From NCBI GenBank assembly GCA_020809705.1, contig CP085832.1, positions 3,286,001 to 3,350,000 on the forward strand: a stretch of 64,000 nt of DNA, in the 5' to 3' direction. Positions 1 through 64,000 of this stretch are shown in pieces. Both the position numbers and the translations under genes were made by a program. Position 1 is the stretch's first letter, and every line of letters starts with the position of its first letter. The notes under the pieces are model-generated. The model ran no database searches and had not been told where the DNA came from. It saw only the letters and a list, made by a program, of their open reading frames with translations. The DNA comes from Calonectria ilicicola. Lineage: Eukaryota; Ascomycota; Sordariomycetes; Hypocreales; Nectriaceae.

Positions 1-461
1 GTCCCCAAGCTGATAAGAAAGAAAAAAATCAGCCAGCGGCCCAAGCAGGAGGGAGATCCAAAACCACAGGGTGACAGATACAACTTTATTTGGCCATGAT
101 TTGCCCGACCAAGAAACATATCAACTAAATACTCAGCTTGGTCAGCTCTTGTTTGTAGTGTATGAGTGGCGTTGAAAAGCATAATTGATTAAATACGATG
201 GGTTAACTCTGACCTCGTTTCTATGCTGACATCACCACCAAGCGACATGAGGCAGCCAACAGTCACTCTCTGTATATAATCACGATATGAAGAGTATCTA
301 ACGTGGTATTTCCCTAATCTTGCAGAAATCACTCGAATAAATGGACACGAGACATCTCAATACCCAATGAAATAAATCTACATGCAAATCTTGAGCCATC
401 TTCAGCAAAGTTCCATACCTAACCTCTATTCATCATCCTTCCCGCTAAATAGGCATCCTGT
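1..461. other. Gene-free left edge
   Basis: I see no convincing gene here. It is the 3' flank of the first small-family gene on the minus strand. No telomeric repeat is present, so the window does not start at a chromosome end. Confidence 0.5.
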
Positions 462-748
462 TCACAACTTCGCCGGTCCCATATTACTTTTATCGTCTTC
501 ATGCTTAGGCTGGATCGACTTGGTAGGAGCATCTTTCGTAACAATTGCAGCGTGCTGCAACAAACGGTCGGGAATAGAAGATGTATCGTAGAGAAAATGG
601 AGAAGCATTGAACTGCCTGTGTCTGGACTAGCTAAATGTCAGTATTATTGTCCGCTAATACCATCCTTTGAGTCTTTTTGGAGCAACGGGGAATAATTTA
701 GAGTTCATACCCGTGGAGCAATGTCTTAGATACAAGTGAATTATTCAT
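462..748 (-). CDS. Small YDTSS-family protein, copy 1
   Basis: I do not recognise this family; it recurs eleven times in the window. Exons are 748..711 (38 nt) and 612..462, separated by a 98 bp intron (GTATGA...GCAG) in phase 2. The product is 62 residues. Exon 1 gives MNNSLVSKTLLH plus a split codon. Exon 2 opens with SMLLHFLYDTSS and continues PDRLLQ, matching the family core, followed by a charged tail ending GPAKL. There is no signal peptide or membrane segment. A TATAAA lies 144 bp upstream of the ATG (minus strand, 897..892). The start is supported by the 38 nt first exon and phase, which are the same in copies 2, 4, 7 and 9. It is the most divergent SS-xxDRL member (IPDRLLQ in place of LQDRLIQ). 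The acceptor was chosen among several AG sites because only GCAG keeps the frame. Function unknown. Confidence 0.6.
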
Positions 749-891
749 GGTTCGATCCATAAGGAGCAATCCAGTCTTGGTTTACTGTATGTGAAGATAA
801 AGGGCACTTTGGGGGTAGAGGTGAAATTACCGATAATTAAAGAACCAGCTTGGGGATGAGAGTAGGGCTTCCATGCTGGTGTGGTCAAGAC

Positions 892-897
892 TTTATA
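892..897 (-). promoter_or_regulatory. TATA box of copy 1
   Basis: TATAAA on the minus strand, 144 bp before the inferred ATG. The spacing matches that of nine other family members. Confidence 0.5.
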
Positions 898-3800
898 GTT
901 GTTAGTCTACATGTGCGCCGCTTGGCTCCAACGAGGCAACCGACCTCACTTGTCAACACGCGGGCCAGTCAAGATGTATCAAACACGCAAAGAGGGGTTG
1001 TTACATGGGCAAGAGACTCGAATGGTATGTCCATTAGATCCTGGAGACAAGAATGATCAAAGATTAGAACTTGTTAGCCCCGCTCAGCTGCATATAACTT
1101 GAATGGTGCATCAATTAGCTCCTGGGGAAAACATAAGATAAATTGACAGGTCGCTCTTTCTACTGCTGGTGCCCCGCTCGGCTGCATACGGCTCGACAGC
1201 GAACTACGTAGTGACTAGAACTGCTTGACATGTCGTTTCTTCTGGCAGAGCTGCGACCGCTAGTGTCTGTGTGTCTCGATGAAAACTAATGCAGGGTCTC
1301 CCAAGTCTAGCAATATCCCGTGAGCTGGCTGAGTGGATCTATTTCGGCGTTCGTTTATTCGCTCTTTGGATGGACCCGCCCGTCGATTGCTCCACACTCA
1401 GTACAGGTTAGACCGCGCTTTGCAGCCATTCCCAGGTATTCAAGGGCCCTTCTAGTAATGATGGACCTTCTTACGGTACTTTGTTTGTGACGGCGAATCC
1501 AAGCTCACAATGCCCCCCTTTCCGGCATTCATTGGCCTAATTGATCATGTGCACCAAAGACGACTGCTTTGGGTCAACGAAGAGATTCGATGTCAATTAC
1601 CAAGACATGATGTCTCTATTGTGATGGAGAACGTGGGTTCGAACCCTTGACCTTTTGAAAAATTCGGGCTAGTCGGTGGAATAAATTTAGTTAGTCCGGC
1701 CGCAACACCCGGTCTTAGTGATAAAGAGCCTCTGGTCTGAACACCAAGGCACAACACAACAGCCTACACCCTTTTTATCAACATTCTTGCCCATTTTTAA
1801 GGCTTCCTTTTTAAAGGATCATTCGACCCAACAATCCTAGTGATATTTATGGTATTTATTTTATCTCTATTATATCTATTTTATTATTATTTCTCCGCAC
1901 AAACAGCTAGCATAGATGCTACATCGTCCCTCATACCTCTAGCAACATTCGACCTTCGATAGGTTTGGGCTGCGTGGGTGTGTTCCTTACTACGTCCAAC
2001 TCCGCCCGATTTCACTCTTTGTACCAAATGAAGAGGGGGAGGTCGATTCAACGAACGAATAGTAAGCTAGATAGTCGCGCCCGAGACGATCCGAGCTAGA
2101 AGTGGATAGGGTATCTAAATCCCAGTAGCCCACACGGCCCCGCAAGTTAGTGCCACTGACTTTACGAAGTCAGCAGAGCAAAGATAGGTGGTGGGAGTTG
2201 ATCATGCCAATACAGGCGGTCAAATTCATGCGTCCTATCATTTACGGTTTCGCTGCTGTTGGGACGTCCCCAAATATATACTCCGCCCAGCCAAAACTGC
2301 CTTCTTGGTAAGTCCAAGTTTGCGTCCCCAGTCGTTGCCAGCAGCTCCGGCAACGATGTAAACAGGCATCAAACGATCCATAAAGGGAAGCGCTCACTTT
2401 ACCTAGGTTAAGGCTCCTGTAAGTTCAAAGCCCAAGTAACGATGCCCCGCCCGATAGCGCACGTTTCGATCGTCAGTCCTCCCTTCTGATCCCTGATGAA
2501 GACCCAGAACCCACTCGGCTCCATCCTCTTGTATTTCTCCACCGTTGCAAACACAATCCAAGCTAATGCGATCAATTGTCCGCCAAACATGAAGTTTTTT
2601 AAAATAATTTCGTACTGTGATAGACAGATAGTGCAATTGAAGGCATTAACTTCCACGCTCAGTGTAGCCTCCATCTCATACCTGGGTTCACGCTCTCTTC
2701 CACTTCTCCAAATTTGCAGCAGAGTGCCGCACACCGTTGGGCCACTAGAACCAACCATTACATTTTGTCGGCATATCTTTTAGAATTAACAACAGGACCC
2801 GGGAGCCTTCTTTCAGCTCTCTCTGGCCCGCCAGCTCCATATCCACCATGTGGTATCTGAACTACCCTACACTGGTTCGTAGCCGCTATTGGAGAACGCT
2901 CCACGAATTCCGATTACTATTTCTTTCATTCAAGTTCTATATATTTGGGATGAAAGGTTTAAAAAAAAGTACTTGCTATTCGTAAAACTGGGGAGCTTCG
3001 TGGCCTGACACTTTGCACACGTCAAGGGCCAACTCACCGTCACATCAATCTAGACATCGACATCCTGTAATCTGCCCTTTATCGCACTGCTAGAGTCGTG
3101 CACCAGAATTCCCACACACGCGTGAAAGTCATCAGCTCGAAACAGGTAAGAAGATTTGGCCACACTTGACAGGAATGACCCTATCCGCCACAAACATGAG
3201 GAGTAAAGAGGACAAGAAAAAAGTATCAAAAGTTCGTGATTAGAATATTCACAAGAGCTAGGAGCTGACCAAGTACCGGACGACCCCGCGATGCCAAGGA
3301 AGAATCGCCGATTTGTCGGGGCTGCGACCGAGGATTTAGTAGCCGTTGGGCCGTGCCGGCCTCGGCTCGGTGGCGTTGTCTCGTAAGACGAGGGAATTGG
3401 GTGTGCGAGTATGTATATCGAGAGCCTCATTGCGAGATGGTGGTGTGTCATGTTGGGTGTGCTCTAGGCACTTAACGTTAGGAACTAGGACCATGGTTCT
3501 GGGGCTGGGTATCTTAGGCGAAGATTTTCCCATGGGCAGCTGGTTAATCAAGGGGAAATCCAAGGGGAGAGGTGAGGAGGAGACTGTGTCTGTTTTTCAG
3601 CAGGAGGAGGGAGCCCTTGATTACGGATGTGCTGTGTAACAAAGCCTCGTAAGTGCCCTACTACTTAGTATTCTAGGAGCTGCGGTTGAGTAAAAATGGA
3701 AACGCGGGCGTCTAGTCCAGTGCGTGGTCTCTGCCGGCCCGATACACGAGTTGTCTTTTTTCACAATCACATGTGCGGAACTCAACTATGTCGTGCCTTG

Positions 3801-5953
3801 GGTAGAGACACAATAAAGTTGTGGACTAAGACTTAGGCCTGTTGAGAAGACACCGTTTTGCCTATTATAGCATGGCTGACTACACACCATAGATCTCGGG
3901 GCGGAGAACTAAGATATCGAGAATCTACGCCGTCATATGGCTATACCATGAACAGGTGCAGAATAAATAGTAATCTTGAACAGTTTTGGTAGAGATGCCA
4001 AGCAAATTACTGAGTTGAATAGACTCGAGAAGCTCCATACCCGATCCTGATTCAGCCCTTCACATTACTACTCCAGCTCACACGCTGCAACTCCACTATG
4101 GGGCAAATAAAAAATTCTAGAACGTTTTTAAATAAAGAAAATGATGTCAACCCATGTTGACACAGTTTTTGTTTCCTACTTGCGTAACAGGAAACCAAAT
4201 GGGCACCCGCCCTCTGGTGGCTGCAAAGCGGTGCGAATCCTAGTCAAGCCGCGGCGCTGCGGACCTGTCGTGCTGTTTGTGCCTGACGTACCGTTTTGGA
4301 TAGGGAGGATGGCCGGCACAGGCTCTCGCGCCGCTTCGCCGCGGCATGAGTGGGAAAAGCAAAACGACAGCTTGGGCATGGGTCTGAGCTTCCAACGCAG
4401 AGCCGGTGTGCTGGAGCAGAAGCAGGGGACCTGGCCATGGAACATTTCCAGATGCTCCATGCACGACCAACCAGCCCAGACTAACGGAACTGGCCATTCA
4501 CACCCACCATGGACGCGCCCTGACTACACCACCCTGACCCACCACCCTCACAGTGTGGGTTCCAGAAATACTCGAAACCAGATTTTCGAGAGGAACTCAC
4601 AATGGTCACCAGCTGCGGAAACCATTGCTCACCTTACCTGCCCGGTCCCATGTCGGCCCGTAGCTGTTGTCCTTGTCCTTGTCCTTGTCTCCCGTAGTGG
4701 GTCCTGCCAGTGACTTTGTGTGTAAATGGGAGATTTTTCACAACTAGCATGACACCACACTTCTTGTTTCTTTCTCTGATAGCCGACCCGGTACGATATC
4801 TCAAATCATTTTTTTTTTCTTGGGTTAGTCTTAGGCTTAGTATACTCCTTCCGTTGTCTTTTATGCGCCTCAAGCTAAAGCCGTTGATTCTTCCGTCGTC
4901 CGCCTTCCATTCCAACCATGTACTTGTTCTCGCCCCTGTCAAGGAGATGTCACTCATCCAGCCAATTCTTTGCACTTCAACTGGTCATGAGCGACCTTGT
5001 TTTAATTTCACCAGATGGGTTGCGGAAACAAGTGACGTGGCTAAGAAGGAACATGACACAGTCGTCCTGCGCAGGGGGCTGAGGAAAGAAATAAGGTACC
5101 GGTATGCACTAGTTAATGCGGTTGCCGGGGGTGGGGAAGGGATCCTGACGCCTTGGCGGCCCTTGTGGTGGATGGCAGGGCGTCGGGACTTTGGCCGGTG
5201 CGGTATGTGGAACTCGCCTACAGGTACACATTCCCTGTCCTGCCTGCTTTTCGTGCTTGTCCTATTTAAGCAAACTGGACGGCCCTATGCTGCTCAACCA
5301 TATCTCAGTCAATACGAGTCCTGGTGTTTCATTCTCAATTTTCTTTTCCTTCGCCGGAGGGGTTTTATTTTTATCAATTCTCCGCACAATCATACCTCCC
5401 CCCTTGCGGAAGCCTTTCCCGTCATTCCTTTTTTTTTTTTCCTTTTCATTGGCTACGTCAAACTAACTAGTCAGTTCCGTTATGAGAATTAATGTCAATA
5501 TGTGGCTGCACAATCACACCACACAATCTAAACACATTTCATCCTCGAGATACTCAACTGCAATCACAATCATGTGATGCTTCATGTTGACTGGTATTGA
5601 TAACTAAGTTCTTGTGCCCAGTTTATTAGGATAGGAGGTAGGTATTGGGAGTTTCCTCCATAGCTGACTCAGGCTCTCTCTGTCCTGATGTTCGCCCTGG
5701 AGCTGTGTACATTTTCCTGATAACAAAGTGCGCTATTTCTCAACGTCAATATCGCAAGCCTCTCGACATTCCGGGAATGGTACTAGCAAAGATTTTTTAA
5801 TAATTTAAATCTAAATTTATTAATACAACTCATTCATTTCACATTTCCATATTCGGCACTAAATATAATTGAGAACTTCCCAATCTTACTTAACCATAAA
5901 TTCATCAAAGTCTCACCCACACCGTTCCATTCGGCTGTCCATGGTGCTACTCA
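898..5953. other. Gene-poor stretch
   Basis: No supported gene. Open frames of 190 and 260 codons at 4141-5492 lie in a GC-rich patch, contain no recognisable domain and overlap frames on the other strand. A minus frame at 2408-2758 includes a hydrophobic segment (about LIALAWIVFATV), and a faintly similar stretch lies at 7040-7640, so a degraded duplicated gene is possible. Short flank similarity also exists between about 2700-2760 and 7545-7590. Confidence 0.4.
4667..4689. repeat. Hexamer microsatellite (TTGTCC)n
   Basis: Nearly four tandem copies of TTGTCC. Simple repeat. Confidence 0.7.
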
Positions 5954-6251
5954 TTAAGACTTTTTGTTTCCAATCAGTTCGTTCTCCAGGTCTTTCTCAT
6001 TCCCATGTGAATCCTTTGTATGTTCCACGGTATCATGAGCTTGAGCCAAGCCATCATCAGCACCCTCTTTAGCAACAATCGAGGCTTGAATCAATCGGTC
6101 TTGAAGTGATGATGTGTCATAAATGAACCGGGCCAGCATTGCTTCACCAGTGGTGCTAGACGCATATGAGTTAAAGTCTCTCAAATACCAAGACCTGTTT
6201 CGGGAGGACATACCAGTTATGGCATCGACAATTGGATGAGAGGGAAGACAT
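5954..6251 (-). CDS. Small YDTSS-family protein, copy 2
   Basis: Member of the unrecognised small family; 79 residues. Exons are 6251..6214 (38 nt) and 6155..5954, with a 58 bp phase-2 intron starting GTATGT and ending CTAG. Exon 1 encodes MSSLSSNCRCHN; exon 2 begins TTGEA and then the canonical core MLARFIYDTSSLQDRLIQ. The tail is hydrophilic and acidic-basic (EGADDGL... EHTKD... ENELIGNKKS). No secretion signal. TATAAA lies 160 bp upstream. The closest relative is copy 4 near 17 kb, which shares tail residues (EGAD, EHTK), the same 58 bp intron length and a homologous promoter. This is the clearest reference copy. Function unknown; a soluble intracellular protein is the simplest inference. 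Confidence 0.72.
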
Positions 6252-6410
6252 TGTTATGATGTGTGCGGAGAGCAGAAGTGGTTTGACTCAATACAGGCAC
6301 CGATGACTAGATATGCCTTTGGGAAAATAAATAGGCATACAAATATGTGAAGGGCTACCTTTGCTGAAATTGACAAGAAAATAGCAATGAAGAGCTGACG
6401 GGATCCCATT

Positions 6411-6416
6411 TTTATA
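6411..6416 (-). promoter_or_regulatory. TATA box of copy 2
   Basis: TATAAA on the minus strand, 160 bp before the ATG. The equivalent box of copy 4 sits 156 bp before its ATG. Confidence 0.55.
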
Positions 6417-6463
6417 CTTTTACCCACGGTCACTCAGTATAGGGGGGAGGAAGGCAGCCGCCG

Positions 6464-6500
6464 CTTGCACATTGGGGCGCGGCGGCAGTGGGATGTAGGC
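6464..6500 (-). promoter_or_regulatory. Conserved upstream block shared by copies 2 and 4
   Basis: Plus-strand CACATTGGGGCGC, then a short variable gap, GGCAG, and GATGT(A/T)GGCGAG. The same block is at 17439-17475 in the same position relative to copy 4. It is more conserved than the surrounding duplicated DNA, so it may be an upstream activating site; recent duplication could also explain it. Confidence 0.4.
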
Positions 6501-9500
6501 GAGAGAGAGCAAGGGATCACAGACAAGCCCATGAATAAAGCCACTTCAGAGCCATATTACAATAGTTAGTAACAGGGACGTCCTCAAAGGGTGATGTCGA
6601 GGGCGGTCGGTCCTCGAGGCGTAGCGTGATGGGGCGTGAACCCAGCTGGCAAATTGAAGACGACCCTAACTGCGCGTATATTAGCCACATAGGCTACCCC
6701 AAGCATATTTCCAGTTCTGCCGAAATCCCTGCACAAGTAGGACCCGAGCTGCCAGAGATATCCATCATGGAGCGCTGTTGCAAAGGGGGGGGTGTTGCTA
6801 TGATGATGCGCTTCGTTGGTCTCCGCGCGCCAATCGGGTTGGCTGACACCCTGTTCGGCAAACCCTACCTGCCAGTGCTTGCGAAGGCGCCAGCCCTTCA
6901 CCATTCCCCATTCCCGCTCGGGCTAGTCTGTTACCTGGAGGGGCCTGCTGCTGACGGCATTTCTGATGTTTGACCGTTAGCCCATGCTTAACGGAAAAGC
7001 CCGTCGACTCATGAAAAAAAAAAATGTCAACACATGGCTTTTTGCTGCCCTCTAAATCAATGCAGCTTACATCAACAACCCTACTACGATAGACCGACTC
7101 ATACAGCCAAATAAATGATGCACATAAGGAGGCTAATGTTGGAAGCACAGCCAAGACGTACGCTAGGAATCTCTGGAGGCTTTGGTGCCCAAGAGGAAAC
7201 GGTGACGGGCAATACTTGGCACCGTCATCACCTAGCCGAATGTATGCAGAAAATATAGCATGCCGCTGCCAGTCAGAGTCTGTCAGTGCCGCCCGCCGCA
7301 ATGACGTTCGTTTGGGGCGATGTAAGTGCACCATCGGGTTACAGGATCTCGGCGTAGAAATTAGTTCGAGCCAGGGATGACATCCGTGCGGCAACACTAG
7401 CAAACAGGGAAGAAAGCGAGAACTATCGAAGTCGGCCGCTCACTGCGATTCCCAAAAAAAAAAAACCAGCCAAGCGGACGACATATACGCCCACCCCATC
7501 TCCCGCCAGGCTCACCATCTGGTCCCCGCCATACCTCTCACCCCTCTAGATTCGCAGCAAAGTGCCGCGCAGCTTTGCGCTCACAAGACCTAGTTGTCGC
7601 CTCCTATTTTAGGGTAGATAATAGTGATTAGGAGTTATCCTCCTAGGTCTCTGTCATTAGCATGGCCAACTAGATAGCTCCATTTAGAATACCGTTAGGG
7701 AAGAGAACATGCCATAAGGAAGGTTAAGTAGTTGTAGGGTATTTAAAATGCGAATCCCACAACAGAGCAATGGTAGTTATCGAGTACCAACAGACAGGGT
7801 GAGACGGGGGGAATGGGTCAGGTCAAGGATTGTTTATCGAAGATCATCGGCATCGAAGACCACCAGTCCCCTCCTCAATCCCTGCTCGACAGTCCACTTT
7901 GGCAGACTTTCTCAGCCGACTAGGGCCTAAAGCTAGAGACGCAGGAAGTAAAATGTCCGGGCGGGTGGTGACAGTGAGCCCGACAAAGTGGTGACAGGCA
8001 GAGGACTGGTAAAGTGGTGACGGACGGAGCACTGACAAAGTAATGGGCAAAGTGGTCGAGGGGCCTGACAAGGGTGTGGAAACCTTTGGCTGCGCCACAG
8101 GGGTCAGGGGTTGAGGCCATAAGCAGAGACAGATGGGGTGGATGTGTGGCCGTGTACGACAATACGCATATGGGGCTATCCGGGTATGCAATTTGTGAGT
8201 CAATCATCAAGTTTTAGGGCTATTAGGAGATTTTTTGCTCCGTTTACAAAACGTTGACCAAGACAGTTGCAACTCAACATACACACTATACGCGGTGGTT
8301 AGCCTACCCTATACCAAAAACACCGTCGTTATTGATGAGCGCTTTGTGAATTCTGGGCTTGCTGCTTTTTTTTTACTTTTATTATCACTGTCCAATGTAA
8401 GGGATCAAGACAATGATTTGCTATTATGTGGAGAGCTTTGCGACTTGACAACTCTCACCTACTTCTCATCCCGGGAGCCACAGTGGGCGCATGAGCTCGC
8501 GCGTGATCAATTTATATACAATCATACTGCTATGCTATATATGGTACTTCGACACATAGCGTCGGATACCTACGTATCACAGCATAGTAAAAATATGGCC
8601 ATTCATCCCCACAAATTCACGATTTCAGAGATGGAAGGACACAAAACAGGGAGCACATTTAGTTAGCTTGCAAACTAAGGCATAGCACTAAATCCCGCCT
8701 TGCTCTAGCTAACTCCACCATTTCCGCCAGTGTCCAAAACAAAGTTGACTAACTGGAGGGACGTTTTATGTGGATAGAAACGATTGGTGGAATGCTGGCG
8801 TCCATAGCGACTCTGGAGATTTAAGACAAGCAGACTAGTGGGCAATCAAAGATGATAGCTATATTATTGAGAAACAAAAGCTTCCGGGACACCTCAGTCA
8901 AGAACGGATTCGCCCCGTCGCCTTCGCCATTTATTCCACAAGGCTCGAGACCCTCCCACCGGAAGAACCGACTGCGTGCAATTATTTACAGTTAAATTCT
9001 GGGCATCTACGATGTGAGGTTCCTGTGGTCAGAAGCAAAGTATTTTTTGACTGGTTAAATACACCAAGAATACGAAACTATGTTGATCATGGACAAAGCA
9101 GTGCTACGTAACCGCATTGAGCTAAAGATAGGAGGTTCGTCCCTGGCGTCTAACGGTGCATGCTTAAGGAGCGAACCACGTGAATAAGTCGCGCGCTAGA
9201 ACGCCCAGACTCCCATGGAATTCACCAACTTAAAGTAGTTAAGAGGATTTGGCCAAAATCAACAGGTATGGCCCTATCCACCAAATGCATGATGAGTGGG
9301 GGGGACTAAAAAGGAGCAAAAGGTTTTAATCAAAATATTGCTTAGCCATGAGCGAAGATTTCATAAACTATCCTCAGGAGCACTCTTTCTAAGTTCAAAA
9401 ATATTGATTACCTCAGGACTGTTCCCCATCTGTCATCAGTTCCCTGTGCTCCCGGTCTATTTTTATTTTAATTAGTTAGCCGTATTTCAAGCGTTCTGGG

Positions 9501-11673
9501 CGGGTCACTTTTCGCACACGTATCCGCCCAAGGGCACTATCCTCACAACACTTTGTGTTGTTGAGTTTATAATTGAACCTATTTCTACCTTAGCCTAGGA
9601 AGCGACTAAATTTTGGCCTACTCAAGCTTTCAGTATGCTGAGCAAGCCCTTACGAAGTTCCCAACCTGAACTCGGTTATTGCTTACTAGTATAACAAAGG
9701 CCTTTGTTAAGTCACCGTATACATCTTTGGATGGACGCTGCGTTTCCCTGATACCCATCTAGGCTAGGCTGATGGTTCCGAGTTCGCCCGCCGGTTCTGG
9801 CCCGCTTTTTGGACAGAACAAGGCGTCTTCCAACATGCTCGCCTGAGATCATGAATTTTCCCAGGCCTACTATATCCAGTATCTCACATAGTTTCCTTAC
9901 TGTCTTGGGACCTTTCCGAGGCGAGAGAGAGGGCTCTGACCTTGGAAGACATCCAAGTTGCACACTGGAGCTCTCATTTCCACTTAAACGTCCTGCTTCT
10001 GCAGAGGGAGGCAGGGCTACGGGTGGCCCCTAAAATATTGTTAAAACAATATCAACGGAACGGAGAATAGGAGCTTCCCATCCCGTACTTCCATATCTTC
10101 TCTTGATAGGCTTCAAGCCCATAACCAATGTGTGCCTTCTCCCGTAGATCGCTTGTCACACTCATCAGCCCTTGCCAAACCAACCACGCATGCATCCCGG
10201 TTCTGGGATCTATTCACAGCACTAGACACAGCAGCATTCGCCATGTAATGTAGCAAACTACTTTGACGTTTTGGCAAGAGAACAACCTGTCCTTACCGGC
10301 AGCGGTATGATCCTTCAGGCACACCTCCAATAGCAATACGAAGAAAAGCAATCGGGCTCAAGAATTGCCAGGCAGGCTTGCATCACGTGGTCCGATAATA
10401 CAGTGCCCCGTGAGAAAGAAAAAGAACTTGGATGGAATTCTTGTCTACAATCTATCTCTTGTGGCATCGAGACGTTGGTGGAGTGGTGTCCTCACTAGTA
10501 GTAGTCGAATCGGAGGCAAGGTGAGAGAATATGGGAATGGACCTCTACTCAACATGGTTCTACTGGCACTTGTCAACAGACACAAGTAAGGTAAAAAGGC
10601 CTCAAAGAGTGCTGGTATGTCGGAGCTTGGACATCTGGACCATCCCTCGACTCGTATGCTGGCCTGGCCGCAACACTCATACGGGTGGCTCTATGTCCCT
10701 TGCAAGCTCTATTTCCCGTGCCCAACAATGCTGAGACTATTATACCGATAGGTCAAGAATGCAGGCACAGGAAGGCGATCAGAAGAACAAATCCACCTAC
10801 GCACTCTAGCAGCGCGCCGGCCCACTCACCCAAAAGGTCTAAATCCGACAGATGTTAATCATGGCTAGCTGTTGTTCTTGACTTACCGCCCTTGAACCTT
10901 GACAGGCCGGTGGAATTTTGGGAAGGTCAGTAAAAGACTACAAGTATAGATAAATTAATACCATATCTGCAAGTATTACGGCGTCACGTAAGCAAATACA
11001 ATACAACCAACAGATTTAGCTCAACGGAGTAACGAATGTGAGTCACTTCCTTAGACAATATCACAAGCATGATTGGATTCAAGCATTTTACATTTTCCGA
11101 GATGGATAATCTCAGTAGTCATGTCTACTTAACTGTCAACGTATGTCAGCAATACTGAGTTGGCATTTCGGTCCAACTTGTCTCCGCAGACATGCATGCA
11201 CGACATAACCAGGGTCACTGCGATCAACGCTTTGCGCTAGCTCCCAAATATGCAACTGAACTTGGTGGTCGGTGGCGCTCGCACCAGCTATCTTCTCGCT
11301 GGGTTATAACTACTGTAGCCTAATAAGTCCGAAATAACTGCGAGATGGATGGTGGCAGTTCTCGAGAGTGGGTGGGTTTGGGAAGCCGACCTTCGTCCGG
11401 ACCTCACCCGAACCTATCACACAGCACGCACATATGACTGCATTCTTCACACTCGGTATCCAAATAGCCTATCTCATCTCATGGCCCGATGAGCCCTATT
11501 CGCCCAGTATTTTTATCCCTGCTTGTGCGCTTGAATGTTTCTTTAGCATTGAGGTCGCTCTGCATCCCAATTTTGTAAAATGGAATGCTCCCAAATCTTG
11601 CATACTTTCTTACGGTTGTTATACGTTCACATCCGTCAAGAACTTTAGATTACTGAGTGAGTAAGGCTTCATC
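6501..11673. other. Gene-poor stretch
   Basis: No supported gene. A minus frame at 6798-7403 includes a stretch around 7090-7200 that reads like a membrane segment (FLAYVLAVLPTLASLCASF) but has no other support. A 143-codon plus frame at 8235-8666 is unrecognised. The TC-box-like string near 9130 does not fold as a tRNA. Confidence 0.4.
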
Positions 11674-11904
11674 ATGCCTCAAGTTACAGAACCATGCAAA
11701 ACTTCATGTCAGGATATTGAGCTGCAAGCCACCCGTTTTCGGGTAATGTACGACGCTTACATTTTGTTTAGACCCGCGAATCATGCGAACCATGATACAA
11801 CTTTGACTCGGTTTATATACGATACCTCGTCCCTACAAGATCGACTGATACAGAGGTCAATTGTTGACCAAGATGGAGAGAAAAAAGAGAGGGGGGGAGG
11901 TTAG
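11674..11904 (+). CDS. Small YDTSS-family protein, copy 3 (inverted, 5' end altered)
   Basis: The only family member on the plus strand. The core TLTRFIYDTSSLQDRLIQ is intact except that the initial Met-Leu is Thr-Leu. The tail is short and ends KKERGGG. The normal acceptor is recognisable (TTTAG before 11772, leaving one base before the next codon, as expected for phase 2). However, I cannot find a normal 38 nt first exon or a TATA box at the expected distance. The interval given is the unspliced open frame of 76 codons from an ATG at 11674; a spliced form with a distant first exon is equally possible. Either this copy has a new 5' end or it is a pseudogene. Conserved coding sequence is certain only from about 11780 to 11904. 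Confidence 0.45.
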   Translation: MPQVTEPCKTSCQDIELQATRFRVMYDAYILFRPANHANHDTTLTRFIYDTSSLQDRLIQRSIVDQDGEKKERGGG

Positions 11905-14900
11905 AGAATGTAGTCAAGGTCTCCTGTGTACGCCAATCAATGGCAAATGATGACCTTGTTGCGAGTCATACAAAATAGGAATGGTATAGTTAATAGAGAT
12001 GCAGCATGAAATGAGACGGGTAGGGTCGATGTGGGGTGAATAGTTCGTGAATTGGAATGTAGTTCTCGCCTTTGCCCACTTGTATCAAACAATTAAGAGG
12101 TCGCGAATAAGTTTAGCAGCCCTATGAATTAAATTTGAGGGCAATGTGGCTTCCCAAAGAATGGCTAACTGTCTGTTGACCTGTTTGAAGCATCCTTGTA
12201 TATAACCTTTAGGTTCTCAGAGATGCTCATGCACCAGTCAGCAATGCGCATTGGCAGGGGGGATGGGATTCGACATCATCCACACACCTTTCGGCATGAC
12301 AATAACCATCAGGAATCCGCGTGAAATAAAATGAGTGCGCAAGGCGGATTTGATGTTCAAAGCCCAGAGATTCCTATGAAGTCTTGTAAGTAAAAAAGGG
12401 GGACAGGGGAGTGAGCATGTTCATTTGAAGCCCGATTGTTATCAGTTCGTTCCAGTTCCAAATCCCACCTCATCCTTCCTTGACAGTCCTGCATGGTCAT
12501 CCCTTCCAATCGCGTCGACCTGGTGCTGAAATTTTATGCCAAAGCGAAAGGCAGAAATCAGGTTCGACCCTAGGTTTCCACATGCCACAGTTGGAATCGC
12601 ACTGACGATTTTCAACGTCGGAGAGTGGTATTATCCCAGAACACGGAAGTTCGGAAGACCAAAGTTCGGGAGACGGAAGCTGTATGGCGGGGGGGCTCTT
12701 CCGTCGGTACGTTTTAGTCTTATGGAATTGAGGCTGTGTGCTATGACGAGTTTGTGGCGGCCGGAGTCCGCCACACTTTGCGAATCGCATCAACTTCACA
12801 GTGCTCGGATCGGGTTATGGCAACAATTATTTACGAGAATATGAGACAAATTCATAATAGACATAGTAAAAAAGAGACTTGAATACGGTTTATTGACATA
12901 TTTCACCCGTTCTAGTGACTTCTAGCTATGCTCATGAGACCTTTGAATAATGGCATTAATAAATTTCCAGCATTTGCTGGTCTTGGTTTGTACCTATGGA
13001 TAATGTGGAGCAAGGTACAAATCAAAGCTTCACCGCACCGCAGGAGATGGTCCAAACCAACTCAACCGTGTATGCGTGATCGCCTGTTGGTTACCTTGAA
13101 CCCGACCAAAAATCACCAACAAGTCGGACAGTTTTATGCAACGTTTACCCCACCATCCATCAGAGGACCCACGTCGAGCTCCGGTTAAGAGTTGATGGTA
13201 TTGAGAGCAGCCACACATGCAATTGTCTGCTCAATGAGAGTTTTTTGAGCCGCAGCTGGCAGGCCGCATAGCATGCGGCCGGGGACATTTTTAAGCAAGT
13301 TAAAGACTGTAGAGCTAAGTTAACGAAGCACTGTATACATCGGAATTGTTCTGGTACACATATTGAACGGGGGGCTGCGATTCGCGAATGAGCTTATTCG
13401 TGACAGCCATGCTAGATTGGTAATTGACAGTTTAGGATCGTTAGTAATCAGTTCCAGCTAACGACCTTTCACACCCCTTCCCCGACTCACAAGTTTAGCT
13501 GCCGCCCGTCATTGTTCATGGGTGTCGGCCTTTTCCACTCAAAGAGCGACGGGTACCTGGTCGTAACGAAGCTATCTGACCGGTACTATGCCTCAGTTTA
13601 GATGGCAAAGGTCTAACTTAAAGCGAAATGCTATTGTCCACAACGACTGTGACCTCGCCAGAACGTATGAGCACTCAGTGATGTCTTGCTTGTCTAAGGG
13701 GGATGACCGGTCGGTGGCCCAGGGTGTGTAACTGGGAGATCGGGCGAGGAAGCATTCGCTCGCGCAACTCGCGAGACAGGGTTCGCGAGGCCCTCGATCA
13801 CCCTGGCCCTTCTTATTGTCTATAGGGGTTTGGGGCCCGCTGAGCATCTGGTGTGTCGGGCATCTGGCAAAGATTTTGTCATGGTTCAGCGGCGAGCCGG
13901 GTGACCAAGCAAAAATTCGAGGGGTGTCCCTGGAGCGAAAAGCTATTGCTGTCTCCAGGATCTACGACGGGCGCACTGTGTGGAGACGCCTAGAATGCCT
14001 TGTGAGCACAAGGAGCCTGCTCACGTACCTAGCCAAAAGCCCTGGCCTGCGCGTGTGAGTAAAAATGGAAAACGCCCACCTGCCAAACAATACCGGTCGA
14101 CCCCGGGCAGGCAGTGATCGACCAGATGCTTCAAACGGTAGTCGATCGACTGTAGTGGCGTAATAGCTAACCCGCTGTCACTCGATCATTTAGAATACAA
14201 CTATGGCACTTTGCTGAGAGACACGAAGAGTGTAACACAAGACCCAAGCCAAGCCATTCCGCAGAGCAGTTTTTTTTTTTTTTTACCCGACATAGCATGA
14301 TCCTCTATTCACAACAAACGAGGGAGGGAAAAAAAGACCGGGAATCTTCATTGTAACGGAATAATGCCAGTCCAATATCGAATGAGTAGTAATCTTCAAG
14401 AGATCTAACAAGAACACCAAGTAAGGTATGAAGATAGTGGAGCAGGCTCCAGAGTTCCCTGCTCCGTTCCCAACCCTGGCACCGCGCCGTTTGTATGGGA
14501 GCTCTCAACCATGGCAAGAATGACGAGTCCCCATCCCGCTCTCTCGCTTCTTGGTGGTGGGCGGAGGGCCGAGCGCTGCGTACTCGCGCGTTGTTCAAGG
14601 CAATTGACTGGGCGGGTGCATGCAAGGATGCGTTGCGTCCTGGTCTAACCTCTGTGTTGTCAGATATGTCATGCTGTCGGTGGTTATGCCATGTCATCAC
14701 TCCAAGCGGCGACCAATGACCAAAGGTCAAGCTAAACGCCGCGGTGAGGTCTTTGGGATGGGGGAACGGACGTGGAGTCAGGGCTGCCTCCCTCTCGCAC
14801 CCCCCTGGCTGTCCCGGGCGTCCACTGTAGGGCTAAAGGGTGGCTAGAATTGTCTTGCGTTGGGGTTCAAAGATTTGGTGGCGATGAGCCCGATCATCCT

Positions 14901-16896
14901 TTGATAGGCTCCAAGGTTCCAACTGACTAGCGATCCCCGCCCATCTTCCGGCGGCTTCCTAGGTTGCGCACTCATAGGCCCTAGGCCGAGCTCCCCGAAT
15001 CGCGGGGCCCTGTTAAGATTGCTTAGAAGCGGCGAGAAGAGGTCCTGGACAGGGCTGGCGAGGAAAAGCACCCATGGGGAACGGGGCACCTGCTTCGAGA
15101 AGACCACTGTCCAAACACCGGGGGGTGCCATATTCTCATGTGAATGCACTGGAGGGTCCAATCTCCCTATATACCAAAGTCGCTTTTATGTTGCTCTTTG
15201 GTGGTCTGCTTACTGTGGCATCTCACAACCAGCTTGGATTCGGAGGTTCAGGTCTTAGCCTTTTTTTTTCTCCTTCTCTCTTCTTATTTACACGATGTAA
15301 AGCCTGAAGCCATCAACATTTTTCTTATCGATGTTAGATTCTAGCCTTAGGTTGACATCGGCGTGTCGGTAATGAGCCCAGACCAGGGGCGTGCGTCATC
15401 CACTTGCCGAGTCTTTACATTTCGATTAGTCTTGGGCGGTGAATTTTTTTTTCGGCAGATGATGGGTCAGCACAGGATGAGGAAGCGCGTGTGGGTGTCA
15501 CCAACACAAACGGCGGGGGGTGGCAGCTCCTCCTCAGTGTGTTCTGTCGTGGGGGGGTTCTGGGGTGCGCTGGACGAGCCTAGACCCTGCACCTCAGTAT
15601 GGGCGTTGTCGTGCCTTGAACCCTCGAGTACCCGTCTCCATCTGCAGCTGGTGAGTGGCGTCAACTTGGGATCGACTCCCAGCTAGTCAACCTAAAGTCG
15701 GTCATCATCAACCGCCTCGGGCCTGTCCCAAGACAAGTGCAAAAAAAAGAAAAGCGGGGAACGGGATTAGAGTAGTCGTAGTGTGTATGGCTCCGTCCTG
15801 CGTGCGGCACTCGCAACGCAGCCAATCGAAGGCGCTGGCCGTCGTTTGCGACATTGTCTGAGCTCGTATTCTTGCACCCTGAATAGCTGCCATCCCTGCT
15901 TCGCCTCGCCTAGTACCTGTCGCCCTAGGCTTGGCAAAAGCAACTACCGAGCCGTACGGGACCTGGCTCAGCAGCGGTCGTCCGGGGCGCTGGGGCCGCC
16001 TGATTGATTTTTTTCCCCCGTACGGATGGAGGGCGTGTGAACCAGGGAGGGATGGACAAGCCCCTTGATAAGCTGGGCTGGTAGGTCTGCTCGCCCGCAC
16101 CCGAACCCAAAGCCAGGCAAGGTACAGTGTCGTTACTGAACCACGCGCACTCGTCCTTGCTCATCAGCCTGCTGGTTGGTCCATGCCCAGGCTTTGTAAT
16201 TTTTTCCTCGTCCTTTTCTGTCGCTTGCATTTCAGCCTCCAATGTCGATCATCTGAGCAGTTGCACACCCTTCCTCCTCCTTGCACAAGCTGGGGGCTTT
16301 GTCCTTCCTTCCTTCCTTCCTTGTTTTTTTTTTTTTTCCGTTCGCATTTTTATACGTACTACCTGGGTCAATCACCTGCACAATTGTATCCCCTCCTTGC
16401 GCCATCATTCAGTTTTTTCTTCTTCTTCGTTGTGTGCACGTCGCCCGCGCAGGCAAAACTAGTCAATATTGTCACGAGAACAAGCATGGATGATTACCTG
16501 CGGCGAATCTTGACCCTTCTAATCCTTGATGTGGCTGCAATCATTGCTGGATGGCCCGTTTTGTTTTCCGGGTAGTTCATCTGACGTGATTTTCAGGCCG
16601 GTTGTCTATGGCCAGTCAGTGCAAGCCAAAGTTATCTCCATTCTCACCATCTGACTGCGACACAAGCACCATATGCTCTCTTCCTCAACATCACTTTCGC
16701 AACTCTGCAGATACTTCAAGAAATGGCATTCGACGCGGCCTTCCATCAATTTACAATCAAAGATATTGATACAGGTAATTCATTTCATGTTATCATGTCC
16801 ACTGTACAAACTAAACTCATAAGCTGCCAAGCCTCCTAAGCTGGTTGTTAATTCATTAGATTCTCGCCCATCCCAAGCCTTTCAGTCAGCCCACAT
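11905..16896. other. Gene-poor stretch
   Basis: No supported gene. Several 70-140 codon frames occur on both strands without recognisable domains. A poly-T tract lies near 14270-14284, and a CCTT microsatellite followed by a T-tract lies at 16303-16337. Confidence 0.4.
16303..16337. repeat. (CCTT)n microsatellite and poly-T
   Basis: Five tandem CCTT units followed by about 14 T. Simple sequence. Confidence 0.75.
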
Positions 16897-17224
16897 CTAG
16901 CCACGTCCATGATTGTACTCATTGCTAAAACTTCCTATTCCGAAAAAATCGCTCTTCAGGTCTATCTCGTATCCACGCGTAGCTTTTGTATGCTCCTTGT
17001 TATTGTGAGGTCCTGGCAGGTCAACATCAGCACCCTCAGTCATGGTGGCTGGTGCTTGCATCAGTCGATCTTGAAGGGACGATGTGTCGTGAATGCACTG
17101 GGCCAGCATTGCTCCACGAGTCTTGGGACTAAACCTGTGTGAGTTGAAGCTTCTAGAATACGGGAAAGTGTTTCGAATGGACGTACGATTTGTGGCCTTG
17201 GACATTGAGTGAGGGTAAGGGCAT
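16897..17224 (-). CDS. Small YDTSS-family protein, copy 4
   Basis: Paralogue of copy 2; 89 residues, among the longest in the family. Exons are 17224..17187 (38 nt) and 17128..16897, with a 58 bp phase-2 intron (GTACGT...TTTAG). Exon 1 encodes MPLPSLNVQGHK; exon 2 starts PKTRGA then MLAQCIHDTSSLQDRLMQ. The Tyr of the core is His here and a Cys replaces Phe. The tail shares EGAD and EHTK with copy 2 but ends differently (NEYNHGRG). A second ATG lies in another frame of exon 1; the chosen ATG is the one that splices in frame with the core and gives a 38 nt exon. TATAAA is 156 bp upstream, and flanks on both sides align with copy 2, so the gene was duplicated with its promoter. Confidence 0.7.
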
Positions 17225-17379
17225 GGTTGCGCTATGTGTGTGGAATAGAGGTGGTACACCTGAACACATGTATCGATAGCTTGATGTGTCTTGGGACAAG
17301 TTTATGTGTAGAGATGTGAAGGGTAATCTTTGCTGGTACTGGCAAATACATGGTAATAAAGAGAGGGCATGATCCTACC

Positions 17380-17385
17380 TTTATA
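17380..17385 (-). promoter_or_regulatory. TATA box of copy 4
   Basis: TATAAA, minus strand, 156 bp before the ATG. Confidence 0.55.
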
Positions 17386-19329
17386 CTGATCTCATGGCGA
17401 GTCTTGGGAGGAAGAAAAAAAGGCAACCGGCGCTTTCACATTGGGGCGCCATGGCAGTCAGATGTTGGCGAGGACAAGGGACTACAGATAAAGCCGATAG
17501 GAAGGCCATTGCAGAGCCACATTACAGAGCCGAGGAAATCAAGACGGTGTCGGGACTGTACATAGGGGGTGCCGCGGAGCAGTCGGTCGAGGGGTGCAAC
17601 AGCTCAGAACGGCCCCGGACCGCGCATGGTAACCACCGGGTGAGCGTTGCTCATTGAGGCTGCCCCAAACACGTTGCCAGTCCCCCCGTTCAGGAACTCG
17701 CGGCGACGCATGGCCCAACCTGCTCAACACATCCAACTTGGAGCGACAGTGCCGCATTCGACGGCAGCGGCGCGGAGTGTGTCGGCGAGCCGGGGGAGGG
17801 TGTGCAACTAAAAACGGTGCAAAGTCGGCAAGGGCAGACCCGACAGCCCGGGGGGCTAGGAAGTGCTCACCGGCGAAGACACGGTCAAGGAGCGCTGGAC
17901 GGCCAGGGAGGGAGTTCAAGGATCGCTCTATGGGGAGGGGGTGGGGTGTGCGGGAGCGCGTTTCTCGTCACCTTGGGGCCCATTGCCTCATTCGGCAATG
18001 GGCGTGTTTGTGCTTGTAAATTTAGCTGTTGGTCGTTTTGCTAGCTAGGTAGCTGGCGTGGAGGAGTCGTGGCACCCATCGTTATTAACCCGGACATGCT
18101 AAGCCTACCCCTTAGCACACACCCATTCAAGGCCACAGCCAATACCTGAAGAAGCGTGAAAGGTTGTGGTTTTCTCCAATTCCCACCACCATGCTACGCT
18201 CCCGACTCGGCTTGGTCCAAGAACCAGGTTGCGCTGTAGGAAACCGGAGAGTGCATTAGGAAATGCTCGCTGCAGGCGAGATCGCAGTACCAGGGAGGAA
18301 AAGCGAAGACGGAATGTGATGGTCTGCATTGACACGACTCAGCATCACTGCCACCCCAATGAGAAGTATGGATCGGTCACTCTGGCGTGGATGAGATCCA
18401 TGTGGGACCAGCTGTCCCAGGCGTTCTGAGCAAAATTCTTTTGTGCGTGTGCCTGATTGACTGCTCTTGTAAACAAAAAAAAAATAAATAAAAAAAAAAT
18501 TAAAAAAAATTAAAAAAAAAAACAGGCTGCGGTCTCCTATCGCAAGTTGGTGCATCTCTATCTTTTTTCTTTATCTTCCCCTACACCAAGCGTCATAGTG
18601 GCAAGGCCACCGCCTCCAGCTTGAGACAGCCACAACCGCAACAGGATTTTAATGATGGCAAAAGACATGGCCAAAGCTGAGAATGTAACGGATACCCCAA
18701 GCCCATCAACACTATGCTTGACGATCGGAAGGTGGGAGGAACCCTAGAATCCGCCGCGGCTGAGCTCTGGCGGGGATGCACCAGGGCTTGTTAGTCGATT
18801 ACATCGGAAAGGTACTGTGCGTGTGATCCCTTGAATATAGGTGCATTCATCTACAAAGACAGCATACCCTAGTGGTGACAACAGGAAGCTATCCACCTAG
18901 GCCATCAGTTCAGCAGCCCGGTTCAGTTAGGCAAGACTCAAACGACGGTGCGCTACCCAGTGCTCCATAGAGACAGGGTGTCGAGATAAATCAGCAAGCC
19001 ACTCGGCACAGTAACCGCTCCGCCTAGAGTCTGCACTTTGATGGGGATGACACCCAGGTCGATCAGAAGCACAGTCCGCGCTTCGTTCCTCGCACTTCCC
19101 TACACACGCATTCTCCAGGACTTTCCATCTAATCTCCCCGAACCCTCTGCCCAACCTTACCCCGCACGTGCCCAGCCACTTAGTGTGGCGGACTGACAAA
19201 CTTCAGGAACGGTCCTCCATTACAAACAAGGCACAATGAAGCCAGCGCCACATCCGTTGCAGGCTACATTACTCTACATCGTATACTTTTGTGGCCTTCA
19301 CATGCAACGCGTGCATCTTTTGTCGCAGA
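17386..19329. other. Gene-poor stretch
   Basis: Contains the upstream block of copy 4 (17439-17475) and an A-rich low-complexity tract at 18471-18522. No supported gene; the frames here are short and conflict between strands. Confidence 0.4.
18471..18522. repeat. A-rich low-complexity tract
   Basis: About 50 bases almost entirely A with a few T. Could be an old poly(A) insertion, but no element is recognisable beside it. Confidence 0.7.
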
Positions 19330-19540
19330 TTAGTTCGCACAATTATCTTCAATTTCATCCCGGGATCTCGACCACTTGCATATATTTTCGTTTGCCTCAT
19401 TGATTGACCTCTGTATCAGTTGATCTTGAAGGGATGACGTGTCATAGATGAACTGGGCCAACAGTGGACCTGTCCTCTGGGAGCTTAAAAAGACTAAGTA
19501 ACGTATATCGTGTACATATTGATATCTCGAGACAAAACAT
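19330..19540 (-). CDS. Small YDTSS-family protein, copy 5 (shortened)
   Basis: The conserved exon is clear: LLAQFIYDTSSLQDQLIQ followed by RSINEANEN and a short tail ending IEDNCAN, stop at 19330. The core Arg is Gln and the core Met is Leu. The 5' end is uncertain. My preferred model uses an ATG at 19540, a 25 nt exon and a 46 bp intron (GTACAC...ACAG; 19515..19470), giving 54 residues in phase 1, unlike its relatives. A 38 nt exon can be read from the same ATG but has a poor donor (GTTACT) and leaves an intron that is too short. The tail aligns with copy 6 (IEDNCAN against IEARCANGS) but stops earlier. TATAAG lies 143 bp upstream. It may be decaying. Confidence 0.45.
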
Positions 19541-19682
19541 TGAATGAATATTTAATGTCATGCATGACGAGACTTTAAATTTTGGGGGCAATTCTCCTCT
19601 GGTAATTTAATGATGACAAGAAAATGCGAAAGACTCTGAGAGTTGGCGTATTGCATCTCATGAATTAGGTAGAGAACCCTGG

Positions 19683-19688
19683 CTTATA
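19683..19688 (-). promoter_or_regulatory. TATA-like box of copy 5
   Basis: TATAAG on the minus strand, 143 bp before the proposed ATG. Position matches the family. Confidence 0.4.
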
Positions 19689-22600
19689 TGGAAAATTTTC
19701 AGTTTAACATCGGCGTAAATAGAATAACACATGCAGGCTGGAGTGACTAGGAATATTGGGATATAATTCACGAGACCGTCCCGGCCCGTGTTGCTCGGCC
19801 GGTCTCCGCTCTGTTGGGTCTCCGCCCGGGCGCAAAACCCCAATGGGCTCCACTAATAACGGAACCTCGCCGATGCGGCCAGGTGACTTGGTTTCCATTG
19901 GCATGTGCGGGAGCAGTGGGCAGGTATCCTGCCCGGCGTATTGTGGGGCACAAGCTCCATCACTCTCAGAATCAAGAAACCTACGTAGCCAAGGAACATT
20001 CTTTTACACACAAATTTGCTAGATGTCAAAGTATCCATCGATCGAGTTGCGCCGACTCCGGCTTATAACGGCCAGTCATCCCGTTGTTTGCCATCTTTCT
20101 CCGAATCACAAGCATTCCCTCAAGACCGCCATCCATTTCCCCGATCAGCACATTTTGATAAAATATCTTGATGCCGAGCCAAAGCCTCCCCCTAGGCAAG
20201 ATCAAAGCCGTGATTTTTGCTGCTTCCAATGGCCATGTTCGAATAACTGTGGGCGCTTTGCTAAGATTCCTTTCCTATAGGATAGTGTCCTTGTTTTCTA
20301 TCTTTGGCTGCTACGCTCGGCGAACTTCCAAGAAACCTTGGGATCGACATTAGGCTTGAGCCCCAGGTGAAGAAGGCATTCTCGGTGAGGGGTCGAGCCA
20401 AATCTCACGCTTGCCGTCTGACCCTTGGGCTCTTATTGGACTCTCAGCACGGGCTGTTAGCAGTACGTCAAGTAGGGGATTTGATTGACAACTCTGTTTT
20501 TTTACGTACTCCTAGCTGATGCTATTATCTGTCGAATATTGAGATCACGTGCATGAATGAATAGGTACCAAGTCACTTTTGGTTCTGTACAAATTGGAAA
20601 GAACAAGAATGAAGCTGATAGCACTTACAGACTACGATCATACTATTCGACTGCGTTCAAGACGTGACTGGTGGTCAATAACAACACTTCTTTGCAACCT
20701 AATTGATGCACGCCGTTTTCTTCTTTATTGTGTTTCCATCTCAGACTCTACTCGATTATGCCTTTCGCGGCTGCTGCGCCTCGCCACCACGAGGAATCGA
20801 TAATAGCACGCCACCAGGAGCTCCTGGCGTAGGACAGAGACTGTGGTTTCATATTTTCAGATTCAGTGAGCATGTGATGTTTTATCTAGAGCATTGGATC
20901 AAGACCGATGCATTGTCGCAGTCTCGTATGTATACCGTAAACCGATCAAACGATGATTGCCATATAGCTGCGGAGTCGAGTCCCTTGATCACACCACATT
21001 AAATAGCTTTGTACTGGTTCTCACGGCCATGCGACAAGAGACACCAGAAGGTGAACTGCAAAACCAGAGCCTCGTTGTGCATTTGCTGCGTTCAGCCCCA
21101 ATATTTTCTACATCTGCTCGGCTCAAAGCGAGGATCGAATGCAAACCCCACCCCTAGGTGACAGAACTCGAGATCTCCCGTCGTAAACCATCCCAGGTTT
21201 GGCATGTGGATCGCTCTAAACCTGAGTCGAGATCAGGCACACTGGATAAGGAACCCTATGATGAGGAACGCCACACCCATCACATGATGGAGTCTTAACG
21301 CGTCATCGGGCGCATTCTATGTGCTCATTGGAATAGCCTTGCAAATCTAGGGACCTGACACGAAATGTAGAAGGTGAGGCCGATGCCGATGCATTATGTG
21401 CGCTACTCATGTAATAGACCCGTTTGAGCCTCAAGCCTGATCGTCTTAGCCAGAAGTACTCCACTAATCTATCATTTCATGTTTTGCCGTTTATTTATCC
21501 TACACGATAAACTATGCTGCAGCCAAGCCCAACTGTAAGATTTGATCGGGAGGACCACTGCAAACCACACTGCCACAGGTGATGGCCAAAATATAAGGTC
21601 CCTAGTTTAGTCGTAAGAAGTAACAAAGTCTTCGCTACGAGTATCCAAGTTCTGCAGAAGAGCCTGCAATTATCTTTTTCATCGACTCGACTTCAATCAG
21701 GGGCTAATCGTACTTTTCTTAGGCGGCGGTCGCAGGTGTGTGTTCGAAACCGGTATATATGGTCATATTTGCAGAGACTCTCCGCGGCCTGTGAATTGTA
21801 AACTGAAATGGGGTAAGTTATGTATATCAACTCGTTTGGGAATTAGGGGATGAGGTCTTAATAATTGTTTGAAACAAGGCTGATGCAGAGACAGAGCCTT
21901 GATTAGCGTAGAAATCCCTTAAAAACAAGAGCTAATGCTGCTATAGTGTCTCGTTGTTGGAGATATGTGGGTACCCTCCTTTTTTGCTTCCGTAGTCGAG
22001 AGGTTCGCTCGCATGGCCAGGTTTGGGTGAATTTAGGTTGTGGTCAAGACGATATTCGCGCAGTTATTTGGTGAGGCAAACGGCGGCACGAGCTCGAGCG
22101 GCAAGTGCATAAAAGAGGCGACAGGTGGGATAACACAACGCGAATGAGTGACATTCCATTTTTGATTTTGGGTTCGAGAATCGTTGGAAATGTCCAAAGA
22201 ACTCTGTCATTTAAACAATCACATGTTTTCTTGCCACCTGTGGAAACGATTCATCATAACTTGGTTGCCTTACCTGTAGTTGCCCTAAGGCAAAGCGAAC
22301 AAGGCCGCCAGTGGAGTCAATTGGGCACAGCCGCCATGAGATTCCAATAATACTCAGATCTTGCGACAAAGACAGGGAGGGGAAAAGATGTGGAAGGGGG
22401 CTGAGAAAGGTGAAAGTCGTTCACGGGCATCGAAGGATCTGACTCAACGACCTCCTTCGAGGCGTCGTCGAAGCTGACCGTGTATGGCAAGGAAGTGTCA
22501 CCGCACCAAACATGTAGTGCATATCCCTCAAGATGTGCACCAAAATGCCTGCGCCAATAATGACGGTTCCCCCGTCTTCAGGCTTGGCCACGGCACGGCC

Positions 22601-23159
22601 GGGCAGGGCGCGGTGTGTGTGGGATCTTGGCCCTTCGACGAACACACTAAGCACCGGCGTGCAGGGGAATTATCGCTTTAGTCGTTTAATACGTGTAGAT
22701 GATTGCTAGCATTCAAATTGGTTGCTTTACGAAAGCCACCCAAGTCTCAGGCCGTCAGCTCGCCATGCAAGCCATGGAACCGTGTCGCACTTCCACAGTC
22801 GGCCATCACTTTAAATGATTCCCGCAGTAGTTCAACGAATATTTTGCCGTAGCCCAAGAAAAAAAAGTTTTATGCCACTTCTGCGTCCACACCAAAAGGC
22901 TTTGTCTACATCCATGGCTTTCTAGATGTTTCATCAAGATGTGCAGATATCATCTCGCATTTAATTAAATAATTATTTCATAAATTATAAAGATGAATTA
23001 TCGACGTCGTCGGCAGTACCAATCATCAAGTTAACTAGTTCTGCTTCACTTCTCTCACCTCCCCATTAATTGCAATACATATTTCTCAAGCATCCCTTAA
23101 CAGATTGAGACCCTTTTCAACTCAGACTAATTATCAAGCTTAAGTCGACTACTAGGCCT
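19689..23159. other. Gene-poor stretch
   Basis: No supported gene. A 67-codon minus frame at 20026-20229 has protein-like composition but no recognised domain. Nothing else stands out. Confidence 0.4.
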
Positions 23160-23455
23160 TCAGGGAGCATGGCCCACCGCACGTTCCTCCTTTGCCGTGG
23201 AACCATTTGCACAGCGGGCTTCGATTTTATTCTTGAATCCTTCTCTCTTGTATGAATCTCGGCTCGCCTCAGCGATTGACCTCTGTATCAGTCGATCTTG
23301 TAAGAGGGACGACGTGTCATCAATGAACCGTGCCAACATTGGACTCTGTTCCTTCAAGCTAAATAACAATGAGCATCGCATCTCAGGGGGGGATGAGTAG
23401 CTCACATATCAGGATCAAGAGACAGAACTTTAGACAGGTCTGTAATGCGATCCAT
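23160..23455 (-). CDS. Small YDTSS-family protein, copy 6
   Basis: 82 residues. Exons are 23455..23406 (50 nt) and 23358..23160, with a short 47 bp phase-2 intron (GTGAGC...TTTAG). Exon 1 encodes MDRITDLSKVLSLDPD; exon 2 begins LKEQSP, then MLARFIDDTSS, LLQDRLIQ. There is one extra Leu between the SS and LQDRL blocks, making it intermediate in length between the two subfamilies, and Asp replaces the usual Tyr. The tail is rich in Lys, Arg and Glu and is the closest match to copy 5 (QRSI, then IEARCAN). TATAAA is 146 bp upstream. The start is the only in-frame ATG that splices cleanly in phase 2. Confidence 0.66.
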
Positions 23456-23600
23456 GTCGATATGTGGAGCCTAGGAATGAATCTTAAGACTTTAGGGGTA
23501 TTTCCCTGAGATGATCGTCTAACAATGGCAAGAAGATGAAAAGGATGCTGAGGCTTGGAGGGCGAATTCCATCTTGCTAGTTGGGGATGGGAATCAAGTC

Positions 23601-23606
23601 TTTATA
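23601..23606 (-). promoter_or_regulatory. TATA box of copy 6
   Basis: TATAAA, minus strand, 146 bp before the ATG. Confidence 0.5.
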
Positions 23607-23783
23607 GGAAGCTTCAGCTCATATTCCGGATCATCCATGTAACAGCACAGACGCTTTGCGCAAAGGCAAGCGTTGTTGGTTGCTATAAGTGGTTCGGGTT
23701 GTCGTATGGCGAATCAAATTTATAGACTGTCTTCCCGGTGCCAGCCGCAAACCCACATAGCGCCCTTTAGCGCGACGCTCCAC

Positions 23784-23895
23784 CGACGTCTTGATCGAAG
23801 ACGTCTTGATCGAAGACGTCTTGATGAAAGACGTCTTGACAGAAGACGTCTTGACAGAAGACGTCTTGACAGAAGACGTCTTGCTCCTCAACGTC
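23784..23895. repeat. Tandem 15 bp repeat with GACGTC palindromes
   Basis: Seven exact GACGTC hexamers at 15 bp spacing (23785, 23800, 23815, 23830, 23845, 23860, 23875), most within the 10 bp palindrome AAGACGTCTT, with a degenerate eighth unit near 23890. Spacers are TGATCGA, TGATGAA or TGACAGA. Because 15 is a multiple of three, every frame repeats: EDVLT/EDVLI on plus, and KTSSV/KTSSI on minus. The plus frame runs on to a stop at 24057 without a known domain. It may be a coding repeat of a lost gene or a protein-binding array. Confidence 0.75.
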
Positions 23896-26807
23896 TCGCT
23901 AGCGCAAGCCATCTTCCCACCGGACGCCTTACCCCTCAACATATTGCTAGCATGCCATTTCCTGAGTAGACATCCCATTACGGAAAACCTGTGTGGTGCT
24001 AAATATTTTCTTGCCAAACATCTCGCTGCTAGTCATTCTTGGACAACAGGCCTCTAATCCTTCAACTACGAGTTAGTCTAAAATTGCTACAAAACTACTA
24101 GGTGCCCAAATACAGTTGGAAACCCAATCTTAGCCAGTTTAATTAAATAAACCGACAATGTCCAAACCCTCAGTACAACATCTGGGTGATTGTTTCTGTG
24201 AAAAATAAAAGCAAAAAAACTTTAATTCTGAATTGGGTGATGCCATTCACATTTGATCACTTTTATTAAAGACAGCGGTTTAGCTTATCAAGTTAAAAGG
24301 GGATAGATGAACTAGCAAACTGAGTTTTGCTGTGCGAGAGTAGCATACTACATCATTTAGAATATGGGGAGGATGAAGACCAGAGGTTTTTCAGGGACCG
24401 TCATTAAGAAGCATCAAAGTCTGATTGAGGAAATTGAAGTACGTATTAGACCATCCTCCAGCATGCCCTTCATGTCATTACTTCCGAGAATTTCGTGATC
24501 AAGTCGGGGGTCCCATCCCGTAGTCCATAGCACTCATTGAGTCCTTCGAATTCTGATGAGGTATGAGAGTCAGGGCTCTCTCGGTCCTTACCATAGCCCT
24601 CACATCATCTATGGATAGAGAGCCGCAATTTACGGGGATCAGCCCGCTGAGAGTGATCCCGGAGTACCGAAGTGCTGGGCCGCAGAATGGTTGTTGCGAT
24701 GTTAACAACCTCATTGTGGACACAGTCAAGCGGCAGCACGTTGAACTCGGCCGTATATTGTTGCTATCCCTTTTCAATTACCCTTACCGAATGAACGAAG
24801 ACAAATTCTTCATCGCTCGCAAGGCCACCTACAAAGAAGGGCCAAGAAGAAGCTATCTAGCCATTTCCTCGCAGATTCGCATTGGAGCATGTGCCAATAA
24901 ACCTCCCAGCGCAGAGTAGAACACAGTGATAACGGCGGTGAAAGGCTTTCGGTGATCTCTTGATTGGTAATTCTGATGAAGGCATAGAGAAGAACATCGG
25001 AATCAATCTCAAATAACTATAAACTCGGTCATGCTATAATGAACACCACTCGGCTTCATACTAGGCACAAGGTACAAACCCCCAAATAATGAAGAACGAT
25101 CGTCCCCTCCCTAGACAAGACTATACACACAGCCCAAAGCTCCAAATATTCTCACCATTTCAATTCCTAAAGATCGTGACTTTGCACAGTAAGTTGTGAA
25201 ACTGGGAGATTTCTGACAACTGGTCTGCATTGCTCAAATGTTACTTATGGCTTTGCGACCTCTCTTGTTGACCTGACGCAAATGTATCTCAGAAGACTCC
25301 AAATAAGACACCAGGCTCATCAATTTACCGCAACATTATTTCTCGTTTCGAGTAACGAATCTTCAGACTCGGCAGCTAAAGAATCGGCGAGGGGATAATC
25401 GTAATTTTCTCAGGCAACGAGGGCATGGAGGTACTCTTCACAAGTCTGCGGGTGAAGAACAAGGGTCGCAGGAGAAAGGTTCTTTCGAAGAGGTTCACGC
25501 TATGGCTTAACAAGTGGTCCTAGTGGTAGTATCAGCGGTATAGTGAGGTTTTACCTCGTTTCTATGAGCTATCTTCGCCTAAAAAAAAGGCGCTTTTCGA
25601 GTTTTGGCGTCGCTTCGATGGAATAGTCTAGTATGTTCTTCCGTTATGACCACGCTCGTGTGGCTGGCAGGGCGGGTAGGGCTCGTTTTTGGAGAGTTCA
25701 GGTGGTGGGAGAGATGATACATATTCTCACAGCCCTAACTGAGGTCGCTTATTGAGGCGGTGCTGCGAGTTTGGGCATCGAGCCTGTCGCAAGAAGTGGT
25801 CGATGAGATACAGGGGGCGAAAGTGAGCAAGTGATACTCCTATTACTGGTCTTGGATTTCAGAACCAGTGTGAGAAAATTGCGAGTACGCGAAGAAATTC
25901 GTGACTCAAAGAATTATCTCCTCTTCATTGGCTATCTGTGAGGGATTTTGTTGCGTTGCTTGGAAGTTTGCCTGAGAGGCCGCCCCCGCGAACAATGCGA
26001 ACCGTGTGGAGTAAATGGGGCACAGCCGCGGTGAGGGATGCCAAAAATGCTTGGATTTTGCGACTGCGCCGGTTTCCGAAAACTGAAGCAAGCGGGAAAA
26101 CAAGCCTGTGCTAGATAAGACAGCTGAGCAAGATGCGTGTTACTCGGGCGGGGGAATTTTAGGGGGGGGGGGGCTTGGTAGCGCCGCTGACGATATATTT
26201 TTTCGTCGCCTCGACAGGTGGCAGTACCGCCATACCTGTTTCTTTTCCAGGTGCTCTGTTGAACCTGGAAGACATTGGCCCAATCCAACGTCACGTTGGC
26301 ACGTTAGCGTTAATTGGAGATGATTGGAGATGATTGTCAAGAGGTGACAGTTGCGGGGGATGACAGGCGCAAAACGACAATGTGGGATGTCCGAAGGAAG
26401 GAGAAAAGAGACAACAGGCCTTTTTCCTCTCGCATCTTCAACTCTCTCCCGCGGACATGCCCGATCATCGAATCACCTCCATCTGTACAACCTTGTTCCC
26501 AGACCCAATGCCATCCACCTCGCAGGGGTGTGGTCCAGTGCCAATGATTCGACAAATGCCTGTATTCCGGCGAAGCTAAGCCATTTATATGATGTCCATG
26601 GGTTAATTCGAGACGAGACCCAGGGTAAACATGGTGTTAGAAGAAATAGAAGCCTTCTGGATTTTGGCAATTCGCGAGGTGCAGGGTAAGTGCCCTTTTG
26701 GGGAGTCGTGAACAAATCTTGTCATCATGCAGCGTTTTACTTATTGGGTGTGGATCAGGTTCTCACCGTGGTTCGATCTGCGGTACGTATTTTCGGGTAG
26801 GAAACCG

Positions 26808-26829
26808 GTGTGTGTGTGTGTGTGTGTGT
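26808..26829. repeat. (GT)11 microsatellite
   Basis: Eleven uninterrupted GT units. Confidence 0.85.
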
Positions 26830-27990
26830 CTTGTCACTGAGAATTCTTTGGAAGCACCCCGAAATGAACCGGTCTGTAGGTCCAATATTAAAGGGAGGGG
26901 GGTGAATTATGTATGAGTAGGGGTTTTGAGCGGCGATACATAAGATAAGTTTCCTCTTGCCCCTTCTTTGTCACGTCCGCTTTTGGTTGCTAACGGTTGC
27001 TGACCCTATGCGCCCGTTTTCCTGCTTCACTTCCCTGGTCGTATGCAGCGATGCATCCGAGTCCAATTGCACTTGAACCAGCATGCATAGCGTACTGCTC
27101 TCCTTTACCTTGGGTCCAAGGGTTCCAGTGGGACTATTATCTTCCACCCCCGAGGTCAAATTATTGAGGCATCTTTGAGATCTGATGCAATCAGTTTACC
27201 CACTGGGCCGGTCACCCTGGCTAGTTGCGTGGCACCGATCAGGCGGTTGCGACCCGCCGATCGCGAAGCAGAAGGGTCCTAATCAGCCTCGATTGACTTT
27301 GGCGCCAGTGAGGGTGCCGGACCGGCCCTGGCCCCAAGTGTGGCTCCACTACACCTTTGGAAGTCATTGGGACGACGTTGTACAGCGGTGCGGAGTACAT
27401 ACTGTGCCATTGTGTGCGACCAGGTGGGCCTAGAACTGGTTACCAGATCCTGCGCGAGAGCATTCTGGGGTACCTGTGCCACACATGTTCTCCTTGTTGT
27501 CTCCCTCCCTTCTTCTCTCCCTCGTCGTCACCCTGGTAGGGCGGTCTTAGCGGGTCTGAACCTAGCTGACGGTCAAAGAAAACACCAGGCTGGTTGTGTG
27601 GATCGTGTGGTCCCCTCACCCAAGCCGACCCTTGTTTAATTATCTTTTTCCCTTTTCCCAGCTTTTCCGGCCTCAAGTTAACTGGAGTATTAAAAAAAAC
27701 GCACACACAGGGGCACATGTTCCATCATTGTTTGGGCCCTGGTCAACAATTAACATTCCTTCTTTGGGGGAAAATGCGAGGGCAAGCATAGGCAGGGTTC
27801 TGGCGTTGGTGGGCCGACACGGAAGCGAGCGCTGGTAAATCCGTGAAGATGTTTTGCAGATATCGTCTCTTAGCTTATAACGTCACATGGGTCAACCTTG
27901 ATTGTAGGTGGGTGTTTAAGTCAACATTGTCTCGCTACAAATACATGGTTCTTTTCATAACCTCCCAATCCACCCCCGCATTTGGTTTCA

Positions 27991-28288
27991 TCACTTGGTA
28001 GAGAAACCTCCGTCCCTCTTACTGTGTGGGGTCTGCTCATCCCTGGTAACGTCAATACTGTTTTGAGGTCGGGATGAATCGGTGTTGGTGTCGTTTGAAG
28101 TGACCATTGAGGTTCGCATCAACCGCTCCTGTACGGAGGAGGAGGTATCATAAATAAACTGAGCCAACATTGAGGCACTGCTATCGGAATTAGAAAAGTC
28201 ATCAGTCAGTGGATGTTGGAGGCCTGGAAAAGCCGTTGCGTATAGCATACATTTGATGGTCGTTGGCATCGGTTGAGGAGGAAGACAT
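27991..28288 (-). CDS. Small YDTSS-family protein, copy 7 (SSSVxERL type)
   Basis: 75 residues. Exons are 28288..28251 (38 nt) and 28180..27991, with a 70 bp phase-2 intron (GTATGC...GATAG). Exon 1 encodes MSSSSTDANDHQ, closely matching copy 9 (MPVSSTDVNEHK). Exon 2 gives SAS then MLAQFIYDTSSSVQERLM. This is the SSSVxERL subfamily, with one extra residue and Glu in place of Asp, shared with copies 9 and 10. The tail is Ser/Thr/Asn/Asp-rich (SNDTNTDSSRP) and ends GGFSTK. TATAAA is 145 bp upstream, followed by ATCGCCGTCA, which is also present after the TATA of copy 10. Confidence 0.7.
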
Positions 28289-28432
28289 GGTTCGCGGATT
28301 GGGATTTGACGAGCATACGTATATAGATATCCCTTATAGGAGCAGTTGAAGATACTAGGAAGCTCAGGTAAATGAAAGATGCTGCGAGATCAAGGAGGTG
28401 ATGAACTACGAGGAGGTGTGACGGCGATGGAC

Positions 28433-28438
28433 TTTATA
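28433..28438 (-). promoter_or_regulatory. TATA box of copy 7
   Basis: TATAAA followed on the minus strand by GTCCATCGCCGTCA. Copy 10 has TATAAAACCCAGATCGCCG, so the core promoter is shared. Confidence 0.55.
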
Positions 28439-31129
28439 CTCGGTCGGCTTTGAGGACGCTTTGATCTGACGACAAGGCAAAAAAAAAGCATCGAGATATG
28501 GCGAATGCTCATTGACCGGATATCCGCCTACGCAAGATTGAGGTGGGCACATATCCACGAGTCCGTTTGGGATTTCGACTACTTCCATGATGCAGATGCC
28601 TCGCACTACCCTTGTCCAGCTGCTGTCGTCGTCCCTGACGGAGGCGCGAGATCTCTAAAGGCTTCGGGGTTTAATGGCACCCAAATGTATGGGATGGAGG
28701 GGTGTGTGTTGCAGCGGTTTGTTTAAGCACTGCGGAGATGATGGATGGCTGATGACGGAGGCTAGTTTCCTCATTTCGGGGGACGAGAAAACAATACGAC
28801 CTAAAGGTGTGCATGCCAGGTACGGCTGTCGCCCACTGGAAAAGAAACAAGCAAGCGGGCTCCTGCAGGTACGTACCTACCTATTGTGCACTGTGACCGC
28901 TCCAGCCATGATACAGATTATGCGAGGTGCAATCGATGTTGTCGTTGAAATCAAAGCGGAGGTATGGTACGCTACCACTGACAGGTCTCTCACCTCGGTG
29001 TTCCCCGTCCCATCGCAGCAACGGGTCTCGGCCTATGACACCACACAAGCGGGTCATGCCTCATTCTGTCGCAGTCTACGCGAGAGGATGGCGGCAGCGC
29101 CACACCGAAATAGCGCGAGTCGGGGAAAGAAAAACCATAAAAATAGTGAGGATTACCAGGTTTGTACCAATGGCGCAACGAAGGTCGAATTATGTGGCGC
29201 ATGGACTTTTCGCGCGGAAAGGGGCCGGACGGTGGGCAGAACCAAGTGTATTGGAGGCTGCCTATTTGGCAATCCAACCTAGAACGAGTGTCTACCACAG
29301 ACAAACCGGCGGGCGCTATGTTCCGGTGGCTTGTACATGTATGGGTGACAGGGGCGTGCTGGGCAAGGTGCCTATCTGGCTATCGGAAGCCCTATGGTTA
29401 CCCAATCTGGCCCTTGATGGCACATGGGACCTAGGGGCTAAAGAGGACCCGCGACCAGCCATGGGGTGGAAGATTCTCGCTTTCTGTTTGGGCGACCCAA
29501 GTTTGGGTAGGCTGCTGGCGCGAGGGTCTCGCCCTTCCTCCGCTCCCTCGCCATTCGTTACCACTGTCTGTTGCTTTCATTTACTGGCATTAGGATCAGG
29601 GCCCGTGGGTAGATTGGTTTTGTTTTCCCCTTCGATTTTTCTTTCCCCAGTTGAGACAACTGCACTAGATACCTGGCTTCCCACGACCCTGTCACGGGGA
29701 GCTCGAGGGCGGGCTTACAAACTGGGCTGACTACCTTCATCGATACCTGGCCAATGTTGTACATTAGTCGAAGCCGGAGGAAAGCAGTGACGCAAGGGCG
29801 CCTAGTTCGTTTGGTATCGTAGAATACAAGATTGGCGATTATGGAGCAACGTTTGAGCATACACTGGCGGCTTGCCCCTTGCCGGTGTTGCAGCCTTCCA
29901 AGATTACTGACGTAGTCGCATAGCCGGTGCCGGTAGACATCAATGATCTATAACTTCAAGTGGTGCGAGTAGTGATAGCTCAACTTCAATTAACGAATTA
30001 CTTGGCATATCGGGAAAAAACCTCGGAGTGGCAATTACTTGTTTGTTTTTGAGGTGAGATGGGAAATTAGGAGCGTGTGATCACCGCTACCAGCAATGAG
30101 AAAAAAAAGAAAAAAAGGGAAATGAAAATGACCCTGTGCACCCGGCTGTACGAGTAAGGGGTCCGGATGGTTGCCTTCTTTTCTCCCCACCACAGGCTGT
30201 TGGCTGTCGATTGCCGTACGCGGCGAACCAACGCGGCTGCCAAGCCTCGTGCTCTCAACCAAACCAAACCATGCTTGCTGAATTTTTCTGCCTGCCGAAT
30301 CGACCCAAAAAGGTGCTTGATTCGATGCGCGCTTGGTATTTGATCCCAGGATGGCCGTTGGGGGACTGTCTTTTGCTTTCCGATCCGTATGGAGTGTAAA
30401 CAGTGGTGCTAGACCCGAGACTCGTGGTTGTGACCATGACCCTACATTAGTAACCGCGGAGATGAGGTGTCACATGTTTTAAGTGAAAGCGTAAGCCGGA
30501 TTTTCCATCTGAATGGTTGTTTTTTTTTTTTTTTTTTTTAGAGAGAGAGAGAGAGAGAGAGAGAGTGAGTACAGAGCTATGGCTCTTGCGCATATCGTAT
30601 CGGCGCACATCGATGGCTTGAAGAACCATCCCTGCGTCGGAATCCAATTGCGGAGGCAATAGTTCACGTACTATTAATTCTAGTGTATGAACAGCACAAG
30701 AGTGTGGGCGCGGGCAAGACAGCAAAGACGTACGCGCTGTGAATGGGCGTTGATGAAGACGTGTTGGCTGAGGGATGGCATTGATTCGCCTCCAATCTGC
30801 CCTGTATGAAACAGTGAGTGAGAGGTGACAGCAGACACTGGCCGAAATGGTACCCTATTCCGAATTGACTGATCGAGGAGCTGGGCGGCATGGGTGTTTG
30901 GAACAAGGCTGTTGTTGGCTCGAGAGGCATTTCCATCATTCTACCCTTCACCCGCTGTCAATTATCAAGTTCTGAATGCGTTTCTTACGTCGCGTGTCAT
31001 AAAATATGTCAATATTGTGATAAATAGAATAGATTCATCAATTTCCCTCCGTACTACAGCACACATCTCATTTGCGGTAGACTTGTTCAGTAGCCTGCTC
31101 TGTTTTAGCCTAAATTTAGTGCCTAGCTT
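28439..31129. other. Gene-poor stretch
   Basis: Frames of 202 and 267 codons at 28674-29730 overlap one another and minus-strand frames, show no domain and lie in GC-rich DNA, so I do not call them genes. A T20 tract followed by (GA)13 lies at 30520-30565. Confidence 0.4.
30520..30565. repeat. Poly-T and (GA)n microsatellite
   Basis: Twenty T, then an alternating AG tract of about 26 bases. Confidence 0.85.
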
Positions 31130-31402
31130 CTATAAAAACTGTCTAATAGCGCTAAATACAAATTGTTCGTCCACTAAAACTGCTATGGTGAACCTGGGCT
31201 GCCCTCCCCCATCTGGAGGCTTCACTGCCCCAGCGTCGCTCCCCTTTGGCGGAGTCATCGATTGCTGTAAAAGTCGATCTTGGAGAGACGACGTATCGTG
31301 AAGAAACCGAAGAAGCATCTTGGTGTGATTCTGGAGGCTGAGAAGATATGAGTCTTTTGGCATAGTTCCATTGGGTCTGCTTTGCTTTGGAGGATTGCAC
31401 AT
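31130..31402 (-). CDS. Small YDTSS-family protein, copy 8 (apparently unspliced)
   Basis: Contains MLLRFLHDTSSLQDRLLQ and a Pro/Gly-rich linker (PPKGSDAGAVKPPDGGG) followed by a more hydrophobic tail ending IRQFL, unique in the family. From the ATG at 31402 the frame is open to the stop, giving 90 residues (MCNPPKQSRPNG...). This ATG lies 143 bp from a TATAAA (31550..31545), the family's usual spacing. At the place where a 38 nt first exon should end, the sequence is AAC then TATGCC, as if the G of a GTATGC donor were lost and the intron absorbed into coding sequence. An upstream ATG at 31471 is also in frame. Intron loss or readthrough explains it best; degeneration is possible. Confidence 0.55.
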   Translation of the reverse strand: MCNPPKQSRPNGTMPKDSYLLSLQNHTKMLLRFLHDTSSLQDRLLQQSMTPPKGSDAGAVKPPDGGGQPRFTIAVLVDEQFVFSAIRQFL

Positions 31403-31544
31403 ACCGTTTGCTTCTGGAGACGAGTAGGGTTTGGCGCGAAGCTGTTCGAACCGAAAGTATCTTTTGCACATATAATATGATTATTTAAAGGGTCGGAGGG
31501 TTGCACGGCAAGCATACTTGTAAATAGCGAAAAGGAGCCGGGTT

Positions 31545-31550
31545 TTTATA
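31545..31550 (-). promoter_or_regulatory. TATA box of copy 8
   Basis: TATAAA, minus strand, 143 bp before the ATG at 31402. The spacing was used to choose that start. Confidence 0.45.
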
Positions 31551-32961
31551 GACAGACTCTTCCATGTGGGAGATCCCGACACACTACCAGCTGGCACGGT
31601 GCTCTGTTGACATAATTATCAGTGTAGGGAGCAGTAGGGAGGATGATTTGAATGCAAGACTTCTTGGTTCACCACGTCAGCTTCACATTCGCCCCTTAGC
31701 CTTCGCCCTGGGGGTGTGACCGCAATGAATGGCTCCTACAGCATCCAAGCCAAAACCAAGGAAGGGTTGCAGTCTATTGAAGATGCACTTTTTCCATTCC
31801 TGACTGCACATTAATAAAAGTGTATTGGTTTCATCCAGGCCTGGTCTCATTGCTTTTGCTTTCCGTCTGGTGGGAGTGCTTCCATTCTTTCCGACCGCCA
31901 CGACGTCTTCTCACCAGACCAAAAAAAAAGCAACCCAGGCCCTATGGGACGCACCAAGCCGCCCAACGGCAAAGACAAGTGTTATAGGGCTTATGGCGCG
32001 GGCCGCGCAATTCTGGCCACCATGTGAGAAGATCGTTACCCGAACATCACCAGAAGGAAAACGGCCTCCAAGACGCCGATGGTGGAAGTTGGACTGATCG
32101 AGCCTTGAGGGTTTGTAAGACGGCCTGTTAGCCTGAGACAGGAGATTTACCGACATGTATCTGCTTTCAGTGGGTGCTCTATCTTCGTGACATAATGAAT
32201 CTTGCTATTCAATCCACACTTGGGTGGCTGGAAATGTCATCGCATGCCTGATGTCTAAGCCGTTGTGGTCTAGGGTAGGCATCACAGGCATACCAATGAA
32301 TAGATAAATAAATTGAGCACATTGCCCCTGAATTCTTTTCTTAAAAAAAACCAAGAAATGAAAGAAAAAACTAAATAAGCGCACACGTTCAGGTTGTAGG
32401 CCCGCAAAAGCCTTTTATAGATCATTGTGTTCACTTGGGCCATTAAATGAGCCGTCTGAGAGAGAAGGGTTTGGGCCTATGTTCGCATATCAAACCATGG
32501 CCGAGTAGGGTTATTAAATGCAGTCACACCTGCTATCCTTGTGGCCCTGAAGCTCCTGGTTGATCCCGGTATCCACTTTCTTTTCTCTTTAACCCAACAT
32601 GAAGAGGTGTACACACCTATGCGAGGTCGAATGGAGGTGGAATTTAAGCCCCTGTGACCTATACTTTATTTGGTGTATACGCTAAGATCAACACCTGGCC
32701 TTGATAAAAGAAAACTGCATTAGTGCGATCCCGTAGGTATGGTCCTGGTACTGGCATGGATGGTGTGGGTTTTGTTTGGTTGGGGCTACCATAGAAGTGG
32801 ATATTGATGGACCCTTCCTGATGCTTTGCAGATTCCATCACTTGGCTTGTGGTGCACTGGATAACACTTGGATTAAGCTGATGATATTTTGCTTTGAATG
32901 TAGACTTCTTTCTTGTAAAACTCCCCCGTTTTTGCCAACTTGTTTCCTTCACCAAACTAAC
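31551..32961. other. Gene-poor stretch with duplicated fragments
   Basis: Holds the 3' flank of copy 9. Around 32229-32290 (GGAAATGTCAT... GGTCTAGGGTAGG) is homologous to 42600-42662 at the same distance downstream of copy 10. Around 32660-32785 is homologous to 48020-48145. No gene supported. Confidence 0.5.
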
Positions 32962-33256
32962 TCAAGCCTGACCACCTTGTGGGGGCTGCTGGTTTCGGGC
33001 ATCTTCAACACCATGCTGAAGTTGAGAGGCGTCCCCATTGGTACCATTTGGTATGGCAATGCGAGGTTGAATCAATCGCTCGTGGACGGAGGAGTCAATG
33101 TCGTAGATATACCGCTCTAACATTGAGCCATTATTTTCGGCACTAGAAAGTCACTAGTTAGCGCCATCATCTATTTCATGAGTCGGAAGGCCTGGAAAGT
33201 TCTTTGGGTGTAACAGACGTTTTGTGCTCGTTAACATCGGTGGAAGATACAGGCAT
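32962..33256 (-). CDS. Small YDTSS-family protein, copy 9 (SSSVxERL type)
   Basis: 72 residues. Exons are 33256..33219 (38 nt) and 33142..32962, with a 76 bp phase-2 intron starting GTCTGT (non-optimal; the others start GTATGT/GTATGC) and ending TCTAG. Exon 1 encodes MPVSSTDVNEHK, a clear match to copy 7. Exon 2 starts AENNGS then MLERYIYDIDSSVHERLIQ: the TSS of the core has become IDS, but SSVHERLIQ equals copy 10. The tail is Gln/Asn-rich and ends QQPPQGGQA. TATAAA is 128 bp upstream. The upstream flank aligns with copy 7. The weakened donor makes efficient splicing less certain. Confidence 0.66.
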
Positions 33257-33383
33257 GGTCGATCAGTGTCCACAGGCGTATGTCCCTGATAGGAGCAATC
33301 GAAGGTGGTTGACGACTCGAAATATGAGAGATAGTATGGGTAGATTGAAGGTTGGGTCGTCGAGATCTGTAGACGATGCTGAC

Positions 33384-33389
33384 TTTATA
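33384..33389 (-). promoter_or_regulatory. TATA box of copy 9
   Basis: TATAAA followed on the minus strand by GTCAGCATCG, resembling the post-TATA sequence of copies 7 and 10; 128 bp before the ATG. Confidence 0.5.
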
Positions 33390-34184
33390 TAGACTTGCTC
33401 GACAGTTGAACCCGATGGGCCAGCTGAGACATGCCCTGTTACGGGAAGTCTTCCCATGGCGTTCAAGGACGGTAACAAGTGGATGTTATTATTAAATGTC
33501 GTAGATAGTTGGGTTATTATTTAAATGCTCAGTGTTCTTCCCAAGTTGCCGTCGTTATTTTTTGTGGAGGTGGGTGTGCTCCAAAGGATCCATATTTGCT
33601 CATGTTCCGCAGAAAGCATAAGATCAAGGGGAGATGGAGTATTCGGAACTTGAGTAAACGTATCTCCAGATGGCGATTAATTAACGAAGGCCATTGCTCT
33701 TCCGTTGCGTGGGACCGTGGCTGACTGCTGGGGAACGGCTAAATTTTCACACGGCTCGGCTGTCCTGCTGTGCCTTGCAAGCGCTCTGGTACGTGAATGT
33801 GGGGTTCGGTTTCGGCAACCCATGAGTTGCAACGTCTGGTTGAGTCAGGAGGTGGTAGCTTCGAGGGTTGGAAGAATACGGCGAGGTTACTAGTCCTTCC
33901 GTTGAACTTGCCCCCCCAGAGTGGCGGCCATGGAATTTGCGACCGATTCCGAGCTCAAGCCGAAATGAAGCCCATGGGTAGATAAGAGAGGGCGCCTATT
34001 GGTAGCTTGGTTTCACATTAAATACCCGAGGCCGGCCTGACAGCTGACTCGATGCTTGGTTGTCTCGTAAGGCACTCTTCTGCTACCACACTAGGACAAG
34101 TCATTGTTGTGATAATTTTAAATAAAAAGAAACAATTTAGTACTCTAGGCATGGCCATGTGAGCTTTGAGCCGAAGCTTCCTGG

Positions 34185-34915
34185 TTAGTTGCGAGGAAAC
34201 TGAGGATTATGACTCACAAGGCGGTCTGGCACTCCAGGATAACATTCCCACACCAGACCGATCAGCTGAGCTTGATATGCTCCTCTCTTTTTCAGTAATA
34301 TAATCGAACAGCGACGTGTAGATAAGAGCAGGCTTGCTGTCCCAAGGGTATTGTCTCTATCCTCATCGGTCATTGACGTAATCAGTCACTGTTTGTGTGA
34401 GATTCAGGGGATCCTGCCGTCTGTCTTGTCGCCTCGGTAATGTATTGGTTCTGAAATCAGAGGATTATCGTAGTCCGTCATTTGGATGATCGCGTCACAC
34501 TGGTTTAATTGGAGGAGAGAGACTTGCGTAGGCCAAGCCCGCTTCATCGACCGAGACCTGTTGGATGCTTCGCATTAGTTGTTGGAAAGGAGCGGGCCAA
34601 GTGATTCCGCTCCAGTAGGTTTGTAAAGGAATAGTTACCATGAATCGGAGCCCAAATATGGACCACTGGTCTGCTCTAGTTGAAGTTGGTCTTGTGAAGT
34701 TCCTTCTGCAGCCATATCGCTGAATCTGTTAAGACCAAGCGCGTCTGGTCTGAAATGTCGCGAGAGATAATGGCTTGGTCCCGACCGGTGTAACATTCGT
34801 GGGAAAAAGAAACGGAGGCCTGATAATAAACCAACGTGTCTCTGTCTGGTTTGTAAAGATGAGAAATAATGACAAGGAAAAGGGGCACGGGAGAAGAAGA
34901 GGAGCCGCGGGTCAC
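34185..34915 (-). pseudogene. Possible gene X, copy 1 (two conserved frame segments)
   Basis: Two minus-strand frames are shared with the paralogous block. The 5' segment (34915..34676) contains DTLVYYQASVSF and ends KELHKTNFN with a stop; its partner at 38801..38514 reads DTVHYYHVSVPF ... SQELHVNRG and continues without a stop. The 3' segment (34373..34185) begins DEDRDNTLG, with partner DDDNRDDALG at 38323..38120. Conservation of DTxxYYxxSVxF suggests a former or present coding exon, but exon joins are unclear and the stop here differs from the partner. I do not recognise a family. Treat as a degenerate gene pair. Confidence 0.35.
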
Positions 34916-36236
34916 CTCGTGTGTTAGTTTTCTTGCTTATGCGGCTGACAAGGTTTGACTTATGCGGACCAAATTAGCCTCGAGATTGTTTTGATACGTA
35001 CTTGTGTAGGACTGGATGAAGGCTGACAGTCACCACATTTCCAGGAAAGGGTCACTTGACCATGCCCCCTCCGAGGACCCAGAACTACTGCCTTTTGGGG
35101 ATCAGCCTAGTCATGGCTCTGTATTAAAAAGCTCCAACAAATGGCGCAAGTCAAGTTGCAAGTGACGGCGTAAAAACTTAGTGTGAGTGGGAGTGTTTGC
35201 ACGCAAATCACACAAGCACAATGCTAGCGTCACCCAGCCAAGCCCTGTCTAACGCGAGGCAAATAATTCAATCTTATCTGGAACAAAAAATGGACAAGAT
35301 TGCGCCCGAACCCAAGCGCAAGGGCGTACACGCTCCCAACGACTGTGTTCACGAGAAGACCAAAGAGCGGCAGGAGCTCAGGAGCGGCTTGCTCCTCCCC
35401 ATCCCCGTCCCACCACATCAAATAAAGCGTGGATGTATGGACGGTGATAGAAACGACCGTGAGGTAGACTAGCGAAAGATCCAAGTGCAGCGCTGACGCT
35501 TTCAAGACGATCAACATCAGGGTTTAGGGGATTTGGACCATTTCACCCCTGTACTCACTCTCAAACTTTGGGTTCTAGATACGATCTCTCTTTTTTTCTC
35601 CGGCCTCTAACTTTGTATCACAATGATATGTGAAAATGAACGGAATTATGGGATTTCTACCCCTTGGCTTTGATCTCAGGGTCACAGAGTTGTAGCCGCG
35701 ATACGGAACTTTTGTAACCCGCGCACCGCAGGCTGACTGGGAAGGACTGCGGCCCCAGGATGAAATCCCGCTGTCATTGCATGAAAATGAGTTAGCTAGG
35801 TCGATTCCTTTCATTCCATAAGGACTCTACCCGTTATTTTCTGCCCGAGACTCTGAACTCATGAGACCTCCTTTTTTTCGACCGTCGCAGTGCTTTTATT
35901 TTCCAGCCAAACACTAGCCTATGCCTTTTAAAAAAAAAACCCGGTCTCTCTGCGCCATATGCGCGGTGTTTTTGGGTCAATTTCATGGGCTGAGTATGTG
36001 TGTCGACGGTGATCATTTCTCATTTGTGACTGGTAGTATGGAAGCTAGAGATATAGCATAATGCCTTCATAAATGTAGGCTTCCTGGACCCTGGACTCAC
36101 GGGATGTAAAAAGTGTTGCCAACAAGGTTCTGAGTGGAGACCAAGGACCGGTGGAAAGACGCGATTTTCAAGTATATGTGGCCTTGGGCGCTCAGCAGTT
36201 CCTATACCGGCACGTGTGACGTCTCTGTGGGAGACG
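34916..36236. other. Intergenic part of block X, copy 1
   Basis: Includes the uninterrupted counterpart (about 34935-34975) of the insertion site of the 1.1 kb element in copy 2. A 91-codon plus frame at 35197-35472 is unrecognised and overlaps a hydrophobic minus frame; neither is conserved in the paralogous block. Confidence 0.45.
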
Positions 36237-36242
36237 CCGCGT

Positions 36243-37031
36243 TATGGTAGCACATTAGAGCCACTTCCCCAAAAGTGCAAATAGATAAGTATATATTATT
36301 ATTTTGGTTATTATATTAAATTAATTAGTAAAGTAATAGTTTAAGTATAATTATTTTTTAAAAATAATATTTATTTAATTATTTATTAAATTTAATAATA
36401 TAATATAAAATAATATTTTAATAAATTATAAATTTTAATATATATTTTTTATTATTTTTAATATAATATTATTTAAATATTATATTTTTTATAATTAAAA
36501 TTATTTATTTATTAAAAAATATATTAATAAAACTTTTTATATATAATTATTTTTTATATTATATATTAAATATTAATTAAAATTTATTAAAAATAAATCA
36601 AATATAAATTTTAAAATTAATTTTATAACTTATTAAAAAATAAAATTTATATATAAATTTTAAATATTTTATATTTTTATTAATAATTTTAATATAAATA
36701 ATTAAAAATTTATTAAAAAAAAATATTAAAATTTAAAAAAAATTAATATAAAAATATAATAAATTTAAATTTAAAAAAAATATTTTTATAATAAATATTA
36801 TTAATAATAAATATAAGATTTAAATAAATAAAATTTAAAAAGAAATAAGATTTATTTATAAAAATTAAAGAAAGCAATTCCAAGGTTAAGGAAAAAGAAG
36901 GGCCAGATAGTACCTATCTAAGTAATCAAAAGTGCTTTTTTTTTCATTTATATTTAGTGAAAATACAATTATCGATAATACACACTTATCTATTTACACT
37001 TTTAGGGAAGTGGCTCTAATATGCCACCATA
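36243..37031. mobile_element. 789 bp TIR element with A/T-only core
   Basis: Terminal inverted repeats of about 56 bp: the left end starts TATGGTAGCACATTAGAGCC and the right end, read inward, starts TATGGTGGCATATTAGAGCC. Only about six positions differ, all C/T or A/G transitions. Direct repeats CCGCGT flank the element (36237-36242 and 37032-37037); they extend to CCGCGTTA if two bases are shared with the element. The core (about 36290-36870) is almost entirely A and T and has no open frame. The paralogous block near 41335-41345 lacks the element, giving an empty site. It is non-autonomous (MITE-like); the transposon superfamily cannot be settled from the ends. A/T bias and transition differences suggest repeat-induced point mutation. 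Confidence 0.75.
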
Positions 37032-37037
37032 CCGCGT

Positions 37038-37639
37038 TAACCAAGGGCCAAATCATTACCACAATGGTGCTAGTGCACAGAATTGAGAGAAGAGACAACA
37101 AAAAGCCTGGCACTGAATGCATCACCATGAATATTACTGCTGGACGTGCCGCGTGGTCTGCTAGTATTATAGGTATGGCTATGCTGTGGCCAGTCAGGGT
37201 GCCATATTTAACGCTGACCCCCACAGATACTGAACTGTGATGAAAATGAAGCTGTCCAGATGCTCTCCTGAATCAGGCGCAATACCAAATATACTCATTG
37301 TTGGTATGTAGAAGTGCGCCTGTATAATTCCCTTTTTACTTGTACACAAATCTAACTGTCTAGAATATTTATTTATTAGGGAGTTGGAGAATAGTAGGAA
37401 TGCAGTCGGGGGACAATCTTTCAAGGATTGTATTGTTGTTGGAAGAAAGTATGCATTGCTATTATTGCAAGAATAATGTATCGATCGTTTCTATATCATA
37501 ATTACACTTTTTTATGATTATCCTTCCATCTGGAGACGAGACGACAAGTAAAATGCTTCTAACACATTCCTAATTTACCGGAGGCCTTTCTACGGCCCGC
37601 AAGGACTAAAGTGGGTGTATTTCCGTTAGCCCGTGTGAC
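37038..37639. other. End of block X copy 1
   Basis: Contains the recurrent motif (37366-37500, GAGAATAGTAGGAATGCAG and then GGACAATCTTTCA) also found at 41711-41770 and 48300-48430. No supported gene. Confidence 0.45.
37366..37500. repeat. Recurrent ~60-135 bp repeat, copy 1
   Basis: Core TTATTAGGGAGTTGGAGAAT then AGTAGGAATGCAG, GGGGACAATCTTTCA, followed by a T/G-rich tail. Copy at 48300-48430 matches through the tail (TAATATAATAAAT region); copy at 41711-41770 matches only the core. Confidence 0.6.
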
Positions 37640-38119
37640 AAACCTTTCGAAAGCGACCATCACCGTGTGGGTGCTCGGGTCGTCCGGAGGATCCATAGTC
37701 GTTCATGTCTCATAGAAGGCATGGGATCAAGCGGGATCTAGTAGTCGTATCTTGATCAAACACATGGAAGATGGCAGCTAAATAATAGCGACTGTCGTGA
37801 TGATGGTGTGGAGCCTACTGGACGTTGGAAAACAGCTAAACTTTCGCGCGGCTCGGCTGTCGTTGAGGTATGTCTATTGTGCCTTGGGAGAAACCAGTAG
37901 CTGAGTCTTGAAGTTCGGTTTCTGGGAATCAATGGGTCGTGACTCGGCAGATTGCAAGCTTGGTTGAGTTAGGGGCGTGATGAAGAGAATATGGCGAGGT
38001 TACTGGTTGGCTAGTTGAACTCACGCACCCGTGTCATGGACTGTCGTTGATTCTGGGCTCAAGTCGACCGAGATTATGAGCGAGTGCAAAAGGGCACCTG
38101 TCGGTAAGGCGTGGTCTCA

Positions 38120-38801
38120 TTACGTGGCCTGGAGCAGAGCCACTAGTCCGCTCAAATTCTGTTTCCTCGCGAGGCACCCTCTACCACCACACCAGAGATT
38201 AATTTGCTGAACCAGACATGTCCTTCCATTTCGCGTAAAAGATTCTGGGCGTCGGTATGGAAATGATGGAGTGTTTACTAGCCCAAGAGCATCATCGCGG
38301 TTGTCATCGTCCGCTGCCATCATTCACCGTTGCTGGTATACAAGTCATGGGGGTCCGACCGGTCTATTATCGTCTAGGTGATGTCGTGTTTCCTTGGCTA
38401 GAGAACTGCACCAGTTAATCGCCTTGTCGACCGCGTCACAGTGCATTGGTTGGAGAGGCGACTTGGGTTCGTCAGTCCTGCTTCATCGATCTAAATCTGG
38501 CAAATGCTTCACGTCAGCCGTAAGAGAGAAGTGATCTCACCCCACTGAGTTTGTACAAAATAGCTGCCATGAAGCGGAACCTGAATATCGACCTGCCCCT
38601 GTTGACGTGGAGCTCTTGCGAGGCTTCATCCATCTGTACACACAACTGATATCCGTCGGCGTCAGCGAGGTTGATCTGGAATGATCGAATAAATAATAAT
38701 CTGGCCCCAACGGGCCTATTGTTTGTGGCAAATGGAACTGAGACGTGATAGTAATGCACTGTGTCCTTGTTTGTTCCTATCAAGCTGAGATTGGAGGACA
38801 C
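38120..38801 (-). pseudogene. Possible gene X, copy 2
   Basis: Paralogue of the frames at 34185-34915. The 5' segment is open for over 95 codons from at least 38801 (the first codon there is GTG; the frame continues upstream without an obvious ATG), containing NKDTVHYYHVSVPF, an acidic stretch and FRFRFMAAILYKL. The 3' segment holds DDDNRDDALG. Here the sequence corresponding to the stop of copy 1 is read through. Unrecognised; no start, splice sites or domain could be fixed. Confidence 0.35.
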
Positions 38802-38907
38802 GATCGCCTCATCGAGAGAAAATAAAGGGGCAGGAGGAAGAAGGAAAAAATGAGTCTTGCGCTGATCACCCGAGCACTTTAGCTGGCTGCCTTGTCCGTG
38901 GCTCGGA

Positions 38908-38920
38908 CTAGGCTGTTTAT
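38908..38920. repeat. Target-site duplication of element A, left
   Basis: CTAGGCTGTTTAT, exactly repeated at 40038-40050. Confidence 0.8.
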
Positions 38921-40037
38921 CGAGTTTTTTTTTTTTTTTTTATTAATGCAGGTGCACTACAAGGCCGAAGTACCCTAGCCTTAGGAAATAACTAGACAAT
39001 TGAAGAGTTTTTACCTGAACACGCGTAATGGTGTGAGGCTTGGAACCATTGAACCAAAATACCCAAAAGTAAATGCATAGGCTGCACAACCTCTGATCGA
39101 CCCTCCTGAATAGTAAACTTTCGGTTGGATGAGTCATGTAACGATGAAGGTTTTGACACAACCAACGTTAGAGTTAACAATACCGTTGTGTTCAGCCGGT
39201 TGGGTGAAAAGCTTCTTCAACCTTTGGAACGGGCCCACACAACAGCAGTCATAACAGCGGTTCCAAGGGAACGCAGAAGTCTGAATGCCTTCAAGTCAAA
39301 CAGATGTTTGAAAACCTAGAAATGCGGCCAAAGAGGTATCTGAATCTGCAGATAAAAGAAGCGGATTTTTCACTGAAGATGTCATCTCAATTCACACCTT
39401 CAAGAAGACTGTCAACCCCTCAAACCATCAACTTGTGCGAACGTTCAACGCACTTCTTCTGCCTCTGACTGATATCAACGTCGTCGATCCATTCGCACGC
39501 TACTGGTGGTCATTGCAAGTACTTCCACCACGTTTATCAATCACAAACAACACTGCGGCCTCCGAGCTCCACACACCACAGCACACAACATCGCTCCTCT
39601 TCACAAAGAGACATACCTCGAGCAACAGCTGGTACCACGCGAACAAACAAACCAACCACCGCCCGCGATGCCTCCAATCAACTGGACAGCCCAAAAGGAG
39701 GAGGATGAAGCCACATTCAGCAACATCATGAAAAGTGTTGCTATTGAAATTGTCAAGGAGGCCCTTATCCGCTATGGGGGTAAGGCTATTGATTGGTTCT
39801 TCAGCCTGGTTGGGAAAGGCTGTGTTGCAGCTTGGGGTAAAAGGAAGGAAATGATGCCTTCCATCAATAACTTGGCTATTGCAGGCACAACAACGGCTAT
39901 GGATTATATTAATCCAACACGAAGACGTGCTAGGGAGGAATATAGCCCAGTCTAAGCCATAGTTTGAATAAAAACGCTCTTCAGGCCCCAATCAGCTCGT
40001 TCACAGTGGGTGTTTTATCTCTCCAAACCCAGGAGGG
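38921..40037. mobile_element. 1.1 kb element A with 13 bp target duplication
   Basis: Starts CGAG plus a long T-tract and ends CCCAGGAGGG, exactly as element B (48519-49616). It is bounded by perfect 13 bp direct repeats. The first ~450 bp are homologous to element B, as is the last ~35 bp (GTGTTTTATCTCTCC and following); the middle differs between the two. The T-tract read on the minus strand is a poly(A) near the 3' end, which suggests target-primed retrotransposition. The poly(A) is followed by CTCG, which is unusual. No reverse transcriptase is present, so it is non-autonomous. Copy 1 of block X gives the empty site. Confidence 0.72.
39668..39955 (+). CDS. Hypothetical 95-residue protein inside element A
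   Basis: ATG at 39668 preceded by a CA/CT-rich leader, open to the stop at 39955, with AATAAA at 39967-39972 just beyond. The protein starts MPPINWTAQKEEDEATFSN, then has an amphipathic-to-hydrophobic stretch (IEIVKEALIRYGGKAIDWF, then FSLVGKGCVAAWG) and a basic end (PTRRRAREEYSPV). No family recognised. It lies in the part of the element that is not shared with element B, so it would be element-specific cargo. A 163-codon frame on the opposite strand lacks an ATG start. Confidence 0.35.
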   Translation: MPPINWTAQKEEDEATFSNIMKSVAIEIVKEALIRYGGKAIDWFFSLVGKGCVAAWGKRKEMMPSINNLAIAGTTTAMDYINPTRRRAREEYSPV

Positions 40038-40050
40038 CTAGGCTGTTTAT
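40038..40050. repeat. Target-site duplication of element A, right
   Basis: CTAGGCTGTTTAT, identical to 38908-38920. Confidence 0.8.
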
Positions 40051-41345
40051 TTTAAGGGGCGGACCAGATGAAGGCGGGCGGACGAACGCCATGCCCAAGA
40101 AATACTCCCTAAGCCGTCCTACCACATGGAGCTCGAGACTAATACGTCGTAGAGATAGTTATAACCATGGATGTGCGCTCGGAAGCCCGAGAAAGTGATG
40201 TGGATCGAGTTGTACGTTAAACACCAAAGATGTGAGAGGCTGCCTCTGTCCACAATTTACGCACAGGCAGGCACAGCGCTGGCCTCATAAATCCCGTCCC
40301 TGCATCACTACCAAGGAGCAACACAAAATGGTCAGGCCTTTCTAGGACTTAAAAGAGCGGCTTGTGCATGGCCACGAGGACGATAGCGCGGATCTCGGCA
40401 CGTTCGGGAGCTCTTCGCTTTAGGGGGCCGGCCCGAATCGCTAAGGTAGAAACGTGGATGAATGGCGACGGTAAAGACTAGCGGTGTGACCAGCAAAGTG
40501 ACAAGAAAACGGTGAGTGCTTGGGAAATGGTTGATATGGAAGACGTTTCAACCACTTCACCCCCCTGCACCCACTACCAAACTCTTGGTTTGAGGTGTAT
40601 TTCTAGTGGGTCTCTCGGCATGTAAGCAAGGACGGGGTTACGAAATTTCCTCCGTCATCACTACTCTCTCACGGGCGAGCGGTGCAGCTACAATACAGAG
40701 CTCTGACAACTTGCCGATCAAAAATTGGGAAACATTGTCATCTCACTTGAGGATGCGAATCCGCTATCCTTGGATGGAAATTAGTCAATCCCGGCGACCC
40801 CTTTAATTCATACGGAGGCTGTTCGCCTTTCCTCCGATCAGGATCATCAATTCACGAGTCCCGATATCCTTTTTAACAGCCGCGAAGTCTTTTTCTTGGA
40901 CCTAAAACGAGCCCAGGCGTTGAAAGAAAACCACACAGTCTTTCAATGACAGACGAAAGGCGCTTTTGGGCGCGTTACATGGGTTAAGTACCCTTCCTGG
41001 TCAGCGTCGGATGTGATCGACATTCCGTGATCGGCAGTAGCGACAAGGATATCTTCATGAGCAGACCCATCTGGTTATTTGAGCGTGTATAGAAGCCAAG
41101 GGTCTGACACAAGATGTTCATATATATAGGCTTGAGATTCCCAGGCGCTTCAGCCTCGAGTTCCTGACTCTAGTTCTAAACAGTCTTGGCTGTGAAAATT
41201 TGCATGAGGCTCCCAGAGGCCAATGGGACGGTTGCTAGGTGATGGGCTGTTGAGCCTTTGGCAGTTGTCTTCGTGGCGTTTTAACACACTTTGGGGCCGC
41301 GTGTGGCGTCCCGTAGGCTCCTATCACTGCCGCAACAGTGTTGAG

Positions 41346-43385
41346 GTTGGTTGGGTCGCTTTATTTTAAAGTTCAACTAAATCGATCACGATACTATACT
41401 GAATTACGATCTATGACAGCATTTATGTTTTTTCTTTCGCGGAGGTAGATGCAACACAACATTCCTCATTGTCAATACACAGTACATCACATTTGTACCA
41501 TGAACATCTCAAAGGCTTGTCCGCGTATGACTTTGTTACCTCGCATATTATAGAATTTTATTGCTTTTAAATATTAATTAAATAATTGAATCCCAGGGCT
41601 AAAGGTAAGTGCGAGCTCAACTCGAAACGGCGCACCTATCAATACGACTAAATTAACTGAAAATTTTTGTTTAAGTTATTCTACGGGTTTATTTTTTTTT
41701 ATTTATATTGTTTATATTTATCAAAGAGTTGAGGAATAGTAGGAATATAGAGTCGGGGACAATCTTTCAATGTCGCGGAGCAGACCCTAGCCATTGCATC
41801 AAAAGGATATGCGTGGTGATTTCAGCAACATCACGACCAGCCAAGATATATATAGGGCACAGTCATAGTTGTGACATTCAAGGGAGGTACCGTAGCTATA
41901 AGTAAGTAAGCATGTGGCAAGTTATCGCGAGAACAACGCATTTATGATGCCTAATATTATAAATCCACCTAGTGTCTGTAGCTATTTGTGGGTTAGAACA
42001 CGACCTAGCAAAATGTTTTAGATTTGTACCCAATATCTTGATATAATATTTCCCTAAGAAACCAAGAACCTTGGTTCAAATAGAACGATAGAAGAATAGC
42101 CGTCAATGTTTGCAAGTTTGGGGCTTGCAAAAGGGGGGGAAGGAGACCAAGGAATCGAGGTACAATTTCAGGGGCAAAAGGAAGATTAGGAGAACGAATA
42201 TCTTAGTATTCTCCTTTTTGACCAGAATTTCGCTCCATCCCACCTATGTGCGGGAGGGATGTGTGTTGGTACATGTGCATATTTTTTATATGGTGAACTT
42301 GACAAGGCTTTAATGGTCACTATAGCAATATGGATTAAAGGCCATTTCCAAAATAGGGCTGAAGTTTAATATGGGGTATGAAATTTTGTTTTTGTAGTTG
42401 ATAAATAGCATGTAACTTACTAAAACTCGATGAATAGATGATGAATTAAGACTAGGCCGCCAGGTTGCATTTTTGATGACCGATCCCTAATGGCTCAAAA
42501 CTAACAATATAAACCAACCCTTTAGTCAAATTTATAAGATTGTAAAAAACCATAGCTTACACTTTGATGATTAGTACTGCTCATTTTGTGTTCAAATGGT
42601 TGGAAATGTCACATCATATAGCAATCAAGACAGTTGTGCTGGTCTAGGGTAGGTGTTATAGTAGAGAATGCATAAATCGCAAATAATGTTGGCATACTTT
42701 TTCGTAATTTATTCTTATACATAATGTGTATAATTGTTTATTCCATGTGTTACGACTTATTTGCATATCTTTATACTCCATGTGCTATGGACGTGAACTT
42801 TGTTTCCCTCTACTTAAGTGTTGAATGACTGTTATCGCTGAGAGCGAAAAAGTATTTGTGCATTTCTTGATCGATTCATCTACCTTCTGCTTAATCAATA
42901 CATTGAAGATTGACGCCTTTTTTTCTTTGGTTTATCATTATTTATGACGAAATCATTTTCGGCTGTCTTCTTGCTAGATATTCGTTGCTCTTTTTGGGCC
43001 GTAACTCTGGCATAACCAAGATGCTAACGATATTTTAGATAAATTCACCACAGCGACCGTGAGAATATCGCAAGCCACTCCGCTAAGCGGTGATTACTTG
43101 GAAAATAACCTGGAGGAACATGTGTCAGAGCCAATACTAGATCCGTCCTGAAACGACGAGGTCGGCCTCGTTCAAGGTTCGGCCATTCTCGAAGCTAGCA
43201 TTGGGAGACTCATGATGGTAATTTATCGCAATCGTGGATTGATTCAATTATGGAGAGGTCTTGGACTCTGGTTGAGCGCGGATGAATAAATTGGTATCTT
43301 GCTGGGACTATTGTACATTCTTCCTCTCCCTTTCCTACTCACCCGCTTCAGTTACTCCTTTTAAAGCGGTTTCGATTTTTTCAAT
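41346..43385. other. Gene-poor stretch with duplicated fragments
   Basis: Contains the second copy of the recurrent repeat (41711-41770) and the block at 42600-42662 homologous to 32229-32290. It is A/T-richer than its surroundings. No supported gene. Confidence 0.45.
41711..41770. repeat. Recurrent repeat, copy 2
   Basis: GAGTTGAGGAATAGTAGGAA then AGTCGGGGACAATCTTTCA; matches 37366-37430 and 48300-48355. Confidence 0.6.
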
Positions 43386-43652
43386 TTACGAACGATTCTT
43401 AATTTTAATCCCCGAAGAGTTACCTTTAGATTGTATGGAGCTGCCATTGTGATTATTTTGTACGGCGGTCGAGGCTTGTATTAGCCGCTCATGGACGGAG
43501 GACGTAGTGTCGTAAATGTACTGAGCTAGCATTGAACCGATGCCCTCAGAACTTGCGGTTGATTCATCAGTCTTTCTCTCAAGCATATAACTTTCAGGCC
43601 AAAAGGGTGTGGTATACCTTTTGGGATCGCAAGTTTGAGGAGAGAGAGACAT
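43386..43652 (-). CDS. Small YDTSS-family protein, copy 10 (SSSVxERL type)
   Basis: 66 residues. Exons are 43652..43618 (35 nt, one codon shorter than most) and 43551..43386, with a 66 bp phase-2 intron (GTATAC...GCAAG). Exon 1 encodes MSLSPQTCDPK; exon 2 begins SEGIGS then MLAQYIYDTTSSVHERLIQ. SSVHERLIQ is identical to copy 9. The tail is Asn/Ser/Lys-rich and ends KIKNRS. TATAAA is 152 bp upstream, with the ATCGCCGTCA element just after it as in copy 7. The sequence downstream of the stop carries the same fragment found downstream of copy 9. Unspliced, the frame is also open, so intron retention would give 88 residues. Confidence 0.68.
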   Translation of the reverse strand: MSLSPQTCDPKRYTTPFWPESYMLERKTDESTASSEGIGSMLAQYIYDTTSSVHERLIQASTAVQNNHNGSSIQSKGNSSGIKIKNRS

Positions 43653-43803
43653 GATTGATTGAGAAGATCGTGAGTGTACACGTGGATAATTGTATATTTG
43701 CAGATGTGATTGAAGGGGCCGGTGGATCTGGAGAGAGATCAGATGTCTGAAAACAGATGAGGAAGGGAGGAAGCGCTGTATGGTGAATGACGGCGATCTG
43801 GGT

Positions 43804-43809
43804 TTTATA
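43804..43809 (-). promoter_or_regulatory. TATA box of copy 10
   Basis: TATAAA on the minus strand, 152 bp before the ATG and followed by CCCAGATCGCCGTCA. Confidence 0.55.
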
Positions 43810-46800
43810 TTTGATGAACCATTGGGTGGCTACTTGAGCTGTAGATGAAGGGACGGAGAAACAATTCACAACCAGAGCACCCAATATTTGCGCAAAAGAA
43901 AGAGAGGTAGGCATATGCGTGAAATTGGGTAGGACTTGATGTTTCTACCCATCATGGAGGGGCCTGACACGTTTGTGCCGTCACCCTGACCACCCCATTC
44001 GACATAGAATTCCCGCTAAAACCTTTCTAATCATTGAGATGTAGGTGTAAAGTGCAATATGATGTATCAACCGTGCGGTGGTATAGCCATGGAAAGGAAT
44101 AGCTGATTGATCGTTAATGCTGGGACTCCTCGCGTGCGTGCGACTAAGTTTGCAGATGCGACCTTGGCTTGCACAGTTCTAAGTTGATGACTTTGATGTT
44201 GGGGTATGACTACTATTGAGTGAGGAAGAGTTCACTGGGTGCTTGCCCGACTTCATATTGTTGGTATACAGGCACTCGTCATTTGCGAGCGCTCCAGTTG
44301 GTGAGTGGGCTTCGAGCACGGTCATTGGCAATTAATTGGTTGCAACTTGCCAGATTTTATTCATTGCAAAGTCTCCGAGGTTTGATGAATGAGAGTGAGG
44401 CAATCCTTTCGTTGGGCATGTTTGTGATGCCGTGGTCGGACTAGCATCGAACTACCATTGAAGTGTGGAAGGTGGGGGGCTACACGACAATCCTGTATTA
44501 GGGTTGTCGGCATTGGACTAGATGTCGCGATGAGTCTGAAGTCTCAATGCTATCAAGGTTTTTTCGCTCGTTCTAGCTGCTTGGAGAGGCCAGCAGCGCA
44601 GCGGCAAAGAAGAGGCTGAATTGGATGGCGCATTGCAGCTATGTCACGGGAAAGGATGGTGCCCGTGAAAGCACGGTCGGTAATCCGAAGCTGCCAAGTC
44701 GGATGCGGGTGATCTTATATGAGGGACTGGAGGTAACCCTCCATTGTATAGGTCGCGTTCGAAATGCAACGGCACAGCGGCTGAGATAGCCAGCCCATCG
44801 CTCATCGCCTTAGGCCATTACCTAGGACACTTGTCACTCGGGCCCCCTCTTTGAAGGAACTCGCGAGACTGGTGAGACTGGCATCCCACCATTATGCTGA
44901 AGCTAAGAGGGAACGAAATAAAAAGAAAGCCGGGGGAAAAATCGCATTTACGTTATCTAGGAGGTTTGGTTTTCCAATCTTGGTATAGACCCACTCGCAA
45001 TGTGAGTGGGAATTGTTTCCTTTTCGTTTTTTTGGGCTAGTTGAAGCAACACAAGCCTTTATTTCCGTTACAACCCATTGCATCAAGGATCGGGCTTTAG
45101 CATGTTGTACGCAGGCCTAGAACATTCTATACATACAGGGAGAGAGAACTAGTCAACATTTTTGACCTTACCCGATCAGTATCAGCAAGAAAGTGGTGTG
45201 GCTCTAGGTCCTGATAACCCCTCCGTTGTGTTGAGGGAGCATCTACTTTGCCATCAATTTGATCCAATAGTGAAGTGGTCTATTAACTATACAACTGTTT
45301 CATTGGATTGAGACCCATGGCGAAGTAGAGGCTCCTTCCGTACATCGGAGGGGATAACGTGAGACTGTGCTTGGGCTACGGTGTTCCCCGCACTTACATG
45401 ACGAGCCTTGGTTTTCGATAATATATCTCGCACCGAGATAGCCGACTGTAAGATATCCCACGAGTAAAAGCGGTGTGGTCTGTGGGAAAAAATTCTGAAG
45501 CGGACCAAAAATTGGTTCGCTTTATCATGACCTAGCCAAATTTGTTTCTCGTTCAGGCTACATGCTGCAGTGGATAGAAACATGCACCGCATGAGTAATC
45601 GAGAAGAAACCCTTTAATAGGTTCGACCCGAGTAATTTGCTGCGGTGGTTGGGTTCATCTGGGGCATGTGGTACAAAAGTTCATTTGAATCAAAGTACAA
45701 TGCCGCAAATCAGATCAATGTTAATATGAGATTCAGGTAGCTATACCTGTACTTATGTAACGCGCGATTCTAACCTCTGAGTTGTACAGGCGACAGAAAA
45801 CAAAGAGCCCTCGTTTTCCTCTTCTAATTCGTCAAGATTAGAAGCGGCTACTCATGTCCTGATTTCCGGTTCAAGCAAGGCTCATGATACCCCCGCATCT
45901 GATGAAGGTTTTCTTTTGCATCATAAATTTCCTTGTCGCACACTTTCCCATGTCTTTGGCCAAGGTTTGGTTGAGCAAACTTCAACTCGGTCGATGGACA
46001 CACAGGGTGAGCCTTGCTGGGAGAGCCTCCAATGCTTTTAATACAGCATTTCGGCTCGGAGTATCGCGGCCATGTCGGGCTAACATGTCTCAAGTGAAAT
46101 TTCCACAAATGGTGTGAGGTGAGCTGAGCAGAATATTTTGATGGGTAATGCACTGGGTGGAATGAGGTGTGCCGCCAAAAACAATGCGGGACGCCCCAAT
46201 AGGGATCGAGCAAATCGAAATCAGGATAATAAGATCATCGTTCAACGTCTCGGGGTTCAAATCGAGACATTAGCTATTGGGTTATTCGGGCTCAAATTAA
46301 GGCAGCTATCGGCTGTCGGGATATCGTGGAGGTTGCGGCAAACACAATGGCGGGCCTCAGTGAGATTACCCGACAGAAGATGCGGAGACGGATGTGACGA
46401 CATAACTGACCTGTGGAATGGTGAGGGTGGCTTAGCAAGAGCACACCATGTAACGCCCTGGGAAGTAATCGGGCGACAGAAAGTGAATAACGTGCCATGG
46501 CGGACATTAGGGCGTACACCATGTCATCAAACATATTGACCAAACCATGACTGGAAGAGTACAAGTTCGGAGTCTTTTACTAAATCGCGAAAACCGAGAA
46601 GAGATTTGGGGCCTCTAGCGTTGGCCAGAACCGCAGAAGAACATGGGCAGCGGGGAGGTCTGTACATCGCCCCTCCAGCTTTCCCTGCTGGACTAGTTCC
46701 CAAATTATGGGACCATGATGTCTGTTGGTACAGTCTCAATTCCGGCTTCAACCTCCGGATGGCTTGTTATTAACCGAGCAGATTCTAATGAATCTCAAAG

Positions 46801-48019
46801 ACCAATGTTAGATCTATTATTTGATATAGCCAAACAAGGAGCAGACCAGTCGTGATTTGGACTAATCATGATTTTCCCCAGAAACACCCGAGCCACAAAG
46901 GTGGTAGATAGGAATGCCTTCAGTAGCTTTATTTGGTCTTCATGGCGTACCCGGCTAAAACAATCGACCGAATCCATTGCGCGATACAACCCTGGATTGA
47001 TCGGTGTTTGTATTTATAAGGTCATGTACCGTAGTTTTTGCTACCCATGTAAAATGCTTCCATTTTAAGAATCGCTTACTGATCGTGGAAAATATCTGGT
47101 GCAATTTTGCCCGGCTTATTCCCTAATCGCGGCTTGGCATTGATCTAGGCAAACTATTTAACTTTAGCTGTCTCGTATTCTTGATGGGGAAATTGTTCAT
47201 CTGTTCCTTAATTCTCAGCATGATTGATAATCAGTAGCTAAGGCGGCTATTATCAATTAAATTGCCTAGCTACACTCTCTCCTTTAACGCGTTGTAGGTT
47301 TGTGTTATTGCCTTTCCGCTAATTGTTGACAATTTGCAGCGAGCCCCTTTGTTCATTTCTGTCAATTGCATTTTCACCACCAGGGGTTCGCGCCAATTAT
47401 TCCTAGCAAGCCTTATCTTTATCTGAAGTCAAACGTACTGTGTGCCGTCCACTTTGCCTCAAGCCAGAGCAGCCATCAGCACCGAGGCTCCCACTACATA
47501 CTTTAAACATTCAATTTTCCAAGCCGTTTAAGTCATTATTTAGGCTTTTATTTGACGGATGCTACAAGTTAGCCGCATACATGGAGTGGTATGAGCTGCA
47601 ACATGCTCTGATTAAATTTCGAGGCCTCCAGATCACGAGCCAGAATTAGGCGCGGGCCTCAGAACGTCCCTGAAAAATACGACACTCTGATTGGAGTCAT
47701 CTAAATCAGAACGGCAAGTGGATTTTAAGTACCGGCATAACGCCAAGGTAGTACATATAAGAAGTCGTACCTATGCGCGGTATGTGAAGGTCAAGGTTTA
47801 ATCTGTTCGAGTATTGAATGGGCAAGCGCGTATGTTGCCGGTCCACAAGTTATGGCAGTGATTATGATGTTGATTCAGATGATTAGACCAGAGCTTTAAA
47901 TGTGAGGGGAAAGGGATTCGGCCAAGGTATACGCACATACACAACGATTGTAGCATCAAATTTTGACCTTTGTAGGTTGTACGTAGTAGGTGACTGGTTG
48001 TTCTTTGGTCAAGGATGCG

Positions 48020-48145
48020 ACATACTTGATTTAGAGCATAAGCAAAGATAAGCATCTGACCCTCGTTGATAGAGTGCATTAGTGTGATCCTGCAGTCATG
48101 GTTGTGTTACCGATGTAGATGGTGTGGATTTTGTTTAGCTAGGGG
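48020..48145. repeat. Fragment repeated from 32660-32785
   Basis: GCATTAGTGTGATCC ... ATGGTGTGGATTTTGTTT here against GCATTAGTGCGATCC ... ATGGTGTGGGTTTTGTTT there. Differences are mostly transitions. Confidence 0.6.
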
Positions 48146-48299
48146 CCCCCTCCACCTTCCTACACCTTCTTCACCTTACAGGTCGCAGAATTTGATTGCG
48201 CTAAACATCAATTGAGTAACAAAAAGAAAATGAGCAAAAATAATTGTAAACTGTTCTCGTTCAAATTATTTTACCCATTTGTTTTATTTATCTTAGTTT

Positions 48300-48430
48300 T
48301 GTTTATTGGGCAGTCTGGGAATAGCAGGAACGCAGAATGGGGGCAATCTTTCACAAGTTATGTTGTAATCGTAAGAAAACGTGTCAAATTATTGTGAAAA
48401 AAATTATTTCGCGTTTCTAATATAATAAAT
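48300..48430. repeat. Recurrent repeat, copy 3
   Basis: TGGGAATAGCAGGAACGCAG then GGGGCAATCTTTCA and a tail matching 37430-37500. Confidence 0.6.
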
Positions 48431-48505
48431 CCGCTTCTCTGAGCTTTGGTGTCGGTAATCGTACAGAGAAAACACAGTTGTATCCAAACATTATAATGAA
48501 GGGAA

Positions 48506-48518
48506 GATGAGACGTAAT
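48506..48518. repeat. Target-site duplication of element B, left
   Basis: GATGAGACGTAAT, exactly repeated at 49617-49629. Confidence 0.8.
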
Positions 48519-49616
48519 CGAGTTTTTTTTTTTATTAATGCAAGTGCACTACAAGATCAAAGTACCTTAATAACTTTAGAAGATAACTAAATAATTAAAA
48601 AGATTTTATCTGAGTGAAATAGTATAAGGTTTTAAACTACTTAATTAAAACACCAAAAGGTTTTAATACAATAGAAGCTTGTACGTTGCGTAACCTTGGG
48701 AAAAAGAGTTATTGGCCTTTATCATAGCTCTTACAAAGCTTCCTAGGATGGTAAGCTTCCGGAATATTTCGCCATCCAAGGCAACATATACAGCTGGCCT
48801 CGGCAGCGCAACTCACTTGGAAGGACCAACTTTGCGCGGCTGGATGAGGCATGTGACGATGAAGGTTTTCACAGAGCCAATGATAGAGAATACCGTTGCG
48901 TTTCCACGGTTAGGTAAAGCTTGCTATGAACGGGCCCACACAACTGTAGTCAGAGCTTCGGTTCCAAGGGAACACGGAAGTCTGAATGCCCTTAATTTCT
49001 AAGAAGCTTGGAAGTCTAGAAATGCAGCCAAAGAGGTATCTTCTGAACCTGTAGATAAAAGCAGCAGGCTTTTCCAAATTGAGATTTTAATCCCCATCCT
49101 CAACACAACTGCTGCCACTTTCTTCGTCATTGTTCTAAGCCAAGCATCCGCATCTCCAACGCAAACAGCGACTCGCTTGAAGCCACTGTTGCGAAGATCG
49201 AGACCGCCCTGCCACCGCACAAAACCACCCTTCTTGCACTGCTCGCCGAGGGAGCCACTTATGCGATCAAAGAACTCATACTCTCGCAAGTACTTTAAAG
49301 CTTGCTTTTAACTTATAGGTATATATCTTGATATACCTCTTATTATATTATTAACCAAATAAATAAAATACCTATCTTAAGTATTATTATAGCTAGATTA
49401 ATTATTATAAGTATAATTATTATTATAAAAGTAATTAAGGATTGTTATTAATAAGTTTCTAATACTTATATACCAAGAAGGCAAGTTAGGCAGCCTAGGC
49501 GGACTAGGCTAGTTGGAGGACTGGGGTGGGCCAGATGAGCCAAAGCAACCAGGCAAGCAAGGCGGGCCAACCGGGCCTAGGGGGGTGGGTGTTTTATCTC
49601 TCCGAACCCAGGAGGG
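48519..49616. mobile_element. 1.1 kb element B with 13 bp target duplication
   Basis: Same ends as element A (CGAG plus T-tract on the left; CCCAGGAGGG on the right). The left ~500 bp are homologous to element A with many A-for-G and T-for-C changes. The middle is unrelated: a segment with short frames at about 49100-49300, then an A/T-rich stretch (49310-49470) and a G-rich one. No ATG-initiated frame comparable with the one in element A survives. It is probably an older copy damaged by repeat-induced point mutation. Confidence 0.7.
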
Positions 49617-49629
49617 GATGAGACGTAAT
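49617..49629. repeat. Target-site duplication of element B, right
   Basis: GATGAGACGTAAT, identical to 48506-48518. Confidence 0.8.
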
Positions 49630-50265
49630 TTATCTAATTCGCGTAGACTTTCCGCCTGCTTGGGCTGGCCTAATTGATTTGGAATACTCAGGATGGGCTA
49701 ATGTATTTAGCATGCATGAACTCGGCTATCCCATATGGGATTCTCGAACTACGGTACGTTTCCCTAACACTAGCTCGAAGTTCGAAGCTTTCGGTCTTTT
49801 TTCTTCTGGAACTAGTGGTGGTGGACAGATCCCATGATGTCTACTGACTCAAGTTCTTGAAACACGCCCCAATATTCCTGTCCCTCATTCGCTATCTCGA
49901 GTTCATCCCCACACTCGCACACCCTAAATACAGGTTGGGTTCATGGCGCTTAGATTTACCTTTCTGGTGCCAAATAAAGTCCGCAAATAACAGTCATATG
50001 AATGGTCAAAATACGTGATTGGATAAGAATAATGATGTAAGTATATCAAGTTTGTTATCTTTGCTTCACAGCCTCGCTCGAGGCTACTAGACCTGATCCT
50101 TCATTCGGAGTAATAGGGCATGGGCAAGATGAACAGATAAATGACTTTGTTTGAAGCGTGGATGACATTATTGAACTCATTGAACTCATTTCATGACTCT
50201 TGATACCCCAACCAAACTCCAAATACTAATGCGAACCCCCTTAATGCACTTGGATAACAGAAAGA
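49630..50265. other. Gene-free stretch
   Basis: 3' flank of copy 11. I see nothing else in it. Confidence 0.45.
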
Positions 50266-50490
50266 TCAAATTCTGGACGATGCGCTATTTGCCTGGCAGG
50301 AAGGATTAGAGGCAGCCAGGTCCTGACTATTATGCCTAGGGACTGTTCCCTGCATGAGTCGATCTTGGAGGGAAGATGTATCATAAATGAATCGGGACAG
50401 CATGGGGCTATCGGTGTCGGGGCTGTGTAAAAGTGGTTAGGCTAGCATCGATAAAGCGAGGGGGGTTTCTTACGTGACGTAACTGCTCAT
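50266..50490 (-). CDS. Small YDTSS-family protein, copy 11
   Basis: 57 residues with the start used here. Exons are 50490..50474 (17 nt) and 50422..50266, with a 51 bp phase-2 intron (GTAAGA...ACACAG). Exon 1 encodes MSSYV; exon 2 gives PDTDSP then MLSRFIYDTSSLQDRLMQ, a near-consensus core. The tail is short and Ser/Asn-rich (HNSQDLAAS... SASSRI). An in-frame ATG at 50520 would add MNSFKTSHST and make the first exon 47 nt; the MSS start resembles other copies, so I keep 50490. TATAAG is 165 bp from 50490 (135 bp from 50520). It is the copy closest to the core-gene block. Confidence 0.66.
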
Positions 50491-50654
50491 GGTTGAATGG
50501 CTCGTCTTGAATGAATTCATAACTGCGTGGAATGAATGATTGGGAATGGGTGTAATAGTTTGGTCATTTAAGGCCGAGAGATGGTTTGGGGGCTTGCATT
50601 TGAAGGCGGATTGTAGTGTGAATGAGTGCCTAGGAGAAAGGACCACGAGCCATT

Positions 50655-50660
50655 CTTATA
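50655..50660 (-). promoter_or_regulatory. TATA-like box of copy 11
   Basis: TATAAG on the minus strand, 135 or 165 bp before the alternative ATGs. Confidence 0.4.
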
Positions 50661-53054
50661 GCTCGACCGAACGGGAAAACGTAGAATTCTCATGCTCCCT
50701 TTTTAGATACCGAGTAGGGTACTAGAAAAAGTGAATCAAAGGAACGCCCATTTCCTAGTACAGAGTCATTCTCTGACAATCGCAATGCCCCAATCGGAGA
50801 GGGTGCGCTGTCTGGCATCTGAACGTCACCTGCGATACTCTATTTGGCCCCCAAAGCCGACACACCTCGTCTAATTGTGCAGGTAGTGTGAATTTTTACT
50901 GTAAGATGTGATAGGATCAACTGCTCAAATGGGAGGCGCACCGCGACGAAGTCGATCAGTCTGGGCCTGCTCGGTCAGCCTTCTTGGTTCGGAAGCTGGA
51001 CCGCCATTGGCGGGCGTCCGATTGGATGAGAAAATCTGCGCACAGATGGGACGTCTGTAAGCATGGGAAAGACGGCTGTGGCATTCCACCATGCATGCGC
51101 AATCCATTTCCCCCATGATTCACCCAAGGGCGTCGGTGGAGCCAACTACGGATCTGACGATGCACATGGTGGTCCTGAGCCACTTTCCTTTTTTTTTTCC
51201 AATTTGAAGATTATCTTAGAAACAAGTTAGGTGGCTTAGAGGAAGGAGGAATTCATATTTCATGACACAGGACCCTGGTGTTGGACATTGTCTGAGCTGG
51301 GCCATCCGTACCTGATATTGGACGGATAATAATAGCCACATTATCTCAGCGTCGAATACTTATCATCGCTAATCGGTTCATGCAAGGGAAGCATCCCTGT
51401 ACATCCAAGTTGCTGGGTCAGTTCTTCATGGGTTTGGGCGATTGCCGGTCGGGGTGTGAAGGCTATGTGGGAGGGTCTGGAATGTAGCATCCGAATTCGA
51501 ATCATTTTAAAACGTTTGACCTAGTTTGGCCCACTGCTTCACACCCGATGAAGCAGTAATCATCGTTGAGGTGTGGGGTCACGGCACTAAAGTGATACAA
51601 TGCGAGCGATTGAGATTTTGCTTGCGCGGCTTGCTTGGACGGCCTACTTCCCACTTCCCCGGTCGTTCACGAACCTTGAATTCAAGTGCCGTGAAATGCG
51701 GCTACGAGGGAAGCTGAACTGCGCCAGGGTTCGTCTTGGATATCCGAAATGTATTTGATCTATCTTTTTTTCCTCCGCGGGCAAGCGGTCAAGGTGCATG
51801 ATTGACAATGTAAGACCAAAGAATTGCATTTATTTTACACGAGTTGGTAGTCTTAAAGGCTAGCGGATGAGCTCTCCAGCTGTAACGCGCTGGAGTTGAC
51901 CAGATGTGGTAGCATCGCCGCGACTCGTGAGCTTCATTACCCCAAGGGAGAGGCGATCACGATTACCAATCTTGGACATTAGTATCCGATGTGGTAGGAT
52001 AATAATTCCGAAAAGGAAGAGGAGCGGCAGCTCCCGGTGGAAGCTGACTTGGCTGATATGTAATGTTGCTGTTGGTCTCAGCGTCGCTTACATGTAACCA
52101 TGTAAGGAGGTGAGGATAGGAATAGAGTCTGGCTAAGCGATCATGTATGTCTCTAATAGACATGCTCGATGGCTCATTGAAGTCATACTTGGGCTGACTC
52201 GTGCGTTGTAGACTATTGTCCATTCAGCCCTATGCGGCTACGCGGGAAACGCACAGGAGTGTGCCGGTAGTGAACCGGTACCGAGAGTGATACACTCCCC
52301 CGTCATTTGATCGTATGAGGCTTCAGCTGGATGATAGAGAAGAGGGTCTGGCTAATTGGATCGGAGATAATCGGGTTCACATGCCTTGTCCCTAAGGTAG
52401 GGCGACGGCGGTAGCTGACTGATGCCCAAGACAAGATTGAATTGGTTACCAACATTGTTGCTATGCCTAGTTTATTGACCGAGCCGTATTTAAGAGTGAT
52501 GTTCGATGCTACAGCGTCACGCCGGGCGATATGCGCATCTAGAACCGCCACGTTTCTAGCGCCAACTGTGAAGCTGCTTCAAACTCTGCGAGTTAAAGGC
52601 AGATGTTCTAAATAAATACACAAGGTTACGTTGATATGACGTACCCGACATACTTTTACTTTTAGTGAATACGCAGGTCCCTTTTAGGTTATCAGCATGG
52701 GAGATCCTCAAAGCTAGCTGTTCGGATACGACCCACTCACGGCCGGTGGCCGCCGGCCGCCTTCGGCGTTGGAAGCCCCGCGCACCCCGCAGCTAAAGCA
52801 CCCTTGCATCGAGGGAAGCAGCGAAGCAGAGGGTTTCGTTGGAGTAACCAGCTCCTGTAAGTAGATAAGGATAAGCAACTACGTAGCTGCTCCTCTTCTG
52901 CAGCTTCAGTTGCCCCGACGCGAATTCGAACTTGCGTCCTTCATCATTAACGGGCCCTACAGCTAGCTCCGTTCATTCTACAAGCACAGCTCCCTCCCCG
53001 CAATTTTTCTTCTTTTTTGACGCCTCTCGAAGCTCTATCTTTAACTCATTCGCC
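50661..53054. other. Boundary stretch and ureG upstream region
   Basis: No supported gene to about 52.6 kb; short frames at 50.9-51.2 and 52.0-52.55 kb are unrecognised. A GC-rich palindromic patch (52740-52770, GGCCGGTGGCCGCCGGCC) precedes the ureG promoter with tandem GATAAG sites. Confidence 0.45.
52864..52875 (+). promoter_or_regulatory. Tandem GATAAG sites upstream of ureG
   Basis: GATAAGGATAAG, two abutting HGATAR-type sites about 180 bp before the ureG ATG. Such sites are bound by AreA/NIT2-type GATA factors, which activate nitrogen-source genes. Binding here is inferred. Confidence 0.5.
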
Positions 53055-53941
53055 ATGTCGCATACTCATTCTCATGATGGCGGTGCCCCGCACTCGCACG
53101 AGGGGTTCAACGCCCAGGAGCATGGCCACTCGCACGAGATCCTCGACGGCCCCGGCAGCTATCTCGGCCGTGAGATGCCCATTGTCGAGGGCCGAACCTG
53201 GCCAGACCGTGCCTTCACCATCGGCATTGGCGGGTGAGACACCCTGAACTTTTGTGCTTCTTCTTCAATTGTACACTGACACGCGCCCACCCCACTTACA
53301 GTCCCGTCGGCTCCGGAAAGACGGCCCTGATGCTCGCTCTCTGCCTTGCCCTTCGCTCCAAGTACTCAGTCGCTGCCGTCACCAACGACATCTTCACCCG
53401 CGAGGACGCCGAGTTCCTGACCCGCCACCTTGCACTGCCACCGCAGCGCATCCGCGCCATTGAGACCGGCGGCTGTCCCCACGCCGCCGTACGTGAGGAC
53501 ATCTCGGCCAACCTGGCAGCTCTCGAGGACCTGCACCGCGAATTCGACACCGACCTGCTCCTCATCGAGTCTGGTGGTGACAACTTGGCCGCCAACTACA
53601 GCCGCGAGCTCGCAGACTTTATCATCTACGTCATTGATGTGAGTGGCGGCGACAAGATTCCCCGCAAGGGCGGACCCGGCATTACCCAGAGCGATTTGCT
53701 CGTCGTCAACAAGACGGACCTTGCCGAGATTGTGGGCGCCGACTTGGGTGTCATGGAGAGGGACGCTCGCAAGATGCGAGAGGGTGGCCCTACCGTATTT
53801 GCTCAGGTAAAGAAGGATGTTGGTGTCGATCACATCGTCAACCTCATTTTGAGTGCTTGGAAGGCAAGTGGTGCAGAGGAGGACCGAACGAGCAAAGGTG
53901 GCCCTCGACCCACTGAGGGACTTGAGGCTTTGGTCAAATAA
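53055..53941 (+). CDS. ureG: Urease accessory GTPase UreG
   Basis: UreG is the SIMIBI-class GTPase that drives GTP-dependent nickel delivery to urease, working with UreD/UreF in the cytosol. Exons are 53055..53233 and 53302..53941, with a 68 bp intron (GTGAGA...ACAG) that splits the first Gly codon of the P-loop; 272 residues. The N-terminus is His-rich ([19 protein letters not shown]), a likely metal-binding extension seen in eukaryotic UreG. Motifs: P-loop GPVGSGKT at about 60-67, the nickel-binding CPH at 118-120, ESGGDNL at 149-155, NKTDL at 196-200. The start is chosen as the ATG that opens the His-rich segment; a longer upstream frame exists but is not family-like. It converges with tsr1, ending 109 bp away. 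Tandem GATAAG sites upstream suggest nitrogen regulation. Confidence 0.96.
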
Positions 53942-54050
53942 AAACAGTCACGCTGATCCAAGAGGATTCAATGTCTAATGAAGAATAACGAAACAAAAAA
54001 CGCCTATATTTTGCATCTAAGGTATACCTGGTGTCGTCACATGCTTTTGA

Positions 54051-56547
54051 TCATTCCATCATTGTATCTCCATCGGCGGGTTGTGTGCTCGCCTCCACCT
54101 CCAATAGTGGCCCCTCGACGGGTGTGGCATTTCTGGGCCACACACGCTTGTACAAACTAACACCAATGGAATCTTGAGGATTGATGCGTCCGTCGAATGT
54201 GGCCTTGAAGTAACCGTGTGTACCCAGTGCCTCCTTGACGTAACCGCTGCGGCCACGCTTGGTCCACATGGGCAGGGCCTTGAACCACTCGACATCTTCG
54301 CGGTTGAAGAACATGTATCGAATGGTGACAACCTTCTTGTGAATGTGGTAGGGGTGGCCGGTAAGGATGATTCGCTTGGCAACGACGCGGCTTGTTGATG
54401 GGGGCAGGGCAGTGCCAGTTCCGATGAGAGACAGACCAATCTTGGGGCCATCCTCGCTTTGTGCCTCCTCTTCTGTGGTCTTCTTGAAGAACAACACTGG
54501 TACTGATCCCCAGGTGAGAGGGCCCATAAAGGTGGCAATGGCCGACTGACCAGGGTGCAGGTATCTGCAGTATTTGTGGACGTCGTTGGGCGTCTGGCCT
54601 GCCTGAGAAAAGAGAGGCTTGATGACCATGCGTCGGGGTCCGCACTGGACAATAAGCTCCTCCTTGGCCTTGATAGACTTGGTGTAATCAGAGCTCAAGT
54701 TGAAGAGGTAGTTGACCGAAGTCTTCTTGTGCTCGTGTCGGAGGAGCGACACCAGGGAGACTGGTGAGTTCTTGTTGTAAGTCTTCTCTTGGAGGGGAGA
54801 AATGCCCTTGATGTAAATCTGGACACGGGTTCCAGGTGCAACACCGCCAACCAAAGCCTCCTTTGTTGCTCTTGATCGAGAAGACTGGTAGTCGGGAATC
54901 TGTAGTAGTCGCCTCCACTCTTCGGGCTCATGTGCGCGATCCGCGTCCTCCATCCAGGGGCTGGATCGCAGGCTCTTCAAACCACGGTATCTGGCCAATC
55001 GCTCCCGGGCCAGAACACCAGGGTGCAGCTCGATCTCATCAGGGAATTCCTTGTCGTCTTCGACCTCGTCATGCTTTCGTGCCCGGTACTGGGCAAGCTG
55101 CTCAGCATCTTCCTCCTCATTGGGCTCATGAATCATCTCGGATTGGGGATATTCGGAGGGTCCGGCTTCCGTGCCAGGTGCTGGGGCATAGCCTTCGAGA
55201 CCATCTTCAGGGCGGGCCTCATCCTGCTCGGCCTCGTCCTTCATCTCGAAATCCTCCATGTCGGATTCAGAGTCTGAAACGTCCTCCAAGTACCAGGCTG
55301 ACTGGTAGTTGGATGTGCCCTTGGGCACCTTCTTCTTAATCTTCTTCGCTTCAGCCTCCTCGTCAGAAAAGTAGTGGTGCTCGTCCAACAAGACACCCTT
55401 CTTTTGCTCTTCTGGGCCGGACATGGCGACATCGTCGGCACCAGCATCCATCATTGCCTCTTCGGGTGCAAGATCAACCAGGTCATCCTGGTCTTCAGTT
55501 GGGGTGTCCAAGACCTTTTCGCCCTCTTCAACATCGACAGTCATTTCTTCGCCCTTCTTCTTGGCGTGCTTGGGAAGGGGAGCATCAACAATCTTTTCGA
55601 TTTGGAAAGTTCCCCAGTCGCCAACCTGAATAAGACGGTCTGCCTTCAGGCCCTTGCCTCGGACAACACCAGTGATGACGGTGGAATCAGACTCGGAGTA
55701 AGCAAACTTGATATCCTCAGCCAACATCCAGCTCCTCTCGTCTCTCCATCTCACGCCCTTGGGGGTTGTGTTGCATAGCGATCGCATGAGGTTCGCGCAC
55801 TCCTGGCGGTTCTCGAGGCTGTAAAGCTTCTCCTGCTCAGGGTGGAAGTGAGTGATGAAGGACTTGAGGGAACCCAAAACTCCCTGCTTCTGCTTGGCGG
55901 GCTCGACTCGCTCGAGGCCCTGGACAAGGGTAAAGAGGGTTGACATGCCCTGGCTCTCGACACTTCGCAGAATCAACTCTCCTAGATCGTCCACTTCGAC
56001 GTCGGCGGAGAGCACCACCACGATGAAATCGGCAACACGGGCGGCATCGAGACAGGCGTTCAAGTCGCGCTCGAGGGGAATGTACTGGAGTTTTTGCTTG
56101 AAGCGATCAACCGTCACCTGGGTGGGGCCATCTACCAGTTCGTGCTCAATATCCAGGCTGCTGTTGAGCTGGCGGATTGCGGCCTTTGCATCGCCGTCGG
56201 CGCAAAGAGGAAGAACGGCGACAATTCTGGGGGCTCCATCTCGACCAGCAAAGACGGAAGTGCCCTTGAGGTGCTCCTTGTGCTTGGAGATGCGGGCCTG
56301 CTTGGCCTGGTTTCGGCGGTCGAATTTCGACATGACTTGTTGGTGGGGAGTTTTGCGCAGTCCTTTCTCGTTGGGGACGCGACCTGGTTGGAGAAAATTT
56401 AGCTGAATTTTTAGGCAAACATTGAATCATGTCAGACGTACCCTTGGCCCGGTCTCTCAATTCATGCTTTGACGCAGCCTTTGACTTGAAAGGTTTGTGC
56501 GTGACCTTTGTAGTTGGCCGATGCGAATGAGCAACGGCGACCGGCAT
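54051..56547 (-). CDS. tsr1: 40S ribosome biogenesis factor Tsr1
   Basis: Tsr1 is an essential late 40S assembly factor of the Bms1/Tsr1 family. It binds pre-40S particles, blocks premature subunit joining and is needed for 20S pre-rRNA maturation. Exons are 56547..56442 and 56383..54051, with a 58 bp intron (GTACGT...CCAG); 812 residues, close to the family's ~790-800. Exon 1 encodes the typical basic start MPVAVAHSHRPTTK and KPFKSKAASKHELRDRAKG. The pseudo-GTPase part begins near residue 85 (PRIVAVLPLC) and lacks a GKT P-loop, as is normal for Tsr1. The AARP2CN-type region is near 265-290 (VGDWGTFQIEKI), an acidic linker at about 310-470, and the conserved C-terminal domain at about 500-800 (GPLTWGSVPVLFFKK, PMWTKRGRSGYVKE). 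An upstream ATG (56592) would add 15 residues. Divergent from utp7. Confidence 0.97.
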
Positions 56548-56972
56548 CTTGCTATCACCACCGGCCTTGAATCGGAACGGTAAAGAAGCCACGATGGAGA
56601 GAAGCCGAAAAATACGAAATAAAAAATTCCGTCAAACGGGCGTGCAAGTTGCGATGGCAATATCGACCATTATCAAAGGCGGTGTTGGCGGGGTTGTGGC
56701 TATCTACATAGAATTTTTTATGTGGGCAAGGGGGGGGAAAAATTCATCGCACACCTAACCAGACCTTTACACCTAAAAAGCATTAACCGTGTGCGATCCT
56801 TTTTTTCCCCCAGGGTGGGGAGCCACATATCGATAAGCGAGGTGGTGGGTTTCGGCTATCCAATAGAAATGCTGCGATACGCTAGCCTTCGTTTTAGCGT
56901 TCTGGAAATTTTGTCGTCGGCCAGTCTTCCAGCGACCAGCAATCCATCCTTTTGTTGCGACAACCCGGAGCA
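56548..56972. promoter_or_regulatory. Bidirectional tsr1/utp7 promoter with RRPE- and PAC-like sites
   Basis: 425 bp shared by two divergent ribosome-biogenesis genes. At 56737-56750 is GAAAAATTCATCGC, an RRPE-like GAAAAATT joined to a PAC-like TTCATCGC (reverse GCGATGAA; yeast PAC is GCGATGAG). A second RRPE-like GAAATTTT is at 56905-56912. In yeast these motifs mark the RRB regulon; function here is inferred. Confidence 0.5.
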
Positions 56973-58679
56973 ATGGAGGTCGACACAATTGACGAGCCCA
57001 CCACGAAGGTGCGCGAAAACGGCGCCCTTGCCGTCCAAGGCGCCCGCACCGAGCTCGTCTCCCGCGAGGAGCGCCAAAAGGTTCGTCGCATAAGGGACGC
57101 CAACAAAGCATACGGTCGAGGCAAGAAGATCAACACCAAGAACATTCGGGACAAGAAGCTGCGCAGCAACCTCAAGCGACTCGAGGGCAAGTACCAAGAT
57201 GCCGCCCTCAAGGCCAAGGATGCCGAGATCCTGCTCGAAAACACCAGCGGATTCCTCGAGGCGGAGCATGAGCTCGAACGAACATACAAGGTCCGCCAGC
57301 AGGACATTGTCAGCGATATTGCGGTCGAGACGGCACAGAAGCGCTTCGAGCTGAAGCTCACCGATCTGGGCCCCTACACCTTTGATTACTCGAGGAATGG
57401 ACGAGACCTGCTACTCGGTGGTCGCAAGGGCCATGTTGCGACCATGGACTGGCGAGATGGAAAGCTGGGTTGCGAGCTCCAGCTGGGCGAGACAATTCGA
57501 GACGTCAAGTGGCTTCACAACAATCAGTACTTTGCTGTTGCGCAGAAAAAGTACGTCTACATTTACGACCACAATGGTGTGGAACTGCATACCCTGAAGA
57601 AGCAGCAGGAGGTGTCACACATGGAGTTTCTGCCATACCACTTCCTCCTCGCTACTATCGTAAGTATTCAGTCAACCCTTCAAAATACTTGGTTCTAATT
57701 ATCATAGGGATCTGTCGGAATCCTCAAGTATCAAGACACCTCTACCGGAGAGCTCGTTGCCGAAATCCCGACCAGATTAGGTCAACCGACCTCTCTAGGC
57801 CAGAACCCTTGGAACGCCATTTTACACGTCGGTCACCAGAATGGCACAGTCACTCTCTGGTCACCCAACTCACAAGAACCCCTCGTCAAGCTCTTGGCAC
57901 ACAAAGGACCAGTGCGGTCATTGGCAATGGATCGAGAAGGAAGATATATGGTCTCAACAGGCCAGGATCAGAAGATGGCAGTTTGGGATATCCGAATGTT
58001 CAAGGAGGTTAACAGTTACTATACCCGTCAACCCGCTCAATCCGTTTCAATTTCAGATACCGGTTTAACAGCTGTTGGTTGGGGCACTCAGGCTACCATC
58101 TGGAAGGGTTTGTTCAACAAGAACGCTCCCGTCCAGGAAAAGGTGCAAAGCCCATACATGGCTTGGGGTGGCGAAGGCAGACGGTTCGAGCGTGTGAAAT
58201 GGTGTCCGTTTGAAGATGTTCTCGGTCTGGGCCACGATCAAGGTTTCTCATCCATCATCGTCCCTGGTGCCGGCGAGGCCAACTACGATGCTCTCGAGAT
58301 CAACCCCTACGAGACCGTCAAGCAGCGACAGGAGTCCGAAGTCAAGGGTCTGCTCAACAAGCTCAAGCCCGACATGATTGCGCTCGACCCCGATTTCATC
58401 GGAAGCCTCGACAAGCGGTCCGACAAGCAGCGCCGCACCGAAAAGGACCTCGACGCCGCCCCCGTGGATATTGCCGAGGAGATCCGCAACCGGGCTCGTG
58501 GCAAGAACGGCGCCCTCAAGAAGTACCTCCGCAAGCAGCGCAAGAAGAACATTATCGACGAGAAGCGCCTGCGCGTGGACGAGATCTGGAAGGAGCAGCA
58601 GCAAGCAAAGGACAAGAAGCGCAAGGAGGTCGAGGAGGATCTTGGGCCGGCGTTGTCGCGTTTTGCGAGAAAGGAGTAG
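56973..58679 (+). CDS. utp7: SSU processome protein Utp7 (WDR46)
   Basis: Utp7 is a nucleolar WD40 protein of the small-subunit processome, required for early 18S rRNA processing. Exons are 56973..57659 and 57708..58679, with a 48 bp phase-0 intron (GTAAGT...CATAG); 552 residues, almost the length of yeast Utp7. The basic N-terminus (about 20-135) includes YGRGKKINTKNIRDKKLRSN and a helical region. The WD40 propeller spans about 140-420 (LLLGGRKGHVATMDW, QDQKMAVWDIRMF). The BING4CT C-terminal domain follows (KWCPFEDVLGLGHDQGFSSI, EINPYETVKQRQESEVKGLL), then a highly basic tail (RKQRKKNI, KDKKRKEVEEDLGP). The ATG is the one that opens the acidic MEVDTIDEP segment. Shares its promoter with tsr1. 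Confidence 0.97.
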
Positions 58680-59030
58680 TGCTGGGATTTTATAGATTGT
58701 TAATAATACCCCTTGACGAACATATAAAAAAAGGCATTGATTGGTGGTCTCAAAAAATTCACGGGTGAGGATCTGGGAGAGCGATCGAATTTTTATCAAA
58801 AAAAATAAAACAATAAAACTCCATTGCGAAAAGACTGCTCTATTTTTGCCGTTTATGCTTTTAAATCGCCCGTTCCTTTAGTCATTGTATGTTTCCTGTG
58901 TTCAACATTGCATATGATACAGCCATTGCCTTCATTGCATCGTGTCACTTTCTCAGCACATCAGATCGTACCCTCTCCAACACCGTCCCGAACCGACCGC
59001 TCGGACTTTCAGTTTAGTTTCTTTTTCGCT
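58680..59030. other. Convergent utp7/pth2 intergenic region
   Basis: 351 bp between two convergent genes. It holds A/T-rich 3' UTR-like sequence including an AAAAATAAAACAATAAAAC tract near 58800. Nothing else seen. Confidence 0.5.
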
Positions 59031-59781
59031 TTATAGGAGCTTCAGTCCACCGGTGACTTGGTCCACTAGGCTTCGTGGGGCAGGCCCGACACCCAGGACA
59101 GTCATGCTGCCGGCCTCGATCTGGGTGCGCCCCGCGTCCTGGATCACCTCGGCCGTCAGGCCCAGCTCGCGGGCCTTGCGGCGCAGCTCCAGCATGTCAT
59201 CCTGGCTCTTGATCTGCACGGCAATCTTGGCCTGTCCGAGCCTCTCCCACCGGGACAGGATCTTGTGTTCGGGGGAGCCCTCGGGGGCGCGCATGAGGGT
59301 CTTGTAGCAAGCGAGGGTAGCGTGGGAGCATTGCGCGGCAATCTTGCCTGTACAGATAGCAATAATTAGCATAACTCGTAGAGTAAAAAAAGGGAAGAAA
59401 TGGGATTTTTAGGCCCCAGTTAGGGAATAGCATACCCTTTGTCATGCCCAAATCTGTTCGCACCACCAAGACCAGCTTGCACTCCTCGCCAGTGTCCTCG
59501 ATAACGGGCTTCGCGGGCTTCTTCTCCACCTTAAGCCCTTGCTTGCGGTCAGCGTCGAGGCCGTTGGCCCAGTTGGGCGCGTGGTCGAGAATGCCGTCCT
59601 CCTCGTCAATGTCGCTCTCGTCGCTCTCGACAGGGTCATGCAGGTTGCGCCGCCGCTCGTCGGCCAGCTCGGGCGAGATAAAGTACCCGCGGGTCTGGAA
59701 GACACCAAGCAGGTAGCCCGTCAGGCCCACCACAATGCTCGTGTAGAGCAGCATGCCATTGTCGCCGGAATTACTAGACAT
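59031..59781 (-). CDS. pth2: Peptidyl-tRNA hydrolase 2 (Pth2)
   Basis: Pth2 hydrolyses peptidyl-tRNA released from stalled ribosomes; the eukaryotic form is usually anchored in the mitochondrial outer membrane. Exons are 59781..59436 and 59347..59031, with an 88 bp intron (GTATGC...TACAG); 220 residues. A single hydrophobic anchor lies near 10-28 (MLLYTSIVVGLTGYLLGVF), followed by an acidic linker (SDESDIDEEDG). The catalytic fold starts near 97 (CKLVLVVRTDLGMTKGK), with the conserved AAQCSHAT motif split from it by the intron, then KIAVQIKSQDDM, VIQDAGRTQIEAGS and the C-terminal GP(A)P segment. The start is MSSNSGDN; a longer upstream frame has a low-complexity lead that does not resemble the family. 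Confidence 0.96.
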
Positions 59782-60289
59782 TGCGAAAATCGGTCGGGGA
59801 AGATTTTTGGGGTGTTTGGAGCTCTTCCAAGCAAAGGAGTGTGGGGGGGTTGCTCGACTCGCTCGTGCTTGTCCAGTCGGTGGTGGCGGCAAGCGTTGTC
59901 CACCATCCTGACTCATCACGTGCGGTGATGGCTTCCAGCATTGTGGCCCCAGTCACAAGCTTGCGACACACATCCACAAGACATGACGTACGCCCTGTCA
60001 GCTAGGTCACAGTGCATTTCGACTAAAAATAGGCGTCAAGGACATAGCATAGTATTATTAATATTCGTATATGCGCCAGTCTATGTGGACAGTCCTCATC
60101 GTCAAACCTCTAACAAATAATACAAGCCAATTCAATTCACCTCTGGAACTCTCGCCATTCTGAGACCCAGCCAAACGCCGATAAATGTGCAGTAAAGTTT
60201 GTTTCTCGCTTCCAGGGACTTCCCATCGCCTTTCCGAGACAAAATATGTAAACAGAAACAAGTAACATTAAATCCTCCTCCTTTAGACA
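59782..60289. other. pth2 promoter and GT64 3' flank
   Basis: 508 bp between two minus-strand genes. No further gene, repeat or clear site seen. Confidence 0.5.
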
Positions 60290-61492
60290 TTACATGACGA
60301 TGACACCCTTTTGGATGTGGGCGGTCTCGTCAACCAGTGGCATGCACTCAAACATCTTGGCAAAGTCGTTTAAGCATTTGCTGCGAGCCTCCATGTGTCC
60401 CGACTTGGTGCTGATTCCCTTAGATGGCACAAAGTTGACGTATCGCTCGCGACCGTTGACGAGCAGAGGACCCTGGCCAGTCAAGAGCGATTGAACGTAG
60501 TTGAGGGCAATGTCCTCGCAGTTGAAGCCTTCATCGACGTACTCTCGAATTGCGTTCATGGTGGTTTGGTTGGCGGAGTAGTAGTCCATGAAAGAAATGT
60601 GCGAGAAGCACAGGTTGGTCAGAACCATGGAGTATACATCCTCTGCGGGCTTGTCGGAGCAAAAGTTGTACTTCCAGTTTCCGTATACATCGACGCTGGA
60701 GCAGCGGGCAAGGGCACCAGTTAGACGGTCCTGACCAAACTTGCGCCAGGACTGGAAAACGAATTCGAGGTCTTTGGGGTGGTAGTAAACATCGTCGTCG
60801 GAGAGGAGAACAGCCTGGGTCTTGTATTCGGGGTCAGGCCAGAGCTTCTCGTTGAGGCTGTTCTGCTTCGACCTGCGGTATCGCACAGGGACGCCGAGGT
60901 CAGATCGGAAATCGGCAGGGGGTTCGACCTCGAGATCATTCCACACAACAACAATCTCCTCGAGTGATGGGACCTTTTCGCTGAGGAGGACGGTGAGGGT
61001 ATCGTTGAGTTCCTTGGGTCGCTGGTAGGTCTGCATAGCGATTCTGCGCGAGTGTTAGCATTGGCGAAGCCGTTTCAGGGGAAATATCAGGTTTGCTTCT
61101 TTTGTAGAAGCTGAAAAAAAGAAAGTAGATGGTAGAAAGATAAGCACGTACGTGAACTTGTCGCTGGCAAGATGCTTGTACTTGTCCTGGGCCTTGTGCC
61201 AGAGATCTTGCTCGCCCGTCACATTTTGGCTGGCGCAGGTAGGGATCTTTGGCAGCAGACTGCCAATGACCTTGGAAGCCATCTCACCGGCATTTGTTAG
61301 GCGGACAGTGGCGACGATTATGGCGACGGAAAAGGCGAAGGCGAGGACGATGGTGGCGGTACGTCGGAACGCCCGTGACCGGACGAAAACCAGGCGGTGT
61401 TTGGCCTTTTCGAGATAATATTCCATTGTGTTGCTGTTGAAGGGCTGGAAAGCTGGAAATGCCTTCGGGCCCGCCATCTTTTCGTTCATCAT
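60290..61492 (-). CDS. Glycosyltransferase family 64 protein (exostosin-type), type II membrane protein
   Basis: GT64 enzymes transfer N-acetylhexosamine from UDP-sugars (EXT/EXTL C-terminal domain); the fungal substrate is unknown. Exons are 61492..61152 and 61043..60290, with a 108 bp intron (GTACGT...GCGCAG, branch-like GCTAAC); 364 residues. The cytosolic N-terminus of ~45 residues is followed by one anchor near 47-65 (TIVLAFAFSVAIIVATVRL), predicting Golgi/ER lumenal catalysis. The GT64 domain begins FTIAMQTYQRPKEL (~113) and contains LSDDDVYY with the DXD metal site at 196-198, CSSVDVYGNWKYNF, and FNCEDIALNY with the catalytic-region Glu-Asp, ending with KGVIVM. Three near N-terminal Mets (61492, 61489, 61477) are possible starts. 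Confidence 0.9.
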
Positions 61493-62939
61493 CGTGAAAC
61501 TGCAGTGCGTGCACTGGCTGGGTCGCCTTTGCTGGGTAACGATGGAAAGGTTCGGTCAGGTGACAGCGCGCAGCTGATGGAAGGTTTGTCCACGAATAGG
61601 TTCTCCCCCTATGTATATTTAAATAAAAAACGTCCAAGCGAAGAAGAAGGCGAGACCAGGAGGTCGTCAAGGCGAGACGAGAAGCTGTGCGTCCTAGCAG
61701 CGTGCGTGTTTGAGAATTGCCGTGTGGGGTTTAGGTCGGCCAGCATACAGTGACGTGGGCAATTGAGAGAACCTTTTTAAAGAAGCCCAGAGGGGAGAAA
61801 AATGTCTCAGTGAGAAGTGGAAGGGAATTAGGGAGAGTAGAAAGGTCGAAAGAAGGAGGAAAACGAGACAGGCAAGCTGGCTGTATAAGAGAATGGGGGT
61901 GCAAAGGCGGATGGAGGGGGACGACAAGTCGCCACCAGCATTAAGTGATAGATTGATAGGCGTCTCCGCTTGACGGAATTGGGGTCTAGCGAATTACCCA
62001 TCAAGAAATAAATGCCAAAAACTTGGGCTTGCCCCTGAAGCCATGCGTGGCGGCGAATGCCCCCCCTGGAGCACTTCCCTTGGCATGACACCAATATGGT
62101 AGTGTGAAAGCCAGTCCATTTCCCTTTTCGCACCACCACGACGTTTGAGTGTTGGACTGTGGCTTCCCAGACCCAATGCATTCCTTTCCACAAGATCTCA
62201 GCGTGGTATATTCGACAATGCTGATTTGCCAGCGATAGCGATATTCCGATGGTCTCGCCATCTGGTCTTCGGGGCTGATGGAGGTGATTTCCCAACCTAT
62301 GGTAGGGCCGGAGGTCTTGATCATCAAATTAGCCCGGCGGGGTTAGCGCAGCCACCACTAAGCATAATGGGCAGCGCGGTAGCCAGCTCAGCGCCTTCCA
62401 CAGGTCTAGAGTCAAGCGATAGTTACTAAAAAACAAGGTCGGGCTGGACTTGGGGGCCACCGTACCTTGTCACTGGCTGTACGCGTAAAAGCGTGGGTGG
62501 CCCCTTGGCTTGCGCCAAAATACCCTGGCTAGGCGTGATGGGGCCGCGTATAAAACACGCAAATCCCCCTTGCTCGCTCCAGCACGCATGTCTGGATGTA
62601 TGCACGAATTTGACTGGATCGTGCGCTCTATTTCTAGAGAGAGGGGCCCAAGGTAGTCTGCGCAGGGCAAATAAACCCGATCAGTGGACATGGCATGGGG
62701 AGCAATCCTGCGTGCGCGAGTTCGCGGTGGGGGATTCCCCTGTTTCGGACCCGGCAGATGCGCCAACCAGAGCCGGACCCACCACCAGGTAGCCGGCGCA
62801 GTTGGACCTGAGTAGCTTATCACAACAGCAGACAATCCATTCTGATGAATAAAAACGTCCCGAGTACTTCCCCAAACGGTTCAGCAACGCCCAATTAAAC
62901 CCTCAACGCCTCGTCGCTGTCCTTGCACAGGAAATAAAA
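61493..62939. other. Divergent intergenic region GT64/nrk1
   Basis: 1.45 kb between divergent genes. Purine-rich tracts occur near 61790-61880. Frames here are shadows or unrecognised; no gene supported. Confidence 0.5.
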
Positions 62940-63937
62940 ATGCCAGACCCCGCAAGCAGGGCCCTCATAGTCGCCCTCTCGGGCTGCTCGTCCAGCGGCA
63001 AGACGACGCTGGCACGGCTGCTGCGCGACATTTTCCCCCACACCTTCATCCTGCACGAGGACGACTTTTACCGCCCTGAAAATGAGTGAGTTCCTGCGCT
63101 TGTGCTTGTGCCTGTGCCTTGGATGCGCTCCGGTTCGCTGCGCTGCGCTGTAACATGCACTCGTGTGGCCCCCGTAAATTCGTAGATGGACCAGGCGCTG
63201 ATGAAGAACCCCCCCTCACTGTGCAGGCTCCCCTCCCGAGACGGGCTCCTAGACTGGGACTGTGCAGAGTCCCTCGACATCCCTGCCATGGCAGAGTCCC
63301 TTGCTTATATCCGCCAGCATGCAGCCTTTCCCGTATGTTTCACTGCCACCTGTCCATGTCTCTTTATTATTTTATTTTATTTCTTTCTTTGTACTTTTTT
63401 CATTCATCACAATTAACTCACACCCTGCAGCCCACTCTAGACTCCAAGGAAGACCAGAATTCGGTAGGCAAGTGCCCCGTCTCCGACTCCATCATCCAGG
63501 CCCAAAAGGAAAAGGTCGAAGCCGCTATCCCCCCCTCGCACCCTCTTCGCTCCAGCCTCCGCCTGTGCCTCCTCGATGGCTTTCTGCTTTTCTCCCCATC
63601 CATGGCTGCCGTCAAGCCAAACCTTGACATCAAAATGTTCCTGACGGCCTCCTATGCCAAGGCCAAGGCCCGTCGGGAGGCCCGGGATGGCTATGTCACT
63701 CTCGAGGGCTTCTGGGCCGACCCTCCCGGCTACGTTGACAAGATTGTCTGGCCAAACTATGTCAAGGAGCATGCATGGATGTTCAAAGACGGAGACGTCG
63801 AGGGTGAGTTCAAGGAGGATGTCCTGGAAAGCGAGGGCATCAAGGTCCAGAAGGGAGCTGCTATTGATGCAGACATAAGCAAGACTCTGGAATGGACAGT
63901 TGATGTCATTCTCGAGGAATTAAAGAAACAAATTTAA
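62940..63937 (+). CDS. nrk1: Nicotinamide riboside kinase (Nrk1)
   Basis: Phosphorylates nicotinamide riboside to NMN in NAD+ salvage; cytosolic P-loop kinase. Exons are 62940..63085, 63227..63332 and 63431..63937, with introns of 141 bp (GTGAGT...GTGCAG) and 98 bp (GTATGT...CTGCAG); 252 residues. Walker A GCSSSGKT is at 15-22, then ILHEDDFYRPENE (~37-49), where the acidic pair is the expected substrate/Mg site, LPSRDGLLDWDCAESLD just after the first intron, LCLLDGFLLF in the middle, a lid-like SYAKAKARREARDGY, and WADPPGYVDKIVWPNYVKEH, characteristic of the family. The C-terminus ends LEELKKQI. A simple unspliced frame across exon 3 has a non-family N-terminus, so the three-exon model is preferred. 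The window ends 63 bp after the stop. Confidence 0.95.
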
Positions 63938-64000
63938 AGCTATTATATAGATTTATGAAACTCACGTTAGACAGATATTCGGCGCAACATATCCTACCTA

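What the first reader, a model, noticed from the sequence alone, without database searches (positions are those of the whole stretch)
462..50490. Eleven-copy family of tiny, unrecognised genes dispersed through a gene-poor region
Translating both strands shows the same core, about MLARFIYDTSSLQDRLIQ, at eleven places (0.5, 6.1, 11.8, 17.0, 19.4, 23.3, 28.1, 31.3, 33.0, 43.5 and 50.4 kb). Most copies are missed or truncated by single-frame reading because of a small first exon. The core is conserved while the tails diverge almost completely. A fixed module with fast-changing tails and repeated duplication is the pattern expected of conflict genes (effectors, recognition factors, spore killers or their antidotes), but I recognise no such family, so function is open.
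Basis: partly seen in the sequence, partly recalled or inferred. Interest (0 to 1): 0.88.

Follow-up and report, generated by a model that had tools for sequence, protein, structure and literature searches.

The report
Fusarium-family microproteins, many missing peroxisome tags
Eleven copies of a tiny gene family without a known domain lie in one region of a fungal genome; related proteins in Fusarium share the same 18-residue core and often end in a predicted peroxisome address tag that nearly all copies here lack, so they likely act as small docking adaptors in or around peroxisomes.

Summary
In detail: the core is at all eleven places, ten above anything in 60 shuffled windows; the eleventh is tied in by a 372-nt match to another copy. 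Two further copies lie outside the window. Most copies have a TATA box and a short predicted first exon with a phase-2 intron. The core is under purifying selection (pN/pS 0.27); tails diverge about as much as introns and flanks.

The family is not unique to this genome. Profile searches found 90 relatives; those with an organism name are almost all Fusarium and other Nectriaceae hypothetical proteins, clustered in several species. New point: 41 of 90 end in a canonical PTS1 peroxisome signal (SKL 25, AKL 12, ARL 2, SRL 2), against about 0.3% expected. In the window only copy 608 does (AKL). No useful Pfam and no PDB match; AlphaFold confidence is low, with a helix in the core.

Best reading: predicted disordered microproteins whose core docks on an unknown partner and whose tail sends them into the peroxisome or not. 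Spore-killer or effector status is not supported. The genome-wide census failed: server unreachable.

The parts
462..748 (-). Copy 608: two-exon gene model, core MLLHFLYDTSSIPDRLLQ; the only window copy ending in a canonical PTS1 (AKL)
   Evidence: predicted splice sites; TATA box at -289 from the core
5954..6251 (-). Copy 6139: two-exon gene model (58-nt GTATGT intron), consensus core, ends KKS
   Evidence: 833-nt unit shared with copy 17109
11674..11904 (+). Copy 11800: the only copy on the + strand; core begins TLTRF (ATG lost), short tail, no convincing intron; probably decaying
16897..17224 (-). Copy 17109: two-exon gene model (GTACGT intron), sister of copy 6139, ends GRG
19330..19479 (-). 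Copy 19464: exon-2 segment; core begins LLAQF (ATG lost); first exon unclear; probably decaying
   Evidence: sister of copy 23339
23160..23455 (-). Copy 23339: two-exon gene model; core with one extra Leu (SSLLQDRLIQ); ends HAP
27991..28288 (-). Copy 28170: two-exon gene model, subgroup with core DTSSSVQERLM; ends STK
   Evidence: sister of 33123
31130..31515 (-). Copy 31318: core MLLRFLHDTSSLQDRLLQ; first exon uncertain (best model phase 0)
   Evidence: TATA box at -232
32962..33256 (-). Copy 33123: two-exon gene model (non-consensus GTCTGT donor), core MLERYIYDIDSSVHERLIQ; ends GQA
43386..43652 (-). Copy 43532: two-exon gene model, core MLAQYIYDTTSSVHERLIQ; ends NRS
50266..50520 (-). Copy 50403: two-exon gene model (start at 50520 or 50490), core MLSRFIYDTSSLQDRLMQ; ends SRI (not counted as canonical PTS1)

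Best explanation
This is a locally duplicated family of tiny proteins that are predicted to be largely disordered and that likely work as docking adaptors: the conserved 18-residue core would bind one unidentified partner protein, and the tail would decide, by presence or absence of a predicted peroxisome signal (PTS1), whether the complex enters the peroxisome. Shown by sequence: the core M-L-x-x-[FY]-[IL]-[YH]-D-T-S-S-[LFV]-x-D-R-L-x-Q is under purifying selection in this genome and is shared across Fusarium and other Nectriaceae; 41 of 90 database relatives end in SKL, AKL, ARL or SRL; PTS1-ending and PTS1-lacking members have consecutive or near-consecutive locus tags in four species. Predicted: a helix that begins after the T-S-S of the core. 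Inferred: Pex5-dependent import, a single shared partner, and a role for PTS1-less copies (10 of 11 here by the strict rule) as cytosolic versions that hold back or compete for that partner.
For: Core selection: pN/pS 0.27 over 20 codons; heterozygosity by codon position 0.23/0.14/0.54 in 13 copies. In five pairs of copies the core is 70-85% identical at DNA level, while the next 56 nt (54-62%) are no better than the intron stretch (37-69%) or upstream stretch (46-63%). Relatives: 58 at E<=10 with the first profile, 80 with the second, 90 distinct proteins. Core columns in an alignment of 81 sequences (72 relatives, 9 window copies): L2 81, S11 81, D8 80, R15 80, M1 78, T9 78, D14 78. PTS1: 41 of 90 against 0.3% expected per position; in the first 58 relatives the tripeptide occurs 33 times at the end and 4 times in 3917 internal positions. 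The ending varies only within the PTS1 rule while the core-to-end distance varies from 42 to 51 residues, so the signal seems kept rather than one inherited stretch. PTS1+ and PTS1- neighbours by locus tag: FALCPG4_013525 (AKL), 013526 (VGN), 013527 (VDK); CEP54_001989 (VDK), 001993 (AED), 001994 (AKL), 001998 (AKL); MRS44_010551 (AKL), 010554 (NPK), 010556 (AKP); ACJ41O_008493 (AKK), 008494 (ARL), 008495 (KEE). Tree: the PTS1 label needs 8 changes against about 31 in shuffles (near-copies help this). AlphaFold: helix 36-50 of P0030 after DTSS, block pLDDT 69-73. TATAAA[AG] at -360 to -160 in 9 of 13 copies, 3.5% expected per random 200-nt stretch.
Against: Only 1 of 11 window copies (608) and neither outside copy carries a canonical PTS1, so in this genome the peroxisome link rests on one copy and on relatives; a PTS1-bearing orthologue elsewhere in the genome could not be sought (server unreachable). 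49 of 90 relatives lack PTS1, among them a clade of 17. No partner is known; Pfam, NCBIfam and PDB give no useful match. AlphaFold confidence is low (pLDDT 55 and 59). No RNA evidence. The tree has 48 columns and 52 of 91 inner branches are open.
Confidence: 0.4

Rival explanations
1. Conflict genes: spore killers, antidotes or effectors with a fixed module and fast-changing tails.
For: Local amplification (11 copies in 50 kb, one more 4.4 kb outside); variable tails; the Fusarium spore-killer candidate Skc1 is also tiny (70 aa; PMC4978907, section 20 part 1).
Against: Relatives occur in many Fusarium species and other Nectriaceae, whereas Skc1 was reported with BLASTP hits only in the F. oxysporum complex. 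Tails diverge about as much as introns and flanks. A peroxisomal ending is not expected of a secreted effector, and a crude hydrophobicity look found a hydrophobic N-terminal stretch in 6 of 69 relatives of 60 aa or more, in 4 of which it is the core itself (no signal-peptide program was run).
Confidence: 0.12
2. A wholly cytosolic regulatory role for the core; the -KL endings are a docking sequence for something other than Pex5, or a remnant without function.
For: A clade of 17 relatives (cores of the kind DTSSFSDR[LQ]VQ) lacks PTS1 throughout, and 10 of 11 window copies lack it; the core is conserved with or without PTS1.
Against: The endings follow the PTS1 rule in 41 of 90, over several clades and several lengths.
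Confidence: 0.28
3. A decaying cluster: one useful ancestral gene was duplicated many times and most window copies are drifting pseudogenes.
For: Loss of the core ATG in 11800 and 19464, a non-consensus donor in 33123, absence of PTS1 in 10 of 11 copies, drifting tails.
Against: The core is kept in all eleven with a synonymous bias, and 8 of 11 window copies keep a phase-2 two-exon model scoring 4 or more, although sister copies differ at about a third or more of flanking sites.
Confidence: 0.15
4. A transposon or other mobile repeat whose short frame is copied along.
For: Several copies, both orientations present (10 of 11 minus, 1 plus).
Against: Shared units are roughly gene-sized (about 360-870 nt in the longest matches); no transposase-like Pfam match in 43 long open frames; relatives are annotated genes with a C-terminal signal often kept in other species; the one completed genome search gave six matches, two outside the window.
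Confidence: 0.03

Closest known systems
Unnamed hypothetical proteins of Fusarium and other Nectriaceae (e.g. FZEAL_9935, FALBO_11006, MRS44_010556, the 68-aa F. graminearum protein P0032)
   Same: Same size, same 18-residue core, variable flanks, neighbouring loci in several species
   Different: 41 of 90 end in a canonical PTS1; in the window one of eleven does
PEX39 (human C6ORF226, yeast Yjr012c), a small peroxin (PMC12339391, passages seen)
   Same: Small protein in which short motifs dock on a peroxisomal import factor; a works-like comparison only
   Different: PEX39 has a conserved (R/K)PWE motif that binds PEX7; 0 of 90 relatives here have it, and their core is different
Piggyback import into peroxisomes (Pnc1 on Gpd1, PMC5314374; review PMC4680570; seen only as titles and abstract starts in a search listing)
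   Same: A protein without its own signal rides in on a signal-bearing partner: the kind of mechanism proposed here
   Different: Here the proposed carrier would be a dedicated microprotein and no passenger is known
Skc1, F. verticillioides spore-killer candidate (PMC4978907; outline and section 20 part 1 seen)
   Same: Tiny Fusarium protein (70 aa) with no recognised domain
   Different: Reported hits only in the F. oxysporum complex; ours are in many Fusarium species and other Nectriaceae. The sequences were not compared

Membership tests
The Nectriaceae core family defined here | 18-residue core with L2, D8, T9, S11, D14, R15 | tested here: met
   All eleven window copies carry the core; five columns are invariant in the eleven (L, D, S, S, L). 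Departures: T9 is I in 33123, D14 is E in 28170, 33123 and 43532, R15 is Q in 19464
PTS1 peroxisomal matrix proteins | C-terminal [SAC][KRH][LM] (rule recalled) | tested here: inconclusive
   Met in 41 of 90 relatives but in only 1 of 11 window copies
PTS1 peroxisomal matrix proteins | Pex5-dependent import | not testable with these tools
   Needs localisation in cells
PEX39 | (R/K)PWE motif | tested here: not met
   0 of 90 relatives; motif from PMC12339391
Spore killer Skc1 | Reported distribution: BLASTP hits only in the F. oxysporum complex | tested here: not met
   Relatives here in F. graminearum, F. avenaceum, F. solani complex, Stylonectria, Cylindrodendrum against the statement in PMC4978907
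Spore killer Skc1 | Sequence similarity to Skc1 | not tested
   The Skc1 sequence was not fetched
Meiotic drivers in general | Transmission bias, presence/absence polymorphism | not testable with these tools
   No population data or crosses
Lipopeptide (CaaX) pheromone precursors | C-terminal CaaX (rule recalled) | tested here: not met
   1 of 90 relatives has Cys four from the end (P0014, CEHE), 0 of 11 window copies do
Transposon open frames | Match to a transposase or similar domain | tested here: not met
   64 family members: two single weak Pfam matches (E 0.13 and 0.19), neither a transposase; 43 neighbouring frames: nothing better than E 0.0094

The most novel reading that the evidence does not exclude
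A peroxisome-entry switch built from paralogous microproteins: PTS1-bearing members ferry one partner into the peroxisome through the shared core, and neighbouring PTS1-less duplicates, dominant in this genome, bind the same partner and keep it out, so copy number and promoter strength tune where that partner works.
Probability: 0.15. Interest if true: 0.75.

Novelty: new variant of a known kind. Interest (0 to 1): 0.5.

Why it matters
It ties together dozens of scattered Fusarium hypothetical proteins and gives them a first testable place in the cell. Fungal peroxisomes have roles in sexual development and in plant infection (abstract starts in the listings). A conserved 18-residue motif is easy to tag, delete or use as bait, so its partner could be found quickly, and the mix of signal-bearing and signal-less neighbours makes the choice of compartment by gene duplication directly testable.

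Tried and rejected
Rejected or empty: known protein domain (Pfam; NCBIfam on 5 relatives, one match at E 0.0017 in P0059, far below its cut-off); solved structure (PDB, 0 matches); RNA family; tRNA; CaaX ending and PEX39 motif; a PTS1 hidden downstream in other frames (three PTS1-plus-stop within 500 nt of 13 cores, one of them the true end of 608, the other two at 326 and 429 nt; background 0.06 per 500 nt). Other repeats in the window showed no clear codon-phase pattern and were set aside. Literature searches on the core letters (0 papers), Skc1 (16), PTS1/Fusarium/small proteins (37), microprotein (46), meiotic drive and SKL (63), piggyback (74), orphan/tandem (75) listed no paper whose title or abstract start describes this family; full texts were not read for this and most subscription journals are not held.

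Weak points: gene models rest on a home-made splice score; pN/pS sums all pairs of 13 copies, which are not independent; segment identities use fixed bins laid out on one copy, and unrelated DNA aligned this way gives about 40%; the next tail bin (110-200 nt) is 39-67%; the core counts used a pattern that fixes several columns, so the pattern-free counts are given instead; clusters are read from locus tags, no contig was seen.
Full report
What is there. A six-frame scan of the window with the quoted core finds it at all eleven places. Scores of ten copies (36-87) exceed the best in 60 shuffled windows (31); copy 33123 scores 28 because of an extra residue but matches copy 28170 over 372 nt. 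Ten copies are on the minus strand, one on plus. The window's genome (69.9 Mb, 12 contigs, unnamed) could be searched once: six matches at E<=0.001, four in the window, one 4.4 kb before it and one on another contig. That search missed seven window copies at this cut-off and the server was unreachable afterwards, so the copy number is a lower bound.

Gene anatomy. A TATAAA[AG] box lies between -360 and -160 of the core in 9 of 13 copies (3.5% expected in a random 200-nt stretch). In ten of 13 copies the best two-exon model scores 4 or more on a home-made scale, and nine of these ten have a phase-2 intron (47-98 nt, counting tied models) just before the core, although phase was not part of the score; their first exons are 17-50 nt long (worked out). 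Copies 11800 and 19464 have lost the core ATG and a clear first exon; 31318 is uncertain (phase 0).

Selection. Over 20 core codons in 13 copies pN/pS is 0.27 and variation sits in third positions (0.54 against 0.23 and 0.14). In five pairs of copies the core is 70-85% identical at the DNA level, the next 56 nt 54-62%, the intron stretch 37-69%, the upstream stretch 46-63%. The core is held; the tails drift about as non-coding DNA does. This does not call for an arms race.

Relatives. One spliced model found a single protein, FZEAL_9935 of Fusarium zealandicum, with the identical 18-residue core, at a non-significant E of 0.23. A profile of fourteen sequences, P0001 included, found 58 proteins at E<=10; a second profile of divergent members found 80 (where only the 7994 best candidates were scored); 90 distinct proteins together. 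Where an organism is named they are hypothetical proteins of Fusarium (including F. graminearum, F. oxysporum, F. solani, F. avenaceum), Neocosmospora, Cylindrodendrum, Stylonectria and, weakly (E 7.5e-4), Zalerion; many others come from metagenomes without a name. The commonest length is 66 aa (20 of 90). Neighbouring locus tags: ACJ41O_008493-5, MRS44_010551/4/6, FALCPG4_013525-7, CEP54_001989/93/94/98. One protein (P0059) holds two cores. No convincing Pfam match in 64 members and no solved structure.

The peroxisome link. Forty-one of 90 relatives end in SKL (25), AKL (12), ARL (2) or SRL (2) (recounted). At a random position about 0.3% would; in the first 58 relatives the tripeptide occurs 33 times at the end and 4 times in 3917 internal positions. 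The endings vary only within the PTS1 rule while the distance from core to end varies (42-51 residues), which points to a kept signal. On a rough tree of 96 rows and 48 columns the label needs 8 changes against about 31 in shuffles; a clade of 17 (cores of the kind DTSSFSDR[LQ]VQ) lacks it entirely. In four species members with and without the signal have neighbouring locus tags. In the window only copy 608 ends in AKL; 50403 ends in SRI; the other nine and the two outside copies have nothing similar.

Structure. AlphaFold on two alignments gives low confidence (pLDDT 55 and 59). In P0001 it draws one short helix, residues 44-50; in P0030 two, 19-26 with low confidence and 36-50 with block pLDDT 69-73. 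Both core helices start after T-S-S. The invariant Ser and the Asp three residues later look like a helix cap (recalled rule). The helical hydrophobic moment of the core is 0.52 against 0.21 for a strand.

Mechanism. I commit to a docking adaptor: the core binds one partner; the tail, when it ends in PTS1, takes the complex to Pex5 and into the peroxisome; PTS1-less duplicates stay in the cytosol and compete. Shown: core, selection, PTS1-type endings, neighbouring mixed loci. Predicted: helix, disorder. Inferred: import, partner, competition.

Rivals. Conflict genes are not supported: the family is widely present, tails drift like non-coding DNA, and Skc1 has a different reported distribution. 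A cytosolic role with meaningless endings and a decaying cluster both remain open; the lack of PTS1 in ten of eleven copies here counts for them. A transposon is disfavoured.

Surroundings. From 53 kb on, ordinary gene families begin: CobW-type nucleotide-binding domain, Tsr1, a BING4CT WD40 protein and a family 64 glycosyltransferase. None of the sixteen 4-kb blocks of the window has a positive RIP index; an AT-rich palindrome at 36.2-37.0 kb does.

Noticed in passing
window 36238-37036: A 0.8-kb AT-rich (11% GC) imperfect palindrome with 62-nt arms, 89% complementary; the only stretch with a positive RIP index among those tested.
   Followed up: partly
window 33563-34864 and 37666-38790; 39116-39411 and 48828-49111; 38931-39070 and 48523-48661: Old duplications at 61-74% identity without the core and without clear codon-phase bias; possibly remnants of larger duplicated units between the core genes.
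   Followed up: partly
core position 1, e.g. window 6139: The core begins with Met in 78 of 81 aligned sequences, just after the intron; it might serve as a second start codon giving a short isoform when the intron is kept.
   Followed up: no
protein P0059 (FALBO_5255, F. albosuccineum): 171-aa protein with two cores in a row, either a fusion of two neighbouring genes or an annotation join.
   Followed up: no
window 23785-23883: 15-nt tandem repeat, 6.6 copies, 94% matches, upstream of copy 23339 on its strand.
   Followed up: no
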